Origin: Dyella acidiphila
GTDB lineage: Bacteria; Pseudomonadota; Gammaproteobacteria; Xanthomonadales; Rhodanobacteraceae
Length of the DNA: 64,000 nt
Assembly (NCBI RefSeq): GCF_014863405.1
Contig: NZ_JACZZA010000013.1
Span: 62,001-126,000 of the forward strand
Direction: 5' to 3'
The notes below the pieces were generated by a model. It ran no database searches. It saw nothing but the letters and a program-made list of their open reading frames with translations, and was not told the DNA's origin. The position numbers and the translations under genes are program-made. Shown in pieces: positions 1-64,000 of this stretch (within the stretch, counting starts at the first letter, position 1; each line of letters starts with the position of its first letter).

Positions 1-2
1 TC

Positions 3-176
3 GTGGCCTTCGTGGCCGTGCTCAACGAGACCATTCGGCCTTATCTACAGGCCAAAGGGCACGCGGAAGCGGAGGTGACGCAGATGCACGCGGCCTGGTG
101 CAAGTCGATGCATATGCAGATGGCGTTGTGGGCCAAGCCGTATATGGAGATGGAGCGCGCGGGCCGCGAGTGGTGA
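3..176 (+). CDS. C-terminal end of an unidentified protein (partial at window start)
   Basis: An open frame runs in from the left edge and stops at 174-176, giving 57 residues without a start. The fragment is rich in Met, Trp and Ala and ends in a likely helix containing KPYMEMERAGREW. No signal, membrane segment or known motif can be made out in so short a piece, and I do not recognise it. It converges on the flavin-reductase-like gene on the other strand. Reality as a gene rests on the open frame and codon use only. Confidence 0.45.
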   Translation: MAFVAVLNETIRPYLQAKGHAEAEVTQMHAAWCKSMHMQMALWAKPYMEMERAGREW

Positions 177-207
177 TTCGCCAAGCGGAAGGCAGGCGTG
201 TTCCGCG

Positions 208-1131
208 CTAGACCTCAACGAACGGCGCATGCCGCTGGCGACGATAGGCCTGATGAAAGCCCGCTGTGTGGTGCAACTGCTCGCCATCGGCCAGCTTCTC
301 GTTCGCACTGACCCGCGCCAGAAAGAAAGTATGCGAGCCGATGCGCTCGCTGTGCACGATCTGCAGTTCGCGAATGTGCAAAGCCGCAGCAACGGCCGGA
401 ATCGCGTACTCGTGCGATGGCCGCAGCGGAAACGGCAGCGCCGCCCAATCCGACGGCGGCTGCTTGTGGTGTTCGCTGAGCTTGTACACCGTGGCCTTCA
501 TCGCCGCAGGCACGCTGGACAACACCACCTTGCGTGCTTCACGCATGACCGGCTCGGAAATATTCGTGCTGCGCAGCGCCAGCGAATACAGCCCGCTGCG
601 TTGCAGCGGCCCGATCAGATCCATCGGAAAAATATTGCGATGGCCGGGCACGCTGACCGATACCAGCACCACCGGCCGCGGGCACAGGTACGCAATCATC
701 AGCTGCTGCACTGCCTGCGGCTCCATGCCCAGGTGCTGCGGCTGGCGATTTTTCAGCATGCTGCGGTTCTGCAGCCAGGCATGCCACTGGCGCTGTGGCC
801 ACGCCAGGCAGTGATGCTCGCCTGCGCTCACCTGGTATAGCGCAATCGTATGCTGATCGGTCGCGACGGAACCGCAACGCTGCAATTGCAGGCGTCCCAG
901 CAGGCTCCCGCTGACGCTGTCGCGATACTCCAGCACCGGCTGCTCGCCCGCATCCACACTGGTGGCGATCACCAGCGGCTTGAGCGCGGCCACCGTGTGA
1001 TCGGCGGTGACATCGGCTTCTTGCCCATGCCAGCGCAACGTGGCGGTAACGATCGTCGACGGCGGCGCTGCCGCGATCGTCGACCATTGCGGTAGCGGAC
1101 GCAGCAGCGGCCTGATCCAGTCCTTCAACAT
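208..1131 (-). CDS. Flavin-reductase-like (FMN-binding split-barrel) protein
   Basis: A 307-residue protein. The second half resembles the flavin reductase-like domain: a strand PRPVVLVSVS, then GHRNIFPMDLIGPL, GLYSLALRSTN, a basic REARKVVLSSVP stretch, VYKLSEHHK and the late GSHTFFLARV strand, in the order usual for these split-barrel proteins. Such proteins bind FMN or FAD and pass electrons from NAD(P)H to flavin, often for a partner monooxygenase, but no partner is visible here. It has no signal peptide, so it should be cytoplasmic. It is the last gene of a leftward trio, starting 1 base after the methyltransferase stop, so it is almost surely co-transcribed. The first 120 residues are less conserved-looking and of unknown role. 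Confidence 0.7.
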   Translation of the reverse strand: MLKDWIRPLLRPLPQWSTIAAAPPSTIVTATLRWHGQEADVTADHTVAALKPLVIATSVDAGEQPVLEYRDSVSGSLLGRLQLQRCGSVATDQHTIALYQVSAGEHHCLAWPQRQWHAWLQNRSMLKNRQPQHLGMEPQAVQQLMIAYLCPRPVVLVSVSVPGHRNIFPMDLIGPLQRSGLYSLALRSTNISEPVMREARKVVLSSVPAAMKATVYKLSEHHKQPPSDWAALPFPLRPSHEYAIPAVAAALHIRELQIVHSERIGSHTFFLARVSANEKLADGEQLHHTAGFHQAYRRQRHAPFVEV

Positions 1132-1132
1132 G

Positions 1133-1762
1133 TCAGACGCGCCGGAACAGCAGGAACATATACAGCTCGGTGGCCAGCCCCAAGCCGCGCGGCGTCAGCC
1201 GTTCCAGCCGGAAATGCGGTGCGGCGGCGCGGGCTACTACGCGTGGTGCGAAGCGATGGATACGGCTTTCGCTCTGGATCGCATAACGACCGGTGCGCAG
1301 CAGCGTGAGCAGATTGCTGCGCCACCAGCCATAGCGTGCATCGCCGAGGTAATACGGGTTAAGCATGCTGGCCAATACAAAACCACCCGGGCGCACCACC
1401 CGCGATAGATCGTCGAACAGCGCGCGGTGATCGTCGAAATGATTGAGCACGGCGAAGTTCGCCGTAACGCCTTGCACCTGGCAGGCCAGCGGCAATTCCA
1501 CCCGCACCACGGCTGCGCCGCCGATCTCGTCGCGGCAGTGATGCAGCAAGTAGTCGCGCATGCTGTCCGACGGCTCGTATACGAAGGTGCGATGCCCGTG
1601 GGCTGCGTACACCTTGGCGTCGATGCCGGTGCCGGCGCCGAAATCGAGAAGATCGTCGCCCTGGCCCAGCAGCTTCAGCGCCAGAGACTGAAACCTGCTG
1701 CGTACCTGCAGGTCCTGCTGCGAAGAAGTGAACAGTGCGTGGTATTGCTCGCCGGTATGCAT
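1133..1762 (-). CDS. Class I SAM-dependent methyltransferase
   Basis: A 209-residue protein with the Rossmann methyltransferase order: motif I LLDFGAGTGIDAKVY near residue 38-52, the acidic strand-2 end FVYEPSDSMRDYL, a NFAVLNHFDDH motif IV-like segment and VVRPGGFVLASML as post-motif. It belongs to the Methyltransf_11/25-type small-molecule or lipid methyltransferases; the substrate cannot be read from sequence. It starts 14 bases after the ABC transporter stop and ends 1 base before the flavin-reductase-like gene, so the three form one transcription unit. The combination of exporter, methyltransferase and flavin-dependent protein would suit a small tailoring/export module, which is inference. 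Confidence 0.8.
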   Translation of the reverse strand: MHTGEQYHALFTSSQQDLQVRSRFQSLALKLLGQGDDLLDFGAGTGIDAKVYAAHGHRTFVYEPSDSMRDYLLHHCRDEIGGAAVVRVELPLACQVQGVTANFAVLNHFDDHRALFDDLSRVVRPGGFVLASMLNPYYLGDARYGWWRSNLLTLLRTGRYAIQSESRIHRFAPRVVARAAAPHFRLERLTPRGLGLATELYMFLLFRRV

Positions 1763-1775
1763 TGCGTCAGCAGTC

Positions 1776-3497
1776 TCAGTGGCCGTTTATCGCCGTTTTG
1801 AAGGCCGTGGCGGTGCGCTCTGCGCCGCCGCCGATGGTGAGGCCGTTGTCGGCGATGGCTTCCACGCTGCTGCGATGGGAAACCACCACCAGGATCGTAT
1901 GCGGCAAACGCCGCCTGACCGCCGCGAGCACGGCCAGCTCGGAAACTTCGTCCAGCGCGCTGGTGGCTTCGTCCAGCAAGGCCATGAACGGCTGGCGCAG
2001 AATCACCTGCGCCAGCAGCAGGCGCTGCAATTCGCCACCGGAAAGACGGCTGGAGGCATCGCTCAAGGCGGTATCCAGCCCTTCGCTGGACGTGGCCAGG
2101 CGCCGGTCGAGGCCAACATCGGCCAAGGCGCGCCGCATCAATTCGTCGGTGGCTTCGGGCGCCGCCCACAGCAGGCATTCGCGTACCGAACGCTGCCACG
2201 GCCGCACACTCTGGCTGAGGTAGGCACCATGCCGCACCAACTCGCGGTATTCCTCGAACCCGACCGCACGGCCGCCGATCCGCGCGGCAAACGCAGCCGG
2301 TTGCACCATGCCGGCCAGAACATCGATCAGGCTGCTCTTGCCGATGCCCGAATCGCCGCATACCAGGGTCAATGCGCCGGGCAGCAGCGAGAAATCCTGG
2401 ACGTCCACGCCGGACAGCGGCGGCGCCAGCCGCAGCTGCTCGATATGCAGCACGCCGGCCGCATGCGTCGCGCGCGCAGGTGCTGCCGGCGCACGGTCGG
2501 CATCGAGCTGCATATAGCGCTGCCACAGCTCGAACGCCGGCACCGCCGAGCGCAGCTGGTGAAAGCTCTGCCTGGTAAGCACCAGATACGGCAGCAGGCG
2601 CCCCAGCAACAAACACACTGCAATCAGCGATGCCTGGTCGGCGCCATGCACGCGATACGCCAGCAGGAAAATCAGCGCCAGTCCCGCCGCCGCCAGCAAT
2701 TCCAGCATCAGGCGGCCGGAGGCGATCAGCTCGAGGTGCCGCCGGTAACCGTGCGCGATCCGCGCCGACACGGCGCCGTAGCCGGCCTTTTCCGCCGGCT
2801 CCTTGCCGAACGAACGCACATGGCGCAGGCGCTGCGGAAAATCTTCGCTCAGCCAGAACAGCTGCGTCATATCCACGATGTATTGGCGGCTGACCCGCTC
2901 CTGTTCGCGGCTGCTGACGCGCGAGGCAAGCATGGCGAGCAGCGCGAACGAGGGCATGGCCAGCACCAGCGTCGGCGAGATCCAGAACGCCAGCCCTAGG
3001 CTGACGATCGCGGTGACCATCGCCACCAGCAACTGCATCAGGGCGTTGAAGCCTTGCGTGATCAGCTCGGCGTTATGGGTCAGCACATTGGCGATTTCCG
3101 CCGAGGTCGCATTCGCCAGCGACGGCAGCGAGGCATCGACCAATCGCGCATGCACCTCGCGCCGCAGCCCCATGCCGTAATGGCCGGCCAGCCGCGCACC
3201 CAGCCGCGCCGCCTGCCAGCGCAGCAGGGCGAACACCGCGGTCACCGCGGCAAAGGCCGCCACCTGCACCGCCACCCCACCGCGCACATCGAAACTGTGC
3301 CCGGCCAGGACCAGCGCGTGTCCCGGCTGTACCAACGGCACCAGCCATACCGCCGCCAAGCCGCCCGCCAGCGCACCACCCAGCGACAAGGCCAGGTAGC
3401 TCAGCATCGTCAGCGGGCTGACGCCCGCGAGCATGTGCCTGAGCACAACCGGCAGATCGCGGCTGCGCCCGGGTGCTGTCGCTGGTTGGTCTGGCAT
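1776..3497 (-). CDS. ABC transporter, fused membrane and ATPase domains (exporter type)
   Basis: A 573-residue half-transporter. Several hydrophobic segments span about residues 22-310 (ABC type-1 membrane domain), followed by the nucleotide-binding domain: Walker A GDSGIGKSS at 381-389, Q-loop AYLSQS, signature LSGGE at 485-489, Walker B MALLDE at 505-510 with DEATSALD, and the switch His in VVSHRS. The frame stays open upstream to 3977, but that part is antisense to the Fic gene; the ATG at 3497 gives the natural N-terminus. It heads a leftward trio with a methyltransferase and a flavin-reductase-like protein. It should act as an inner-membrane homodimeric exporter of an unknown substrate. 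No peptidase C39 domain is present. Confidence 0.85.
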   Translation of the reverse strand: MPDQPATAPGRSRDLPVVLRHMLAGVSPLTMLSYLALSLGGALAGGLAAVWLVPLVQPGHALVLAGHSFDVRGGVAVQVAAFAAVTAVFALLRWQAARLGARLAGHYGMGLRREVHARLVDASLPSLANATSAEIANVLTHNAELITQGFNALMQLLVAMVTAIVSLGLAFWISPTLVLAMPSFALLAMLASRVSSREQERVSRQYIVDMTQLFWLSEDFPQRLRHVRSFGKEPAEKAGYGAVSARIAHGYRRHLELIASGRLMLELLAAAGLALIFLLAYRVHGADQASLIAVCLLLGRLLPYLVLTRQSFHQLRSAVPAFELWQRYMQLDADRAPAAPARATHAAGVLHIEQLRLAPPLSGVDVQDFSLLPGALTLVCGDSGIGKSSLIDVLAGMVQPAAFAARIGGRAVGFEEYRELVRHGAYLSQSVRPWQRSVRECLLWAAPEATDELMRRALADVGLDRRLATSSEGLDTALSDASSRLSGGELQRLLLAQVILRQPFMALLDEATSALDEVSELAVLAAVRRRLPHTILVVVSHRSSVEAIADNGLTIGGGAERTATAFKTAINGH

Positions 3498-3596
3498 CGG
3501 AAAAGACTCAATCACCCATTCGGGCAGGCTCCTGGGTTGGGTGCCCCGGATCGGCCAAAAGGTTGTGGAAATGGGCTTGGGGCGGGCTTTGCTGGC

Positions 3597-3635
3597 GGGA
3601 GTGAGCCTATTACCCCATCGAATGGGCTCACTCCC
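3597..3635. promoter_or_regulatory. Perfect 11-bp inverted repeat ahead of the Fic gene
   Basis: GGGAGTGAGCC (3597-3607) is repeated exactly as its reverse complement at 3625-3635, with a 17-base spacer, ending 16 bases before the Fic start. There is no following T-run, so it does not look like an intrinsic terminator. An operator bound by the winged-helix tail of the Fic protein, or an mRNA hairpin near the ribosome site, are the two readings; both are inference. Confidence 0.45.
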
Positions 3636-3651
3636 CTTCTTGGAGCCCGGT

Positions 3652-4779
3652 ATGAGCGTTGAGTGGATATGGCAGCAACCCGGCTGGCCCCGCTTCGTCT
3701 GGAATGACGAAACTCTCGCCCCCTTGCTGGCGGACTGCCGCGTCGCCCAGGGCCGCTTGCTGGGCATGGCAAGCGCCATCAGCGAAGCGGAGCTCAAGCA
3801 AGGCGAACTCAATACGCTGCTGCAGAACATCGTCACCTCATCCAGGATCGAAGGCGAACAGCTCGACGAGACCGCCGTTCGTTCTTCGCTGGCCAAGCGC
3901 CTGGGGCTGGCAGCACCCGCACAGGGAAAACCTTCCAGCCGCAGCGAAGGTCTGGCCGAGATGATGCTCGACGCCACACAACACTATGACGCGCCGCTGG
4001 ACCTGAAGCGGCTGAACTGGTGGCACACGCTGCTATTCCCCGAAGAGCAGACCCGGCTGCTATATCCGCGCCTGATCATCGGCGCCCTACGCGACGGCCC
4101 GATGGAAGTGATCTCCGGCCCGGACTATCGCCGCAAAGTGCATTTCGTGGCGCCGCCGGAAGACAGGCTGCAGCAGCAACTCGCATCGTTCCTGGAGTGG
4201 TTCGGGGACAGCAAGCATGCAGGCGCGATCGATTCCCTGCTGCGCGCCGGCATCGCACACTTCTGGTTTGTCACCATCCATCCGTATGAGGACGGAAACG
4301 GCCGCATCACCCGCGCCCTGACCGACCTCGCGCTAGCGCAGGCCGAAAGCCACGCCATCCGGCTGTATACGATGTCGGCCAGCATCCTCGACGATCGCAA
4401 TGGCTATTACGACATCCTGGAGCACAGCCAGAAATCCGGCCTGGATATCACGCCATGGCTAAGCTGGTTTCTGCACACGCTGAAGACCAGCCTCGAGCAA
4501 GCGCTTGCACGCATCGGTGCCGTGCTGGTGCGTGCGCGCTACTGGGCCAGCAGGCAGGCCCTGGATCTGCTGCCCGAACAGCGCCGCTTTCTGTTCCGCA
4601 TGCTCGAAGACCTGGACGGCGACCGAAGCCCCGCATTCAGCGCGAAAAACTATCGCGCGATCACCCACGTTACGAAACCCACTGCAACGCGCCATCTGCA
4701 GGATCTGGTCAAGAAGGGATGCATCGTCGGCGTCGATGTAGGACGCGGACCGGGGGCCAAATATGCACTGGCTCTATAG
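3652..4779 (+). CDS. Fic-domain protein (AMPylase type) with winged-helix C-terminus
   Basis: A 375-residue protein starting at the ATG 3652, preceded by GGAG. Earlier in-frame positions overlap the opposite ABC transporter and look non-coding. The Fic core motif HPYEDGNGR lies at residues 200-208 with the following ITR, fully matching HPFx(D/E)GNGRxxR, so the enzyme should transfer AMP or a related nucleotide to a target hydroxyl. An N-terminal SSRIEG at 63-68 matches the (S/T)xxxE(G/N) inhibitory helix, placing it among class II (N-terminally self-inhibited) Fic proteins. The last 65 residues, with AITHVTKPTATRHLQDLVKKG, look like a winged helix-turn-helix, a common architecture of stand-alone Fic/DUF4172-type proteins. 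It is cytoplasmic and stands alone, divergent from the ABC gene. Confidence 0.9.
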   Translation: MSVEWIWQQPGWPRFVWNDETLAPLLADCRVAQGRLLGMASAISEAELKQGELNTLLQNIVTSSRIEGEQLDETAVRSSLAKRLGLAAPAQGKPSSRSEGLAEMMLDATQHYDAPLDLKRLNWWHTLLFPEEQTRLLYPRLIIGALRDGPMEVISGPDYRRKVHFVAPPEDRLQQQLASFLEWFGDSKHAGAIDSLLRAGIAHFWFVTIHPYEDGNGRITRALTDLALAQAESHAIRLYTMSASILDDRNGYYDILEHSQKSGLDITPWLSWFLHTLKTSLEQALARIGAVLVRARYWASRQALDLLPEQRRFLFRMLEDLDGDRSPAFSAKNYRAITHVTKPTATRHLQDLVKKGCIVGVDVGRGPGAKYALAL

Positions 4780-4877
4780 AGATATATAGCCTGCAGGTCA
4801 TCCACGCGCCTTGGCAAAAGTCGCTCAAGTTATCCTCGCAGCGGCCGAGAGCCTTGGGGAGAACCGAACGCAAAGGA

Positions 4878-5699
4878 ATGGCCGTGTCACTCCCCATCAA
4901 TCCGCTCGGCTCTGCCACGCTCCTCACGTCATCCGCCTCGCTCAGTTCGATGGCGCTCAATCAGACGTCGTCCGCGAGCACGGCGACATCGAACGTGACG
5001 ATGCAGCCAAGCGTGCCGCCCGAGCAAAGTGCGAGCTTGCAGGCAGCGCTCAAGGCACTGGGTGCGGAGGGCAAACTGGCGAACGATTTGCAGGATGTGG
5101 CCAGCGCTTTGGCGCCGAGCATGCAGAAAATCATCGAAGAACGGCCCGATCTCGCGCAAGCCAGCTTCGATTTCCAGTCCGACAACGGCTCGATCAAGGT
5201 CGTTTCCACTTCCTTGAACGACCACGACAAGGCCTGGCTGCAGCAAACGCTCAATGCCAATCCCAGCCTGGTCAAAGCGGTGCAGACCTTTCATGACGAT
5301 GCCACCAGCAGCTATGCCCTGTGGGCCGACGCTGCCGGCCAGCCGCTGTCCTCGCCGGATACGCAGAAAGTGTCGCAGCTGGCCGACAGCACCTTCAACT
5401 TCATGGACATGCTCAACCGCGGCAGCCAAGCCATGGCGCACGTGATGGGCAATAACGGCAGCTACACGCAGCCGGACGGCGCGTCGATCAATTTCCACCA
5501 GAGCGTGAATTCGGCGCTGAGCTTCCTGGTGTTCCAGAAGAGCAACCAATCCATTCTGCAAGGCACCGACACGGACACGGACGGCAGCCATGTCTTGTAT
5601 GGCGCGATGAAAGGCAATTTCTTTTCCAGCCCCGGAGTGATTCCGGGCTTCGTGCCCGAGACCGATTCCAACTCGATCGGCGTGAGCGCCACGGCCTGA
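4878..5699 (+). CDS. Hypothetical protein, Ser/Ala-rich N-terminus
   Basis: A 273-residue protein I do not recognise. Residues 1-55 are Ser/Thr/Ala/Leu-rich and of low complexity, without a clear signal peptide. Residues 55-140 look helical and residues 90-110 carry an acidic-amphipathic strand (FDFQSDNGSIKVVSTSL). The C-terminal part is Gly/Ser/Asp-rich with TDTDTDG. The ATG 4878 sits directly after AAGGA; the GTG two codons later (4884) has better spacing to that ribosome site and may be the true start. There is no linked partner, as the next gene starts 114 bases on with its own ribosome site. The N-terminal pattern recalls export signals of type III or flagellar substrates only vaguely, so no function is claimed. 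Confidence 0.7.
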   Translation: MAVSLPINPLGSATLLTSSASLSSMALNQTSSASTATSNVTMQPSVPPEQSASLQAALKALGAEGKLANDLQDVASALAPSMQKIIEERPDLAQASFDFQSDNGSIKVVSTSLNDHDKAWLQQTLNANPSLVKAVQTFHDDATSSYALWADAAGQPLSSPDTQKVSQLADSTFNFMDMLNRGSQAMAHVMGNNGSYTQPDGASINFHQSVNSALSFLVFQKSNQSILQGTDTDTDGSHVLYGAMKGNFFSSPGVIPGFVPETDSNSIGVSATA

Positions 5700-5813
5700 C
5701 CCCAGCACCCGGCATGCAAGGCATAATCGGGCAGGAACGAGGCCGCGCCTTCGTCTCGCCCTGCGCCGTGCGCGAATCGATCACTTCGCATCGATCACAC
5801 GAGGAATTCGCCG

Positions 5814-7580
5814 ATGAAGCTGTTCTGCCGGATCATCCTGGCCGCCGCCATGTTCAGCACCTGCGCATGGGCGCAGCCCGGACCCGCCGCCCAGGCCCAG
5901 CAACCGTGGTGGAAAGGCGCGCTGTTCTACGAGATCTATCCGCGCAGCTTCGGCGACAGCAATGGCGATGGCGTGGGCGATCTGAACGGCATCACCCAGC
6001 ATCTGGATCATCTGCAACAGCTGGGCGTGGATGCGATCTGGATCACGCCGATGTATCCCTCGCCGCAGGTGGATTTCGGTTATGACATTGCCGACTATCA
6101 GGCGATCGACCCGCAATACGGCACGCTGGCCGATTTCGACCGGCTGCTGAGCACTGCGCACCAGAAGCACATCAAGGTGCTGCTGGACATGGTGCTCAAC
6201 CACACCTCCGACAAGCATCCGTGGTTCGTGGCGTCGGCCGCATCGCGCAACAATCCCAAGGCCGACTGGTACGTGTGGAATGACGGCGTCGATGCGCATG
6301 CGCCCGGCGTGACCCCGTTCCAGCAGCGCTATGTACATGACGGCAAGGTGCCGCCGAATAATTGGGAATCGGTATTCGGCGGCTCGGCCTGGCAATGGGT
6401 GCCGGCGCGGCACCAGTTCTATTACCACCGCTTCTATGCGCAGCAGCCGGACCTCAACTGGCGCAATCCGGTGGTGGAACAGGCCATGTTCGCCGCGATC
6501 CGCTTCTGGCTCGACCGCGGCGTGGACGGCTTCCGCCTGGATGCGATCTCCACCTTGTTCGAAGATCCCAAACTGCACGACGATCCGCAGCTGCCCGGCA
6601 CCAATGACCAGGGCGATCCGAACCTGCGTTCGCAATACAGCGACAACCTGCCGGAAGTGCACGATGTACTGCGCCGCATGCGCGCCATGGTGCAGAGCTA
6701 TCCGGGCGACCGCGTGCTGATCGGCGAAACCTACACGCCCACCGTGGCCGAGCTGCAGAAATGGTATGGCCGCCAGCACGACGAGCTGCAGCTGCCGATG
6801 GATACCCAGCCCGGCTTCGGCGACGGCGCGAACTTCAGTGCCAGCTGGTTCCGCCGTGCGTTGCAGGACTCGCAGCAGATCCAGGGCGAGCCGCTGATCG
6901 TGTTCGACAACCACGACAACACCCGCTCGATCGACCGCTTCGGCGACGGCCAGCACAACCTTGCGCGCGCCAAGGTGATCGCGGCCGTGCTGCTCACCAC
7001 CCGCGCCAGTGCGCTGACCTATTACGGCGCACCCATCGGCATGACTACCGCCACGCCCACGCGCAAGGACGATGTGCGCGATCCGATCGGCATCACTGGC
7101 TGGCCCAAGGAAAAAGGCCGCGACGGCGAACGCACGCCGATGCAATGGACGCCAGGCTTCCAGGCCGGCTTTTCCAGTGCCAAGACCACTTGGCTGCCGG
7201 TCAACCCGAACTATCCGGACGTCAATGTGCAAACCGAACTGGCGCAGCCCGATTCGCTGCTCAACTGGTATCGCCAGCTGATTGCGCTGCGCAAGAGCGA
7301 GCCGGCGCTGCACGACGGCGCGATGCAGTTCCTGGATAACGGCAATGCCAAGGTGCTGGTGTTCCGTCGCCAGGGTCCTGAGCCGGTGACTGTGGCGATG
7401 AATTTCAGCGATGCGGGACAGCCGCTCAGCGCGGCGATTGCGCCGGGTGCGGTGAGCACGCTGGCAAGCACCGCGCCGGAGCTGGCGCATGCGAGCTCGC
7501 TGCATGGCGTGAGCCTGCCGCCTTACGCGGTATGGGTGTTCAAGCCCGCGGCCCATCCCGCGGCGCCAGGCACTCCATAA
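5814..7580 (+). CDS. Secreted GH13 alpha-glucosidase / oligo-1,6-glucosidase type
   Basis: A 588-residue protein. Residues 1-20 form a signal peptide (MKLFCRIILAAAMFSTCAWA). The GH13 (beta/alpha)8 regions are all present: region I DMVLNHTS, region II GFRLDAIST with nucleophile D243, region III LIGETYT with acid/base E305, and region IV FDNHDN with D368. The early EIYPRSFGDSNGDGVGDLNG block is typical of the alpha-glucosidase/oligo-glucosidase/trehalose synthase branch, and the protein ends with a beta-sandwich domain C. It should cleave short alpha-glucans or disaccharides in the periplasm or outside. The start ATG follows GAGGAA with good spacing. It stands alone, converging on the CPBP protease, and works in the same substrate area as the isoamylase at 33634-35970. 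Confidence 0.92.
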   Translation: MKLFCRIILAAAMFSTCAWAQPGPAAQAQQPWWKGALFYEIYPRSFGDSNGDGVGDLNGITQHLDHLQQLGVDAIWITPMYPSPQVDFGYDIADYQAIDPQYGTLADFDRLLSTAHQKHIKVLLDMVLNHTSDKHPWFVASAASRNNPKADWYVWNDGVDAHAPGVTPFQQRYVHDGKVPPNNWESVFGGSAWQWVPARHQFYYHRFYAQQPDLNWRNPVVEQAMFAAIRFWLDRGVDGFRLDAISTLFEDPKLHDDPQLPGTNDQGDPNLRSQYSDNLPEVHDVLRRMRAMVQSYPGDRVLIGETYTPTVAELQKWYGRQHDELQLPMDTQPGFGDGANFSASWFRRALQDSQQIQGEPLIVFDNHDNTRSIDRFGDGQHNLARAKVIAAVLLTTRASALTYYGAPIGMTTATPTRKDDVRDPIGITGWPKEKGRDGERTPMQWTPGFQAGFSSAKTTWLPVNPNYPDVNVQTELAQPDSLLNWYRQLIALRKSEPALHDGAMQFLDNGNAKVLVFRRQGPEPVTVAMNFSDAGQPLSAAIAPGAVSTLASTAPELAHASSLHGVSLPPYAVWVFKPAAHPAAPGTP

Positions 7581-7597
7581 CACCGCCGCGACAATCA

Positions 7598-8503
7598 TCA
7601 AGCATCGCGCGGTTTCAGCACGAGGTGGGTAACCACGCCCGCCAGCACGGTCAAGGGCAGCGCAATCGCGCTGCCCTCCGGCCCTGCACTGCCACCCGTC
7701 AGCCAGGCCGGTCCGTGAAAGCTGGAATGCATCAGCACATCTGACGCCGACATGCCGCTGTCGGCAACGCCGGCCAGATAGGTCTGCACAAAATCCCACG
7801 CCGCGTGAAAGCCGCAGGCGAACCATAGCCCGCCACTGCGTCGAAAGCTGTAGGCGAGCACCAACCCCACCATGCCGGCTTGCACAATGGCCATCGGCGT
7901 TTCGGTGGCATGGGTCAAATGCAGGGCGGCGAATACCACGCTGGTAACCGCCGCTGCCGGCCAGAAGGATATCGCGCGACTGAGTTGCACCAGCGCGTAG
8001 CCACGCAAAAAACCCTCCTCGGCGATCGCCGTGAGCGCAAATACCGCGGCGTAGCCCAGGCCATGCACCAACGCGTCGCGTGCAGACAGCAGCGGCGAAC
8101 CCAGCGAGAAAACACCGAGCAAGGCCAGGATCGCCAGCAGCAAGATCATCATGCCTGCACCCACGGCCACGCCGATGCCGAGCTGCCGCAGCCGATGCGA
8201 CCGTCCCCAGCCAAAACAGGTGGCAGGCTCACGCCCTGCACGAAGCAGGACGGCCGTGGGAACCACCACCATCACCACCGCCTGCAGCGCCTGGGCGACC
8301 AGCAATACCCGCATGCTCAACGCGTCCAGGTCGACCTGCACCTTCAATACATGCTTGATCACGAACAGCGCGATGAGCGTAAGGCCGATGCCAAGCGCCA
8401 GAAAGCCGCACAGCCGCCGCCATGCCGTGCGCCGCTCGCCGGATGTTGCCGCCATGTCCAGCGGATGGGTATAAGCATTCGCCGGCTGAATCGAAGCTCG
8501 CAT
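7598..8503 (-). CDS. CPBP-family intramembrane metalloprotease
   Basis: A 301-residue polytopic membrane protein with about eight hydrophobic segments. The Abi/CAAX-protease motifs are complete: EEGFLR at residues 162-167 (motif 1, EExxxR), VFAALH with H195 (motif 2, FxxxH), and a late FHAAWD segment near residue 234 supplying the third conserved position. Members are Rce1-type glutamate/metal proteases of the inner membrane, often processing small peptides or prenylated proteins; no substrate is visible here. A second in-frame Met at residue 17 could be the start. It converges with the alpha-glucosidase, whose stop is 18 bases away. Confidence 0.85.
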   Translation of the reverse strand: MRASIQPANAYTHPLDMAATSGERRTAWRRLCGFLALGIGLTLIALFVIKHVLKVQVDLDALSMRVLLVAQALQAVVMVVVPTAVLLRAGREPATCFGWGRSHRLRQLGIGVAVGAGMMILLLAILALLGVFSLGSPLLSARDALVHGLGYAAVFALTAIAEEGFLRGYALVQLSRAISFWPAAAVTSVVFAALHLTHATETPMAIVQAGMVGLVLAYSFRRSGGLWFACGFHAAWDFVQTYLAGVADSGMSASDVLMHSSFHGPAWLTGGSAGPEGSAIALPLTVLAGVVTHLVLKPRDA

Positions 8504-8613
8504 GCAGTTCTCGCCATGACCTTAAGAAAAGGGATCGCCATGGCAACAGCAACACTTGTTTGCGACGCATCGCCGACGGCGATGGGCAAAGATGCCGCTC
8601 GTGCGCAAAAGGT

Positions 8614-10230
8614 TTAGTGCATTCGTGCGAACTGCAAATGCCAGACCCGGTCATCGGAAAGAACCACACTGTTTACACTGCCATCCGCGCCGCGCACCGG
8701 ACGCAACAGCACATCGCCGCTGATAAAGGCATTGGCATAGGCAGGCACAAACAAGCGGCTTTTGCCGGGGCGCCCTTCGGCCACTACCTTGAGGCCGCCG
8801 GCTACGGCAGTAACCTGATAAGTCACCGGCACCTCGTCGCTGTGAAAGCGTCCCGCGATGCGGGCCAGCTCGGATGGTGTCGGCGCATACGGCGCCTGTC
8901 GATCGTAGAACGTGGCATCGCCTGCGTTATCGAGACGAAGACGCCCATCCGCCTGCACCGCGCCCGTCATGACGATGCCGGCGCCGGCACGCTCGAACGC
9001 CAGCGCGCCTTTGTCGTCGGCCAGCACGGTGAGACCGGTATCCGACTGCAATTGCTTGCCGTGCAGGCTCAAGCGCAGCGGTGCGCCGTCGCGCTCGCTC
9101 GCATAGATGCCGGCAAGGCTCACGGGCGGCGCCGCTGTATAAGCGGCCTGCTCAGGCTTTGCGGCAGGCAGATAGCGATCCGCCACGGCATGGGCCAGCT
9201 TGCTGGTGTTGGCATCGTCGGCATTGCACAGAATGGCGATCGATACGTGCTGGTCGGGAAAGCGCCCCAGCCATGCCCGATAGCCGGCAGTAGCGCCGTC
9301 ATGGAAAACTTCGCGCATGCCGCGATAGTTGCGCTCGAACAGGCCGCGCGCATACACGGTGGGCTGTCCATGGGTCAGCTGGGTGCGCGTCTGCAAGGCC
9401 TTGGTGACGAAGGCGCCAAGCCGTCCCTCGTTCAATGCCCGGTTCCAGATCAGCAGATCACCTACGGTGGTCAGCAGCGCGCCATGTCCGTAGGTATTTT
9501 CGAATGGCATCATCTGTTCGTAGACGCCATCGGAAACATGCTGGTAGGCGATCGCCCGCCCCTGTACCACGCGGCGGAAATCGTCGCGCCATTGCGTATG
9601 CGTCATGCCCAGCGGCGCAAACAGATGCTGGTGGGTGAAATCGACGAAAGACATGCCACTAACCCGCTGCACGATGATCGCCAGCAAGTTGAAGCCGGTG
9701 TTGGTATACGACCATGCCGTGCCGGGTACGAAATTCAAGGCGCGCTGACGTGCCGTCACCTGCAGCACGTCGGCCATGTCATAGACACGCTCGGTGCGCG
9801 GCCAGCCCGCCATCGCTTCGATATCGCCCCAATCGCGCAGGCCGCTGGTATGGCCCATCAATTCGCCGACCGTCACCACATGTCCGTAGTCGGGCAATTC
9901 GGGCAGGTATTTGCGGATATCGTCATCCAGCGAAAGGCGGCCTTCGCCGACCAGGATCAGCGCCGCCGCCGCGGTGAATTGCTTGCTGACCGAGCCTGCC
10001 TCGAACACGCTGTCCACGCCGATCGGCACGGCATGTTCCAGGTCGGCCATGCCGAAAGCGCGCTGCACGGGCGCATTGTCGCCCAGCTGCACGCCCACCG
10101 CGCAGCCGGGCAGATCGGCCGAGCCCGGATGCGGAAGCGCCGCATCCAGTTGCGTCGCGGCATCCTGCGCCGACACCGTTCCCAGGCAGAGCGTCAGCGC
10201 AAGCGCCAGCATCATCGTCTTCATCGACAT
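8614..10230 (-). CDS. Secreted serine hydrolase, beta-lactamase/D-aminopeptidase family
   Basis: A 538-residue protein with a signal peptide (cleavage near VSAQ, residue 20-22). The penicillin-binding/class C beta-lactamase fold is shown by SVSK (nucleophile S80, base K83) and YTN at 175-177, and by GHTSGLRDW in the usual place. A C-terminal region of about 170 residues with beta-rich repeats (LAGIYASERDGAPLRLSLHGKQ and following) looks like the barrel domain of D-aminopeptidase-like serine hydrolases. It probably hydrolyses peptides or esters in the periplasm. Activity on beta-lactams is unlikely to be its main role, though family members vary. It is a single gene, leftward. Confidence 0.87.
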   Translation of the reverse strand: MSMKTMMLALALTLCLGTVSAQDAATQLDAALPHPGSADLPGCAVGVQLGDNAPVQRAFGMADLEHAVPIGVDSVFEAGSVSKQFTAAAALILVGEGRLSLDDDIRKYLPELPDYGHVVTVGELMGHTSGLRDWGDIEAMAGWPRTERVYDMADVLQVTARQRALNFVPGTAWSYTNTGFNLLAIIVQRVSGMSFVDFTHQHLFAPLGMTHTQWRDDFRRVVQGRAIAYQHVSDGVYEQMMPFENTYGHGALLTTVGDLLIWNRALNEGRLGAFVTKALQTRTQLTHGQPTVYARGLFERNYRGMREVFHDGATAGYRAWLGRFPDQHVSIAILCNADDANTSKLAHAVADRYLPAAKPEQAAYTAAPPVSLAGIYASERDGAPLRLSLHGKQLQSDTGLTVLADDKGALAFERAGAGIVMTGAVQADGRLRLDNAGDATFYDRQAPYAPTPSELARIAGRFHSDEVPVTYQVTAVAGGLKVVAEGRPGKSRLFVPAYANAFISGDVLLRPVRGADGSVNSVVLSDDRVWHLQFARMH

Positions 10231-10356
10231 GCCCCATCCGCCATGCGCGGAATCATCCAGACAGTCGCTGACCTTAGGCGAATGCCGCGTACTTGCAAGT
10301 GTCTTTGTTCATGCGGGCAGATGTTCCGGTATACATAGCGGCTCGGGAAGTGCAGG

Positions 10357-10848
10357 TCAGCTACCTTGACGCTTGCGCGTACGCGCCGCCTTTTTCGCCG
10401 CAGTGGAACGGCCCGCCGCACCCTTCGTACGCGCGGCCTTTTTTGCAGCCGCCGAACGCGACGACGCCGAACGCTTGCGCGCCGCGCTGCGCGTTTGCTT
10501 GGACAAGGATTCGTGCGACGCCGCGCTGCTGCCTTCGCGCTTCAAGGCCTGCTTGGTGGCGTGCGCACGCTTGGCCGAGGTCTTGCGCGGATGACGCGCC
10601 GCTTGCTCATCTTGTGCCGCCTTGCGTTTGGTCGACTTCTTGGCCGTTTTGCTGACCGGCGCCTTCAACCCGGCCCGCCGCGCCTTCGACAAGCCGATGG
10701 CGATGGCCTGCTTGGCCGAGCGCGCACCGTGCTTGCCCTCTCGAATGTGCTCCATCTCTTCGCGTACGAATTCGCCAGCCTGCGTACTGGCCGACTTGCC
10801 CTGGCGTTTGTCTCTGGCCACAGCTCGTTTGGTCTTGGCTTCCGGCAT
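10357..10848 (-). CDS. DUF6496 protein with histone-H1-like Lys/Ala tail
   Basis: A 163-residue, strongly basic protein. The N-terminal half has the DUF6496 core (VREEMEHIREGKHGARSAKQ followed by AIAIGLSKARRAG), and the second half is a low-complexity tail of AAKKAARTK-type repeats like bacterial histone-H1 homologues. A cytoplasmic DNA-associated role is the natural guess but has not been shown for this family as far as I know. The ATG is preceded by GAGG at good spacing. It is monocistronic. Confidence 0.8.
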   Translation of the reverse strand: MPEAKTKRAVARDKRQGKSASTQAGEFVREEMEHIREGKHGARSAKQAIAIGLSKARRAGLKAPVSKTAKKSTKRKAAQDEQAARHPRKTSAKRAHATKQALKREGSSAASHESLSKQTRSAARKRSASSRSAAAKKAARTKGAAGRSTAAKKAARTRKRQGS

Positions 10849-10934
10849 CTCGCATACCTCGCTATGGGGTAATGGAGCTGTACAACCGCGCGCGTCCAGT
10901 CGCTGTCAAAGAGAACCAAGCAAATAATCAATGC

Positions 10935-11000
10935 CGTGCTGCTGCGTGGCACGACGTAGTGCGAATGCTTGCTGCGATGTTAAAACCGCGCAGCAGCACG
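10935..11000. repeat. 12-bp inverted repeat in the 10849-11146 intergenic stretch
   Basis: CGTGCTGCTGCG (10935-10946) has its exact reverse complement at 10989-11000, with a 42-base loop. It lies in the roughly 300-base gap between the DUF6496 gene and the 53-residue membrane protein gene, where I see no other coding evidence. It could be part of a structured leader or small RNA, or a binding site. Confidence 0.3.
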
Positions 11001-11146
11001 CGCGATCCTGTGTAACGACGCTCCCCGCGCACCGATGCGGTTTGTGCATGCTCCGTCCACGCTTTCTGAAGGTTGGGGCGTGGATGGTGGTCGCTCCGAC
11101 CCGCAACCTCTGCACGCAGCAATGTGGTGCATCGATCGTGATCGTG

Positions 11147-11308
11147 ATGGAAGTAAAACGTAATAACCAAGGTCAGACGGCCAGCGCGCCGGGCTGGCTC
11201 GTGCTTCGCGGCCTGCTGAAGATTTCGCTATGGGTAATGATGGCCGCGGGGCTACTGTATGCCGCGCTCAACCTGGTACGAGGACTGGTGCTCGCCGCGC
11301 CGTCCTGA
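11147..11308 (+). CDS. Small single-pass membrane protein
   Basis: A 53-residue protein (ATG 11147): a short basic N-terminus (MEVKRNNQG), then a hydrophobic segment WLVLRGLLKISLWVMMAAGL and a short tail. A GTG lies two codons upstream in frame. I do not recognise a family. The charge pattern suggests an N-in inner-membrane protein. It sits alone, pointing toward the convergent ribA gene. The small size makes it uncertain, but the membrane segment and start are well formed. Confidence 0.5.
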   Translation: MEVKRNNQGQTASAPGWLVLRGLLKISLWVMMAAGLLYAALNLVRGLVLAAPS

Positions 11309-11340
11309 CCTCGCGCCGGCCACATGCACCGGCCGGCTTC

Positions 11341-11994
11341 TCAAGCGTCTTTCCGGCCACTCGGCAATGCCAGGGTGTGGTGTGTGTGGCGCACTTTGGC
11401 TTCCAGATAGCGCAGATTGTGCTGGCCGGAGAAAACACCGGTGGAACGCATCGCCACCACCTCGATGCCCTGGGCTTCGAGCTGGGTGCGCTTGTCGGGG
11501 TTGTTGCTGATCAGCGTAATGCGCGTGATGCCGAGTGACTTGAGCATCTCGGCGGCGGCGGTGTAGTCGCGCTCGTCATCGCCGTGGCCGAGCGCGCGAT
11601 TGGCCGCATACGTGTCGTGTCCCTGTTCCTGCAGGCGATACGCATCCAGCTTGGCGTAGAGACCGATGCCACGCCCCTCCTGGCGCATGTACAGCAGATA
11701 GCCGCCCTCTTCATGCAGGCGCAGCAGCGATTCCTGCAATTGCGGGCCGCAGTCGCAGCGCGCGGAACCGAGCACGTCGCCGGTCATGCACTCGGAGTGC
11801 AGCCGCACCAGCGGTGCATCGCTATCGCCGTGGCCGAAACGCAGCGCAAAATGTTCGCGGCCGTCGGACAAGCCGTGAAAGCTGTAGATGGTGCTCGCCG
11901 CCTCGCGGCCATCCGCCAGATGGATCGGCAGCTGCGCAGTGGTGCGAACACCCGGTTCGGCAGAAGGAACAGCTTGCAAGCAGGAAGAAGCCAT
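11341..11994 (-). CDS. ribA: GTP cyclohydrolase II
   Basis: A 217-residue protein that opens GTP to the formamidopyrimidine, the first step of riboflavin synthesis, in the cytoplasm. The zinc site is intact: C69 in LHSECMTGD, then C80 and C82 in SARCDCGPQL. The catalytic and substrate block RQEGRGIGLYAKLDAYRLQ follows, then NPDKRTQLEAQGIEV near the end. This is stand-alone RibA, not a RibBA fusion. The ATG at 11994 is chosen; a TTG at 12015 would add seven residues. No FMN riboswitch consensus was found in the 460 bases upstream, and no other rib gene is near. Confidence 0.93.
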   Translation of the reverse strand: MASSCLQAVPSAEPGVRTTAQLPIHLADGREAASTIYSFHGLSDGREHFALRFGHGDSDAPLVRLHSECMTGDVLGSARCDCGPQLQESLLRLHEEGGYLLYMRQEGRGIGLYAKLDAYRLQEQGHDTYAANRALGHGDDERDYTAAAEMLKSLGITRITLISNNPDKRTQLEAQGIEVVAMRSTGVFSGQHNLRYLEAKVRHTHHTLALPSGRKDA

Positions 11995-12015
11995 GGGATC
12001 GATCTCGTGATGCAA

Positions 12016-12478
12016 CAGTGGTCAGCGCGCGGGAACGGGCTGCGCGCGGCGCCCACTTGGAACGGAGACGGACCCACCGAGGTTGGCCCGCTTGGATACC
12101 GCCAGAAATATGCTGGCGCGGCCGGCAATATCAATCACATCCAGCCGCCGCGCCACTACGCCCGACGGCCGGGCAGGCCTGCTGCGCGGCATGCCCGGCT
12201 GGGTAGCCCACCGGCTCGATGTCACCAGGGCAGCCTTGGCCGAGGCAGCCCATAGTTTACCGATCAATGACTTGCCTGAGCCTGGGAAGGCGGCTCCAGC
12301 CGCGACTGGCATCGAATTTTCCTCGGTGACGGGCGAGATTTGCCCGCAGGGTGGAACAGTGAGTTCACCCTGGTCCGCCATTGGTTGCGGTCGCGGAGCA
12401 AAAAGTGCGTGCGCTTGGGGACCTGGTTACCGCGCAAGCGCCGGCGGCTGGCACAGATCCCCCGGCGGCGAGACGGCC
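12016..12478. other. 463-base gap upstream of ribA with tandem hairpins
   Basis: No convincing gene is seen. Two adjacent hairpins stand out on the right side: CGGGC/GCCCG around 12330-12346 and a bulged 10-bp stem at 12347-12372 (CAGGGTGGAAC pairing with GTTCACCCTG). A leftward open frame at 12022-12381 contains a chance GSGKS but has poor composition and no family resemblance. The stretch may hold the ribA promoter and leader. Confidence 0.3.
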
Positions 12479-13294
12479 TTACACCACCACGACGTTGCGC
12501 GGATTCAATGCCGGATCGAGCCAGAACATGTCATTTTCGAAGCGACGGAACACGTCCGGCGGCAACACGCTTTTGCGCTCCCGCGGGGTGACCTGCCGGT
12601 GCACCGTATGCAAACCGGGGGTACCCGCGCGCTGGTCGAACTCCTCAGCCTGATAGCTGACATTGGCATAGTCGTGCTGATAGGCGGGCTCGCCGATAAA
12701 GGCATACACCGCCGCCAGCGCGCGCGCCGGATCGTTCACCAAGGTCTCGTAGCGCAGCAGCATCAGATTGGCCGTGTCTTCGCCGTAGAACGCTTCCTTC
12801 AAGGCGTTATAGCTATAGCCCACCAGGCCATCGCCATTGGCAAGACCTTCGGCGCGCGAGTACACCGTGCCGCCGGGCTGATAATTGAAGATCGACGACG
12901 GCTGGAAGGCATTCTTGCGAACCAGTTGCTCGATGCTGTCGATAATCCACGACACATGCCGCACGCAGGCAATCACCTTGCCCTTCGGAAACAAGTCCTT
13001 CAGCTGATGCATCTTGCTGCACCAGGCGCGATTGGTGTCGAACACCACTTCGGCGCCGTATTCCGGCCCGTAATAGTTGTCGAACAAACCCATAAGCATG
13101 CGGCGGCGCTGCTCATCGGTGATGAACATCGAATACTCATTCCGCCCGCTCAGCTCACCCAACAAGGTGTTGAAAGCTCCGCCCATCGGGCCACTCATGC
13201 CCGCGTGAAAGCGCGGATTCTGGCCCAGGATCGCGGACAGCAGGGTGGAGCCGGAGCGTGGCAATCCCGAGATGAAGTGAATTGTTTTCCCCAT
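12479..13294 (-). CDS. Sulfotransferase family protein
   Basis: A 271-residue protein with the PAPS-binding 5'-phosphosulfate loop GLPRSGSTLL at residues 10-19 and a 3'-phosphate-binding region around CVRHVSWIIDSIEQL, as in the Sulfotransfer_3/1 type enzymes. It should move sulfate from PAPS to a small acceptor in the cytoplasm; the acceptor is unknown. The ATG at 13294 is preceded by CAGGG and puts the P-loop at the usual distance from the N-terminus; a longer frame to 13324 is less likely. No sulfate activation genes are near, so PAPS comes from elsewhere in the genome. Confidence 0.85.
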   Translation of the reverse strand: MGKTIHFISGLPRSGSTLLSAILGQNPRFHAGMSGPMGGAFNTLLGELSGRNEYSMFITDEQRRRMLMGLFDNYYGPEYGAEVVFDTNRAWCSKMHQLKDLFPKGKVIACVRHVSWIIDSIEQLVRKNAFQPSSIFNYQPGGTVYSRAEGLANGDGLVGYSYNALKEAFYGEDTANLMLLRYETLVNDPARALAAVYAFIGEPAYQHDYANVSYQAEEFDQRAGTPGLHTVHRQVTPRERKSVLPPDVFRRFENDMFWLDPALNPRNVVVV

Positions 13295-13440
13295 GAGCCC
13301 TGAACCTGTCGCGACGAATGGCATTGATTAGGTCGGGAAGCTTATGGCCTACGGGGATATTCGTGTAGTGGCTGGCGATACGAGCCTGATCTATGCGGGT
13401 GCGGTATTGCCCTTTACGTGTTTTTGCTTCGTGGCAGGTT

Positions 13441-13821
13441 TTATCCAATCCTGGGGCCGCCGATATTCTCCCCAATCCGCCACAACACCCCCGTCGGATC
13501 GACCAGCACAAAATCGCGGATTGCCCATGGCCGGTCTTCCGGCGGTGCAGTTTTTACGCCGTAGCGCTGCGCCAATCCAGTCGCCTGCACATGCCGCCAC
13601 CATGCTTCTACGTCGGCCACCAGCATATGCATCATGAAGTTGCCGGCGTGTTCCTGGTTGTAGAACTTCTGCAGCAGGAAGCTGGTGTTGCCGGCGTGCA
13701 GATAGGCCAGATCGTCCGAAGACCAGGCCACGGTGAAGCCGAGGTCGGTGTAGAAGCGTTTGGATAGCTCGAAGTCGCGTGCCGGGACGAAGGCTTTTAT
13801 CTCGATCGTTTCCATACTCAT
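13441..13821 (-). CDS. VOC-family (glyoxalase/bleomycin-resistance fold) protein
   Basis: A 126-residue protein with the paired beta-alpha-beta-beta-beta modules of the vicinal oxygen chelate fold: IKAFVPARDFELSKRFYTDLGF at the start, LLQKFYNQEHAGNFMMHMLVADVEAWWRH in the middle, and a second half ending VLVDPTGVLWRIGE. Small VOC proteins may be metal enzymes or drug-binding proteins; metal ligands cannot be assigned with confidence. GGGGAG lies ahead of the ATG at 13821 and a second ATG is at 13815. It starts 24 bases after the MarR stop, so the two are likely one operon and the regulator may respond to the compound this protein handles. Confidence 0.82.
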   Translation of the reverse strand: MSMETIEIKAFVPARDFELSKRFYTDLGFTVAWSSDDLAYLHAGNTSFLLQKFYNQEHAGNFMMHMLVADVEAWWRHVQATGLAQRYGVKTAPPEDRPWAIRDFVLVDPTGVLWRIGENIGGPRIG

Positions 13822-13845
13822 AACGGCTCCCCTGTCAGCGCCGGC

Positions 13846-14313
13846 CTAGGCGGCTTCTTCGCTGCGATGGCCGATACCGATCAGCGCCGCGAGCGCCTTG
13901 CGCAGGATCAGCGTTGCATCCTTGCCGATGCGGCCGAGCAGTTCTTCATCGATGCGTTCGCGTGCGGCAGCCTGGGTGGCCGCGGCGGCGGCGCCGCGTT
14001 CGGTGAGGGTGACTACCAGCTTGCGGCGATCCTGCGCATCGACGGTGCGCTGCAAATAGCCGCGTGTGACCAGGGTGTCGACTAGCTGGCCGGCGGCCTG
14101 TTTGGAGATGCGCAGTTCCTGGATCAACTGGCTGAGGGGTACATCGCCGGCGCCGAGGGCCAGGCCACCGATGACGTAGAGGCCATTGCGGGGAATGTCG
14201 TCATAGCCGGCACCCTCCAGGGCGCGGCGCATGGCGACGCCATAGGTGGTGCGGGCGTGACGCAGCAGCGCGGGGACGGGAATGGTCTCGTACCAGGGGG
14301 CTTCGGTAGCCAT
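13846..14313 (-). CDS. MarR-family transcriptional regulator
   Basis: A 155-residue protein with the winged helix of MarR regulators: PLSQLIQELRISKQAAGQLVDTLVTRGYLQRTVDAQDRRKLVVTLTERG forms the recognition helix and wing, with helical dimerisation ends. It should bind a palindromic operator as a dimer and release it on ligand binding. There is no good ribosome site ahead of the ATG. A short AT-rich palindrome lies 15-48 bases upstream, the natural place for autoregulation. The VOC gene follows in the same direction. Confidence 0.87.
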   Translation of the reverse strand: MATEAPWYETIPVPALLRHARTTYGVAMRRALEGAGYDDIPRNGLYVIGGLALGAGDVPLSQLIQELRISKQAAGQLVDTLVTRGYLQRTVDAQDRRKLVVTLTERGAAAAATQAAARERIDEELLGRIGKDATLILRKALAALIGIGHRSEEAA

Positions 14314-14327
14314 GAAATAAGTACCGG

Positions 14328-14361
14328 TAGTTGATAGTCAAATAACAGTACTATTCAACTA
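14328..14361 (-). promoter_or_regulatory. AT-rich imperfect palindrome, candidate MarR operator/promoter
   Basis: TAGTTGATAG at 14328-14337 is mirrored by CTATTCAACTA at 14351-14361 with one extra base. The block is far more AT-rich than its surroundings and lies immediately upstream of the marR-like start, overlapping where its promoter must be. This supports autoregulation, by inference. Confidence 0.45.
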
Positions 14362-14772
14362 TTCGAATGCCAAGGCCTTTTTGCTCCTGCAAGGCTCGCA
14401 AGAACATACGCTCTGGCTGATTGCATGCCTCGTATTGCGCTTGCTCAACTATTACCTGCAGCGCTGCGCGCGGCTTGCGGCGCCCGCCCATCTGATGGCC
14501 ATGGCGATGGGCTTTGGCGCGGACGATCCCATTCCTTGGAAATCGCAGCAGCTGTCTTTCCCGCCAATCAGCGGTTGGCCATGCATCGGCGCGTTGCTGG
14601 CCCATGCACTCAATCATTGGCCGCTGGGGCCGATAGTTGTCCTGGTAATCAGCCACGCGGCCGTATTCGCGCAGGCATGGTGCGCTTCGCAAATTCCGCC
14701 GCCTGAAGCTAGTCGGCCATGGTGAATTCGCGGCATTTTCCTCAGTCGAACAACCGCATCAAGGAGATCAAG
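14362..14772. other. Gap of about 410 bases without a supported gene
   Basis: Two overlapping open frames on opposite strands (14381-14725 rightward; 14351-14692 leftward) each give about 114 residues. Neither has a ribosome site, a recognisable domain or convincing composition. A remnant of a lost gene is possible. The last 12 bases carry the strong ribosome site AAGGAGATC of the next gene. Confidence 0.3.
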
Positions 14773-15864
14773 ATGACATGGAATCCGACTTCGAAATACA
14801 CCCGTTTTCATTTATTCGACGAAGTCAGCGACTGCTTTAAATGGATACAGGATCGCTCGGTTGCACTGGGTGTGCTTGGACTGGCGCTAGCCAATCTATT
14901 CTGGTTCGACTTTTCCATTCAATATCACATACCGGTCAACCTGTTCTCGACTTCCACCTTAAGCGCCCTGCCGGCGCTCCTTGTATTCATCGCCTTTTTC
15001 ATTGTTGTTTTCGCCGGTGCATTGCTCATGCCCACGGTGATTCTGGTTAGCCCTATTAATAAGGAAGGCATTGCTCTGATCGATCTCAGAGGCGAGATCG
15101 TTGCATCGCCGCTCGGCTCTGGATCCAAATTCAACGCATGGAAAAGATGGCTGATAGCCACCGTGATACTTCCCGGTGTATGGATGACCATCGTGGCGGC
15201 AGTGACCTTCTTACACGAAGAAGTCAACGGCTTTATCGTAATTTTCGCGCTGATGCTGACCATCCTGGTTGGTTTACGCATACTGACCGGCAGACTGAAC
15301 ATTCAATGGACTGCGGATATCGCCGTCAACTCGTTTTTCGGGCTTTTTCTGCAGAGCATCATCACGCTCGAAATGATTCTTGTGAGCTTGCATTTCGTCA
15401 AGGGAAACCAATGGATTGCATACGGCGGCCCAGCCTCAGGCTTTCTTTGCGCGCTGATTTTGCTCGTCGTAGGCCAGTCTGCTGTCGCTCATATAGTTCG
15501 GACAAAAGGCATGTACCGGGGGATCTTTACGCACCTGATTATTGTGGCGGGTTGCGTGTTTTTTGTTTTGGCCATAGCCATCCCGCTAGGCGGCGAAATT
15601 GCTTCTTTGCCGATCCGACTCGCAAGCTCCGGCGCTCGAAATTGCCTTGTGCTCAAACTTTCCGACAAAGCATCCACAGCCAAGACATCCGTTCCGGATG
15701 CCGCATTAATTGACGACCAGAACAAGAGCGAAACAAAACCTCTGAGCCTCGCACTTCCTATCGATGGCAATTACTACATCAAGCTCAGAGACGATGTAAG
15801 CGACGCGGTTTACAAATTGGCTCAGGACGACGTCAGCAAGTTTCAAACCTGCCCGTCCAAGTAG
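14773..15864 (+). CDS. Hypothetical polytopic membrane protein
   Basis: A 363-residue protein with about seven hydrophobic segments: near residues 30-50, 62-90, 125-150, 155-175, 195-220, 230-250 and 265-290. The remaining 75 residues are polar and probably outside the membrane, containing KLSDKASTAKTSVPDAALID. The ATG at 14773 is preceded by a near-perfect ribosome site, AAGGAGATCAAG. I recognise no family. Base composition is visibly lower in GC than the neighbours, with AAA, AAT and TTT codons common, which may mark recent acquisition. It stands alone between the MarR pair and the ClpP-fold gene. Confidence 0.75.
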   Translation: MTWNPTSKYTRFHLFDEVSDCFKWIQDRSVALGVLGLALANLFWFDFSIQYHIPVNLFSTSTLSALPALLVFIAFFIVVFAGALLMPTVILVSPINKEGIALIDLRGEIVASPLGSGSKFNAWKRWLIATVILPGVWMTIVAAVTFLHEEVNGFIVIFALMLTILVGLRILTGRLNIQWTADIAVNSFFGLFLQSIITLEMILVSLHFVKGNQWIAYGGPASGFLCALILLVVGQSAVAHIVRTKGMYRGIFTHLIIVAGCVFFVLAIAIPLGGEIASLPIRLASSGARNCLVLKLSDKASTAKTSVPDAALIDDQNKSETKPLSLALPIDGNYYIKLRDDVSDAVYKLAQDDVSKFQTCPSK

Positions 15865-16000
15865 CTCATGCCATGCAGCACTTCTGCGCCTGCCAAACCC
15901 GTCGATGCATTTGGGTAGTGCGCTATGTCGGCGGCCAAGCAAAGGCAGAAATGATCAAGCTGCACATAGCAGCTTGGTCAATGCCACCTCTTACGCCAAC

Positions 16001-17143
16001 TCAGCTCTTCTTCGCCACCTGCCACGGCGCGTACTCCCAGCACGCCTGGTAGTATTTCCTGAGAATGTGATCCAAACCGCCCAGCTCGAATTCGAAGCCG
16101 TAGCGCAACATGCTGTTGCGGTCGCGCACCCAGGCGCCGAGGGTGGTGGCGCTGATCAGGCTGCCGAGCTGCGCGCCTGGATACGTGCGGGCGATAACCA
16201 CGGCGTCATCTTGCACGGTGGCGTAGTCCTGTTGCGGCGGATAGCTTTCCGCGTGATTGACTTCCACGAAGGAACGCGCGCCGTGCGCCACAATTTGCTT
16301 GGCGTGTTCGGCGCCGACGGCGTTGTAGGCGGTGAACAGCACGCCGTCGCGGCGGCATTCCAGGCTCATGCGATGCTGGCCGCCGCGCTTCACTTCGGCG
16401 AGGGTGAGATAAGGCTCGCCGTTCTGGACTTGATACGTGGCAGTGAGCGGCAGCCGCCCGTTGTTGGCGATGCGCGCGGCGATCAGCTGGTCAGCGGGAA
16501 GCCACGCGGGATCGGCGTGCGCGGCGGTCAGCAGTGGCGCGAGCGCGCTCTGGTCGATGTCCATCTCTTTCAGATACGCGCTGGTGTCGTCCGGATCGGC
16601 GGAGGCCTTCGGGTCGACGGCCATTTGCGCGGGGAAGCCGATGCGATCGGCACCGGTCGGCGCCCAGCGGTAGAGCCCGCCGAGATAGGCGTAGACGCAG
16701 GCATCAGTGCAGAGCGCAGGCTTGGCCGGCGCGCCGCGCTGGCGCCGTTGCGTGCCCAGGTGGGTCACCATCGAGCCCTGGCGGAACAGGCGGCCCAGTG
16801 CGATGCCCGCGTGAAGATCCGCGCCGGAAGCGTTCAAGTAGATATCCGAACCATTGGCGATCTTGCCGCTGCGCATCATGCTCTCGAAGCGCTGCGGCGC
16901 ATCGGCATCGATCACGCCGGCAAGATAGATCTGCGGCGCCTTGGCCACGGCAAGCGTCAGGCGATCGTTGTTGACCTGAATGCTGAGCTGAGTGGGAGCG
17001 GGATCTTGCGACGTGCTGTGGCGCGTGGCCGCGGACGACTGGAGGGCCGGGAGGCCGGCCAGCAGCGCCAGCGCGCCACACAAGACATGACGAAACGGCG
17101 CTGTGCGGCCACGGGAACGGCGATCGGCATGACGGTACGGCAC
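16001..17143 (-). CDS. Periplasmic ClpP-fold protein (COG3904-like), nucleophile Ser replaced
   Basis: A 380-residue protein starting at GTG 17143, behind AGGAGCTGCA; a GTG at 17212 would be an alternative. An N-terminal hydrophobic segment (HVLCGALALLAGLPALQSSA) acts as signal or anchor. The middle resembles the ClpP/crotonase-like domain of COG3904: ASGADLHAGIALGRLFRQGS, then CTDACVYAYLGGLYRWAPTG and ADRIGFPAQ. In relatives the equivalent of CTDAC reads CxSAC, and the Ser matches the ClpP nucleophile; here it is Asp, so peptidase activity may be lost or changed. The last 150 residues have no recognised domain. It stands alone. Confidence 0.6.
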   Translation of the reverse strand: MPYRHADRRSRGRTAPFRHVLCGALALLAGLPALQSSAATRHSTSQDPAPTQLSIQVNNDRLTLAVAKAPQIYLAGVIDADAPQRFESMMRSGKIANGSDIYLNASGADLHAGIALGRLFRQGSMVTHLGTQRRQRGAPAKPALCTDACVYAYLGGLYRWAPTGADRIGFPAQMAVDPKASADPDDTSAYLKEMDIDQSALAPLLTAAHADPAWLPADQLIAARIANNGRLPLTATYQVQNGEPYLTLAEVKRGGQHRMSLECRRDGVLFTAYNAVGAEHAKQIVAHGARSFVEVNHAESYPPQQDYATVQDDAVVIARTYPGAQLGSLISATTLGAWVRDRNSMLRYGFEFELGGLDHILRKYYQACWEYAPWQVAKKS

Positions 17144-17363
17144 TGCAGCTCCTGGCCCGGGAAGCAACCGGCGTTGGCGGTCGCTCAGTGTGGTCAACGG
17201 CGGATGTCCCACAGGTGAATATGGCCTTGACGGTATAGCCGCAAGCTATTGCCTGCATCGAAACAATCGAATTCATTTGCTGGAAACAGGGGTCTAGAGT
17301 GATTCACAAGCGCGATCTCGCGCCGTTCTTCCTGTTGACCATGTCCGTTTTCCGAGCCCTGTC

Positions 17364-18653
17364 ATGAACACCCGTGTGCTGGGCGGACGCCTGTCCGTCA
17401 CCGACAACGCGATTGCCTCGGTTCGCGATGTGCTCGAGCAGCGCAGGCGCGGATGGAGCGCGCTGTTGAAGGTGGCGGGGCCGGCGGTGATCGTGTCGGT
17501 GGCCTATATCGACCCGGGCAATTTCGCCACCAATATCCAGGCCGGCGCCCGCTATGGCTACAGCCTGCTGTGGGTAACGCTGATCGCCAGCCTGGTGGCG
17601 ATGCTGTTCCAGGCCTTGTCGGCCAAGCTGGGCATTGTCACCGGCCGCAATCTGGCCGAGCTGAGCCGCCTGCATTTCCCCTGGCCGATCGTGCTGGTGA
17701 TGTGGGGCGTGAGCGAAGTGGCGGCGATGGCGACGGACCTGGCCGAATTTCTCGGCGGCGCGCTCGGGCTTTCGCTGTTGTTCCACCTGCCCTTGTTGCC
17801 GAGCATGGCGATCACCGGCCTCGCTACCTATGCGGTGCTGTCGCTGGAGAAGCGCGGATTTCGCCCGCTGGAAATTGTGGTGGGTGTGCTGGTGACCGTC
17901 ATCGGCCTGTGTTACCTGGCGGAGCTGCTGATCGCCGATGTGCAATGGCCGCAGGTGATCAAAGGGTTGGTGGTGTATCAGTTGCCGGACGCGCAGGCGG
18001 CGAACCTGGCCGTAGGCATGGTCGGCGCCACGGTCATGCCGCATGCGCTGTTTCTGCATTCCGGGCTGACACAGTCGCGTGTGCCGCCGCGCAATGAAGG
18101 CGAACGCAGCAAGCTGTTGCGCTTTTCCAATCGCGAAGTAGGCATCACGCTGACCATCGCCGCGCTGATCAACATGGCGATGATCGTGATGGCCGCCGGC
18201 GCGTTCCACGGCGAGCATACGGATGTAGCGGAGATCGAGACCGCCTATCACACCCTGGCGCCGGTGCTCGGCGGCGCGGCCGCGGGCTTGTTCCTGCTGT
18301 CCCTGCTGGCATCGGGCCTGTCCAGCTCGGTGGTCGGCACCATGGCCGGCCAGATGATCACGCAGGGCTTTATCCGCCGGCAGATTCCGCTGTGGCTGCG
18401 GCGCGCGATCACCATGATCCCGAGCTTTGCCGTGGTGGCGATGGGCGTGAATGCGACGCAGGCGCTGGTCGATAGCCAGATCGTGCTCAGCTTCGCGCTG
18501 CCGCTGCCGATGATCGCGCTGGTGTGGTTTACCTGCCGGCGCGATGTGATGGGCGATTACCGCAACAGCGCGTGGATCCGCCTGCTGGCGATTGCCGGCG
18601 TGATTGTGGTGCTGGGATTGAATGCGCTGCTGCTGATCGAGGCATTCAAATAG
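17364..18653 (+). CDS. mntH: Nramp-family divalent metal transporter
   Basis: A 429-residue inner-membrane protein with about 11 membrane segments. The metal-binding signatures are intact: DPGN at residues 50-53 in TM1 and ATVMPHALFLHS (M225, P226, H227) in TM6. It imports Mn2+ and possibly Fe2+ with protons. The ATG at 17364 follows a run with no strong ribosome site; an initial amphipathic stretch of 30 residues precedes TM1. I saw neither a yybP-ykoY riboswitch consensus nor an obvious MntR palindrome in the 150 bases upstream. It is a single gene. Confidence 0.92.
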   Translation: MNTRVLGGRLSVTDNAIASVRDVLEQRRRGWSALLKVAGPAVIVSVAYIDPGNFATNIQAGARYGYSLLWVTLIASLVAMLFQALSAKLGIVTGRNLAELSRLHFPWPIVLVMWGVSEVAAMATDLAEFLGGALGLSLLFHLPLLPSMAITGLATYAVLSLEKRGFRPLEIVVGVLVTVIGLCYLAELLIADVQWPQVIKGLVVYQLPDAQAANLAVGMVGATVMPHALFLHSGLTQSRVPPRNEGERSKLLRFSNREVGITLTIAALINMAMIVMAAGAFHGEHTDVAEIETAYHTLAPVLGGAAAGLFLLSLLASGLSSSVVGTMAGQMITQGFIRRQIPLWLRRAITMIPSFAVVAMGVNATQALVDSQIVLSFALPLPMIALVWFTCRRDVMGDYRNSAWIRLLAIAGVIVVLGLNALLLIEAFK

Positions 18654-19001
18654 ACGTCCATCGACGTTCCTGTCATCCGCGCGAATGACAACAACGATCT
18701 TCATGCAGCTTTGACGTGGCGTGAAATCACTCTCACATACGCAAGAACCTCGCACATTGCGCCGATGATTCCGCAGGAAAATCCGCAGCAGCATGGCCTC
18801 TTTTGCTGTTTGCTCACGACGCAGATCAAAAATAGCAAATTGTCCTGATTTCCCCCCGCAAAACATGGGTGTTTTTCACCCGAGCACCACAAAAAGCATC
18901 CTACGCTCCCGCGGCCATTCGGCACCCCTGGGGAGGGGAGCACTCGTTAGTTTCCTCGCAATCTCTTCTTTCTCTTTCGACTACTTTGGGAGTAGCAAGC
19001 G
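18654..19001. other. Intergenic stretch of 348 bases, probable promoter and leader of the S53 peptidase
   Basis: No open frame with support. The stretch is AT-rich compared with flanking genes between 18770 and 18880 (GATCAAAAATAGCAAATTG). I see no terminator with a T-run behind mntH. The last bases before 19002 carry TGGGAGTAGCAAGCG as ribosome site. Confidence 0.4.
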
Positions 19002-20720
19002 ATGAATAGAACAGATTCGACCGGAAAACATGCAAAGGGATTTGCCGCCCTCGCGCGCAAGACCTGCGGTCTTTCATTCGCAGTTGCGATGGCCATCGGT
19101 GCAGCCAGCGCGGCACACGCCGCACAGTTCTACACCACGCATGTACGCGACGCGGTGACGCAAGCCACCGCCAAACAAGTCGGGACTTTGCCCGCCAACC
19201 AGCTGATGAGCATCGATGTGGTGCTGCCGGTACGCGATCAGGCCGGCCTCGATCAGTTCGTGGCCGATGTAGGTAATCCGGCCAGCGCGCAATATCGCCA
19301 GTTCGTGACGCCGCAGCAGTTCACGGCACGCTTCGGCCCCACGCAGAGCGATTACAACACCGTGGTGCAGTACCTGACCAAGTACGGCTTCAGCATCGTC
19401 GGCGGCAGCCTCGATAGCATGGACGTGCAGGCGGTGGGCCCGGTGTCGGCGGTGGAAAAGGCCTTCAACGTGAAGATGCAGACCTATCAGCATCCGAGCG
19501 AAAACCGCACGTTCTTCAGCCCGGATCGTGAGCCGACCACGGCGCTGGCGATTCCGCTGTGGCATGTGTCGGGTCTGGACAACTTCTCGCAGCCGCATCC
19601 GCTGTACGTGAAGAAGAGCGACTACGCCGCGGCGCAGGGCATCTCGCCAGAACAAGTCGTTTCGCATGCCACCACCGGTTCGGGTCCGTCGGCCTCGTTC
19701 CTCGGTAGCGATATGCGCGCGGCTTATTACGGCGGCACGGCGCTGACCGGTTCGGGCGAGAATCTGGGCCTGTTCGAATACGAAGGCACCAATCTTTCCG
19801 ACCTGACGCTGTATTTCAAGAATGCCAAGCAGACCAACAACGTGCCGGTATCGGTGATTTCCACCGACGGCACCGCCACCACCTGCAGCGGCAGCTGCAC
19901 GGATATCGAGCAGACGCTGGATATGACGCAGGCGATCGGCATGGCGCCGGGGTTGGCCAGCCTGGTGATGTATGTCGGCTCCACCGACACCGCGATCATC
20001 AGCGCGATGACCACGCACAGCCCGCTGCCGACCACCATCGGCTGTTCCTGGGGCTGGACGCCGGCCGATCCGTCCACGCTCGATCCGTATTTCGAGAAGA
20101 TGATCGCGCAAGGCCAGACCTTCTTCGCCGCTTCGGGCGACAGCTCGACCTGGTCCAGCAGCAACGAGGCATGGCCGGCTGACGACGCGTATGTGATCTC
20201 GGTCGGCGGCACGGATCTCACCACCAGCAGTGCGGCCGGTCCGTGGAAATCGGAAACCGCATGGACCGACAGCGGAGGCGGCATCTCGCCGGACAAGATC
20301 GCCATTCCGAGCTGGCAGCAGATCTCCGGCGTGATCAACAGCAGCAACAAGGGCTCGACCAAGTACCGCAACGGTCCTGACGTATCGGCCAACGCCAACT
20401 TCACCTTCTACAGCTGCGGCAATGGCACCTGCACCGCCAACGAATACGGCGGCACCAGCTTCGCCGCACCGATGTGGGCCGGCTTCATCGCACTGGTGAA
20501 CCAGCAGCTGGTAGCGAACGGCAGTGCACGCGTGGGCAGTTTCAACGCCACGATTTATGCGCAGAACGAATCGGGCGGCAAGACCACCAGCACCTACACG
20601 ACTGATTTCCACGACATCACCAGCGGCAAGTCCGGCAGCTATTCGGCCGTGGCCGGCTATGACCTGGTGACGGGCTGGGGCAGTCCGAAGGCTGGGTTGA
20701 TTACGACGCTGACGCAGTAA
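19002..20720 (+). CDS. Secreted S53 (sedolisin/kumamolisin) serine-carboxyl peptidase with pro-domain
   Basis: A 572-residue preproprotein. A long signal peptide ends near residue 40 (AAHAAQF). The pro-kumamolisin activation domain spans about 45-200, with QYRQFVTPQQFTARFGPT and later the junction around PLYVKKSDY. The catalytic tetrad is present: E303 and D307 in DIEQTLDMTQ, D380 in ASGDSS, and S486 in GGTSFAAP. The C-terminal TDFHDITSGKSG and YDLVTGWGSPK match the calcium site. It should self-activate and digest proteins outside the cell, often at acid pH. A hairpin follows the stop. Confidence 0.93.
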   Translation: MNRTDSTGKHAKGFAALARKTCGLSFAVAMAIGAASAAHAAQFYTTHVRDAVTQATAKQVGTLPANQLMSIDVVLPVRDQAGLDQFVADVGNPASAQYRQFVTPQQFTARFGPTQSDYNTVVQYLTKYGFSIVGGSLDSMDVQAVGPVSAVEKAFNVKMQTYQHPSENRTFFSPDREPTTALAIPLWHVSGLDNFSQPHPLYVKKSDYAAAQGISPEQVVSHATTGSGPSASFLGSDMRAAYYGGTALTGSGENLGLFEYEGTNLSDLTLYFKNAKQTNNVPVSVISTDGTATTCSGSCTDIEQTLDMTQAIGMAPGLASLVMYVGSTDTAIISAMTTHSPLPTTIGCSWGWTPADPSTLDPYFEKMIAQGQTFFAASGDSSTWSSSNEAWPADDAYVISVGGTDLTTSSAAGPWKSETAWTDSGGGISPDKIAIPSWQQISGVINSSNKGSTKYRNGPDVSANANFTFYSCGNGTCTANEYGGTSFAAPMWAGFIALVNQQLVANGSARVGSFNATIYAQNESGGKTTSTYTTDFHDITSGKSGSYSAVAGYDLVTGWGSPKAGLITTLTQ

Positions 20721-20728
20721 GCAGCGTG

Positions 20729-20798
20729 GCGAGCCCGGTGCTGCACCGGGCTCGCATTCGCAGGTTGGGTTACCCCGGACGCGATCCGGGGGTAACCC
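20729..20798. terminator. Two strong hairpins after the S53 gene
   Basis: GCGAGCCCGGTG (20729-20740) pairs perfectly with CACCGGGCTCGC (20744-20755) around a 3-base loop, 8 bases after the stop. A second near-perfect stem (20767-20798) begins GGGTTACC and ends GGTAACCC. Neither is followed by a T-run, so termination efficiency is uncertain; the second resembles dispersed palindromes also seen near 63400. Confidence 0.5.
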
Positions 20799-20873
20799 GG
20801 CCCGCGGTGGTGCAACGCCACCATGCCTTTTCGTTACCATGACTGCTGATTCAGCGGCCAGGGGCGACGGGCG

Positions 20874-23057
20874 ATGTTCAAGATGCGTGGATCCACTTAC
20901 GCGATATGGCTTGCACTAGGCCTAGCCGCCAGCGCACATGCCGGTGACACCGAACACGCCCGCTGGCAGCGCGAAGCGCAGGCGGTGACCATTACGCGCG
21001 ACGACTGGGGCATTGCGCACGTGCACGGCAAGACCGATGCCGATGCGGTGTTCGGCATGGCGTATGCGCAGGCCGAGGACGATTTCAACCGTGTCGAAAC
21101 CAACTACCTCAATGCGCTGGGGCGGCTGGCGGAAGCGGAAGGCGAGTCGGCGCTCTGGCGCGACCTGCGCATGAAGCTGTTTATCGATCCGGCGCAATTG
21201 CAGCACGATTACGCGCAAAGCCCGGACTGGCTCAAGCAGCTGATGAATGCCTGGGCCGACGGCTTGAACGATTATCTGGCCACGCATCCGAATGTGCATC
21301 CGCGCGTGATCACCCATTTCGAGCCGTGGATGGCGCTGAGCTTCAGCGAGGGCAGCATCGGCGGCGATATCGAGCGCGTGTCGCTGGCGCAGTTGCAGGC
21401 GTTCTATGACGGCGGCGGCCCGGCGCTGGCAAGCGTCGATACGCCGGCAAGCTGGGCCGAACCTTCCGGCTCCAACGGTATTGCGATTGCGCCCAAACTC
21501 ACTACCGGCGGCCATGCGCTGCTGCTGATCAATCCGCACACGTCGTTCTACTTCCGCTCCGAGCTGCAGATGAGCAGCGAGCAGGGGCTGGATGCCTATG
21601 GCGCGGTCACCTGGGGGCAGTTCTTTATCTACCAGGGCTTCAACCAGCATATCGGCTGGATGCATACCTCGACCACCGCCGACAACGTGGATCAGTTTGC
21701 CGAAACGATCGTGCACCAGGATGGCAAGCTGTTCTACCGCTATGGCAGCGCGCTGCGGCCGGTGACCACGCGCCAGCTCAGCGTGGCGTATCGGCGCGCG
21801 GATGGGTCGATGGCCACGCGCAGCTTCACCGTCTACGCCACCCATCACGGCCCGATCGTACGCGCGCAGAATGGCAAGTGGATCGCCGAGGCGCTGATGA
21901 ATACGCCGCTGCAGGCACTGCAGCAAAGCTGGCTGCGCACCAAGGCCAGCGATTACGCCAGCTATATGAAAGTGGCGGAACTGAAGGCCAATTCGTCCAA
22001 CAACACCTTGTTCGCCGACGACAAGGGCGAGATCGCCTATCTGCATCCGCAGTTCATGCCGCGCCGCGACGATCGCTTCGATTACACCAAGCCGGTGGAT
22101 GGCAGCGATCCGGCCACCGACTGGCATGGCCTGATGCCGCTGGACGAGCTGCCGCACGTGCTCAATCCGCCGAACGGCTGGGTGATGAATACCAACGACT
22201 GGCCGTATTCCGCTGCCGGTGCGTATAGCCCCAAGCGGGCGGATTTTCCGCGCTATATGGATACGGTGGGCGAGAACCCGCGCGGTGTGCATGCCACCCT
22301 GCTGCTGAGCAAACAACAGGGTTTTACGCTGGCGTCGCTGATCACGCTGGCCTTCGATTCCTATCTGCCGGAATTTGCGCGCCAGCTGCCGATTCTGTTC
22401 CACGACTACGATGCATTGCCGGCGAGCGATCCGCTCAAGCAACAGCTGGCCGGGCAGATCGCGCTGCTGCGCAGCTGGGATTTTCGCTGGGGCATTGCCT
22501 CGATGCCGACCTCGCTGGCGGTGTTCTGGGGCGACATCCTGTGGGACAAGATGGACAAGGCCGACAATGCCGAAGGCTTGTCGGTGTATGACCGCATGGC
22601 CGAAACCGCGGGTGCAAAAGTGCGCCTGCAAGCGTTGCTGGAGGCCTCCGACCGTCTGCAGCAGGATTTCGGCAGCTGGGGCACGCCTTGGGGCGAAGTG
22701 AATCGCTATCAGCGCCTTACCGGCGACATCGTGCAACCGTTCAACGACGCCAGGCCGAGTATCCCGGTGCCGTTCACCTCATCGCGCTGGGGTTCGCTGG
22801 CCTCGTTCGGCGCGCATCGCTGGCCAGGAACGAAGCGCTATTACGGCACCAGCGGCAACAGCTTTGTGGCAGCGGTGGAATTTGGGCCGCGGGTGCATGC
22901 GCGGGCAATTACGGCCGGCGGTGAAAGCGGGCATGCGGATTCGCCGCATTTCAACGATGAAGCGGAGCGCTACACCACCGGGAATTTGCGCCAGGTGTAT
23001 TTCTGGCCGGATGAGTTGCAGGGGCATGTAGAGCGGGTTTATCACCCCGGTGGGTGA
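20874..23057 (+). CDS. Penicillin/acyl-homoserine-lactone acylase family Ntn hydrolase
   Basis: A 727-residue preproprotein. The signal peptide ends near AHAGDT (residue 24). The short alpha chain covers about 25-199; autocleavage would expose S200 in the GSNGIAIAP block, the N-terminal nucleophile of the beta chain, in the expected position for acylases. The alpha-chain hallmark DDWGIAHVHGKTDADAVFG and the beta-chain NPHTSF and AYATHHGP-type segments (TVYATHHGPIV) fit. Family members hydrolyse amide-linked acyl groups of penicillins, aculeacin or N-acyl homoserine lactones; the protein alone does not say which. It is periplasmic or secreted. The start may also be the ATG at 20883. Confidence 0.88.
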   Translation: MFKMRGSTYAIWLALGLAASAHAGDTEHARWQREAQAVTITRDDWGIAHVHGKTDADAVFGMAYAQAEDDFNRVETNYLNALGRLAEAEGESALWRDLRMKLFIDPAQLQHDYAQSPDWLKQLMNAWADGLNDYLATHPNVHPRVITHFEPWMALSFSEGSIGGDIERVSLAQLQAFYDGGGPALASVDTPASWAEPSGSNGIAIAPKLTTGGHALLLINPHTSFYFRSELQMSSEQGLDAYGAVTWGQFFIYQGFNQHIGWMHTSTTADNVDQFAETIVHQDGKLFYRYGSALRPVTTRQLSVAYRRADGSMATRSFTVYATHHGPIVRAQNGKWIAEALMNTPLQALQQSWLRTKASDYASYMKVAELKANSSNNTLFADDKGEIAYLHPQFMPRRDDRFDYTKPVDGSDPATDWHGLMPLDELPHVLNPPNGWVMNTNDWPYSAAGAYSPKRADFPRYMDTVGENPRGVHATLLLSKQQGFTLASLITLAFDSYLPEFARQLPILFHDYDALPASDPLKQQLAGQIALLRSWDFRWGIASMPTSLAVFWGDILWDKMDKADNAEGLSVYDRMAETAGAKVRLQALLEASDRLQQDFGSWGTPWGEVNRYQRLTGDIVQPFNDARPSIPVPFTSSRWGSLASFGAHRWPGTKRYYGTSGNSFVAAVEFGPRVHARAITAGGESGHADSPHFNDEAERYTTGNLRQVYFWPDELQGHVERVYHPGG

Positions 23058-23067
23058 AGTCCCACCC

Positions 23068-23149
23068 ACCGTCATCCCGGCGCAGGCCGGGACCCAGCGT
23101 CTTGCACGGCACGAAGTCACTGGGTCCCGGCCTGCGCCGGGATGACGGT
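23068..23149. repeat. 30-bp-arm palindromic dispersed repeat, copy 1
   Basis: Perfect arms at 23068-23097 and 23120-23149 around a 22-base loop. The core GTCATCCCGGCGCAGGCCGG is repeated with the same arms at 54373-54454. It lies 11 bases after the acylase stop and may stop transcription or stabilise the mRNA end. This is a REP-like intergenic element. Confidence 0.75.
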
Positions 23150-23218
23150 TTATAGGTTCCAGTGGGATGACAGCCTGGATGACGGCTTATAGGTAGAGGT
23201 CACCGGATTGGCCGGGCC

Positions 23219-23542
23219 TCACGCTTCGTCCAGACGAATCTCCAGCGGGCCGTCCTTGCCGGCGCAATGCGCACGCAGCGGAATCACCTTCGCCACCTGC
23301 ATCACCACTTTCGGCAGCGTTTCGCCCAGCTGCTGCCAGCGCAGTACCGCACCGGCCAGCGAATCGCACCAGCCGGTGCGGCGCTCACAGCAGCATTCCA
23401 GTTGATGCCGTTCGCCCATCACCGAAAACGCCGGCCCTTCATCGCGCGCGCTGCCGTGCGCGGTGAAATGGCGCGGTTCCTTGCGGCAGCCGGCGCAGGC
23501 CGCAAAGCTGCCTTGGGGATGGGTGATCTGTCGCTGCATCAT
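23219..23542 (-). CDS. Small Cys-rich protein of unknown function
   Basis: A 107-residue protein starting at ATG 23542. It has CAGCRK near residue 16-21, ECCCERR at 49-55 and a later C59 and C93, suggesting a metal-binding site. The N-terminal ITHPQGSFAACAGCRKEPRH resembles small zinc-ribbon proteins, but no family is named. It lies 53 bases behind the GGDEF gene in the same direction and may be co-transcribed. The C-terminal half is amphipathic. Confidence 0.6.
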   Translation of the reverse strand: MMQRQITHPQGSFAACAGCRKEPRHFTAHGSARDEGPAFSVMGERHQLECCCERRTGWCDSLAGAVLRWQQLGETLPKVVMQVAKVIPLRAHCAGKDGPLEIRLDEA

Positions 23543-23595
23543 GGGATCACACGCTGCATGGGTGATCGCGAAGCAGATGTGAATCCTGCGTGGAT

Positions 23596-24927
23596 TCAAC
23601 CTGCAAGATCGCGCCAGGCGCCGGCCAGCTCGGTGGTGCTCATGCCATAGACCGCGTTGCGACCGGAAAGCTTGGCGGTATACAGGGCGCGGTCGGCCGC
23701 CTGCAGCAGGGCGTCGCATTGCTCCTCTACGCCGATTTGCGCGTGCGGCAGCACATCCAGCGTCGCCGCGCCGATGCTCAGCGTGATGTGGCCGTACTTG
23801 CTCTTGGCGTGCGGAATCGCGAGCGCATTGATGGCATGGACGATCGCGCCGGCCACCTTGAGGGCGCCGATCGCATCGGTGCCCGGCATGATCGCCACGA
23901 ATTCCTCGCCGCCGTAGCGGCCCACCACATCGCCGTGGCGATGCAGCGCTTTGCGCAGCGCGGTGGCCACCGCACGCAAACATTCGTCGCCGCGCAGGTG
24001 GCCGTAATGATCGTTGTATTTCTTGAACGCATCCACATCGAGCATCAGCAGCGACAACGGATGCCCCGAGCGCGTCGCGCGATGCACTTCTTCGGCGAGC
24101 ACTTCATCCACATGCCGGCGGTTGTACAAGCCGGTGAGGTGGTCGTTGCGGGCATAGTGCTGCAGCTTGCGATTGGTTTCCTCCAGCTTGCGCTCGGCCT
24201 GTTTGCGCTCGGTGATATCCATCAGCGCCGCGGTAATGCCGATCACCTGGCCCATCAGGTTGTGCACCGGATTGGCCAGCACTTCGTACCAGCGCTCGCC
24301 ATGTGCCACTTCATGCGCGGGCACTTCCTTGCCGGCATCCAGCAACAGCAGGCTGCGGCGGATGCGCTCGCCCTCGCCGGGCATCAGCTCCTCCACCCTG
24401 CAACCGACCAGGGTCTGCGGATCGCGCGCATGGATCGCGGCATAGGCCGCGTTGGCGGCCAGATAGCGGCCGTCGCGGCCGATCAGGCAGAGCGCGCTGG
24501 GCGCCGTGTTGTAGATGGCCATCATGCGGTAGACGCTTTCGCTCTGCGCCATGTCGATATCTGTCACGCCTTGCGCGATGCCGCGATAGCCCTGCCATTG
24601 ACCGCTCTCGTCCTGCAGCGGCACCGCATCGGCCTCCACTGCCACGGTGCTGCCGTCCGCGCGCAGATGGCGCGAGATCACGCAGGCGAACGGCTGGCCC
24701 GGACGCGCATCGAAAAAGCGGGCGGCGCGCGCGGCTTCGTCCGGCGCCATGAAGGCGTAGATCGGCTCGCCGAGCACGCTCTCGGAATCGCGCCCCAGCA
24801 GTTGCAACACGCCCTTGGCCACCTTGGTAAAGCGATGGCGCTTGTCGATTTCCCACTGCCATTGCGGGTGCTCGTGGATCGCCGCATGCAGCCGGTCGAG
24901 CGCTTCGCCATTCACTTCCAGAAACAT
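23596..24927 (-). CDS. PAS-PAS-GGDEF diguanylate cyclase
   Basis: A 443-residue cytoplasmic protein that makes cyclic di-GMP. Two PAS domains are seen: about residues 10-120 (HPQWQWEIDKRHRFTKVAKG, QGYRGIAQGVTDID) and 130-240 (YNTAPSALCLIGRDGRYLAANAA, then IGITAALMDITERK), joined by a short coiled linker to the GGDEF domain. The active site is GGEEF at 339-343, preceded by the product-inhibition I-site R330-x-x-D333, so the enzyme is likely active and feedback-controlled. The ATG at 24927 has GAGGTA upstream; the longer open frame to 25095 is unlikely. It may form an operon with the small Cys-rich gene. Confidence 0.92.
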   Translation of the reverse strand: MFLEVNGEALDRLHAAIHEHPQWQWEIDKRHRFTKVAKGVLQLLGRDSESVLGEPIYAFMAPDEAARAARFFDARPGQPFACVISRHLRADGSTVAVEADAVPLQDESGQWQGYRGIAQGVTDIDMAQSESVYRMMAIYNTAPSALCLIGRDGRYLAANAAYAAIHARDPQTLVGCRVEELMPGEGERIRRSLLLLDAGKEVPAHEVAHGERWYEVLANPVHNLMGQVIGITAALMDITERKQAERKLEETNRKLQHYARNDHLTGLYNRRHVDEVLAEEVHRATRSGHPLSLLMLDVDAFKKYNDHYGHLRGDECLRAVATALRKALHRHGDVVGRYGGEEFVAIMPGTDAIGALKVAGAIVHAINALAIPHAKSKYGHITLSIGAATLDVLPHAQIGVEEQCDALLQAADRALYTAKLSGRNAVYGMSTTELAGAWRDLAG

Positions 24928-25432
24928 CGCGGATACCTCATTGCGGATCGGGCCGGCGCGTGGCCGGGATCTTGGCGGTATCGCTGCACCGTCCTGCTGC
25001 GTCCACGGCCAATATCCGGATCTCGCGCTTCCATCCGGAACCTGGCCGTGCCACGCGCACGGCATGCCGGTCCCGGCGCTGCACCAGGGCGGCATGTCTT
25101 GAACAGCATGTCTTCCTTGCCGGGTCGCCGGAACGAAGCACGGCTTCGTCCGGTTACGCTCCCTGTGCTACGACATACAGCTTCCTGGCATGGCGCCGCC
25201 TTCCCCCTTCCCTTGCCGCAACAGGATCCCGACAGGCATTACTCACAGGGGGTAGTGCATACCTGTCGCCAACGTAAGCTCGCTGACACGCATCCTTCCG
25301 TAGACACGCGGGAAAGCTCGAACGCCCCAAATAGGCGTTGCCTTATGGGTGAGCAGGATGCGTTCCCGGCGCGCGGGCCTGTATCGGAGGATTCCTAAAA
25401 TGCGCGGATTACATAGCCGCGCTGGGCGCCGG
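24928..25432. other. 505-base gap with a nested-stem structure
   Basis: No gene is supported. A closed structure lies at 25288-25363: outer stem ACGCATCC/GGATGCGT (25288-25295, 25356-25363), one inner stem TTCC/GGAA (25296-25299, 25311-25314) and a second inner stem AACGCC/GGCGTT. It may be a leader element of the diguanylate cyclase gene (leftward) or the 3' end of the response-regulator transcript. The sequence does not match the c-di-GMP-I aptamer consensus I know. Confidence 0.3.
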
Positions 25433-26098
25433 TCAGAGCAGACCGTAGGCGCGTGCGTACTCGAATAGCTGCGTATTGCTGGTGACGCCGAGCTTGCGCA
25501 TGGCGTCGTTCTTCTGCTGGCTGACGGTTTTGACGCTGCGGTGCAATTGCTCGGCGATCTGCGTCACCGTCAGGCCCTGCGCATACAGGCGCACCACCTC
25601 GGCTTCGCGCTTGGACAGCACCGCCGGATCGGCGCCGTGCGTGGCGGCCTGCGGGGTGGCGGCATCGCTGACGTGGTCGCGCATGGACTCGCAAATATAG
25701 GTGCGTCCGTTGAGCACCGCGCCGATCGCCAGCAGCAGTTCCTTGGTCATCGCCATCTTGCCGACCAGGCCGTTGACGCCGGCGGCGAGCATGCCGCGAG
25801 TGAGCGCGGGATTATGCACCATGGTCAGCACGATGATCGGCAGTTTCGGATGATCGCGGCGCAGGCGGCGCAGCAACGGCAGGCCGTCGCCGGTGCCGTC
25901 TTCATAGGGCATGGAGAAGTCGGTAATCAGCAGGTCGCAGGGCTCGTCCGCCAGCAGGGCCAGCAGTTCACCACCGCTGCTCGCTTCGCCCACCACCTCG
26001 ACCTGGCCGAAGCCTTTGAGCAAGGCGCGGATACCCAGGGCCACGACAGGATGATCATCGGCGATGACGATCCGGGTTGTCTCGCCAGGAGGGGACAT
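25433..26098 (-). CDS. LuxR/NarL-type response regulator (BvgA/RcsB-like)
   Basis: A 221-residue protein: receiver domain at residues 8-125 with acidic pair D14-D15, phospho-acceptor D60 in LLITDFSMP, and the conserved Thr and Lys in VLTMV and GKMAM; then a LuxR helix-turn-helix at about 155-215 (LSKREAEVVRLYAQGLTVTQ, SVKTVSQQKNDAMRKLGV). The SFSQQK-like recognition helix resembles that of BvgA, EvgA and RcsB. The ATG at 26098 follows an AGGAGGGG ribosome site. It is divergent from the hybrid kinase across a 137-base shared promoter region, and the two are very likely a pair. Confidence 0.92.
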   Translation of the reverse strand: MSPPGETTRIVIADDHPVVALGIRALLKGFGQVEVVGEASSGGELLALLADEPCDLLITDFSMPYEDGTGDGLPLLRRLRRDHPKLPIIVLTMVHNPALTRGMLAAGVNGLVGKMAMTKELLLAIGAVLNGRTYICESMRDHVSDAATPQAATHGADPAVLSKREAEVVRLYAQGLTVTQIAEQLHRSVKTVSQQKNDAMRKLGVTSNTQLFEYARAYGLL

Positions 26099-26235
26099 AG
26101 GCAATGCGTACGTGCTCGGTGGGCGGCCCAATGTGGGCATTCTACCTAAAGCACCCAGGCATCCCCGACTGCGCATGTCGATTGATCTTACGTAACAAAC
26201 AGGCATGATGACGGCTTCAGCGCGGATCCCGGCCC

Positions 26236-29130
26236 TTGCCCGAAGCCTTCGTCGTGACGTTAGCCTCCTTCATCAGCACTGCGGCCAGCGGCTGGTTCGA
26301 TGCCGGCCCGGAGTCCCTGGCGATCGTGGTGCTGGCTGCCCTGCTCTGCCTCACTGCCCTGCTGGCGTTGGCAGTGCTGCGTATCGCGTTTGCGCAGCGG
26401 CAGAAGCTGGCCGAGGCGGATCAGGCCCTGCAACGGCAGGCCGCGCTGATGCAGGCGCAGCTGGACGCTATTCCGTTTCCGATCCTGCTCAAGGATGCCG
26501 CCGGCAGCTATCTGGCGCTCAACCTTGCCTGCCTGCGCCGGCTGGGTATCGATCCCGCGCACACCGTGGGCCGCAGCAGCCTGGAAATCGGCGAACACCG
26601 CTGGCTGCCGCAAGTCGACGGCATACCGGTGACCGAACGCATCCACCAGCTCGGGCTGGAAGCGGTGCGCAGCGGCAAGGTGCAGCGCTGCGAACTGGAT
26701 TACCTCAGCAGCGACGGCCGCCAGCGCACTGGCCTGTTTCTGGAATCGCCCACGCAGGCCGCCGATGGCAGCGTGAACGGTTCGGTGGCGGTGCTGCTGG
26801 ATATCACCGAATACCGCCAGATCGAATTGAGCGCACGCGCCACCGAGCAAAGCCTGCGCGATATCACCCAGCGCATTCCGGTGGTGGTGTTCGCCGTCCG
26901 CCGCGGTCACGACCGGCTGCAGCGGCTGGCCTTTATCGCCGGCAATCTGCGCGCGCTGTTCGGCCTGCAGCAGGACGAACTGGTGGAAAACGGCGACGTG
27001 CTGCGCGACTGGCCGTTCCACGACCGCATCCATCCGGAAGATGCGCCCGCCCTGCGCCGCGTGCTGCAGCGGGCCACCCGCCATCGCGGCACCGCCACGC
27101 TGGATTTTCGCGCCTACGGCAGCGACGGGCTGCGCTGGATCCACCTGGTGATGGGTACGCGCCGGCTGCCCGCGCGCGGGGTGGAATGGATCGGCTATTT
27201 CATCGACACCACCAGCATCAACGCACACAACGAAACCTTGCTGGCGGCACGCGATGCGGCCGAACGCGCATCCAAGGCCAAGGCGGATTTTCTGGCCACC
27301 ATGAGCCACGAGATCCGCACGCCGATGAATGGCGTGATCGGCATGCTGGAACTGCTCGGCCGCACGCCACTGGATCAGGAACAGCACGAGCTGGTGCATG
27401 CGGTGGAAGATTCCGCCGGCGTGCTGATGCAGGTGCTCAACGATGTGCTGGATTTCTCCAAGCTGGAGGCCGGCAACCTGCGCCTGGACGATGCTCCGTT
27501 CGATCTGCGCACGCTGATCGACAACGTAGTCGGCATGATGACCGGCCCGATGCACAAGAAGGGTTTGCAGATCGAGGTGGGTGCGGATGCGACGCTGGCC
27601 GGCAAACTGCTGGGCGACAGCGTGCGGGTCCGGCAGATCCTGCTCAATCTGCTCAACAACGCCAGCAAGTTCACCGAGCGCGGCAGCGTGGCGGTGGACT
27701 TGCGCGTGCTCGGCGACGATGGCCACGCGCAGCGCCTGCGCATCAGCGTGACCGATACCGGCATCGGCATTGCCGCGGACAAGCAGGCCAACTTGTTTAC
27801 GCCGTTCTCGCAGGCCGAATCGTGGACCACCCGCCGCTACGGCGGCACCGGCCTGGGGCTGGCGATCTGCCGCCATCTGGTGCAGCTGATGGACGGCAGC
27901 ATCACGCTCAGCAGCCGCCTCGGCGAAGGCACCAAGGTGACCCTGGAATGGCGCCTGCCGGTGGCGCAGCGCGAGGTGGAACGCCCGGCCGAGCTGCCGG
28001 GCCGACATGCGATCGTGCGACTGGCTTCGCTGCCTGTCGCCCATGCGCTGGCGGCGCATCTCACCGCCCTGGGCCTGACGGTGGAACAGATGCCGCCGTC
28101 GCAGCCGATGCGCAGCGGCATCGCTGCGAATCTGCTGTTTATCGATGCCGACGATCAGGACAGCGCCGCACTGATCGCCGCGCAGGCGATCCTGGTCGAC
28201 TACAGCGCCAACGGCGCCAGCGGCTACCGCGACGACGAACAGATCTGGCTGCATGCCAATCCGCTGAAATGGCAGACGGTGGCGCGCGTCTGCAGCCTGG
28301 CGCTCAAGCCGCTGGCGCCTCCGTCGCACGATCGTGCCGGCGCTGCCGCGACGCCCGCGCCGGCAAGTAAGCCGACGGGCATGCACGGGCGCATCCTGGT
28401 GGCGGAAGATCATCCGATCAGCCAGTCGCTGGTGCGGCGGCAGCTGGATCTGCTCGGCTGGTCCTGCGAGGTGGTCGGCGATGGCCGCAGCGCTTTCGAT
28501 GCCTTGAGCCGCGGCCGCTACGCGCTGCTGATGACCGATTGCCAGATGCCGCAGATGAACGGCTACGAGCTGGCCACCGCCTGGCGCCGGCATGAAGCCG
28601 CCACCCGGCACGGTGCGCGCCTGCCGATCATCGCCATGACCGCCAATGCGCTGGACGGCGAAATCGAACGCTGCCGCGAAGCCGGCATGGACGATTACCT
28701 GAGCAAGCCGCTGCAATTGCGCCAGCTCGAAGAAAAACTGCGCGCCTGGATGCCGCAGGCCGATACCGACGCCGGTCATGCCGCTATGCCGCCATTCGAG
28801 CAGGACGCGTTTGCCGATCCCGGCCTGCAGGACATGCGCAACGAAATGCTGCGCGTGCTGATGCGCACCAGCGAAGCCGACCTGCAGCAACTGCAGCAGG
28901 CGCTCGACCAGGGCGACAGCCAGGGCGCCCAGCGCGGCCTGCACCGGATCCTCGGCGCGCTGCAGCTGTTTACCCAGGGCAGCGTGCTCAGCGACGGCCG
29001 CACTCTGCTCGATGGCCTGGCCGCCGACGATGGCGCGCCCGCGCTGCGGCAGGTGCCGGCCTATCTTGAGCGGCTGCGCGGCACGCTGGCCGAGCTGGCC
29101 GAGCTGGCCCGGCAGGCCGACCATACTTAA
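26236..29130 (+). CDS. Hybrid sensor histidine kinase with receiver and HPt domains
   Basis: A 964-residue protein. One hydrophobic segment at about 25-50 is followed by a PAS domain (70-195), a second PAS (205-330), HisKA with phospho-acceptor H358 in [11 protein letters not shown], a HATPase domain with N-box LLNNASKF and G-box GGTGLGLAI, a degenerate receiver-like part (about 590-690), a full receiver with D768 in [12 protein letters not shown], and a C-terminal HPt with H903 in LHRILGA. This gives the complete relay His-Asp-His needed to phosphorylate the divergent BvgA-like regulator. The start is a TTG at 26236 with no clear ribosome site; a GTG at 26254 is a fair alternative. Unlike BvgS it has no periplasmic Venus-flytrap domains. 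Confidence 0.9.
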
Positions 29131-29310
29131 ATGTATGGACAGCAGCCTTGGCATTCGCCGGGCGGCTGCCCCACAATCTGCCTACAAACTAATCGGTGTT
29201 GACTGACGACCCTAGGACCAAGGCCGTCAGCCAGGTTCCGATCCGTGACGTCGGGGGCGTTTCGTTGGTGCGGCCAGTCGTACCGCACAGGGATTTAGGG
29301 GGTTCCGACG

Positions 29311-30960
29311 ATGCATCCCATCCGGAACAGGCTGCTGCCGCAGCTTGCCATCACGCTTCTCGCCTTGCTGGCGATGTCGACCGCCAGTGCTGCCGACTGG
29401 ACCTACCGCGTACGTCCGCAGGACAACATCTGGGATCTTTCCGGCCGCTACCTGCGGCCTGACGTGCCCTGGCAGAAGCTGCAGGACTACAACAAGGTGG
29501 CCGATCCGCTGCATTTGCCGCCGGGCATGATGCTGCGCGTGCCGATTGCATGGCTGCGCGTGCAGCCGGCCAGCGCGCAAGTGGTGGCCGTGATGGGCAG
29601 TGCGCAGGTACAGCTGCCCGGACAGAGCCAGGCACAGGACGTCACGCCCGGCATGACGCTCGCTTACGGCACGCATCTGAACACCGGCGCCAACGCCAGC
29701 CTCACCTTGCAGTTCGCCGACGGCTCGCGCGTGCTGATGCAGGAAAACAGCGCACTGGACCTGGACCAGATGAGCGCCTACGGCCGCACCGGCATGGTCG
29801 ATACGCGCCTGCGCCTGCAACACGGCCGCGTCTCCAGCGCGGTAACGCCGATGACCGGCGTGGCGGCGCATTTCAGCGTGGAAACGCCCGGCACCATTTC
29901 CAGTGTGCGCGGCACCCATTTTCGCGTCGGCGCCGACGGCGACCACACGCAGACCGAAGTGCTGACCGGACGCGTCGACGTGGCCGGCGATCATGCGCAC
30001 GTGCTGGTGCCCAAGGGCGAAGGCGTGGCCACGGTCGATGGCGGCAAGCCCGCGTCGGCGCAGCAGTTGCTGGCCGCGCCGGCGCTGCATTGCCCGGCAC
30101 AGGCGGTCAGCCAGATTCCCTATCTGCTGGCCTGGACGGCCCTGGACGGCGCGCAGAGCTATCGCGTGCAGATGGCGGCCAACGAGCGCTTCGAAACGCT
30201 GCTGCTCGATCACGTCACCAGCTCGCCGCAGCTCAACCTGCCCGATGTGCCCGACGGTGACTACGCCGTGCGCGTGCACGGTATCGACGGTAACCGCCTG
30301 GAAGGCGAGGACAGCGTGTGCACGCTGCATATCAGCGGCCATCCGCAACCGCCGCTGGTGATGGAGCCGCTGCCCGGCAGCAAGGTGCGCGACACGCGTC
30401 CGCACTTCCGCTGGACCGAAAGCCTGCAGGCCGCTTCATACGTATGGCAGCTGGCCGGCGATGCGCAGTTCGCCCAGCCGCTGGCCGGCAACGACCGGCT
30501 CACCGGCGACAGCGTGCGCGCGCCGAACGCACTGCCCTACGGCCACTATTACTGGCGCATCGCCAGCCGCGACCGCAGCGGCAAGCTCGGTCCGTTCAGC
30601 GATGCGATGCCGTTCGAGCTGGTGCCGCAGCTGCCCGCGCCCGAAGTGGGCAAACCGACGTCCGCGCATCACGACGTGAGTTTCGGCTGGCCGGCCGGCA
30701 GCAGCGGGCAGCACTATCACATCCAGCTCGACCGCACGCCCGACTTCAGCCATCCGGCGATCGACCAGACCCTGGACCAGCCCTTGCTGCAGATCAAGAA
30801 GCCGGGCTCCGGCACCTGGTATGTGCGCGTGCAGACCATCGATACCGATGGCTACGCCGGGCCATGGGGCGCCACGCAGAAGATCCGCCTGGGTTGCATG
30901 CTGTGCCGTGTGGCGGCGGTGGCCGGTGGCGGCGGCCTGGTGCTATGGCTGCTGTTATAA
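29311..30960 (+). CDS. LysM-FecR domain protein, membrane-anchored
   Basis: A 549-residue protein. The signal peptide ends near SAADWTYR (residue 27). A LysM-like unit spans about 29-77 (YRVRPQDNIWDLSGRYL, QDYNKVADPLHLPPGMMLRVP). A FecR-fold domain covers about 85-215 (TPGMTLAYGTHLNTGANASL, ETPGTISSVRGTHFRV). Two fibronectin-like stretches follow (255-350 and 355-530). The final hydrophobic CRVAAVAGGGGLVLWLLL may anchor the C-terminus. FecR-type proteins of this kind are structural or sensory envelope proteins often coded next to CHASE2 proteins, exactly as here; they are not anti-sigma factors. It probably forms a two-gene unit with the CHASE2 gene, although a palindromic repeat lies between. 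Confidence 0.82.
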   Translation: MHPIRNRLLPQLAITLLALLAMSTASAADWTYRVRPQDNIWDLSGRYLRPDVPWQKLQDYNKVADPLHLPPGMMLRVPIAWLRVQPASAQVVAVMGSAQVQLPGQSQAQDVTPGMTLAYGTHLNTGANASLTLQFADGSRVLMQENSALDLDQMSAYGRTGMVDTRLRLQHGRVSSAVTPMTGVAAHFSVETPGTISSVRGTHFRVGADGDHTQTEVLTGRVDVAGDHAHVLVPKGEGVATVDGGKPASAQQLLAAPALHCPAQAVSQIPYLLAWTALDGAQSYRVQMAANERFETLLLDHVTSSPQLNLPDVPDGDYAVRVHGIDGNRLEGEDSVCTLHISGHPQPPLVMEPLPGSKVRDTRPHFRWTESLQAASYVWQLAGDAQFAQPLAGNDRLTGDSVRAPNALPYGHYYWRIASRDRSGKLGPFSDAMPFELVPQLPAPEVGKPTSAHHDVSFGWPAGSSGQHYHIQLDRTPDFSHPAIDQTLDQPLLQIKKPGSGTWYVRVQTIDTDGYAGPWGATQKIRLGCMLCRVAAVAGGGGLVLWLLL

Positions 30961-30978
30961 AGAGCTGACGCATTCAGG

Positions 30979-31017
30979 CTCCCTCTCCCCAGCGGGGAGA
31001 GGGTTGGGGTGAGGGGG
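30979..31017. repeat. Dispersed palindromic repeat (CTCCCTCTCCCC type)
   Basis: The block starts CTCCCTCTCCCC and continues GGGGAGAGGGTTGGGGTGAG, forming a hairpin CTCTCCCC/GGGGAGAG. The same block recurs at 33137-33175 and, inverted and diverged, at 33250-33291. It lies between the FecR and CHASE2 genes. Confidence 0.7.
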
Positions 31018-31123
31018 ATCATGTTGGGCAACACCTTGGTTTTCACCGCAGGCGACCCTGCGCCTGCTCTGCTGTTGACGCTTGCGGCCAGCGCACTCCC
31101 CGCCGGGGAGCGCGAGCAACGCC

Positions 31124-32248
31124 ATGCATAACGGCGCGCTCGCCTGGCTTGCCCGCGGCATGCTGTGGATGGCCGGTGTCGGCTTGCTGGTGCTGCTGAT
31201 CGCCAGCGGTGTCACCACGTCGCTGGATAACGCGCTGTACGACCTGCATGCACGGCTCTGGCGCTACACCCCCGACAACAACGTGGTGATCGTAGCCATC
31301 GACCTGAAAAGCCTGGATGCCATCGGCCGCTTCCCGTGGCCGCGCTCGGTCTATGCCCAGCTGATTGATCGCCTCACTGCCGATGGCGTGCGCGGCATCG
31401 GTATGGACGTCACCATGTCCACGCCCTCCAACGATGCGCGCAACGATGCCCTGGTCGCCAGCGCGATCCAGCGCAACGGCAAGGTGGTGCTGCCGGTATT
31501 CGCCGAGGCAGTGCATCTTGGCGGCCAGTTGCAGGAAGCGCTGCCGATCAGTGCCATCGCCCAGAGCGTGGCGGCGCTCGGCCAGGTCGACGTGGCCACC
31601 GATGCGGACGGGCGCGTGCGCGGGGCCTATCTCAAGGCTGGGCTGGGCAGTGCGTACTGGCCGTCGCTGGCGCTGGCGCTGATCCAGCTCGGCACCACCC
31701 CATCGGCCGCGTTGCCCGGCATGCACGATCCGGCCCGCAACGATACGTCGCCGTATCTATGGATGCGCGACAACTATGTATTGCTGCGCTACGCCGGGAC
31801 CGCCGGCAGCTTCGGCAGCGTGTCCTCCGCCGATGTGCTCGACGGCAACGTGCCCGCTCAGATGCTGAAAGGCCGCTGGGTACTGATCGGCGCCACCGCC
31901 GAAGGCCTGGGCGACATCCTGCAGACGCCGGATTCGCCGATGCCCGGCGTGGAATACCAGGCCAACGTGCTGGAGTCGCTGCAGCGCGGCTACCTGGTCA
32001 CGCCGATCAACTTTCTCGCCCAGTTCCTGCTGGCCGCCGCGCTACTGACCCTGCCACTGCTGCTCTACGGCCTGCCGGTGATCGGACGCCGTGCCCCGCT
32101 GCTGCTGGCCACGCTGGCGCTGGTGCTGGCCACTTGCATCGGCTTGCTGCGTGCCTGCTACCTGTGGTGGCCGCCGACCGCCTGCCTGGCGGTGATCGCG
32201 GTCGAATGCGCGGCCTGGCAATGGCTGATGCGCGAACGCCATCGCTAG
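31124..32248 (+). CDS. CHASE2 sensor membrane protein without output domain
   Basis: A 374-residue protein. TM1 at about 11-32 is followed by the extracytoplasmic CHASE2 domain (35-290: NALYDLHARLWRYTPDNNVV, AIDLKSLDAIGRFPWPRSVY, LKGRWVLIGATAEGLGD, MPGVEYQANVLESL). Then three closely packed membrane segments (about 295-365) end the protein at RERHR. CHASE2 proteins normally continue into an adenylate cyclase, kinase, GGDEF or phosphatase domain; none is present and the next gene is unrelated. The ATG at 31124 was chosen; the frame begins at a TTG at 31082. It pairs with the upstream LysM-FecR gene, a known association. Confidence 0.85.
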   Translation: MHNGALAWLARGMLWMAGVGLLVLLIASGVTTSLDNALYDLHARLWRYTPDNNVVIVAIDLKSLDAIGRFPWPRSVYAQLIDRLTADGVRGIGMDVTMSTPSNDARNDALVASAIQRNGKVVLPVFAEAVHLGGQLQEALPISAIAQSVAALGQVDVATDADGRVRGAYLKAGLGSAYWPSLALALIQLGTTPSAALPGMHDPARNDTSPYLWMRDNYVLLRYAGTAGSFGSVSSADVLDGNVPAQMLKGRWVLIGATAEGLGDILQTPDSPMPGVEYQANVLESLQRGYLVTPINFLAQFLLAAALLTLPLLLYGLPVIGRRAPLLLATLALVLATCIGLLRACYLWWPPTACLAVIAVECAAWQWLMRERHR

Positions 32249-32424
32249 GTGAAGGGGCCGCCAGCGTTTCGCACACCTCTCGCTGAGCTTGCTGAAGCCC
32301 GCGGCCGCGTCTGGCGCGGGCCTATGAGAGGCTGACAATTTGACAACAATTTTTGAACTTCTCTCAGTCCACATTGGTTGCCAGGGGGGCATCTACTGCT
32401 CATTGCATTAGGTTGGAAAACGCC

Positions 32425-33054
32425 ATGCGTACTGGTCACTTGTTCGGTTTCATTTCCGCTTCGCTGCTGCTGGTGGCCCTGACGCTGGTGCCGGGATCGA
32501 CCCGCGCCGCCGACAATCAGTCGCTGAGCCCCGAAGAACAGCAATTCCTGACCAAGGCCGCTGCCGACAATGCAACGCAGATCGCGATGGCCAAGCTGGC
32601 ACTGCAGAAATCGCAGAACCAGAAGGTGATCGACCTGGCCAATACGGTGATCCAGGAGCGCACGGCGCTCAATGCCCAGCTGGCGCAGCTCTCGCAAGAC
32701 ACCGCCAATGCCCCGCCCACCGCCGACAGCACCGCCAGCCTCAACATGCTGCAAGGGTTGAACGGCGATGCCTTCGACAGATCCTTTGCCGGCATCGTGG
32801 TGCGCGACCACAACCGGATCATCTCCGCCTACCAGTGCATCAAGGCCAGCTCCACCAACGTCGCCTTGCACAGCGTGGTGCACAAGGCCGTGGCCGACCT
32901 GCGCGGCAACCTGATGGTGGCGCTGGGCGTGCTGCGTTCGTCCGAATGGGCGCCTGCTTCGCATCAGCAGGCGCTGACGTCGGTCGATACGCATACGGCC
33001 AGAACCTCGTACATGGGCGAGCCGATGTCGTCGTTCGTGGCCGCGCCGTGGTAA
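32425..33054 (+). CDS. DUF4142-type periplasmic protein
   Basis: A 209-residue protein. The signal peptide ends near TRAADNQ (residue 28-30). The mature part is helical and resembles DUF4142 (PF13628, ferritin-like bundle): SPEEQQFLTKAAADNATQIA, LALQKSQNQKVIDLANTVIQ, and later SVVHKAVADLRGNL. Function is unknown; relatives are often stress-induced envelope proteins. The ATG at 32425 follows GGTTGGAAAACGCC. A strong terminator follows the stop. Confidence 0.78.
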   Translation: MRTGHLFGFISASLLLVALTLVPGSTRAADNQSLSPEEQQFLTKAAADNATQIAMAKLALQKSQNQKVIDLANTVIQERTALNAQLAQLSQDTANAPPTADSTASLNMLQGLNGDAFDRSFAGIVVRDHNRIISAYQCIKASSTNVALHSVVHKAVADLRGNLMVALGVLRSSEWAPASHQQALTSVDTHTARTSYMGEPMSSFVAAPW

Positions 33055-33080
33055 TCCATCGCTGAGTCCAGCGCATATTG

Positions 33081-33117
33081 AAAAAAGCCGCGATACCTAT
33101 CGCGGCTTTTTTATTTT
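33081..33117 (+). terminator. Intrinsic terminator after the DUF4142 gene
   Basis: AAAAAAGCCGCGATA pairs with TATCGCGGCTTTTTT, then TATTTT. It is a classic GC stem with A and T flanks, able to work in both directions, 27 bases after the stop. Confidence 0.9.
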
Positions 33118-33136
33118 CACAGCTCCACGCGATCTG

Positions 33137-33291
33137 CTCCCTCTCCCCTGCGGGGAGAGGGTTGGGGTGAGGGGGCACGGCTTGCCTCAGCCTTCGCTAA
33201 TGCGCGGATGCATTTTAAAAGCGCGCCTCAACCAAACATCGCGCGAGATTGCTCCCTCACCCCAGCCCGCTCGCCACAGGGGAAGGGAGCA
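33137..33291. repeat. Two copies of the CTCCCTCTCCCC palindrome in opposite orientation
   Basis: The copy at 33137-33175 matches the one at 30979-31017 almost exactly. A diverged inverted copy at 33250-33291 is bounded by TGCTCCCT and AGGGAGCA. They lie in the 515-base gap (33118-33633) before the isoamylase. I see no supported gene in the gap; a 75-codon frame at 33410-33637 overlapping the isoamylase start as ATGA has no ribosome site. Confidence 0.65.
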
Positions 33292-33633
33292 TGCTCTTCG
33301 CACCAGCATGCTCTTACACAAACACGTGCATGCATTCGCAACAACCTGCATCTTTCTCCATTACGTGTTTTCCACGTGAAGACCACGACACTTCTTTCAA
33401 TGAATACGTATGCATGTGCTGGTTGCTGCACCGCGATGCTTCCTACTATGCGCCGCAGTAGCTGACGCATCGCCAATAGTGCGTGCATCGCACGCAATCG
33501 ATGGGGAGATCGGTTCGGCCTGGGACACAGCTGCGGCAACACAGGCAACCGTGCCTGTTTGCACTTCGGGAAAAACATTCAACGCACGTCCATTGAACCT
33601 GGTCGCCACGACCCAGGATGGAGGCTTGCACGC

Positions 33634-35970
33634 ATGAAGTGTCCGAAATTTCTCGCCGCCCTGCTGATCTGCGCCAGTCTGGCGCTGATACCGCCGACGC
33701 CCGCCCGCGCCACCATCAACAGCATGAGCCTGGGCGCCAGCTACAACGCTGCGCAAACGCAGATCACCTTCCGGGTGTATTCGGCCAATGCCACCTACAT
33801 GGTGCTGTACCTCTACAGCACCGGTTACGGTGTGCAGGAATCGGCCAGCTATCCGCTCAGCAACGTCGGCAGCGGCGTGTGGCAGGTGGTGGTGCCGGTG
33901 TCGTCAATCAAATCGGCCGGCATCAGCGGTGCGGTGTATTACGGCTATCGCGCCTGGGGGCCGAACTGGACGTATAGCTCGAGCTGGACCAAGGGTTCCT
34001 CGGTAGGCTTCGTCTCCGACGTCGACAGCAACGGCAACCGCTTCAATCCGAACAAGCTGCTGATCGATCCGTATGCACAGGAAATCAGCCAGGATCCGCT
34101 CAACGCGAACAACCAGAACGCCGACATCTTCGCTACCGGCGGTACTGTCGATGCCACCTTCGGCGTGGCCTATCGCCTGATCGACAGCGGCACCTATGCA
34201 CCCAAGGGCATCGTGCTTGCAGCGAGCGGACAGGGCACCGGCACCAAGCCCACCCGCGCGCAGAAAGACGATGTGATCTATGAAGTGAACGTGCGCGGCC
34301 TGACCAAGCAGGATCCCAGCATCGCCTCGCAGTACCAGGGCACTTATTACGGCGCCGGACTGAAAGCCAGCTACCTGGCCAGCCTCGGCGTGACCGCGGT
34401 GGAATTGCTGCCCTTGCAGGAAACGCAGAACGACGAGAACGACGTCATCCCCGATTCGACGCAGGATCAGAATTACTGGGGCTACATGACCGAAGACTTC
34501 TTCGCGCCCGATCGCCGCTATGCCTACAACAAGGCTGCCGGTGGTCCCACCGCGGAATTCCAGGCCATGGTGCAGGCATTCCATAAGGCCGGTATCAAGG
34601 TGTACATGGACGTGGTCTACAACCACACCGCCGAAGGTGGCACCTGGACCAGCACCGATCCCACCACAGCCACGGAAATCTCCTGGCGCGGCCTGGACAA
34701 CGCCACCTACTACGAGCTCACCACCGGCAACCAGTATTTCTACGACGACACCGGCATCGGCGCCAACGTCAACACCTACAATCCGGCAACGCGGCAGATG
34801 ATCATCGACTCGCTGGCGTACTGGAGCAATACGATGGGCGTGGACGGCTTCCGCTTCGACGAAGCGCCGATCCTCGGCAACAACTGCCTCAATCAATCCT
34901 ACGAAGCGGCCGCGCCCAATTGCCCGAACGGCGGCTTCAATTTCGATGCGGCCGATCCGAATATCGCGCTCAACCAGATCCTGGCCAACTTCACCGTGCG
35001 TCCGGCCGGCGGCGGCAGCGGCCTGGATCTGTTTGCCGAACCGTGGAGCGCCAGCGGCGGCGATAACCAGGGGCAATTCCCGGCCGGCTGGTCGGAATGG
35101 AACGGTGCCTTCCAGGCCACGCTGCGCCAGGCACAGAACGAACTGGGCAATATGACCATCTCGATCGGCCAGGACGCACAGGACTTCACCGGCTCGTCGA
35201 ATATCTTCCAGGCCAACGGCCGCTACCCGTGGAACTCCACCAACTACATGGATATCCACGACGGCTTTACGCTGTTCGACATCTACTCCTGCAACAACCC
35301 GAACAACACCCAGGCGTGGCCGTATGGCCCGTCCTCCGGCGGCAATACCACCAATTACAGCTGGAACCAGGGCGGCGCCGCTGCCGACCAGCGCCGTGCC
35401 GCACGCACCGGCCTGGCCTTCACCATGCTCTCCGCAGGCACGCCGATCATGGCCGGCGGCGACGAATACCTGCGCTCGCTCAACTGCAACAACAATCCCT
35501 ACAACGTCGACTCCACCGCCAACTGGCTCAACTATTCCTGGACCAGCGACCAATCCAATTTCTACAACTTCGCCCAGCGCGCGATCGCGTTCCGCCTGGC
35601 CCATCCCGCGCTGCGTCCCGAGAACTGGTACACCAGCAGCCAGGTCGAATGGTGGGAACCCAGTGGCGTGCAGGCCACCAGCAGCTACTGGAACAACACC
35701 AGCAACTATGCGATTGCCTACACCATCAACGGCTCGTCGTTCGGCGACAGCAATTCCATCTACATCGCCTACAACGGCTGGTCCGGCAGCGTCACCTTTA
35801 CCTTGCCGCCACCGCCCACCGGCACCAACTGGTATCGCGTGACCGATACCTGCAACTGGAACGACGGCGCCAATACCTGGGTGACGCCGGGCAGCGAAAC
35901 ATTGATCGGCGGCAGTGGCGCAACGTATAGCCAATGCGGGCAATCGCTGCTGCTGCTGATATCCAAATAG
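33634..35970 (+). CDS. Secreted isoamylase (GH13 debranching enzyme)
   Basis: A 778-residue protein. The signal peptide ends near PARATIN (residue 27). An N-terminal CBM48-like beta domain (32-165) precedes the GH13 barrel. Catalytic residues are D409 in GFRFDEAP (nucleophile), E469 in LFAEPW (acid/base) and D543 in MDIHDG. The MDIHDGFTLFDIYSCNNPNN stretch is typical of extracellular isoamylases (GH13_11) such as the Pseudomonas enzyme, which cut alpha-1,6 branches of glycogen and amylopectin. The ATG at 33634 has GGAGG ten bases upstream. A bidirectional terminator follows. Confidence 0.92.
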   Translation: MKCPKFLAALLICASLALIPPTPARATINSMSLGASYNAAQTQITFRVYSANATYMVLYLYSTGYGVQESASYPLSNVGSGVWQVVVPVSSIKSAGISGAVYYGYRAWGPNWTYSSSWTKGSSVGFVSDVDSNGNRFNPNKLLIDPYAQEISQDPLNANNQNADIFATGGTVDATFGVAYRLIDSGTYAPKGIVLAASGQGTGTKPTRAQKDDVIYEVNVRGLTKQDPSIASQYQGTYYGAGLKASYLASLGVTAVELLPLQETQNDENDVIPDSTQDQNYWGYMTEDFFAPDRRYAYNKAAGGPTAEFQAMVQAFHKAGIKVYMDVVYNHTAEGGTWTSTDPTTATEISWRGLDNATYYELTTGNQYFYDDTGIGANVNTYNPATRQMIIDSLAYWSNTMGVDGFRFDEAPILGNNCLNQSYEAAAPNCPNGGFNFDAADPNIALNQILANFTVRPAGGGSGLDLFAEPWSASGGDNQGQFPAGWSEWNGAFQATLRQAQNELGNMTISIGQDAQDFTGSSNIFQANGRYPWNSTNYMDIHDGFTLFDIYSCNNPNNTQAWPYGPSSGGNTTNYSWNQGGAAADQRRAARTGLAFTMLSAGTPIMAGGDEYLRSLNCNNNPYNVDSTANWLNYSWTSDQSNFYNFAQRAIAFRLAHPALRPENWYTSSQVEWWEPSGVQATSSYWNNTSNYAIAYTINGSSFGDSNSIYIAYNGWSGSVTFTLPPPPTGTNWYRVTDTCNWNDGANTWVTPGSETLIGGSGATYSQCGQSLLLLISK

Positions 35971-35995
35971 CGCTCCACACGATATCGGCTGGAAA

Positions 35996-36025
35996 AGAAA
36001 AGGAGGGGTTTTCCCCTCCTTTTCT
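35996..36025. terminator. Bidirectional intrinsic terminator
   Basis: A 13-bp perfect stem, AGAAAAGGAGGGG with CCCCTCCTTTTCT, around a TTTT loop. It lies between the converging isoamylase and PstS-like genes and serves both. Confidence 0.88.
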
Positions 36026-36042
36026 GCCTTCGGCAGAGGAAC

Positions 36043-37389
36043 TCAGTTCACCAGGCAGGTGCCCACCTGCGCCGCCGTAAAGGCGCCGCGGCCTAAGGTC
36101 AGGAAGGCCAGGCCGGTGCCCGGTCCGATCATCGTCACGCTGCTACGCAGGGTGGCGTTGTACGGCGACTCCAGCAAGCCGCGCGTGCTGGTCAGATCCG
36201 CGCCATTGCCATCGGCATTGCCCAGCAGATAGAGCACAGACACGATCGGATAGGTACCACTCGGCAGAATGCTGCCGCCGACACCCGCAACGGCATAGTC
36301 CGCCGGCGGCACCAGTGCGATGCATTGCGTGGTGGGTGCAGGCGAAAGCGTGCTGACCGTGCCGTCCGCGCCAACCGCCTTGTTGAACACCAGGTCGGCC
36401 GACGTGATCGTCAGCGGACTGCCGAAGTTGGTCAGCGGACTGCTGCCGTTTACATCGGCAAACTGCATGGACGGGTTTAACGCCATGGCGTTATTCGTTT
36501 CCACATAACCGATGCTGCCGGCGATGCTTTCGACCGCTGTCGCCAGGGCGCGATTGCCGCTGGAAGCGGTCCAGTTGCTGGGTATCGCAGGCAGCACGTT
36601 CGCCACCACATTGGTAAATGCCTGGTCGATGACGAAGTGACCATTGGTGATCACGCTGGCACATACGTTCACCAGATGGTTGCTGAGGCTCAAGGTAGTG
36701 CCCGTAGCATCCGCGCGATACTGCACATTGATCGGCGTGGACGGGATGGCATGGCCGGTCGGCAGGGTGAATGCGCTGGCCAGGCTCGCATCGTTCCAGT
36801 TGGTCACGTTGCCGGAGAAGATTTCGCAAAGCTGTGCATCGCTGAAATTCACTTCGGACGCCACCACTTCGGTGCCGGAGCTGTCCACCAGGTTGAACGC
36901 GATCGCAATCGCACCGACCAGCGCCGGAAATTGCGTGGGATAAGCGCCTGAGGCATGGCCGGCGATATACGCGCTGAAATTGGCCTGGCTCATGCCGTAG
37001 GCCGAGGAAATGTAGTTCGGCTGGAGCAGATCCGTGCGTCCGGCGCCGGCAGCATCGAGGCCGTGATAAATGCCACCGGTGCTGGTGCAACTATTTTGCA
37101 CGCTGAAGCCCGGCGCTTTCGCCAGCAGATTCATGGCGTCGCCGTCGCCGGTCTCGCAATATGACACGCTGGGACCACCCGCCAGCAGCGTGAATTCCCC
37201 GAACAGGGAGCCGCTGCCGGCAGGATAAATGGGATTGCTGCTGCTGAAGCCCGCATAGCCGTACGCGGGCATGGTCGCGCCGCCACCGACGAGCGCGGTG
37301 CCGGCATGGCATACGGAAACAACGGCCAACGCCAACGCACCCATCATCCATTTGGCGTACTGGCCGATCTTGCTGGATTTACGGTTCAT
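36043..37389 (-). CDS. PstS-like secreted substrate-binding protein, paralogue 1
   Basis: A 448-residue protein starting at ATG 37389 behind GAGG. The signal peptide ends near CHAGTAL. The mature part shows the periplasmic phosphate-binding (PstS/PBP-like) pattern: VGGGATMPAYGYAGF, FPALVGAIAIAFNLV, LCEIFSGNVTNWND and RADATGTTLSLSNHL, which in PstS line the phosphate site. A CLVN end follows TAAQVGT. No PstCAB transporter is near. Such stand-alone PstS-like and DING-like proteins are often type II secretion cargo made on phosphate starvation; that link is from family knowledge. It is a close paralogue of 39133-40548 and lies in tandem with the YVTN gene. Confidence 0.82.
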   Translation of the reverse strand: MNRKSSKIGQYAKWMMGALALAVVSVCHAGTALVGGGATMPAYGYAGFSSSNPIYPAGSGSLFGEFTLLAGGPSVSYCETGDGDAMNLLAKAPGFSVQNSCTSTGGIYHGLDAAGAGRTDLLQPNYISSAYGMSQANFSAYIAGHASGAYPTQFPALVGAIAIAFNLVDSSGTEVVASEVNFSDAQLCEIFSGNVTNWNDASLASAFTLPTGHAIPSTPINVQYRADATGTTLSLSNHLVNVCASVITNGHFVIDQAFTNVVANVLPAIPSNWTASSGNRALATAVESIAGSIGYVETNNAMALNPSMQFADVNGSSPLTNFGSPLTITSADLVFNKAVGADGTVSTLSPAPTTQCIALVPPADYAVAGVGGSILPSGTYPIVSVLYLLGNADGNGADLTSTRGLLESPYNATLRSSVTMIGPGTGLAFLTLGRGAFTAAQVGTCLVN

Positions 37390-37565
37390 GACGCACCTCG
37401 TTGTACACAGCCTTCCGATTGAAGGCGTGTCCTCTGCTACGCCGCTGGCGTGACGCAGATATGAAGCGATAGCGTCGAAGAAGGTGTCGATTTGATGACC
37501 GCCGTGCATGTGCTCGCCGATCGCAAGCCGCGCGCAGCTATCGCCGAGCGTTTCATGCCCGGCAA

Positions 37566-37595
37566 GAAAACGGCCATCTCTTGCGAGATGGCCGT
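37566..37595 (-). terminator. Terminator of the YVTN gene
   Basis: ACGGCCATCTC (37570-37580) pairs perfectly with GAGATGGCCGT (37585-37595); read leftward it is followed by TTTTC. It lies 42 bases beyond the YVTN stop. Confidence 0.82.
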
Positions 37596-37636
37596 CTGCA
37601 TCACTTCCGTAGCGGAAGAATCGTCTCAGTCCGCGT

Positions 37637-38608
37637 TTACCAGTTGACCGGCTGGGTCGCCACGGCGACCGGATCGTTGCCCACGTTGACCGTGGCCAGC
37701 GAGCCGCCGAACGGATTGATCACGGAAACCGTGTTGGAGCCGCTGTTGGCGACGTATACGTTGCCGCAGCTGACCGCGAGTGCATCCGGACCCACGCCCA
37801 CGGTTACCGTCTCCACCGCCTTGCCGTCGAACGGGGTGATCACCGACACGGTGTTGGCGTTGTAGTTGGCGACATACATCAACGCGCCGAAGAACTGCAG
37901 CGCCAGCGCGTTCGCGCCGCTGCCTGCGCCGATCGTGGACGTCACGGTATTGGAGCGGGTGGAAATCACCGAGACGTTGCCGGCGTTAAAGGCGGTGGCA
38001 TACACGTGCGCGCCATCGGGGCTGACGGCGAGGCTGTACGGATCGTCGCCCAGGGCCACGGTGGCGGACACGGTGTTGTTGGAGACGTTGATCACCGAGA
38101 CATTCTCGGAGCCGAGATTGCCCACATACACATTGGCGCCATTCGGGCTCACCGCCAGGCTGAAGGGCTGCTCGCCTACCGAGACCGTGGCGGCCACGGT
38201 ATCGTTGCTGGCGGCGATCACCGAGACGGTGTTGGAATTGGAATTGACCACGTACACATAGGCGCCGTTCGGGCTGACCGTTACGGCGGCAGGGGCACCG
38301 CCGACCGGCACCGTGGCGGACACGGCGTTGCTGGCCGCGTTGATCACGGAAACCGTGTCATTGCCGAAGTTGGCCACATACACGGTGCTGCCATCGGGGC
38401 TGACCGCCACGCCCGAGGGCGAGGTTCCCACCGGAATCGTGGCGCTCACCGTGTTGCGGATCGTGTCGACCACGGAAACGGTGTTGTCGTTGTAGTTGGC
38501 CACATAGGCATTGTTGTTGTGGGCGAAAGCAGGCAGCGTCGCCACCATCAGCAGCGGCAGCGCGCAACGGGCCCAACGGCGCGTATTGAACTTGGATTGA
38601 CCAGTCAT
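37637..38608 (-). CDS. Secreted YVTN beta-propeller protein
   Basis: A 323-residue protein with a signal peptide ending near PAFAHNN (residue 29-31). The rest is seven repeats of about 42 residues of the type VYVANFGNDTVSVINAASN, each with an SPDG/SPNG turn, which closes as a seven-bladed propeller. The family (40-residue YVTN/NHL-like repeats) is common in cell-surface and secreted proteins; partner and function are unknown. It sits between the two PstS-like paralogues, all leftward, each with its own terminator, so they form neighbours rather than one operon. Confidence 0.85.
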   Translation of the reverse strand: MTGQSKFNTRRWARCALPLLMVATLPAFAHNNNAYVANYNDNTVSVVDTIRNTVSATIPVGTSPSGVAVSPDGSTVYVANFGNDTVSVINAASNAVSATVPVGGAPAAVTVSPNGAYVYVVNSNSNTVSVIAASNDTVAATVSVGEQPFSLAVSPNGANVYVGNLGSENVSVINVSNNTVSATVALGDDPYSLAVSPDGAHVYATAFNAGNVSVISTRSNTVTSTIGAGSGANALALQFFGALMYVANYNANTVSVITPFDGKAVETVTVGVGPDALAVSCGNVYVANSGSNTVSVINPFGGSLATVNVGNDPVAVATQPVNW

Positions 38609-39062
38609 GATGAAATAACCTCCGTAGAAGATCGTGGGCGCGGCGATGCGCCCGGCATGAAACGCTCATATCGCGTCGGCATGCGAACTGCTGGAGGATG
38701 CTGTTCAGTACCCCTGACCGGATGGCGCGATACCCATCGCCATCCCGCCGTGCGTTCCGCGCAGCCTGACTGCCACGCGAAACACCCCCTGTTGCGCGCA
38801 TGCCTGCGCTTAACCTGTCCCACCGTAATGCCGTGGTCCCTTTCGCATACCAATGCCTACGGGCCTCGCCCTGCTGCTTTGGTACCCGCCAAGCATGCGC
38901 GCCGGCTATGACGCTAGCTTGAAGTATTGGCGTCCGTGAAAATGTCCTTTTTATTACTTGGCATAATCGATAATCACAGTTGTTTCATATTCATCGTCAT
39001 AAAGCACGATTTTAGAAAATGTGCCGATTCAGGCCGTTCAATAACAGCACGATTATCGCCAT
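38609..39062. other. Intergenic stretch, probable upstream region of the YVTN gene
   Basis: No gene is supported. The right half (38920-39060) is AT-rich, with CCTTTTTATTACTTGGCATA and TTTTAGAAAATGTG. The rightward open frame 38006-38911 running through here is antisense to the YVTN gene and made of its repeats. Confidence 0.35.
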
Positions 39063-39064
39063 GC

Positions 39065-39096
39065 AAAAAAAGAGGGGATGCTCGCGCATCCCCTCC
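39065..39096 (-). terminator. Terminator of PstS-like paralogue 2
   Basis: GAGGGGATG (39072-39080) pairs with CATCCCCTC (39087-39095); read leftward the stem is followed by TTTTTTT. It lies 37 bases beyond the stop. Confidence 0.88.
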
Positions 39097-39132
39097 TTTC
39101 ATGCTTCCTGCAAGGAAAGCGTGCTGCTCGAC

Positions 39133-40548
39133 TTAGTCGACCAGGCAGTTGCCGACCTGGGCAGCGGTGAAGCTGCGCAGGCCCAGGGTCAGGTACTGCA
39201 GACCCGTGGAGCCGCCGATATCGGTGGCCGAGGCCTGGATGGTGGAGTTGTACGGAGCTTCCAGCAGGCTGCGGGTGTTGGTCAGGTCCGTGCCGTTGCC
39301 ATGCACGTTACCGAACAGGTACGAGATGGCCACGATCGGATAGGAGGTCGACGGCACGATGGTGCCCGGAACAGCGTAGGTCGACGGCTGCACCAGCGCG
39401 ATGCACTGCGTGCTGGGGGCGGTCTGGCTACCGGTGATCAGGGACGAGATCGTGCTGACAACGGCCTGGCCGTTGGTGGCATTGGCACCGTTGATCACGC
39501 TGTTGAAGGCGAGGTCGGAAGCGGCGATGGTGAGCGAGCTGCTGAAGTTGGCAGTCGGGCTCTTGCCGTTCACGGTGGCGATGCTGATGCTCGGAGCGGT
39601 GGCCAGAGCATTGGCGGTTTCGACGTAGCCAATGCTGGCTTCGTTGTTCTGGATCGCAGCAGCAACGGCGGCGTTGCCGCTGGCCGGCAGCCAGCCGGTG
39701 ACCGGGAAGGTCTTGAACAGGCTGTCCACGTTGGTGAAGGCCTGATCGGTCACGAAGTGAGCCGAAGCGGTGCCGCTGCAGGCAAAGGCCAGATGGTTGG
39801 AGAAGCTGAAGGTGGTGCCGCTGCCATCCGAACGATAAGCCACCTTGATGGCCTGGTTCACGGTATGCGTGGCCGGCAGGGTGAAGGCGCCCGACAGATC
39901 CGAATCGCTCCAGTTGTTATCCACGCCGGAGAAGATGTTGCACAGCTGCGCGTCGGTGAAGTTCGCGGTGGTCACCGGCGTGCCCTGGTCGTCGACCAGG
40001 TTGAAAGCGATCGCGACGGCACCGGCAACGGCCGGGAACTGGGTCGGGTAGTCGCTGTTGCCGTGGGTGGCCAGGTAGTTGGAGTAGTCGCTGAAAGCGA
40101 GCGGAGAATCGCCGGCCGCAAAGTTCGGCTGGGTCAGATCCGTGCGGTTCACACCGGTCAGGCCGGCGCCGAAACCAGTAACGGTACCCGCGCTGTTCTT
40201 CACGCAGTTGTTCTGCACGTTATAGCTGGTGCCGCCGATGCTGCCGCCGGCGAGGATATCCTTGCCCGCGCCGCTGCCGGTCAGGCAGTAGGACACGTTC
40301 GGATTGCCCGTCAACGCCTGCCATGCACCGAACAGCGAATGCGTATCGAGTGGGTCGGAAGTATTGGTCGAAGAGGTTCCCCATACTTGCAGATTCGAGG
40401 CGGCGGCGCTGCCCACGTAACCGATCGACGGCAGCGTCGCGCCACCACCAACCTGCGTCTGAGCATGCGAAACGCCAGCCAAAGCCAAGGCAAGAGCAGC
40501 GGCCACCAGCTTGGTGCGGTTGCTCAGCTTGCGAATTCCGTAATTCAT
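39133..40548 (-). CDS. PstS-like secreted substrate-binding protein, paralogue 2
   Basis: A 471-residue protein. The signal peptide ends near SHAQTQV (residue 29-31). It shares the blocks VGGGATLPSIGYVG, FPAVAGAVAIAFNLVDDQGT, LCNIFSGVDNNWSD, RSDGSGTTFSFSNHLAF and the end TAAQVGNCLVD with paralogue 1. The fold is the phosphate-binding PstS type, without the transporter genes. The ATG at 40548 follows GGGGAAAGACC, a good ribosome site. The upstream 380 bases are AT-rich and without genes, fitting a strongly regulated promoter. A role in phosphate capture or as an abundant secreted protein is inference. Confidence 0.83.
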   Translation of the reverse strand: MNYGIRKLSNRTKLVAAALALALAGVSHAQTQVGGGATLPSIGYVGSAAASNLQVWGTSSTNTSDPLDTHSLFGAWQALTGNPNVSYCLTGSGAGKDILAGGSIGGTSYNVQNNCVKNSAGTVTGFGAGLTGVNRTDLTQPNFAAGDSPLAFSDYSNYLATHGNSDYPTQFPAVAGAVAIAFNLVDDQGTPVTTANFTDAQLCNIFSGVDNNWSDSDLSGAFTLPATHTVNQAIKVAYRSDGSGTTFSFSNHLAFACSGTASAHFVTDQAFTNVDSLFKTFPVTGWLPASGNAAVAAAIQNNEASIGYVETANALATAPSISIATVNGKSPTANFSSSLTIAASDLAFNSVINGANATNGQAVVSTISSLITGSQTAPSTQCIALVQPSTYAVPGTIVPSTSYPIVAISYLFGNVHGNGTDLTNTRSLLEAPYNSTIQASATDIGGSTGLQYLTLGLRSFTAAQVGNCLVD

Positions 40549-40936
40549 GGTCTTTCCCCATAGCGCTTATACCCCCGGAATTGGGGGCCGAAACTTTTTA
40601 CCTCTGCGCAATGACGAGGAAATTAAGTATTGATGTCGACTAATATGCCGCGTTGATTACAGCGACGATTTATTGCTCTGATTAGAAAGTTCATCTTTTT
40701 TGTAATAGAACTTTTATGTGATGCATTGCGCACCGCTCGTCGAACGCGAGCCACGTTATCACACAAATTCACATTTTGTAGGCATTTGTATTTCTAAACT
40801 CAAGTGGGATTGCTGCAACCTGATTTGTACGATGGCAAAAGCGCAGACTTCGCCGCGGCAGCCATTCAAAGGTTTACGCACCCCCACATGTCATGCGCAT
40901 CGCCGCCCCGCACTACGCGATACCAATCCGGTGAAT
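40549..40936. other. Intergenic stretch of 388 bases upstream of PstS-like paralogue 2
   Basis: No gene is supported. The stretch is markedly AT-rich (TTCATCTTTTTTGTAATAG and ACAAATTCACATTTTGTAG) and must hold the paralogue 2 promoter. A hairpin CCCCCGGAATTGGGGG lies near 40572-40587, inside the leader. Confidence 0.45.
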
Positions 40937-41380
40937 TCAATGCGAACAGCCGCAAGACATCGGCTGATAAATCGCCTCAAATTCCCGCAGCATGGAATAA
41001 ACCTCGCGATCCAGTTCGGGCACGCCGGCAAGCATTAAAAGTTCGTCGTTTTTCAGCGTGCCCAGCACGCACCGGATTGCCGAGCGGTGACCTTCCATGC
41101 ACCACGCGTTCAATATTTTCATTAACTTGATCAGCAACAGGCCTTTTACCCGGCTGGTGCCGTCGCGGCTTCGTTTCAACTGCTTTTCCAGCGAATAAGT
41201 AAGTCGCTTGCTAAAAGCGCGGTCCGAAATCGCATGCAATTGCTCCAATTGCTCGCGCGTGCAGGCTGCAAATAATGATTCGGCCTTATCGTATTGGCGA
41301 AAATCGGAAAGCTGGATCAGTGTCTCGACAAGCGCAGCCTGGTTCACGTCTATTTGCCCCAGTCCATTGTTTGCGTGCAT
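40937..41380 (-). CDS. Hypothetical small helical protein
   Basis: A 147-residue protein starting at ATG 41380; the longer frame to 41422 looks non-coding. It is mostly helical and charged (ALVETLIQLSDFRQYDKAES, REQLEQLHAISDRAFSKRL) and ends with SCGCSH. There is no signal peptide or membrane segment, and I do not recognise it. It lies 179 bases downstream of the giant TpsA gene in the same direction and upstream of the PstS-like gene. Its GC content is slightly lower than average. Confidence 0.55.
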   Translation of the reverse strand: MHANNGLGQIDVNQAALVETLIQLSDFRQYDKAESLFAACTREQLEQLHAISDRAFSKRLTYSLEKQLKRSRDGTSRVKGLLLIKLMKILNAWCMEGHRSAIRCVLGTLKNDELLMLAGVPELDREVYSMLREFEAIYQPMSCGCSH

Positions 41381-41404
41381 ATCCGGGCAACACCCGGCCT
41401 GCCT

Positions 41405-41432
41405 TGCGGGCTGATCCCGCAAAGGTTTTTTC
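41405..41432 (+). other. Rightward terminator-like hairpin behind the TpsA gene
   Basis: TTGCGGG (41405-41411) pairs with CCCGCAA (41417-41423), followed on the + strand by AGG and six T. No + strand gene ends here, so it may bound an antisense transcript or be a leader hairpin of the leftward 147-residue gene. Confidence 0.35.
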
Positions 41433-41559
41433 CGGCGTTACAGGTTCGGCGAGCGAGGTTGCGATGCGCGAGTAACGCATCTCAACCTGCCAGGACGGCC
41501 ATACACCAGTACGTACAGCCAACCGCTTTACTCATCTTTGTTTCGGGGTGCTCCTCTTG

Positions 41560-44500
41560 CTACTCCGCCAACAGCTTGCGCTCGTCCATGGTCAGCGCCT
41601 GCTTGCGCGCACTGCTGAGCCGTCCCGCGCCGAGCACCTGCACGGGACTGTTGGGGTCGTAACCGTTGGAATTCTGATTGATCATTGTGCTGCCATCGCC
41701 AAAGCCAAGTACCTGCACGGCGATAATCGACGGCTGCTTGCTCAATGCATCGTTCTGTTGCTGTTGCACCATGCTCTGCGCCATCTTGCTCACCGCACCG
41801 GCGGCGGACGAAGCGGAGCTCAGCGCACCGACGTTCACGGTCTGCGCCGCCGGCACACCGATCTTGGTGCCTTGCACCTGGATGTTCACCGCGTTCAACA
41901 CTTGGGCGGCGGCTACCACCAGATTGCCGGAGACGCGGATGCCCGCATCGCCTGCATCCACGGTGCCGCGCGGGGCAACCAGATAGACATTGCCCGGCGC
42001 CGCACCCGGCGTGGTCTGCAAGGTGGCGATACCGGCACCGCTCACCTCACCCTTGGCATCGATCAGACAGAAAGCGTCCAGGTCGCACAGATAAGTCGGC
42101 GGCGGTATCACGGCCACCGTCTTCGCACCCTGGCCGGCGTTGATATCGCCGTTGGAACTCCAGATCACCATGTCGCCGCCCTGCTCGGTGAAGATGCGGC
42201 TTTGCGCCAGCAGCAAGCTGCGGTCGGTGAAGATATCTACATTGCCCTGCTCCAGGGTGAGCACGCCCATGCTGTTGGGGCCGGCCACCACGGTGCCGCT
42301 GGAATTGGTGATCACCGGCGGCGCATCCACGCTGCCGATCAGCGCCTGCCCGCCAGGACCCAGAATGCTGACATTGCCGCCCTGCTGGGTCTGGATGGTG
42401 GAGCTGCGGATATCCAGATCGCCGGTGTCCACCGTCTTCGCTTCGCCATTGAGGCCGCCTGCACCGGTACCGTTGTCGGTATAGCCCAGCGCCGCGGGGA
42501 ACAAGCTTTCGATGGCGGCGTAGCCGCGCGCGTACTGGTGGTAGTAGGGACTGCTCGGATCGTTGTAATCCACGCCGACCTGGGCCAGCAGCTTGAAGAA
42601 TTCCTGCTGCACGAATAGCTGCTGCTTATAGGTAGGCAACTGCTGGAAGGCGGTTTCGGCCTGTTGCGTGGTCAGCACTACGTTGAGCTGGTCCTGTGCA
42701 AAGCCGGTATCCGCCACCTGGCCGTCTGCTTGCTGCTCCATGAAAGTGACCAGATCCGGCAGCAGGCTGCCGAAGCCATCCACGCCATTGGCGTTGCTCA
42801 GGTATTGCGTGAGGAAGTTGCTGGTGGCGATGCCCGGCCCCACGCCGAACAACACATCGATGCTGGCGCCATCGTGCGGCAGATACGGATTGAGCGTATT
42901 GCCGATGGTTTCGATGCCGGTCGGGATGGTGGTATTGGCTACTTCGGCGTTGGCATTGAGAATATCGGTCTGGCTGGTGAACGGGCCGATATTGCGGCCG
43001 GCTTCCACATCGAGCGTACCGACGCCGCTCAATTCAATCACCGGCACCAGCTGATAATTCAGGCCAAGCGGTGTCAGCGCATGCAGCACGCCGGGGTTGT
43101 ACTGGGTGTCGTAAATGCTGCCGCCGGCGGCGACGCGGGTGACATCCGACGCATGCGTCTGCTGGCCGATCAGCGACAGATCGACGATGTCCTGGCCCGC
43201 GTAGATCAGCGCCGGCTTGTCCGGCTCGATCAGCATCTGATCCATCTGGATGCCGGTGGACGACGTGGTGCCATTGATGATGCTGCCGCTGAGTGCATAG
43301 ATGCGCACCGGCGTGGTATCGGCATCGTGCAGGCCGGCCTGGTACAACTCGCTTTCGTCGTTGGTCGGCGACGTTCCCCGCTCCAGATAATGTTCCGGAT
43401 TCAGCGTCAGATAGTTCTGGCTGTCGGAGCCTTCCGGCTGCAGCGGCGAGGGCAATAGCGAAGCGGCCGCGTCGATCAGGCCAAAGCCATCCGCGATCGA
43501 TCCGCCCTGCTGGTCCAGATCGTAGTTCTGCTGCACCAGATTGACCGACGTCGCCGCGAGCAGGCTCAGATTGCCGATGGCCGAGGGATACAGGCCGCCT
43601 GCGGTAAGAATATTGATATTGCCGTTCAACGCGGTGAAATCGAGCGTCGAAGGCAGGATGCCGTAACCATTGCTGCTGGTTTGATTGTCGCCAAACACCT
43701 GCGCTTCCCAGGCGAGGCTGCCCAGAGTCAAGTTGCCGGTAGTGGTTACCGCGGTGACTGCCGAGTTGCTGCTATAGCTTTGATAGTCCGGCACGAGGCC
43801 GCCCGGAGCGGCGTACGACGGATCGAGGATATCGGCGATATCCACGCCACTGCGCGCCTGCACCGTCCATTGCGCATCCTGCAGCGCGAGCACGGTGGAG
43901 ACCGCTACCGGCGTATTGCCGATTGCGACGCCGGCCGGACCGGTGGCATTGGCCGGCAGCACGTATGTGAAATCCGAACCGATCAGGCCGCCGGCCGCCA
44001 GGCTGCCCGTGCCTCGAGCGACAAAATAGCTGCCGCTGAGAATGTCGCCGCCCGCGTTGACGGAGAGATTGCCGCCGCCCACGGTGGTGATGGCGGTGGC
44101 CGCGGCATTGGCATACCAGGTGGTGGGCAGCGATACCGACAGATCGCTGATATTGCCGCCCGCGCTGACGGTGACATTGCCGCCCGCACTCATCACGCCC
44201 TGATCGAAATTGGCGAAATTGATCGAGCTGGCGATGGTGTTGCCGTTGGCATCGGTGCTGTTGCCGGTTTCCATCCACGGCCACCAGTACTGGCTGATCA
44301 ACGCACCTTTGGTGCCGGTGATGAGGCCCGTGCTGTCGTAGACCTGTTCGATGCCGTTGATGTTGCCGCCTGCGCTGAGCAGGATGTTGCCCGCGCCGAC
44401 GGGATTGACCTGGCCGGTGACCAGCATGTCCGGCATGCCGGCTACCGGCGCGGCCACGCTTACCGATGTATCTGCGCTGGTGCCCACCGCAGGCGCGCCC

Positions 44501-47500
44501 GCGGTGTAGACCGCGGCAGGCGCCGTCGAATCCTGCCAGTTGATATCGCCGGCCGCGACGATGTCGATCGAGCCGGTGCCGGTGCGCACCACGGTGGGCA
44601 ATTCCAGCGTGTAGTTATTGGGCGCACCGCTGAGCGTGTACTGCACCGCGAAGTGGCCATCGAGATTGACGTTGCCTGCCGCGCTGTTCGCCATCACTGC
44701 AAGCGGGTCGGCGCTGGCGAAATTGGCGCCCGCGACCAGCTGGTAGGTACTGCTCGATCCGCCCAGCAAGGTGGCCGATTCCAGCGACGCCGGATTGCCG
44801 AGGCTGGGCATGTTCGACGGGCTGTTATTCGGCGCGGCGGGTACCGTTGTGACGCCTCCGGGCGTACTGTCCGCCGGCGCATAAGGTGCGTAGAACAGCT
44901 GCGATCCGCCCGGCTGGCCATTGGTGAAAGCCATCGAAACATCGCCCAGCGGCCCGGCGCTGGATACGTAATGCAGATAGGCTGCATAGCCGTTGATGTA
45001 GGCGTTGTAGTCGGTGGTATACGCACCGTATGCGCTGCTTGACGTGGGTGCCAGTGGCAGCAGCAAGGGCGAAGGCGTCTGCACCTGCGCAAGGCTGAGG
45101 TTGCCGTTGATGTCCGAATTGCTGCTGTTGAAATGGGTGGTCAGCCAGGTTTGATACGCCGCGACGTAATCGGCGTAGCTGGTAAAGCTGGCCGGCTGCG
45201 GTGCCACCATGCTGGTGGGGTTATAGGGCAGGAAGGCGACAAAAGAGCCGTAGTTGTACAGCAGGCTGAAGGTATTGCCGCCGCCCGTGCCCACTTCATT
45301 GATGTACTGCGTGTAGTTGGCGTAGTACTGCGCCGTCTGGCCTGCATCCGGCGCCATGACCGGTTTGTAATATTTATCGGTACCGGTGCTGAGAATGAAA
45401 GACACGTACGCGAACTGCTGCGGATCGTAGTAGTACTCCGTGTACTGGCCCGACGCATTGGGCTGCCAGATCGGATACGGATTCTGGGCGGTTCCCAGAT
45501 AAGACGCCGTCAACAGGTATTGGTTGGAAGCCTGATAGGCCGCCAGTGCTGCATCGTAGTCAGCGGTGATCTGACCGCCAGGCTGCAATACCACCGGCGG
45601 CGCAAGATCCGCTCCGTTGTTTTGTTGATAGAAGCCATCGGTAATGCTGGCGTCGACATTGACGTTGTGCAGCGCCTGCACGGTCAGCGTGGGCGCAATA
45701 CCCGACGCGGAGACCGCCGGATTGGCGCCATAGCGATAGGCCAGCTGGATGGTGCCATTGCCGGCGGTGACACCGGCGCCGAGATTCCAGTTGGTGAGTA
45801 CCGAGATATCGCCGCCGTTGACGCCGGCCACCGGATTGATCAGCTCGATGCCTGGGCTGATTTGCAGATTGGCGATGCCCGCATAACGATTCCCGAAGCT
45901 ATAGCCGGGCTGCTCGACATAACCCATCAAGGTGCCGGCGCCCTGGGTGGCGTCGCCGTTGACGTAGCCGTAGAACGTCTGGTGCGCGGCGTTGGCCGTA
46001 TCGGGTACGAAGTAGTCGTTCTGCAGATCGTCTTGCAGTTGCGTGGCGGTGGTCGGCGCCGCGACGATGTTGCCGCTCGCGTCGTACCAGGTACCGGCCA
46101 GCAGTTGCGGCGTGCCGTCGGTGCCGGCGCCATACCAGCCGGCGGGATCGATCAGGCCATCGAAATAGAGCGCCGGGTTGGTGTTTTTGTTTTCGGTATC
46201 GGCCGTGCTCCATACCGCGTACGGCACGATGGTGACGTTGCTGGCGCCGCTGATGGTGGCGTTGTTGGCGAAGCTGATCGGCACATCGCCATCGGCCAGC
46301 AGCGGTGCGCGCAGGGAGACCATGCCGCCGATGCCGCCAGCGCCGCCCGCCACATTGACGATGGCATTGGGCCCGAACACGATGCTGCCGGCATTGCCGG
46401 CTTGCACGTCTTCGTAGCCATATGTGCTGTTGAGCTGGCCGATCGTCGCCGTGCCGGCAGTGCCGATCTCCACCAGGCCGCCCATCTGCCCGGCCAGGCT
46501 GCTGTTCGCCAGCAGGCTGCCGTTGATGGTGACGCCATTGCGACCGAACAGCTGGATTTCGCCGGCAGCGGGGCCCGCGGCATCGACCGTGCCTTCGATA
46601 TCCACCACGCCATTGCTGGCATTGACGGCGCCATTGCCGCCGTTGGCGGTGAGGTATACATCTTGTGCCACCAGCCGCTGGCCGGCGGAGAGCAGCAGGT
46701 TGCCGGCGCCACTGGTGATCGCGATGCCGCCGGTGGTGCCCGCGCTGCCGGTCAATTGAGCGAGCTGATCCAGATTGAGCGCACCGCCGCTATTGAGGGT
46801 GAAATAGCCGCCCAGATAGCCATTGGCCGCGCCGCCTTCAAACGTACCGTCGAGCGTGGCGAGATTGTTCGCATTGATGATCAGGCTGCCTGCCGTGCCG
46901 CCCAGCGGCGCGCCGGCAAAGTTCACTACGGCGCCGTTAGCGACCGTCACCGAACCCTGCGTGGAAGCCAGCGTCAGATCGCCACCCGTTGCATAGGTGG
47001 TGACGTCGTAGAAGGTCTTGTTGATGCCGGCGACGTCGAGATTGGCGCTGCCGGTCAACGTGAGATCGCCGCTGCTGGCGGTAAGCGTGAGGTTGCCGGC
47101 CAGCGCGTCCACTTGCGTGCCTACGCCGAGCGCGCCGCCGCTGAGCGTCAGCGTGCCACCCAGATTGTTGTCGCTGAGCGGCGTGCCGCCGACATGGTTG
47201 ACGGCAAAGCTGCCGGTGGTGGTGAGCGCGGTATTGGCGCCGCTGCTGGCCAGCAGGATCGGCGTGTTGAAGCTGACATTGGCCGCACCGAAATCCATCC
47301 CGCCATTGCCCTGGCCGGTGATGCCCTGGCTGGCGTTGGCGGTCACGCTGGCGAAGCCCTGGGTGACGCTGCTGCCGGCGGTGAAATCCAGCTCGTTGGC
47401 AGTAAGCGTCCATTGGCCCGTACCTGCTGCCGCGGCGGCGGTGCTGGTACCCACCGCGTTGCCCAGCCCCAGCGTGCCGGCCTTGATGCTGACGGTACCG

Positions 47501-50500
47501 CCATCGCTGACGTAGGCGTTCGCATTGAGGTTCAAGCTTTGCGGCAGGTCGATGCTGACATTGCCGAGGAAGTCGATGGCGCCGCGGCTGCTCAGCGTTA
47601 CCTGGCTGGCATCGTTGAACAGGCTCAAGGTGCCGGGACCGATCACCAGGCCGCCGGTACCGCTGCCGGCCGGCGCATCGATGCCGACAAAGTTGATCTG
47701 GTTCGCCGTGGCCTGGATGTTCTGCGCGGTGAACACCGCATTCGGATCGACGCTGGTGGCGCCGGTGGTATCCATGGTCAGCGACGCGCCGCCTTGCACG
47801 GTGGCGCCGGCGGCGATGGTGAGATTGCCCTGGGTGGTGCCGGAAACATCGTTGCGCACGACCGCTGCGACACCATCCTGTGACACGCGCAGCAGCGCAC
47901 CGTTGCCGCTGATGGCACTGCTGCCGGTAGTACCGAACAGCAAGGGCGTGCTGTTCGGTGTGGCGCTGCCGGTGGCGGCAAGATAGCTGCCCGACTGCAG
48001 CACGATGCCTTGCGCGCCCGCGTTGCCATCGGCGACCAGCAGGATCTCCTGCCCTTCGAGCGGATCGGCGCTGTCGTTGGAGAGCACCAGGCTGTCGGTA
48101 TTACTGGTGATCTGGTAGCCGTCGCTAGTGAGCTGGCGGGTACCGCCCAGCAGCAAGCTGCCCGCGTTCAACGCAGTGAGCTGATCGGCGGAAATCTGCA
48201 GATAGTTGCTGCCCAGCGACGTAGAACCGGGGCCGACTACCTGGATCGCCTGCGCCGCGATATCCACCAGGCCGGGGCGTCCGCCGCTGGCGGGCGCATC
48301 GCTGAGTGTCGCGCCCAACTGCAATTGCTGGTTGGCGCTCAGGATCAGATGGCCGCCGTCTTCCGGCAGCTGTGGCGTGACCGTGCCGGCGCTGGCGGCC
48401 TGGCTGGCGAAGTAGCTGTTCGCTTCGGTGAAGGTGTACTGCGAGTACTGCTGCCACACCGGCGCGGACTGCACCAGGAACGTGGTGTTGGTCGACGCGT
48501 GCGCGCCATCCAGCGCGTTGGCGAAGTAACCGGTGATGCTCAACGTGCCATCGGGCAGCACCACGTTCTGGCCCAGCACAGCGTTTTGCGAACTGGTGTT
48601 CTGCACGATGCGATACGCACCCGGCAGCGTCGCGTAACCGGCCGGCAGCAAGGTGTAGTAGCCGGCCGGCAGGCCGGCGATGCCGGACAGATAGACCGAC
48701 TGGCCCACGGCCGGACCGGCACCGGCGTCGGCAGCGCTGGTGAGAGCCGCATCCTGCGCGCCGACCGGCGCGGTATAACCGGGCAGGATGGCGTAGATCG
48801 CGCGCCCGTCGGCGTATTGCGATACCTGCACGCCACTGGTGCTGTTGGCGTAGCTGGTCTCGTACTGGGTCAGCACGTTGACCGTGCCGCCGGTGCCCGG
48901 CACCCATTCCGATGCCTGCAATTCGCCGCCGCCGCTGATATCGATGGTGGCGCCGCTGTTGAGCGACACATCGTTGCCGGCGATGGTGATCGACTTGGAC
49001 GGCGGTGCGGTCAGCGGCGACACGGTGTAGCTGCTGGCGGAGCTGCCTGCGTAGTTCCACTCCTGGCCGTCGGTGGTGCTGCCATAGGGCACGGTTTCGC
49101 CATCCAGCGACACCGAACTCAAGCTGCCGGCGCCGAGCGTGACGCTTTGCGTGGGCTCCAGCGGATACACCGGCGCGGCGCTGCTGCTGATGCCGAAAGC
49201 GCTCAGCGTGCTGGCGGTGTTTTGCTGCGCGCCGATGACCAGCTCGCCGGCCGGCACCCACACCGTGCCGTCCTGCACGACGTTGTCCGCATCCAGCAGC
49301 AGGGCGCCGCCGGCCGAGAGCGGCACGCTGGCGGGGTTGCCGTTGCCCAGAATGGTCAGCGTGGTGCTGGGACTGAGCGCGACGCCCTGCGCGTTCTTCA
49401 GCGGACTGGCATCGATCACGAACGCGTAGTTGGTGACCGGATAGAGCTCGGTCGCCTGCAAAGTCAGATTGCCGGCACTGAACAGCAAACCGGCCAGCGG
49501 CGTGCCGCCGGCGGGATATTGCAGATTGGCCGGTTCGTAGAAACGGATGTCGCCGCTGGCCGTGTAGTTGGCATTGGCCCAGCCCTGCAGATTCATCAAA
49601 CCGCCGAGGTCGATGAAGTCGGCGTGGATATCCAGCGTGCCGGTGCCGGCCACCGGGCTCGGCACATCGCTGAGTGCACCGACCAGTTCCACGTAGGGCG
49701 CGTCGATCTGTACGGTGCCGCCGCCCTGATTGATGGCCGACGTGCTGAGCGCAGACAGTTTCGTGCTGCCCGCCGGCAACGCCGACAGGCTGGGCGTATA
49801 GGCCTCGAAGCTTTTGCCCAGCGAAAGATCGACATTGCCGGAGAAGGCCACCGGCACCACCGCCGAGTTGGCGATGGCGGAAGGATTGGCAGGATCGGAG
49901 CCCAGCATGAGGCTGCTGATGCCCGAGCCATCCAGCCGGTCCAGCGCGAAATCCAGCACGCCGGTGGTGGCCTTCGCCGCCACCTTGCCGCCCGGCTGCA
50001 AGCCGGAGCCGGGCAGGAACAGTCCGGATTGCTGCAAGACAATCGCCGTGGAGTTGGCGGCCAGATGGAAGAACGTGGCCAACTGGCCAGGACTCATGCC
50101 CACGATCTGCAGGCTGCCGCCTTCCGCCTGGGCACTGCCACCCTGCGCGAGCAGAGTGCCGTCCGCATCCAGACCCGCGGCGGCGCCAAACAGGATCGAG
50201 CCGGCATTGCTCCATACCGGCGTCGGTGCATAGCCGGCGCTGGCGCCCGCGTAAGCGCCGTTGGCCACCGGCTGGTCGTAGACGTCGGAGCTGCCCGACA
50301 CATCGATCAGGCTGCCCTGCTGAGTAAGTACATAGCCCAGCGGCGAAGTGAGACTGACACTGCCACCGTTCAACACCACACCGGTGCGCGTGGTGGCGTG
50401 CGTGGCCAGCCCAAGACCGAGGCTGTTGCCGGGCTCGGCCGCGGCCAACGGATTGATCAGCGACACGCCCGCGGCATTCAACACCGCCTGCGATTCCAGC

Positions 50501-53500
50501 CATACCTCGGGCACCGTCGAGACGGCCTGGGTCAACAGAATGTTGGCGATATCGATGCTGCCGCCGGGCGCATTGATGGTGCCGTCCACGATGGTGGACA
50601 GGCCGCCGGACAGCGCAACGGTGGCGCCTGCATCGGCCGAAATGCTCGCGCCTGCGCCCAGGTTGAGCGAGCCGGTGACGCCGGCATACGGAACCGGCCC
50701 GGCCTGCGGATTGGCCGGTATCGATTCGTAGTTCAAATACTGGCCCGCGCTCAGCGAAAAGCCGGGGCCGTTCGCGTTGCGGGTGATGTAACGCAGATAA
50801 GGCGCCAGCTGTCCCACGCTGACATACGCGCTGTCGGTCAGCGGGCTCTGGCCGTAGATATCCGTACCGGTGGTGGCGGCCAGCAGCGCCGGCATATTCG
50901 GCAGCAAGTTGTCGCGGCTGACCTGCACAGCAGTGCCGGGCGCGATGTTGGCGTCGGTAATCGACTTCAACGCGTAATTGTCGAAGCCTTGTCCGGCGAA
51001 GAAGGAGGGCGCCAGATACAGGCCGTTGCTCAAGGCCAGATCGCTGGCGCTGCCGCCGATCTGGATATCGATCGCTTGCAAGCTAAGCGTGCCGCCGCCG
51101 CTGAAGCCGTAGGCACGCAGACTGCCGTCCAGCACCAGCTGGCTGTTCTGCCCCAGCGAGGTGGGCGGCGGGAATTCGTCGTTGTTGAAAGTATTGGCGC
51201 CCTGATCCGCATAGTCGATCAGGCTGATGCTGCCGCCGCTGCCATCCGGTACGCCGTTGGTCAGCTGCAACTGGCCCTTGCTGTTGACGTAGCCGCCGCT
51301 GGAAACATCCAGCAGGCTGCCCGACTGCAGCACGATGGATCCGGTTTCATCGGTGGCTATGCCGTTAGTGCCCTTGCTGGCGACCAGGATGTCCGCCTGG
51401 TCCACGGTGAGGCTGATGGTGCCGCCGTTGATGTAGCGATCACCGATGTAGTTGCCGGCCGTAGCCTGCGCATCGTTCACCCACAATCCCGCCGTGCTCA
51501 GCACCGCGCCGGTGCCGATGGTGATGCCTTCGGGCAGATCCGCGCCGGTGAGGCTGGCCGGATCGGCAAAGTTGCCGCCCGACGCAGTCAGGGCGATCGC
51601 GCCGGCCGGCGCACTCAATGCACCGAGGATATCGATGCCGTTCGCTGCGAGAGCGATCGAACCGCCCGGCTGCACGCTGAGCACGGTGCCGGCCTGCTCG
51701 CGAATCTCGCCGCCGACGATCAGCTGGCTGGTCAAGTTGAAGGTGCTGAAGCCGCCTTGCTGCACCAGGTTTGCCGAGACCGGCACCCAGCGCGCTAGAT
51801 CGTAGGGATTGCTGCCGGTCGGATCCTGGCTGGTGAGCACGCTCGACCAGGAAGTATCGGCCTGGAAATCCGGATCGAGCTGCTCGAGCGGCGTCACCGA
51901 CTGCTGCAACAGGATGCCCGGCGACACGGTTACGCCGGCCGTGTTCGCGGCGCCATTCACGCTGATGGCCAGCGTACCGCCATTGGGCTGCGCGCCCTGC
52001 GCCACCTGATTGCGGCCGGCAAACGCCTGCGCACTGACCTGGCCGTCCATGACCAGGGCATCGCCGGTGCTGATATTGAGCGCGCCGGCGTTGCCGCCGA
52101 CCGCAAAGCCGCTGTCCCAGCGCGTGCTGCCGGCCAACAGGGGATTGCTGTAATTGGTGCTCACGCCCCAGCGGTTGTCGATGACACTGTACTGGCCGGC
52201 GAAACCTACATAGGCGAGATTGGGATTGGCATCGGCAATGTTGTAGACCTGCCCGTTGGAAGCCACCAGGTTGGGCGTGGTGATCCAGCCGGGCTGGTAG
52301 GCGACATAGCCGCCATCCAGGTTCAACTGCGCACCGCTGCGCACGATCACCTGCGCACCGTTGAGATTGATGCTGCCGCCGTTGGTCATCAGCTGACCGA
52401 CCGTGCGCGGCACGTCATCGACATAGCCGGAAATATTGAGGATGGGGCTGCCGACCCAGGCCAGGCCGCTCGCCGTGGTGCCGCTCTGGCTGCTGTCTAC
52501 CGTGAGATCTTTGGTCTGGTAGAGAAAGCTGTTGCGCAGCAGCGGCGAATTGGCCAGCTCGTTCTGGCCGACCAGCGGAATGGTGACCAGCAGCGCCGAC
52601 ATCGGCAATTGCACATTGGCCAGGCCCGACACGTCGATCACGCTGCCGTTGTCGACATAAATGCGGCCGGCCAACGGATTGGTATAGTCCGCGGCGTTGT
52701 CGAGCACGGCATTGATGGTGAGCTTGGCGCTGGGTGCCTCCAGCAAGGAGCCGGCCTGGAAATTCACCGTTTCGCCGCTGAGCGTCAACACGCTGTCGCT
52801 GCTGTTGAAAGCGGTGGTGGCGGCGCTGGTGGAGGTGGTGGTCTCGCCGTCTTCTTCGGGCAGTACGGTGGTGACGGAATTGGGCCCGAGCGTAAGCGTG
52901 CCGCCGACCGAATAACCGGAGGCACTGCCGCCGGCCTGTGCATTCAGCACGATGCTGCCCTGGTAGTTGACGCTGGTGGACGCCAGCGCCACGCCATCCT
53001 GGGCAACGTTGAGGCCATCCATCTCCACTTCGCCGCGGCGTGCCTGCAACAGGCCGGTGTTGGTAGCCGTGCCGGCCGGCTGCGATACCACCACCGACAG
53101 CGGCTGCGTGGTCGACGTCGAATTGGCGTTCTCGAATTGTGCACCGGCGGCCAGGATTACCTGGCCTTGATCGTCCACCACGCTGCCGGCGTTGGCGACA
53201 TTCGGCGCAGCCAGCAGCACGAAGCCCTGGGTACCGCCGGTGATGGAGGCGCCATCCTGCACCACCACATCGTGGTTCTTGCCGTCGGTAAACGCGCCGT
53301 TGACCAGGAACGGCAGGTAGGTCACGTTGCCCGGCGCGATGCCGGCATTGAGGAACTGGCTATTGCTGGTCGCGACATCGCTGCTGAAAAGATCCAGCGA
53401 ACTGGCGATCAACGACTGCGTATTCACCTGGCTGCCGGCGCCGAACAGAATGCCGTTGTGATTGAGCAGGTACACCGTGCCCTCGGCCTTGATCTGGCCG

Positions 53501-54162
53501 AAGATCTGGCTGGGCACGCCGCTGGGATCGGTAACGCGGTTGAGCGCGATCCAGTTGTTGTTGCTGCCGTTGGTCTGGTTGCCGCCGCTCTGGTCGAAAT
53601 ACACCGTGGTGTTGCGGCCGACGTTGAAGCTGCTCCAGGTGAGGATCGCTTTCTGCGAAGTCTGCTTGATATCGACCGTGGTCTGGCCGTTCGTCACCGA
53701 CTGCGTCGGCGCCTTGGCGTTCTGCCACAGGTTCGGATTGCTGGACGCACCGGGCGCCACCACCAGGCCGCCAGAGGTAAGCCCGTTGGGTACCGGCGAG
53801 GTCTGCTGCTGTGCCGCCTGTTGCGCCGCCTGCTGGGCCGAGATCTGGGCGGCCACGGCCTGCGCGGCGCGGCTCAGATTGGCCAGCGACTGCTGCACAT
53901 TGCGCTGCTGCAGCAACTGGGTGGGTGTCTGCGCGGTGATGCCGCTGAGCGCCGAGGGCGTGCCACCGGCCTGCGTACCGGCCTGGTTCTGTACCTGGTT
54001 GAGCCAGGCCTGGCTGAGCGGCTGCGCGGTATTGGTGCCGGCCAGCGCCGGCAACGCCGCAAACGCCAGCACCGAGGCGATGGCGTAGGCCAGGGGGCGT
54101 CGTGGCCCCGTGAAACCTTGCGCAGAACGGGAACGCTTGCCTGAACCGACCGGTGTGATCAC
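41560..54162 (-). CDS. Giant two-partner-secretion exoprotein (TpsA, filamentous haemagglutinin family, DUF3739 type)
   Basis: A 4200-residue protein. An extended N-terminus with a hydrophobic signal (AYAIASVLAFAALPALAG, about 25-42) leads to a Gln/Ala-rich linker and the TPS secretion domain at about 135-350, with NPNL at 142-145 and NHNGILFG at 234-241, where NPNGI is usual. A very long Gly/Asn/Ser/Thr-rich beta-helix follows. A Tyr-rich part lies around residues 2850-3000, and a C-terminal part resembles DUF3739 (about 3950-4120). The only two cysteines I found are C4026 and C4032 in CDLDAFC. It should be exported through the sec system and then by the TpsB at 61231-62844, forming a surface or released fibre. 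It has its own promoter-like block at 54217-54267. No internal stop or frameshift is seen over 12.6 kb. Confidence 0.93.
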   Translation of the reverse strand: MITPVGSGKRSRSAQGFTGPRRPLAYAIASVLAFAALPALAGTNTAQPLSQAWLNQVQNQAGTQAGGTPSALSGITAQTPTQLLQQRNVQQSLANLSRAAQAVAAQISAQQAAQQAAQQQTSPVPNGLTSGGLVVAPGASSNPNLWQNAKAPTQSVTNGQTTVDIKQTSQKAILTWSSFNVGRNTTVYFDQSGGNQTNGSNNNWIALNRVTDPSGVPSQIFGQIKAEGTVYLLNHNGILFGAGSQVNTQSLIASSLDLFSSDVATSNSQFLNAGIAPGNVTYLPFLVNGAFTDGKNHDVVVQDGASITGGTQGFVLLAAPNVANAGSVVDDQGQVILAAGAQFENANSTSTTQPLSVVVSQPAGTATNTGLLQARRGEVEMDGLNVAQDGVALASTSVNYQGSIVLNAQAGGSASGYSVGGTLTLGPNSVTTVLPEEDGETTTSTSAATTAFNSSDSVLTLSGETVNFQAGSLLEAPSAKLTINAVLDNAADYTNPLAGRIYVDNGSVIDVSGLANVQLPMSALLVTIPLVGQNELANSPLLRNSFLYQTKDLTVDSSQSGTTASGLAWVGSPILNISGYVDDVPRTVGQLMTNGGSINLNGAQVIVRSGAQLNLDGGYVAYQPGWITTPNLVASNGQVYNIADANPNLAYVGFAGQYSVIDNRWGVSTNYSNPLLAGSTRWDSGFAVGGNAGALNISTGDALVMDGQVSAQAFAGRNQVAQGAQPNGGTLAISVNGAANTAGVTVSPGILLQQSVTPLEQLDPDFQADTSWSSVLTSQDPTGSNPYDLARWVPVSANLVQQGGFSTFNLTSQLIVGGEIREQAGTVLSVQPGGSIALAANGIDILGALSAPAGAIALTASGGNFADPASLTGADLPEGITIGTGAVLSTAGLWVNDAQATAGNYIGDRYINGGTISLTVDQADILVASKGTNGIATDETGSIVLQSGSLLDVSSGGYVNSKGQLQLTNGVPDGSGGSISLIDYADQGANTFNNDEFPPPTSLGQNSQLVLDGSLRAYGFSGGGTLSLQAIDIQIGGSASDLALSNGLYLAPSFFAGQGFDNYALKSITDANIAPGTAVQVSRDNLLPNMPALLAATTGTDIYGQSPLTDSAYVSVGQLAPYLRYITRNANGPGFSLSAGQYLNYESIPANPQAGPVPYAGVTGSLNLGAGASISADAGATVALSGGLSTIVDGTINAPGGSIDIANILLTQAVSTVPEVWLESQAVLNAAGVSLINPLAAAEPGNSLGLGLATHATTRTGVVLNGGSVSLTSPLGYVLTQQGSLIDVSGSSDVYDQPVANGAYAGASAGYAPTPVWSNAGSILFGAAAGLDADGTLLAQGGSAQAEGGSLQIVGMSPGQLATFFHLAANSTAIVLQQSGLFLPGSGLQPGGKVAAKATTGVLDFALDRLDGSGISSLMLGSDPANPSAIANSAVVPVAFSGNVDLSLGKSFEAYTPSLSALPAGSTKLSALSTSAINQGGGTVQIDAPYVELVGALSDVPSPVAGTGTLDIHADFIDLGGLMNLQGWANANYTASGDIRFYEPANLQYPAGGTPLAGLLFSAGNLTLQATELYPVTNYAFVIDASPLKNAQGVALSPSTTLTILGNGNPASVPLSAGGALLLDADNVVQDGTVWVPAGELVIGAQQNTASTLSAFGISSSAAPVYPLEPTQSVTLGAGSLSSVSLDGETVPYGSTTDGQEWNYAGSSASSYTVSPLTAPPSKSITIAGNDVSLNSGATIDISGGGELQASEWVPGTGGTVNVLTQYETSYANSTSGVQVSQYADGRAIYAILPGYTAPVGAQDAALTSAADAGAGPAVGQSVYLSGIAGLPAGYYTLLPAGYATLPGAYRIVQNTSSQNAVLGQNVVLPDGTLSITGYFANALDGAHASTNTTFLVQSAPVWQQYSQYTFTEANSYFASQAASAGTVTPQLPEDGGHLILSANQQLQLGATLSDAPASGGRPGLVDIAAQAIQVVGPGSTSLGSNYLQISADQLTALNAGSLLLGGTRQLTSDGYQITSNTDSLVLSNDSADPLEGQEILLVADGNAGAQGIVLQSGSYLAATGSATPNSTPLLFGTTGSSAISGNGALLRVSQDGVAAVVRNDVSGTTQGNLTIAAGATVQGGASLTMDTTGATSVDPNAVFTAQNIQATANQINFVGIDAPAGSGTGGLVIGPGTLSLFNDASQVTLSSRGAIDFLGNVSIDLPQSLNLNANAYVSDGGTVSIKAGTLGLGNAVGTSTAAAAAGTGQWTLTANELDFTAGSSVTQGFASVTANASQGITGQGNGGMDFGAANVSFNTPILLASSGANTALTTTGSFAVNHVGGTPLSDNNLGGTLTLSGGALGVGTQVDALAGNLTLTASSGDLTLTGSANLDVAGINKTFYDVTTYATGGDLTLASTQGSVTVANGAVVNFAGAPLGGTAGSLIINANNLATLDGTFEGGAANGYLGGYFTLNSGGALNLDQLAQLTGSAGTTGGIAITSGAGNLLLSAGQRLVAQDVYLTANGGNGAVNASNGVVDIEGTVDAAGPAAGEIQLFGRNGVTINGSLLANSSLAGQMGGLVEIGTAGTATIGQLNSTYGYEDVQAGNAGSIVFGPNAIVNVAGGAGGIGGMVSLRAPLLADGDVPISFANNATISGASNVTIVPYAVWSTADTENKNTNPALYFDGLIDPAGWYGAGTDGTPQLLAGTWYDASGNIVAAPTTATQLQDDLQNDYFVPDTANAAHQTFYGYVNGDATQGAGTLMGYVEQPGYSFGNRYAGIANLQISPGIELINPVAGVNGGDISVLTNWNLGAGVTAGNGTIQLAYRYGANPAVSASGIAPTLTVQALHNVNVDASITDGFYQQNNGADLAPPVVLQPGGQITADYDAALAAYQASNQYLLTASYLGTAQNPYPIWQPNASGQYTEYYYDPQQFAYVSFILSTGTDKYYKPVMAPDAGQTAQYYANYTQYINEVGTGGGNTFSLLYNYGSFVAFLPYNPTSMVAPQPASFTSYADYVAAYQTWLTTHFNSSNSDINGNLSLAQVQTPSPLLLPLAPTSSSAYGAYTTDYNAYINGYAAYLHYVSSAGPLGDVSMAFTNGQPGGSQLFYAPYAPADSTPGGVTTVPAAPNNSPSNMPSLGNPASLESATLLGGSSSTYQLVAGANFASADPLAVMANSAAGNVNLDGHFAVQYTLSGAPNNYTLELPTVVRTGTGSIDIVAAGDINWQDSTAPAAVYTAGAPAVGTSADTSVSVAAPVAGMPDMLVTGQVNPVGAGNILLSAGGNINGIEQVYDSTGLITGTKGALISQYWWPWMETGNSTDANGNTIASSINFANFDQGVMSAGGNVTVSAGGNISDLSVSLPTTWYANAAATAITTVGGGNLSVNAGGDILSGSYFVARGTGSLAAGGLIGSDFTYVLPANATGPAGVAIGNTPVAVSTVLALQDAQWTVQARSGVDIADILDPSYAAPGGLVPDYQSYSSNSAVTAVTTTGNLTLGSLAWEAQVFGDNQTSSNGYGILPSTLDFTALNGNINILTAGGLYPSAIGNLSLLAATSVNLVQQNYDLDQQGGSIADGFGLIDAAASLLPSPLQPEGSDSQNYLTLNPEHYLERGTSPTNDESELYQAGLHDADTTPVRIYALSGSIINGTTSSTGIQMDQMLIEPDKPALIYAGQDIVDLSLIGQQTHASDVTRVAAGGSIYDTQYNPGVLHALTPLGLNYQLVPVIELSGVGTLDVEAGRNIGPFTSQTDILNANAEVANTTIPTGIETIGNTLNPYLPHDGASIDVLFGVGPGIATSNFLTQYLSNANGVDGFGSLLPDLVTFMEQQADGQVADTGFAQDQLNVVLTTQQAETAFQQLPTYKQQLFVQQEFFKLLAQVGVDYNDPSSPYYHQYARGYAAIESLFPAALGYTDNGTGAGGLNGEAKTVDTGDLDIRSSTIQTQQGGNVSILGPGGQALIGSVDAPPVITNSSGTVVAGPNSMGVLTLEQGNVDIFTDRSLLLAQSRIFTEQGGDMVIWSSNGDINAGQGAKTVAVIPPPTYLCDLDAFCLIDAKGEVSGAGIATLQTTPGAAPGNVYLVAPRGTVDAGDAGIRVSGNLVVAAAQVLNAVNIQVQGTKIGVPAAQTVNVGALSSASSAAGAVSKMAQSMVQQQQNDALSKQPSIIAVQVLGFGDGSTMINQNSNGYDPNSPVQVLGAGRLSSARKQALTMDERKLLAE

Positions 54163-54216
54163 GAACTCTTCCCCTGGGGCATCTGCGGCACTTCGGTAAA
54201 CGAGGCCTTCGGCTGG

Positions 54217-54267
54217 TTAGACCGCCGGATTGGGGGCCGACTGAACCATGTCATCAAAATTTAATTT
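54217..54267 (-). promoter_or_regulatory. Candidate ECF-sigma promoter of the TpsA gene
   Basis: Read leftward: AAATTAAATTTT, then TGACA, GGTTCAGTC, a gap, and GTCTAA (54217-54222). From GGTTCA to GTCTA is 19 bases. The block agrees without gaps, 38 of 51 positions, with 63227-63277 ahead of the TpsB operon. The GTC -10 core is typical of ECF sigma factors. The start of transcription would fall about 45-50 bases before the TpsA ATG. That a FecI-type sigma reads it is inference from the FecR gene at the window end. Confidence 0.6.
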
Positions 54268-54372
54268 GCGCTGTCGCGCCGGTTTCATCTCATTGTCGCA
54301 ATCGGTTTGGACGGCTATTTGGAAAACGGAAATGCAACAAATGACCGCCGCCGTCATGCCATTCCACTCAAT

Positions 54373-54454
54373 CCCGTCATCCCGGCGCAGGCCGGGACCC
54401 AGTAACTTCGGGCTGTAAAAGACGCTGGGTCCCGGCCTGCGCCGGGATGACGGG
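54373..54454. repeat. 30-bp-arm palindromic dispersed repeat, copy 2
   Basis: Perfect arms at 54373-54402 and 54425-54454. Apart from the outermost base pairs the arms are the same as at 23068-23149, with a different loop. It lies between the small secreted protein gene and the TpsA promoter block, where it could separate the two transcripts. Confidence 0.75.
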
Positions 54455-54538
54455 GTGGGGGAATTTGCGGCAATCGTTCTCACCGTCCTCAGCGGGACGA
54501 CAGCGCAGCTATCCGATCATCGTGCGCGACTGTGACGA

Positions 54539-54916
54539 TTAATGCGCCGGCACCGGCACGCCCAGCAGGGGTGGGGGCGCCGCGGCCGGCGGCCGCTGCG
54601 GATACACGGATTTACCCAGGTTGCCGCCCATGCGGATGCTGAGCGTGGAATAGTTGAACTGCCCAACCTGCTGATTGCCCGGCGCATGCGCGACGGCATC
54701 GAGTTGCGGCTGCAGGCCCGGCGGCGCCTGCGCGGAAGCGGCCAGCTGCTGATTGAGACAGGCGTAGGAGAGGGCCGGATGGTCGTTGACCGTCACATCC
54801 ACGCAGGCAGCGCCCGCCGCCGCGTGGGGCGTCGCCGATGTCTGCGCCGGCAGGGGCGCAGACATCAGGGACGAGATACCGCACAAAAAGCCGATCAGAA
54901 GACGGGATGCGCGCAT
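54539..54916 (-). CDS. Small secreted protein of the TPS island
   Basis: A 125-residue protein. The signal peptide ends near APLPAQTS (about residue 25). The mature part has one Cys pair (GAACVDVTV and LSYACLNQQL) and a Pro-rich end, PPAAAPPPLLGVPVPAH. No family is recognised. The ATG at 54916 is chosen; a GTG three codons earlier lies too close to the AGAGGAG ribosome site. It starts 30 bases after the OmpH/Skp-like gene and is the last gene of the exporter operon before the TpsA gene. A role in export or surface display of TpsA is inference from position. Confidence 0.65.
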   Translation of the reverse strand: MRASRLLIGFLCGISSLMSAPLPAQTSATPHAAAGAACVDVTVNDHPALSYACLNQQLAASAQAPPGLQPQLDAVAHAPGNQQVGQFNYSTLSIRMGGNLGKSVYPQRPPAAAPPPLLGVPVPAH

Positions 54917-54946
54917 GGCATGCACACTCCTCTGCCGGCTCAGGCG

Positions 54947-55564
54947 TTACGGCGTGCCGCTGCCGGTATTGGCAGCCGGCACCGGTTCCAGGTTGAACGA
55001 AATGGTGGTGATCTTGGCGTCGAGGCCCTGCACCACGGCCGGCGTCAGGTCGTTGGCCATGTTGCCGCCGAACGCCACGTTGCGATCCAGCAGCAAACCG
55101 CACTTCTTGCTTTCGTAGGCGCTGGCGATCACCGGCTGCGCGTACTGCGCGATCTGGTCCAGCGCCTTTACGCGGGTGGCCTCGATCTGGCGACCCTTGG
55201 TCTGCTGGTCGATCTGCACCTGCTGCATGCGCTGGCCCAGCGCCTGTTCCTGCGCCTGGCGCTGATCGGCCGAGAGCGAGGAGGCCTTGGCGCGATAAGC
55301 CTGCACGTCGGTGTCGATCGGCTTGCGCTCCGCATCGATCTGGCTCTGCGCCTGCTGGGCCAGCTGCTTCAGGCGGGCGGTGGCGGCCTGGCCGACCTTG
55401 GCGTTGGCGAAGATCGCCTCGCGCGACAGCAGGCAGACGCCGGGAACGACCGGGCCGTTCAGCGACGGGCCGCCGGTGGCGCTGGTCTGGGCGTGGACGG
55501 CGGCGCCGGGCACGCCGATCAGGGCGACGGCCGCGACCGCCAGGAGGGTTCGATCGATACGCAT
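54947..55564 (-). CDS. OmpH/Skp-like periplasmic chaperone
   Basis: A 205-residue protein. The signal peptide ends near VHAQTSA. The mature protein follows the OmpH/Skp plan: an early VCLLSREAIFANAKVGQAAT strand-helix, long coiled-coil arms (about 60-140, LKQLAQQAQSQIDAERKPID, QALGQRMQQVQIDQQTKGRQ), then the returning helix and a YESKKCGLLLDRN strand. Skp trimers hold unfolded outer-membrane or exported proteins in the periplasm. Placed inside a TPS operon, this copy is likely dedicated to keeping the 4200-residue TpsA unfolded; this is inference. The ATG at 55564 is behind AAGGAAT. Confidence 0.8.
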   Translation of the reverse strand: MRIDRTLLAVAAVALIGVPGAAVHAQTSATGGPSLNGPVVPGVCLLSREAIFANAKVGQAATARLKQLAQQAQSQIDAERKPIDTDVQAYRAKASSLSADQRQAQEQALGQRMQQVQIDQQTKGRQIEATRVKALDQIAQYAQPVIASAYESKKCGLLLDRNVAFGGNMANDLTPAVVQGLDAKITTISFNLEPVPAANTGSGTP

Positions 55565-55704
55565 GGTGATTCCTTCCGAGTTGATGGTGCGAAACGAATA
55601 AGATCGCACTAATTCAGCGACTTTGCAGCTTTACACCGCTGCGGGGGCGGGGATGCGGCCGGTCCTTGCTCCCGCTCCCGTCCGGGGCGAGGGAGAAAAG
55701 CGGA

Positions 55705-56328
55705 TCACGGCTTCTTCACGGCCGCCCGCGGGTCATACCGCTGCTCGTACAACTTATCCCCGTAAGCTTGCGCCGCGTTTTCCAGCTTCACCCGCTCCGA
55801 CGCCGCAAACGGCTCGCGGCTGGCCAGCACCGTACCGAACGACATATGGCTGTAGGCGTCGAGGATCTCGTTGCCGACACGGTACAGCTGCTGGTTCCTG
55901 GCGGTGCAGGTGCCGACCTGCGCTTGGGCCGTGCTCAGCTGACTGGCCAGTTCGCCGTCATGCCCTTCCTGCTCGTGCTGCCTGGCATCGGCAGCCGCCA
56001 CCTGTTTTTGCAATTGCTGCACCTGTCCCTGTGCCTGCTCGCGCGCCGCACGCTCGGAAGTCAGTGCGGCGGCGTCCTGCGGGTTGCCGGTGTGCGTCTT
56101 CGCCAGCTCGGCCTTGGCCGTGTCCAGCTCCTTGCGCGCGGCATCACGCTCCTGTTCCAGCTGCGCCTTCTGTGCCTGCCACTGCGCCTGCTGGCCCTGC
56201 AGATCCTGCAGCTGGCTGCGCGTGTCGGCGAGCTGCGAGCGCAGCTGTTCTTCCAGCGTCTGCGCGCTGGCCTGCATGCCGATCGACAGCGCGCCGAGCA
56301 GCGCAACACTCAGTAGTAGACGTTTCAT
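55705..56328 (-). CDS. Periplasmic coiled-coil protein
   Basis: A 207-residue protein with a signal peptide ending near ASAQTLEE (residue 23-25). Residues 25-125 form a long Gln/Ala/Glu-rich coiled coil (QLADTRSQLQDLQGQQAQWQ, EQAQGQVQQLQKQVAAADAR). The C-terminal part holds GTCTARNQQLYRVGNEILDA and later FAASERVKLENAAQAYGDKL. No family name is certain; similar proteins occur beside TPS and TonB genes. The ATG at 56328 follows TGAGGAC and lies 10 bases behind the porin stop. A role as periplasmic scaffold is inference. Confidence 0.72.
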   Translation of the reverse strand: MKRLLLSVALLGALSIGMQASAQTLEEQLRSQLADTRSQLQDLQGQQAQWQAQKAQLEQERDAARKELDTAKAELAKTHTGNPQDAAALTSERAAREQAQGQVQQLQKQVAAADARQHEQEGHDGELASQLSTAQAQVGTCTARNQQLYRVGNEILDAYSHMSFGTVLASREPFAASERVKLENAAQAYGDKLYEQRYDPRAAVKKP

Positions 56329-56338
56329 CGCATAGTCC

Positions 56339-58147
56339 TCAGAACTGCGTGCTGATCTCGAGCTGCACCACGTCGATGGTGAAGGGCGGTCCGTACACCT
56401 GCTTGGCGCCGTAGTAGCGCGCCGAGACCCAGGTGCGATCGGCAATGCCGTAGTCGCTGGTGAGAATGAAGCCCTTGGCATTGGTGCCGCCCAGGTGGAA
56501 GTTCTGGTCGGTCAGGCCGTCGAGCATCGCGTCGGGCTGCAGATACTTGTAGCCCAGCGCAATGTTCCATTCGTTGGCCGCCATCGGATGCGGATTGCCG
56601 ATGATGCCGCGCAGCAGCCAGCCCACCGGGCCGCTCTTGTACGGGCCATTGGTGCCCGCCGTGCTGCTGCTCTGGTAGTTGTTCACCGGAATGCCCAGGC
56701 CGTCGGGATAGCGGTCGAACGCATCGCGCGCGTGATAGGCCAGGTTGCGTTCGTATTCGGCCTGCACTTCCATCGGCGTTTCGCCGATCTTGAAATCCAG
56801 CTTATTGGTGAAATCGGCGATGTGATAGTTGTACGACAGGCCCACGAACTGCGGCTGCGCATAGTTATCCGGCGAAGACGGATCCGGCACGATGTCGCGC
56901 AGCAGGAATACCGTATTGCCCCACTGCATGTAGTCGGGCGCCGTATCGTCGGTGCTGCAGTAATTGATGCCGGTGTAGATCGCGCACGGCGCCGACAGCT
57001 GTCCGCGCATGCCGTCGAAGTAATAGTAGGCCAGCGCGGATTTGAAGCTCACATCCTGCGCCAGGTTCCACTTCAGGCCGAACTGCACGGCGCTCAGCCA
57101 GCGGTTGTCGGAGTACTTCTGATTGCTGAAAGCCTGCGCAGGCGCTTCGTTGCCGGTGGTGCCGCCGGTGTACTGGATCGGGAACCCGCCGATGGTGGCG
57201 AACGAGGTCAGGTCGTCGGTCAACGGCAGCTCGCCATGGCTGGCGATACCGTCGAAGTTCAGCTCGGTGGAATAGATCAGGTCGGTGACCATGAACGGAT
57301 CGGGCATGCGGCCGGCGGTAAGCGACAGATCCTTGTACGGCTGCCAGCGGATATACGCCTGGTCCAGCCAGAGATCCTTCTTGATCAGGCCGCCGCCGAG
57401 CGTCTGCGTGGTGGATACCGGATTGTTGTCGCCGCCCGAACCGATGCGCACGCCTGCGGTGATGGTGTCGCCCAGCTTCACGTCCATGCCGATATGCGCT
57501 TGCAGGCGCAGCATATTGGTGCGGTTCTGGGTGGAGTTGAGAATCGGCGGATACACGCCCGAGGTAATGCTGTTGATGTCGTACGGCCCGGTGCGGTTGA
57601 GTGTGCCGTAGTCGATGAAGTCGTTGGCGTTGTTGCGGCTGTACAGCCAGGACTCGTCGCGCACATGCACATCGCCGTACCAGCTGATGCGGTCGAGCCA
57701 GCCGGGCAGCGCGTTCGGCTCGGCCCAGTGCTCGTCCTTGGCCTGCGCGATCACTTCCTGCTTCACCTGGTCGCGGATTTCATTGCGCACACTTTGCGGC
57801 ACATAGGTAACGCGCACATCGCCCGGCTGCGCGCCGTCGGTGGTGGTGGCCACGGCAGCCGGCTGCGAAGCCGCGCTGGCGCGCGCCTGCGCGGCTTCGT
57901 CGTCGGCCTGCTTGATCAGGCCGTCGGCTTCGGACTGCGTGATCAGGCCTTTCTTCACCATCAGGCGGATCAGGTTGATGGTGGCGTTGGGCGATGGGGC
58001 TTCCTGGGCGAACGCGTTCGCACCCAGCAGCAGGCCGACAGCGATGCATAGCGCTTTCACACCGAGCGCCGCTTTGTTTCCCCGCTCCCCGGAGCGGAGA
58101 CGGGACTGGTTCGCCGCACCCTGCACACTTGCGATTGGCAACTTCAT
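56339..58147 (-). CDS. Putative outer-membrane porin (Porin_5 type)
   Basis: A 602-residue protein starting at ATG 58147 behind TTGGAGAATGGA. The signal segment is VKALCIAVGLLLGANAFA (about 30-47), after an unusually long basic N-terminus. A short helical stretch (LMVKKGLITQSEADGLIKQA) and linker precede a beta-barrel from about 150 on, with many alternating strands and aromatic girdles (ISWYGDVHVRDESWLYSRNN, KLGDTITAGVRIGSGGDNNP) and a C-terminal Phe in LEISTQF, the usual Bam recognition end. It fits the putative porins of PF16930, whose substrates are unknown. It lies 28 bases behind TonB in the same operon. Confidence 0.83.
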   Translation of the reverse strand: MKLPIASVQGAANQSRLRSGERGNKAALGVKALCIAVGLLLGANAFAQEAPSPNATINLIRLMVKKGLITQSEADGLIKQADDEAAQARASAASQPAAVATTTDGAQPGDVRVTYVPQSVRNEIRDQVKQEVIAQAKDEHWAEPNALPGWLDRISWYGDVHVRDESWLYSRNNANDFIDYGTLNRTGPYDINSITSGVYPPILNSTQNRTNMLRLQAHIGMDVKLGDTITAGVRIGSGGDNNPVSTTQTLGGGLIKKDLWLDQAYIRWQPYKDLSLTAGRMPDPFMVTDLIYSTELNFDGIASHGELPLTDDLTSFATIGGFPIQYTGGTTGNEAPAQAFSNQKYSDNRWLSAVQFGLKWNLAQDVSFKSALAYYYFDGMRGQLSAPCAIYTGINYCSTDDTAPDYMQWGNTVFLLRDIVPDPSSPDNYAQPQFVGLSYNYHIADFTNKLDFKIGETPMEVQAEYERNLAYHARDAFDRYPDGLGIPVNNYQSSSTAGTNGPYKSGPVGWLLRGIIGNPHPMAANEWNIALGYKYLQPDAMLDGLTDQNFHLGGTNAKGFILTSDYGIADRTWVSARYYGAKQVYGPPFTIDVVQLEISTQF

Positions 58148-58175
58148 TCCATTCTCCAAAAATAAATTCGATAAC

Positions 58176-58850
58176 TTAGCCGGGCCGATAGCCGCGCATC
58201 GCAACGCGCACCGGCATACTCAAATGCGGGGGTGGTGGCGTGTCGATGCGCACCGTGCGCAGCACGTCGATCAAGGCATGGTCGGTATTGGGCGAGCCGC
58301 TGGAACTCATCAGCTCCGCGCGCGTCACTTCGCCCACCGGCGACAGCCACAGGTTCACGCGCACGCTGAAGACCAGGCGGCGCGTGCGGTCGTCGCGCTG
58401 GATCGCTTCCTGCAGCGCGTAGCTCAAATACTGCTCGTACGAGCCGCCGCCGATCCCGCTGCCGCCGCTGCCGACCATGCCGCCGCCTTCGCCGGCGCCG
58501 ATGTTGAACGAGTCGTTGCCCGCCTGTGCCGGACCGTTGATGGTGATCTGCTTGGCCTGGTCCGGCGCCTGCTTGGGTGCTTCCACCGGCTTCACCGGTT
58601 CGGCCGGCTTGGGCACTTCTTCCTTCACCACTTCTTCTTTCTTCGGCTCCGGCGGCTTTTCCTTCGGTGGCGGCGGCGGTGGCGGCAGCGGCGTGATGGT
58701 GGCGATGCGCGGTGCGGAACGGCGCACGCCTACTTCGTGGCCCGCCAGCATCCACACCAGCCATGCAGCCGCCAGCACCGCCACCACGGCAATGATGCGT
58801 CCGCGCCAGCGGCGCCAGCGGCTTTCGTCGGTGTAACCGGGCTCGAACAT
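58176..58850 (-). CDS. tonB: TonB-family protein
   Basis: A 224-residue protein: a cytoplasmic basic start, a membrane anchor at about 19-40 (IIAVVAVLAAAWLVWMLAGH), a Pro/Lys/Glu-rich spacer (ITPLPPPPPPPKEKPPEPKK), a Gly-rich hinge around 118-138, and a TonB C-terminal domain (about 140-224) with YLSYALQEAIQRDDRTRRLV and VNLWLSPVGEVTRAELMSSS. It would transmit proton-motive force from ExbBD to an outer-membrane partner. It starts 4 bases after the ExbD stop. No TonB-dependent receptor is encoded in the window, so the partner may be outside or may be the porin or TpsB, which is unusual. Confidence 0.87.
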   Translation of the reverse strand: MFEPGYTDESRWRRWRGRIIAVVAVLAAAWLVWMLAGHEVGVRRSAPRIATITPLPPPPPPPKEKPPEPKKEEVVKEEVPKPAEPVKPVEAPKQAPDQAKQITINGPAQAGNDSFNIGAGEGGGMVGSGGSGIGGGSYEQYLSYALQEAIQRDDRTRRLVFSVRVNLWLSPVGEVTRAELMSSSGSPNTDHALIDVLRTVRIDTPPPPHLSMPVRVAMRGYRPG

Positions 58851-58854
58851 CGCG

Positions 58855-59259
58855 TCAGCTCGATTGCTTGCCGGTCACCAGACCGACTTGGGTGAGATCG
58901 AGGCGGCGCAGCAGATCGAGAATATCGATCACCTTCTGGTACTGCACATTGGAATCGCCCTTCACGATCACCGGAAAATCCGGTGTCAGGGCTTTCTGCT
59001 GGCGCAGGCGCTCTTCCAGTTCGCCGATCGTCACCGGAAACGCATCCAGGAAAATCTGTCCGGTGTCGGACACCGTGATCGCCTTGGTCTGCGGCTTGGC
59101 CAGGCTCACCGAGGCGCTGGCCTTGGGCAGATTCACTTTCACGCCCTGCACTGCCGCGGTGGTCATGATGATGAAGATCACCAGCAGCACGTACGCCAGG
59201 TCCAGCATCGGCGTGATGTTGATGTCGTCGTACGGCTTGTCGTCGTCATTGACCTGCAT
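58855..59259 (-). CDS. exbD: ExbD/TolR-family biopolymer transport protein
   Basis: A 134-residue protein. A short cytoplasmic start (DDINITPMLDLAYVLLVIFI) carries the conserved membrane Asp (D20 in MLDLAYVLL), and the periplasmic domain has the ExbD pattern FPVIVKGDSNVQYQKVIDIL. It completes the proton channel with ExbB. It overlaps the ExbB gene by 14 bases and lies 4 bases before tonB, showing translational coupling. Confidence 0.92.
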   Translation of the reverse strand: MQVNDDDKPYDDINITPMLDLAYVLLVIFIIMTTAAVQGVKVNLPKASASVSLAKPQTKAITVSDTGQIFLDAFPVTIGELEERLRQQKALTPDFPVIVKGDSNVQYQKVIDILDLLRRLDLTQVGLVTGKQSS

Positions 59260-61093
59260 GGCGCACCTCGCGGGCCTCGATCGTGGATTGGTCGATCGGG
59301 CGGTGCAGTTCGGCCAGGCGGGTGACGAATTCGTCCACGAACACCTGCATGTTCGCGGTCACCGACTTGTTGCGGGTCAGCAGGTAGTTGTAGCCGAACA
59401 GCGCCGGGATCGCGACGAACAGGCCGGCGACGGTGGCCAGCAGCGCGGCCGAGATGCCCGGCGCGATCGCGTTGATATTCACGTCGCCCGCGGCGGCAAT
59501 CGCCGCGAAGGTGATCATCACGCCGACCACCGTGCCGAGCAGGCCCAGGAACGGACCGCCGGAGATGGCGATGGTCAGCATCACCATCGAGCGCGAGAGC
59601 GCCTGGTTTTCGCGCACCAGGGTGGAGTCCATCACCGCGCGGATCGCTTCGATCGATTCGGAGGCGATCACCATGTGGCCGTGCGTATCGCGGCGGCGCC
59701 ACACTTCCTTGGCGCCGGTTTCATACAGGCGGTACAGCGAAGAGGCGCCCAGTTCTTTGCGAATCGCCGGCGAGGCGTCATTGCCGGACAGGCCCAGCAG
59801 GTTGCTGCCCAGTTCGCGATAGCGATGGATAAAGCGGTCGTTGGCGGCGGCCACCGCGGACACATAACTGCCACGCTGCCACATCACCGCCCAGGAAATC
59901 ACCGCCATGATCATTAGCAGCGCGATGACCACCCAGGCATCCACCGTCACCGACTTGACGATGATGCCGAAGTAGCCGAAGCCGAAGCCGGATTTCTTTT
60001 CGTCGTCGCCGTAGCCGATCAGCTTCGACTCGGCACCCTGCGACAGCACATCGGCGGCAATCACCGTCGCCTGCCGCGCCACGCGCGACAGGCGCAGCTC
60101 ATCCATCTGGCCGAGGAAGGACGCAAACGGCACCGCGGCGCCGGTGCTGCCGGGCGCAGCCGCTACATCGCCGCCCACCGTGGCGCTGCCGCTCAGCGCC
60201 GGCAGTGCGGCAGCGAGGCTGGCGTAGGGACGGCCATCCACATACAGCTGGATCTGGCCGTTGGCCGCGGTCACCGCAAGATGCGTCCACTGCCCCGCTT
60301 TCAGCGGTTCGCCGGCGGTGCTGCGCAGCGGCTTGTCGCCGCCATCCACTTCCACAAACGGTGCGCCGCCATCGATGCCGATCAACAGTGCCTTGGCATC
60401 CTGGCGATGGCCGTAGATCAGCGTGGGCGTAGTCGGCAGCGCATCCAGCTTGATCCACGCGCTGAAGGTGAACGCGCCGCCGTCCTTGATATCCAGCGAG
60501 GAACTGGTCGGCAAGGTCAGCACCGTGCTGCCGTCGAAACGACCGGCGCTGCCGGCAATGCCGCCATCGACCGTACGCAAGGCGCCGCTCTGCGCGTTAT
60601 TGCCGTAGGCGGTGGCGTCTTTCGGCGGCTGCCCGCTCTGTTCGTCGAAGTGATAGACCAGGGTGTAATCGGCATCGAAGCTGGCCGGACCGCTGCTCAG
60701 CGCGGGCGCCTTGCTGTTGCCGTAATACATCCAGATGGTCTGCTGGCCGTTGGCCGGCATCTCCGGCACGTCCAGCCAGATCTGCGCCACGCCCATCACC
60801 GGATCGAAGGTTTCGATCTGGTAGTTGAGCGGCGTCTTGCCGTCGCTGCCGACAAAACGCAGGTCACTGCCGGTCTTGCTGATGCCGTCGAACTGGAAGT
60901 TGCCCGGATGCAGGCGGATCAGCAGCGGCATGCGTCCGGCCGCATCCGGAAGATTGGCGCCCTTGGCGCTGGTATCGAGCGTGATCGGCTTGCGGTACGA
61001 CCAGTCGTCGTTCCACCACGAAGCCTCGGCGGCGCTGCTCAGGCGTGGCAACAGCAGCAGGCACAGTGCGCATACATAGATGAAATACCGCAT
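59246..61093 (-). CDS. ExbB/MotA/TolQ proton channel protein with N-terminal DUF2341 and LamG-like domains
   Basis: A 615-residue fusion starting at ATG 61093. The signal peptide ends near SSAAEAS. A DUF2341-like domain spans about 25-125 (WWNDDWSYRKPITLD, AQIWLDVPEMPANGQQTIWM), then a LamG/concanavalin-like domain about 140-345 (YTLVYHFDEQSG, FTFSAWIKLD, GQWTHLAVTAANGQIQLYVD, MDELRLSRVAR). The MotA/TolQ/ExbB part follows at about 375-605, with TM1 near 384-404, and the two conserved helices ISGGPFLGLLGTVVGVMITF and ISAALLATVAGLFVAIPAL. Normal ExbB is about 240 residues; here a 350-residue periplasmic sensor or carbohydrate/peptide-binding part is added. It overlaps exbD. Confidence 0.9.
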   Translation of the reverse strand: MRYFIYVCALCLLLLPRLSSAAEASWWNDDWSYRKPITLDTSAKGANLPDAAGRMPLLIRLHPGNFQFDGISKTGSDLRFVGSDGKTPLNYQIETFDPVMGVAQIWLDVPEMPANGQQTIWMYYGNSKAPALSSGPASFDADYTLVYHFDEQSGQPPKDATAYGNNAQSGALRTVDGGIAGSAGRFDGSTVLTLPTSSSLDIKDGGAFTFSAWIKLDALPTTPTLIYGHRQDAKALLIGIDGGAPFVEVDGGDKPLRSTAGEPLKAGQWTHLAVTAANGQIQLYVDGRPYASLAAALPALSGSATVGGDVAAAPGSTGAAVPFASFLGQMDELRLSRVARQATVIAADVLSQGAESKLIGYGDDEKKSGFGFGYFGIIVKSVTVDAWVVIALLMIMAVISWAVMWQRGSYVSAVAAANDRFIHRYRELGSNLLGLSGNDASPAIRKELGASSLYRLYETGAKEVWRRRDTHGHMVIASESIEAIRAVMDSTLVRENQALSRSMVMLTIAISGGPFLGLLGTVVGVMITFAAIAAAGDVNINAIAPGISAALLATVAGLFVAIPALFGYNYLLTRNKSVTANMQVFVDEFVTRLAELHRPIDQSTIEAREVRHAGQ

Positions 61094-61157
61094 GGTTGAA
61101 CCCCTATCGAAGATGATCACTGCACGAACGCCGCGTGATGGTTGGTCGCCCGTTGGC

Positions 61158-61185
61158 TGTCATTCCCGCGAAGGCGGGAATGACA
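61158..61185. repeat. 12-bp-stem hairpin between the TpsB and ExbB genes
   Basis: TGTCATTCCCGC (61158-61169) pairs perfectly with GCGGGAATGACA (61174-61185) over a 4-base loop. Without a T-run it may lower read-through or protect the mRNA end between the first and second gene of the operon. Confidence 0.6.
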
Positions 61186-61230
61186 GTGGAAAAGGCGGAG
61201 GTTTCGTGTGTATCTGGACATATCCGCGCC

Positions 61231-62844
61231 CTACAGCCCCGCCTTGACGCTAAACAGCAAATGCCCGTCATGCGCCCGCGTTTCCACGCCGTCTTTGAGC
61301 GGGTAGGCGTATTCCAAATTTCCGTTCAAGTAATGGAACACGGTGAACTGCGTGCCGATGCCGGTGCTCAGCAAGGTGAAGCGGCCGCGCTGTTCGGGCA
61401 GCGGATCGATCAGCATCAGGCGGGCGCCATCGACGAACACATGGAAGCGCCAGTCGTTCGCCCACGAGCCCAGCCAGGCGTGGACCGACGGGCTGCGCAC
61501 TTCCACCGAGGCGATCGCGCCGTTATCGCCGGTGTCTTCCGCCGACAGATAGCCGCGCACGCTGCTCATGCCGCCGGCCGCGAACTGCTCGCTCGAGACC
61601 AGCGGCGAATCGGTGGCCTGTGCGCTGGCGCGCGTGGCCAGCGCAAAATCATCGCCCAGGCTGTGCACGTAGTTGATGTCCAGGTGCAGGTCGGCGAAGT
61701 TGTCGCGCGCGTTGTAGCGCTGGTTGTCGAACGCCGTATTGCTGCTGCCGGCGCCGCGCAGCCCGAAATTGCCGGTCAGCGTGAAACTGGAGGTGGCGGT
61801 ATCGGTGACGTGCTGGCCGGTATACGCCGCGGTCAGCGGGTAATACGTCAGCGGTGCTTCGGAGGTCTGGCCGCCGAGCGTGATGTTCTGGTCGAAGTGC
61901 TTGCGGCTGAAGCCGAACGAGACCATTTGCGTGTAGTCGCCCAGCACCGGCAATTGCCGCGTCGCCTGGAAGCTCACCGCATTGCCCTTGCCGAGCACGG
62001 TGGTGCCGCCGAGCGTGTTGGCATTGCTGTTGGACTTGTACGCCGAGCCGAGCAAGCTCCAGTCCGCACTCAACGGCGCCAGGTACGACAGCGCATACAC
62101 CTCGGTAGCGTGCGGATCGTCCGGCGCCACGATGTAGGAAGCGGAAAGGGTGTGGCCGAGCTGCCACAGATTGTTGTAGCTGACATTGGCGATGGTGCGC
62201 AGATCCGGTGTGCCGGCGCTGTGGTCGTTGTTCACTTCCACGCTGCCGTGCCACGGATTGCTGTCGTCGACCTTCAGCGTCACGTCCATGGTGTCGGGTA
62301 GGCTGCCCGGCGCCAGCACCGGCACCACCTGCCGTCCGGGCTGGGTGCGATTCAACTGCGTCAGCTGCTGCTGTGCCTGGTTGAAATTGGGCACGCTGCC
62401 TTCGGCCAGCGCCGGCACCGCATCGCGGATTTCTTGCGGCGAGTGATACTTCGCACCTTCCACGCGCACGCGGCCGATGCTGTTTTGCACCACCTGCAGC
62501 AGGATCACGCCGTCCTTCACCTGCTGTGGCGGCAGCTGCACCACCACCGACTGATAGCCCCTGGACTGATACAGCTTCTGCAGCGCGTTCTGCGCAGCAT
62601 GCACATCGTTCATGCTGCGGCCGGGCCCGAGGAACGGCTCTACCGATTGCTCGATATCCACATTGCCGAGCAGCGTATTGCCGCGGACCAGATATTCATT
62701 GACCTGGAAGGTGGATGGCGCCGACGCGGGTGCCGCCTGGTTCTGCGCATGCACACACAGCGGCAGCGACAAGGCCAGCGCCAGCGCAAGTTGCAACGAA
62801 GCACGCCGACGCACGTGCGCGCCAATTCCCTTTCGCATGCTCAT
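61231..62844 (-). CDS. TpsB outer-membrane transporter (ShlB/FhaC/HecB family)
   Basis: A 537-residue protein. The signal peptide ends near CVHAQNQ. Two POTRA domains span about 45-120 (FQVNEYLVRGNTLLGNVDIE, LQKLYQSRGYQSVVVQLPPQ) and 122-195 (SIGRVRVEGAKYHSPQEIRD). The C-terminal 16-strand barrel follows, with the L6 hallmark VRGY at 429-432. It ends KAGL rather than in an aromatic residue. It exports TpsA across the outer membrane through the barrel, taking the TPS domain by its POTRA domains. In well-studied systems no energy source beyond folding is needed, which makes the ExbB-ExbD-TonB genes behind it notable. Start ATG 62844 follows AGGAACGGGGCGA; a second ATG is at 62838. Confidence 0.93.
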   Translation of the reverse strand: MSMRKGIGAHVRRRASLQLALALALSLPLCVHAQNQAAPASAPSTFQVNEYLVRGNTLLGNVDIEQSVEPFLGPGRSMNDVHAAQNALQKLYQSRGYQSVVVQLPPQQVKDGVILLQVVQNSIGRVRVEGAKYHSPQEIRDAVPALAEGSVPNFNQAQQQLTQLNRTQPGRQVVPVLAPGSLPDTMDVTLKVDDSNPWHGSVEVNNDHSAGTPDLRTIANVSYNNLWQLGHTLSASYIVAPDDPHATEVYALSYLAPLSADWSLLGSAYKSNSNANTLGGTTVLGKGNAVSFQATRQLPVLGDYTQMVSFGFSRKHFDQNITLGGQTSEAPLTYYPLTAAYTGQHVTDTATSSFTLTGNFGLRGAGSSNTAFDNQRYNARDNFADLHLDINYVHSLGDDFALATRASAQATDSPLVSSEQFAAGGMSSVRGYLSAEDTGDNGAIASVEVRSPSVHAWLGSWANDWRFHVFVDGARLMLIDPLPEQRGRFTLLSTGIGTQFTVFHYLNGNLEYAYPLKDGVETRAHDGHLLFSVKAGL

Positions 62845-63226
62845 TCGCCCCGTTCCTGCGCCGACGCGTCGGCTCGCCCTGTCCGAGGCAAGAAAGCTAC
62901 TGCGCTGTTGATAACCGAATCACGACAAAAAGGTGTCCGTTGTTGCCGGCAAACGTGAAGACTTTGTCGACGGGCAGCTGCTGCATGCAACGACCCATGC
63001 AGGCTGTTCCACGCCTGCACGCCACGTCCTTGTGGCGAGGTGGATCGCGATCCCTGCGGCCGCTTTCTCATTCGCTTGATCACGCAACACATATCCTTAT
63101 CGCAGCGGCATTCAGCCGTCCGTATGCACAAGTCAAAAAGTCCCCGCACGCGTACGCGACTGCGTTGCGTGATGCGAATACCCGATGGAAGGGGCATCCC
63201 TGCCCGCCCACGACTTCCTTGCTGGG
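62845..63226 (-). other. Long leader between the candidate promoter and TpsB
   Basis: About 380 bases separate the -10 box at 63227 from the TpsB start. A 118-codon frame (63197 to 62841) overlaps the TpsB start as ATGA, but it is Arg/Cys-rich with no ribosome site and no resemblance to a known protein, so I treat the stretch as an untranslated leader. Confidence 0.4.
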
Positions 63227-63277
63227 ATAGACAGGCGGCGTTACGCCGGACTGAACCGTGTCACGAAAATTTAATTT
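63227..63277 (-). promoter_or_regulatory. Candidate ECF-sigma promoter of the TpsB-ExbB-ExbD-TonB operon
   Basis: Read leftward: AAATTAAATTTT, TGACA, GGTTCAGTC, then GTCTAT at 63227-63232, with the same 19-base distance from GGTTCA to GTCTA as in the block ahead of TpsA (54217-54267). It lies between the FecR stop and the TpsB gene. Placement and conservation support a shared regulator. Confidence 0.6.
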
Positions 63278-63361
63278 GGCGCGGGGAAACGGGGGATTTT
63301 TGGCTGCTGGTGACACGGAAGTGTCATGTACATCGACACACGAATGCGCAGCGCAGGCGGA

Positions 63362-63445
63362 GGTAGGTTGGGTTAGCGCAGCGTAACCCAACGATGTCGC
63401 TACGAAGAAAGATTGTTGGGTTACGCTGCGCTAACCCAACCTACC
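63362..63445. repeat. 31-bp-arm perfect inverted repeat behind the FecR gene
   Basis: The arm at 63362-63392 has an exact reverse complement at 63415-63445, with a 22-base loop. The arm begins GGTAGGTTGGGTTAGCGCAG. It starts 18 bases beyond the FecR stop and may end that transcript. The GGTTGGGTTA core also occurs at 20763-20772. Confidence 0.75.
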
Positions 63446-63463
63446 CCAGCCTGCGGGCGGGGA

Positions 63464-64000
63464 TCAGCTCAGGATGACAATACCGCCCGGCAGCGACGTC
63501 ACTTTCGCGCCGTAGGCATCCTGGATCAGCGCCGCCACGTCGGCGAGCTGGTTGAGCGAGAAGCGCGCCTGCACCTTGCGTGCGGCGAGTCCGTCGTTGG
63601 CCAGGATGAGGCGGCCGGGGCGGTAGCGATTGATTTCTTCCACCACCTGCGCCAGCGGCTGGCCGTCGAAAATCAGCACGCGGCGACGCCAGGCCATGGT
63701 GGTTTCCAGGTCGGCCGGCAACACCTGGCCGAAGCGGCCATCGCCATAATCGGTCTGCTGCGCTGTGTTAAGCACCACGCTCTGGCCGTCATAGTGCAGC
63801 GTGGTCGAACCATCCAGGCCGGTCACCTGCACCTTGGAGCTATCGCAGCGCACGTTGCAGCGCGCCTGCACGCCCACGTCGATGCGGCCGCCGCCGGCAA
63901 ACACGCTCAGCGGTGCACTGGCATCGGCCGTGGCCTTGACCTGGATCTCGCCACCGATCAAATCGATGCCCACCACCCGTCCCTGCACTCGGCGCAGGTT
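63464..64000 (-). CDS. FecR-family anti-sigma factor/regulator, C-terminal part (partial)
   Basis: The frame is open to the window edge; about 179 residues are seen. The first part is the end of the FecR periplasmic domain (GLDGSTTLHYDGQSVVLNTA, QTDYGDGRFGQVLPADLETT, MAWRRRVLIFDGQPLAQVVE), followed by a secretin/STN-type C-terminal module (RLILANDGLAARKVQARFSL, DVAALIQDAYGAKVTSLPGG). MAWRRRVLIFDGQPLAQVVE matches the usual W-(R/Q)-x-G-x-L-x-F core of FecR sensors of cell-surface signalling, which hold a FecI-type ECF sigma factor. The sigma gene should lie just beyond 64000. Confidence 0.85.
   Translation of the reverse strand, partial: NLRRVQGRVVGIDLIGGEIQVKATADASAPLSVFAGGGRIDVGVQARCNVRCDSSKVQVTGLDGSTTLHYDGQSVVLNTAQQTDYGDGRFGQVLPADLETTMAWRRRVLIFDGQPLAQVVEEINRYRPGRLILANDGLAARKVQARFSLNQLADVAALIQDAYGAKVTSLPGGIVILS

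What the first reader, a model, noticed from the sequence alone, without database searches (positions are those of the whole stretch)
41560..63988. Two-partner secretion island with its own ExbB-ExbD-TonB motor
TpsB, ExbB fusion, ExbD, TonB, porin, coiled-coil protein, Skp-like chaperone, small secreted protein and a 4200-residue TpsA are encoded in one direction within 22 kb, next to a FecR gene. TPS export as studied with FhaB/FhaC or HMW needs no TonB energy. A dedicated motor with overlapping genes suggests either energised export or release of TpsA, or co-control of uptake through the porin. The P. aeruginosa PdtA/PdtB locus with ExbB2/ExbD2 is the nearest known parallel I can name; the porin, TonB and Skp-like members go beyond what I know of it.
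Basis: partly seen in the sequence, partly recalled or inferred. Interest (0 to 1): 0.85.

Follow-up and report, generated by a model that had tools for sequence, protein, structure and literature searches.

The report
Motor-linked secretion system for giant protein
The stretch encodes a machine that puts a very large protein on the bacterial surface and that comes with its own proton-driven motor, a pairing that textbook descriptions of this secretion route do without and whose purpose is still untested.

Summary
Correction: TonB and porin do not go beyond the P. aeruginosa PdtA/PdtB locus, which already has tonB4 and a porin (PA0696); beyond the window end the genome continues with the same regulators (VreA-like, ECF sigma, FecR). 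The Skp-like gene is a local extra (3 of 80 named loci, all Dyella).

Strengthening: the motor is no accident. In 369 class genomes the LamG-ExbB fusion occurs in 21 of 23 with a DUF3739-type TpsA; in the other two tpsA ends at a contig edge. TpsB sits directly before LamG-ExbB in 80 of 80 named loci, 75 of 80 showing tpsB-exbB-exbD-tonB-porin-coil. Full-length Porin_5: 31 of 31 such genomes, 0 of 60 TpsB-bearing controls. The 36 TpsBs put in a tree form one clade, most with a short segment before POTRA1. TpsA tails carry a conserved strand motif on a predicted disordered linker.

I read it as a motor-coupled variant of two-partner secretion: a TolQR/ExbBD-like motor acts through TonB on a late step of TpsA deployment. 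Coupling is inferred, not shown; TonB/porin uptake is the main rival.

The parts
41560..54162 (-). tpsA: 4200-aa exoprotein with TPS domain (res. 145-409), C-terminal DUF3739 (3995-4105), then linker and tail with VQVLGFG and a second VQVLGAG
   Evidence: tail motif; AF2 of the last 340 aa
54539..54916 (-). small secreted protein of no known family (ORF 54539-54925; likely ATG at 54916)
   Evidence: single-sequence matches in relatives are noisy
54947..55564 (-). Skp/OmpH-like periplasmic chaperone (ORF to 55609; likely ATG at 55564)
   Evidence: PF03938, 1.8e-18; single-sequence search finds it in 3 of 80 named loci, all Dyella
55705..56328 (-). periplasmic coiled-coil protein, counterpart of PA0697 by position (ORF to 56481; likely ATG at 56328)
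   Evidence: relatives in 76 of 80 named loci; alignment
56339..58147 (-). Porin_5 outer-membrane porin, counterpart of PA0696 (ORF to 58204; likely ATG at 58147): predicted 16-stranded barrel, N-terminal helices outside the barrel, VRVTYVP motif
58176..58850 (-). TonB-like protein: N-terminal membrane segment, Pro-rich linker, TonB/TolA-type C-terminal domain
   Evidence: (TIGR01352)
58855..59259 (-). ExbD/TolR-like motor subunit, membrane Asp (MLDLAYVLL) kept
59246..61093 (-). DUF2341-LamG-ExbB fusion: periplasmic lectin-like part joined to a TolQ/ExbB-type proton channel (ORF to 61120; likely ATG at 61093)
   Evidence: (T530 and T563 invariant in 20 sequences)
61231..62844 (-). tpsB: POTRA plus ShlB/FhaC-type barrel of the motor-linked clade, about 12 aa between signal peptide and POTRA1
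63464..64000 (-). fecR (VreR-like) anti-sigma factor, runs beyond the window; ECF sigma and VreA-like (STN plus TonB-type domain) genes follow outside at G000:C4:126449-126994 and 127004-127957

Best explanation
A motor-coupled variant of two-partner (type Vb) secretion, of the same kind as P. aeruginosa PdtA/PdtB-ExbB2-ExbD2-TonB4-PA0696-PA0697, with a vreAIR-like signalling operon beside it. Shown by sequence: a distinct TpsB clade, a giant DUF3739-type TpsA, a TolQR/ExbBD-like motor whose channel subunit carries a periplasmic DUF2341-LamG part, a TonB, a porin with periplasmic helices and a coiled-coil protein form one conserved gene block. Inferred: TpsA is threaded out through TpsB, driven by folding as in other TPS. 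Its C-terminal tail, a flexible linker with a conserved strand motif and mostly no disulfide hook, stays in the periplasm. The motor acts through TonB on the outer-membrane part of the machine (TpsA tail and/or porin N-terminus, both with short conserved strand motifs that would suit beta-strand addition) and so controls a late step: completing, holding or releasing the surface protein. The VreA-like protein, a TonB-type domain fused to a signalling domain, would let the cell read the same contact.
For: 369 genomes of the class: DUF3739 in 24 (23 over cut-off); a LamG-ExbB fusion in 21 of those 23, in 17 families, 20 of them on the same contig; the two misses (G101, G200) have the tpsA end within 0.3 kb of a contig end. 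Outside DUF3739 genomes the fusion was seen in one (G104, fragmented assembly). Corrected Fisher p 5e-30 (genomes are related, so read as strong, not literal). 398 genomes of the phylum (3 positives shared with the class sample): DUF3739 in 14, DUF2341 in 13, all 13 shared; the 14th (G633) has LamG-ExbB cut by a contig start; for the ten new ones the ExbB half was inferred from ORF size only. Porin_5 full length in 31 of 31 DUF3739 genomes given (of 34; G070, G101, G200 not given) and in 0 of 60 TpsB-positive controls (60 of 129 available; four have partial weak hits). Cis order: 75 of 80 named loci (best 80 of at least 559) in alpha-, beta- and gammaproteobacteria, TpsB directly upstream in 80 of 80. 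TpsB tree: 36 motor-linked rows on one side of a 100/100 branch, 27 others outside. Segment before POTRA1: median 19 aa (99 scored) against 52 (25 scored). Tail motif in 45 of 45 tails against 0.05 expected; no Cys in the last 150 aa in 39 of 45. Tail disordered in AF2. In the own genome the VreA-like protein is the closest relative of the motor TonB. One DUF2341 hit but three DUF3739 TpsAs in G728 and G551.
Against: No functional datum. [quoted passage not shown] P. aeruginosa insertion mutants in tpsA, tpsB and PA0695/tonB, with vreI overexpressed, were as virulent as wild type in zebrafish, and VreA was not needed for sigma-VreI activation (passages). The porin is as fixed in the block as TpsB, which an uptake role would also explain. 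Motor trios without TpsB, DUF3739 or porin beside them exist (G119 154050-156894 among type II secretion genes, G136 2983018-2986142, G150 C3), so this motor type is not only for TPS. The short segment before POTRA1 is not exclusive: several motor-linked TpsBs have 37-100 aa and three controls 12-22. The tail motif was defined on the sequences in which it was counted, and TonB binding of either motif is a guess.
Confidence: 0.45

Rival explanations
1. Capture-and-uptake system: TpsA is a surface capture protein and TonB works on the Porin_5 channel to import what is captured, as HxuA works with HxuC for haem. The motor serves the porin, not export.
For: Porin_5 is as tightly fixed as TpsB. A V-x-V-x-Y-V-P type motif lies in a flexible N-terminal segment of the porin: loose pattern in 88 of 98 porins, nine alphaproteobacterial ones read HVTYVPE at the same place by eye, the last is an unlinked porin (model). 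The P. aeruginosa locus is raised under phosphate limitation along with OprO/OprP (PMC9769906 passage). In the window two PstS-like PBP_like_2 genes follow tpsA, and haem-uptake genes precede the regulators.
Against: The model shows a plain 16-stranded barrel with the N-terminus outside and no plug; the 50 fold matches listed are porins and other 16-18-strand channels, led by the tethering porin OmpM1, with no TonB-dependent receptor among them. No plug-type receptor is part of the conserved block as mapped (which looked only for the block's own families).
Confidence: 0.3
2. Envelope-maintenance module: TolQR-like motor, TonB, porin and coiled-coil protein hold or pull the outer membrane where a giant protein is exported, without direct contact with TpsA.
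For: The channel part is nearer TolQ than ExbB (3e-29 against 5e-16) and ExbD nearer TolR. The porin's best fold match is the outer-membrane attachment porin OmpM1 of Veillonella (E 1.9e-14).
Against: Linked to one TpsA/TpsB type rather than to TPS in general. No peptidoglycan-binding family found by Pfam in the window's block at E 0.01.
Confidence: 0.15
3. Signalling-only role: the motor drives the VreA/FecR/ECF circuit and the TPS and porin are just its regulon.
For: A vreAIR-like operon lies beside the block here and in part of the named loci (VreA 24, ECF 27, FecR 33 of 80); the VreA-like protein is the closest relative of the motor TonB in this genome.
Against: In the class loci FecR and ECF were found only in G000 and G274 (weak single-sequence searches). 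VreA was dispensable for sigma-VreI activity in P. aeruginosa (passage).
Confidence: 0.07

Closest known systems
P. aeruginosa PUMA3 locus: vreAIR ... pdtA-phdA-pdtB-exbB2-exbD2-tonB4-PA0696-PA0697-PA0698-PA0699
   Same: VreA-like STN plus TonB-type protein, ECF sigma, FecR; TpsB, ExbB, ExbD, TonB, porin and coiled-coil genes in the same order; TpsB in the same clade
   Different: An Skp/OmpH-like gene stands where P. aeruginosa has YbjN and PpiC-type genes; no type II secretion family appeared among the window ORFs scanned (a selection); tpsA lies at the end of the row
FhaB/FhaC, HMW1 and CDI type two-partner secretion
   Same: TPS domain on TpsA; POTRA plus ShlB-type barrel on TpsB
   Different: Dedicated motor, porin and coil; separate TpsB clade; short segment before POTRA1 in most; no Cys in most tails
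HxuA/HxuB/HxuC haem piracy
   Same: A TPS protein and TonB energy serving one system (PMC5422565 passage on HxuA; HxuC as TonB receptor recalled and in the abstract start of PMC4873976)
   Different: A plain porin stands in the block instead of a TonB-dependent receptor; no disulfide anchor in most tails
Tol-Pal and Ton motors
   Same: TolQ/ExbB-type channel, TolR/ExbD, TonB/TolA-type C-terminal domain
   Different: DUF2341-LamG part fused to the channel; fixed link to one TPS type

Membership tests
Two-partner (type Vb) secretion | TpsA with N-terminal TPS domain | tested here: met
   PF05860 E 1.2e-22, TIGR01901 3.8e-19
Two-partner (type Vb) secretion | TpsB with POTRA domain and ShlB/FhaC barrel | tested here: met
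   PF08479 and PF03865 over cut-off
Two-partner (type Vb) secretion | Translocation without external energy | not testable with these tools
   Needs secretion assays with motor mutants or uncoupler
Two-partner (type Vb) secretion | N-terminal plug-helix segment before POTRA1 (recalled from FhaC/CdiB structures; typical rather than strictly defining) | tested here: inconclusive
   About 12 aa in the window TpsB, too short for helix plus linker; median 19 of 99 motor-linked against 52 of 25 others, with exceptions on both sides; heuristic signal-peptide cut
PUMA3/PdtAB-type locus | Block tpsB-exbB-exbD-tonB-porin-coil | tested here: met
   Window; P. aeruginosa PA7 L215
PUMA3/PdtAB-type locus | vreA (STN plus TonB-type domain), ECF sigma, fecR operon | tested here: met
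   L002 genes; STN E 2.3e-5 is under Pfam's cut-off; TonB-type domain E 3.7e-8
PUMA3/PdtAB-type locus | PhoB/phosphate control | not tested
   No pho-box scan was run; PBP_like_2 genes downstream are suggestive only
TonB-ExbB-ExbD system | ExbB/ExbD-type motor with membrane Asp and channel Thr residues | tested here: met
   residue roles recalled from E. coli
TonB-ExbB-ExbD system | TonB-dependent receptor with plug as partner in the same block | tested here: not met
   Window block Pfam: the only plug-type receptor found lies among the haem-uptake genes of L002
HxuCBA-like capture system | C-terminal disulfide anchor on TpsA | tested here: not met
   39 of 45 DUF3739 tails have no Cys in the last 150 aa, 6 have two or more; counted for the group

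The most novel reading that the evidence does not exclude
A force-coupled surface protein: the giant TpsA stays threaded through a TpsB without a plug helix, its C-terminal strand motif gripped in the periplasm by TonB, so that the proton-driven motor can pull, hold or let go of a filament of about 4000 residues outside the cell, with the LamG part and the porin as footing. That would be an energised, possibly retractable, type V system.
Probability: 0.2. Interest if true: 0.92.

Novelty: new variant of a known kind. Interest (0 to 1): 0.7.

Why it matters
Two-partner secretion is described as needing no energy input. A whole TpsB clade that is tied to its own proton motor, porin and coiled-coil protein, across alpha-, beta- and gammaproteobacteria and including P. 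aeruginosa PdtB, contradicts that as a general rule or reveals an unrecognised job for the motor. It turns an uncharacterised TonB system (tonB4, called uncharacterised in PMC7035377) into a specific, quickly testable question, and gives names to test: the TpsA tail motif and the porin N-terminal motif.

Tried and rejected
Rejected: that the association is chance or peculiar to this genome. Rejected: that the porin and TonB are additions to the PdtAB plan. Rejected: that all TPS systems carry the motor (in the own genome the C24 and C26 TpsB loci show no motor hits in the 20 and 15 kb fetched). Rejected as support: first count of 22 shared genomes included G101, whose DUF2341 hit is a 1631-aa protein without an ExbB hit; recounted.

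Led nowhere: fold search with the TpsA C-terminus gave no match at E 0.001; it looks like the end of a beta-helix from its strands only. The porin and ExbB profiles found no solved porin relative and only the separate motor and LamG parts. One search printed rows marked _V that are TonB C-termini, not VreA (missing profile, stale file); nothing rests on it. Alignment A2 was drawn only from porins that carry the motif (46 of the 85 listed), so its column conservation is no independent support. The VreA, Skp and small-protein searches in relatives were single-sequence searches and may miss members.

Limits: named loci are the best 80 of at least 559; the 27 control TpsBs were mostly the top-scoring ShlB hits, seven partial or undetected ones dropped; 36 of about 100 motor-linked TpsBs were put in the tree. 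Papers: passages only of PMC2729926, PMC7035377, PMC3750573, PMC5422565, PMC9769906, PMC4971064, PMC12505986, PMC8929069, PMC5003817; others seen as search listings. The PdtA/PdtB primary paper (Faure 2014) was not seen. In the open library I found no paper that states the class-wide motor-TpsB-DUF3739-Porin_5 link, but PMC2729926 already notes ExbBD, TPS and PA0696 together in six other bacteria, and subscription papers are not held.
Full report
What is there. The window is G000:C4:62001-126000. On its minus strand lie, in order of transcription, fecR (running out of the window), tpsB, DUF2341-LamG-exbB, exbD, tonB, a Porin_5 gene, a coiled-coil gene, an Skp/OmpH-like gene, a small secreted protein gene and tpsA (families). 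Upstream, outside the window, an ECF sigma factor and a VreA-like protein follow: an STN-type signalling domain (E 2.3e-5, under Pfam's cut-off) and a TonB-type domain related to the motor TonB (E 3.7e-8). Before these come haem-uptake genes. The closest named loci are from Dyella (86% identity over LamG-ExbB to D. lipolytica).

Nearest described locus. In P. aeruginosa, vreA (signalling domain plus TolA/TonB-like domain), vreI and vreR lie near pdtA, phdA, pdtB, exbB2, exbD2, tonB4, PA0696 (putative porin), PA0697, PA0698 (YbjN) and PA0699 (PpiC) (passages of PMC2729926, PMC7035377 and PMC4971064). L215, from P. aeruginosa PA7, shows TpsA_C, TpsB, LamG-ExbB, ExbD, TonB, porin and coil in one direction. 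So the window belongs to this kind. The 2009 paper already notes that homologues in six other bacteria come with TPS, ExbBD and PA0696 (passage), and the 2020 paper calls the TonB system uncharacterised (passage).

Is the link general? In 369 genomes of the class DUF3739 is in 24, 23 over cut-off; DUF2341 in 30; ShlB-type TpsB in 153. After fetching the neighbourhoods and searching them with profiles grown from the window proteins, a LamG-ExbB fusion is present in 21 of the 23, in 17 families, on the same contig in 20 of the 21 (G310 is split over two contigs). The misses are G101 and G200, where the tpsA end lies within 0.3 kb of a contig end; G200 has a TonB-like fragment there. The 24th, G223, is under cut-off and has none. 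Of the eight genomes with DUF2341 but no DUF3739, one (G104, 340 contigs) has the LamG-ExbB block with porin and coil; in the other seven DUF2341 is in other proteins without an ExbB hit. Within the 21, porin is found beside the motor in 20, coil in 19 and TpsB in the fetched stretch in 18 (G036, G070 and G221 lack TpsB there, the last two being at contig ends). Corrected table 21, 3, 1, 344.

Replicate. In 398 genomes of the phylum DUF3739 is in 14 and DUF2341 in 13, all 13 among the 14; three of these genomes were also in the class sample. The exception G633 has the ExbB half of the fusion at the first base of a contig with Porin_5 behind it. Porin_5 is full length in 31 of 31 DUF3739 genomes given and in 0 of 60 control genomes that have TpsB but neither domain; four controls have partial weak matches.

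Named loci. A scan of genome contigs with 20 LamG-ExbB sequences returned the best 80 of at least 559. In all 80 TpsB is the gene directly upstream on the same strand; 75 of 80 show tpsB, LamG-exbB, exbD, tonB, porin, coil in order. Of the five others four are short contigs and L183 has one further TonB-like ORF before the coil gene. They include Dyella, Luteibacter, Burkholderia, Paraburkholderia, Pseudomonas, Achromobacter, Variovorax, Bradyrhizobium and Rhodoblastus. These 80 were chosen by similarity to the window, so they show conservation, not frequency.

The TpsB side. A tree of 63 TpsBs puts 36 motor-linked ones (20 from the class sample, 16 of 80 named) on one side of a branch with support 100/100 and length 1.55; the 27 others lie outside. 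The stretch between the presumed signal peptide and POTRA1 has a median of 19 aa in 99 motor-linked TpsBs and 52 aa in 25 others (heuristic cut; exceptions on both sides, for example 79 and 100 aa in G010 and G119, and 12-22 aa in three controls). FhaC and CdiB carry a plug helix there (recalled), so many motor-linked TpsBs cannot.

The TpsA tail. All 45 usable DUF3739 tails (of 49; one cut by a contig end and three broken pieces of L165 dropped) hold a short strand motif of the type VQVLGFG in the last 130 aa, 20 of them twice, against 0.05 expected from the rest of the same proteins; the pattern was written after seeing them. In 39 of 45 there is no Cys in the last 150 aa. In the AF2 model of the last 340 aa of the window TpsA, beta-strands run to about residue 240, a helix follows at 261-281, and residues 282-315, with the motif, are under pLDDT 50. 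A conserved peptide in a disordered tail is what a docking motif looks like; the partner is unknown.

The porin. AF2 gives 16 strands, helices at 5-17, 23-46 and 70-90 outside the barrel, and VRVTYVP at 63-69 in a weakly modelled link; no plug (pLDDT 83.7). The best fold match is the outer-membrane attachment porin OmpM1, then MOMP, PorB, OmpC and DcaP. A loose form of the motif is in 88 of 98 porins; nine alphaproteobacterial ones read HVTYVPE at that place by eye, and the last is an unlinked porin of G314 (stricter patterns gave 70 and 84 of 98).

The motor. The channel half is nearer TolQ than ExbB among solved structures, ExbD nearer TolR, and the TonB domain is about equally far from TolA, HasB and TonB. 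The channel Thr residues and the ExbD membrane Asp are kept, so it should conduct protons. In the own genome the VreA-like protein is the next best match to the TonB domain profile. Fusions of DUF2341 to generic ion-transporter A subunits are noted as of unknown function in PMC12505986 (passages).

Reading. The fixed partners are TpsB, the motor trio, the porin and the coil protein; several TpsAs can share one motor (G728 and G551; R. palustris in the PMC2729926 passage). This fits a machine for one class of surface protein. I think a motor role in a late step of TpsA deployment most likely (0.45), a TonB-porin uptake role next (0.3). Against me: a review states that no gradient powers type V; zebrafish virulence was unchanged in the P. 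aeruginosa tpsA, tpsB and tonB mutants, which does not test secretion; and the same motor trio occurs without TPS genes beside it in G119 (among type II secretion genes; its TPS block is on the same contig about 10 kb away), G136 and G150.

Verdict. The locus is a further member of the PUMA3/PdtAB kind; the class-wide pattern makes that kind a distinct, motor-linked variant of two-partner secretion that I did not find described as such in the library searched.

Noticed in passing
L107/L108 (G119:C3:148447-162326): A second LamG-ExbB/ExbD/TonB trio (154050-156894) sits among type II secretion genes: GspD, E, F before it on the same strand and L, K, G after it on the other. A motor of this type may also serve a type II system; P. 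aeruginosa has the Hxc type II system next to its block.
   Followed up: partly
L088 (G136:C1:2983018-2986142), L138 (G150:C3:168905-171804): Further motor trios without TpsB, DUF3739 or porin in the 18 kb fetched.
   Followed up: no
L255 (NZ_CP065459.1, 5315-12803): The exbB-exbD-tonB-porin-coil-YbjN-PPIase row lies on a Klebsiella pneumoniae IncFIB/IncHI1B plasmid at the record's end, so the module can travel.
   Followed up: no
window 36043-40548: Two PstS-like PBP_like_2 genes and a YncE/lactonase-type beta-propeller gene follow tpsA on the same strand, in keeping with a phosphate theme as in P. aeruginosa; control not tested.
   Followed up: no
L002 4122-10117 (G000:C4:128121-134116): Haem-uptake genes (TonB-dependent receptor, HemS/ChuX, periplasmic binding protein, ABC transporter) precede the vreA-like gene in the same direction.
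   Followed up: no
G000:C24:76795-78552 and G000:C26:234331-236088: Two further TpsB genes of the window genome without motor hits in the fetched stretches; both fall outside the motor-linked TpsB clade.
   Followed up: partly
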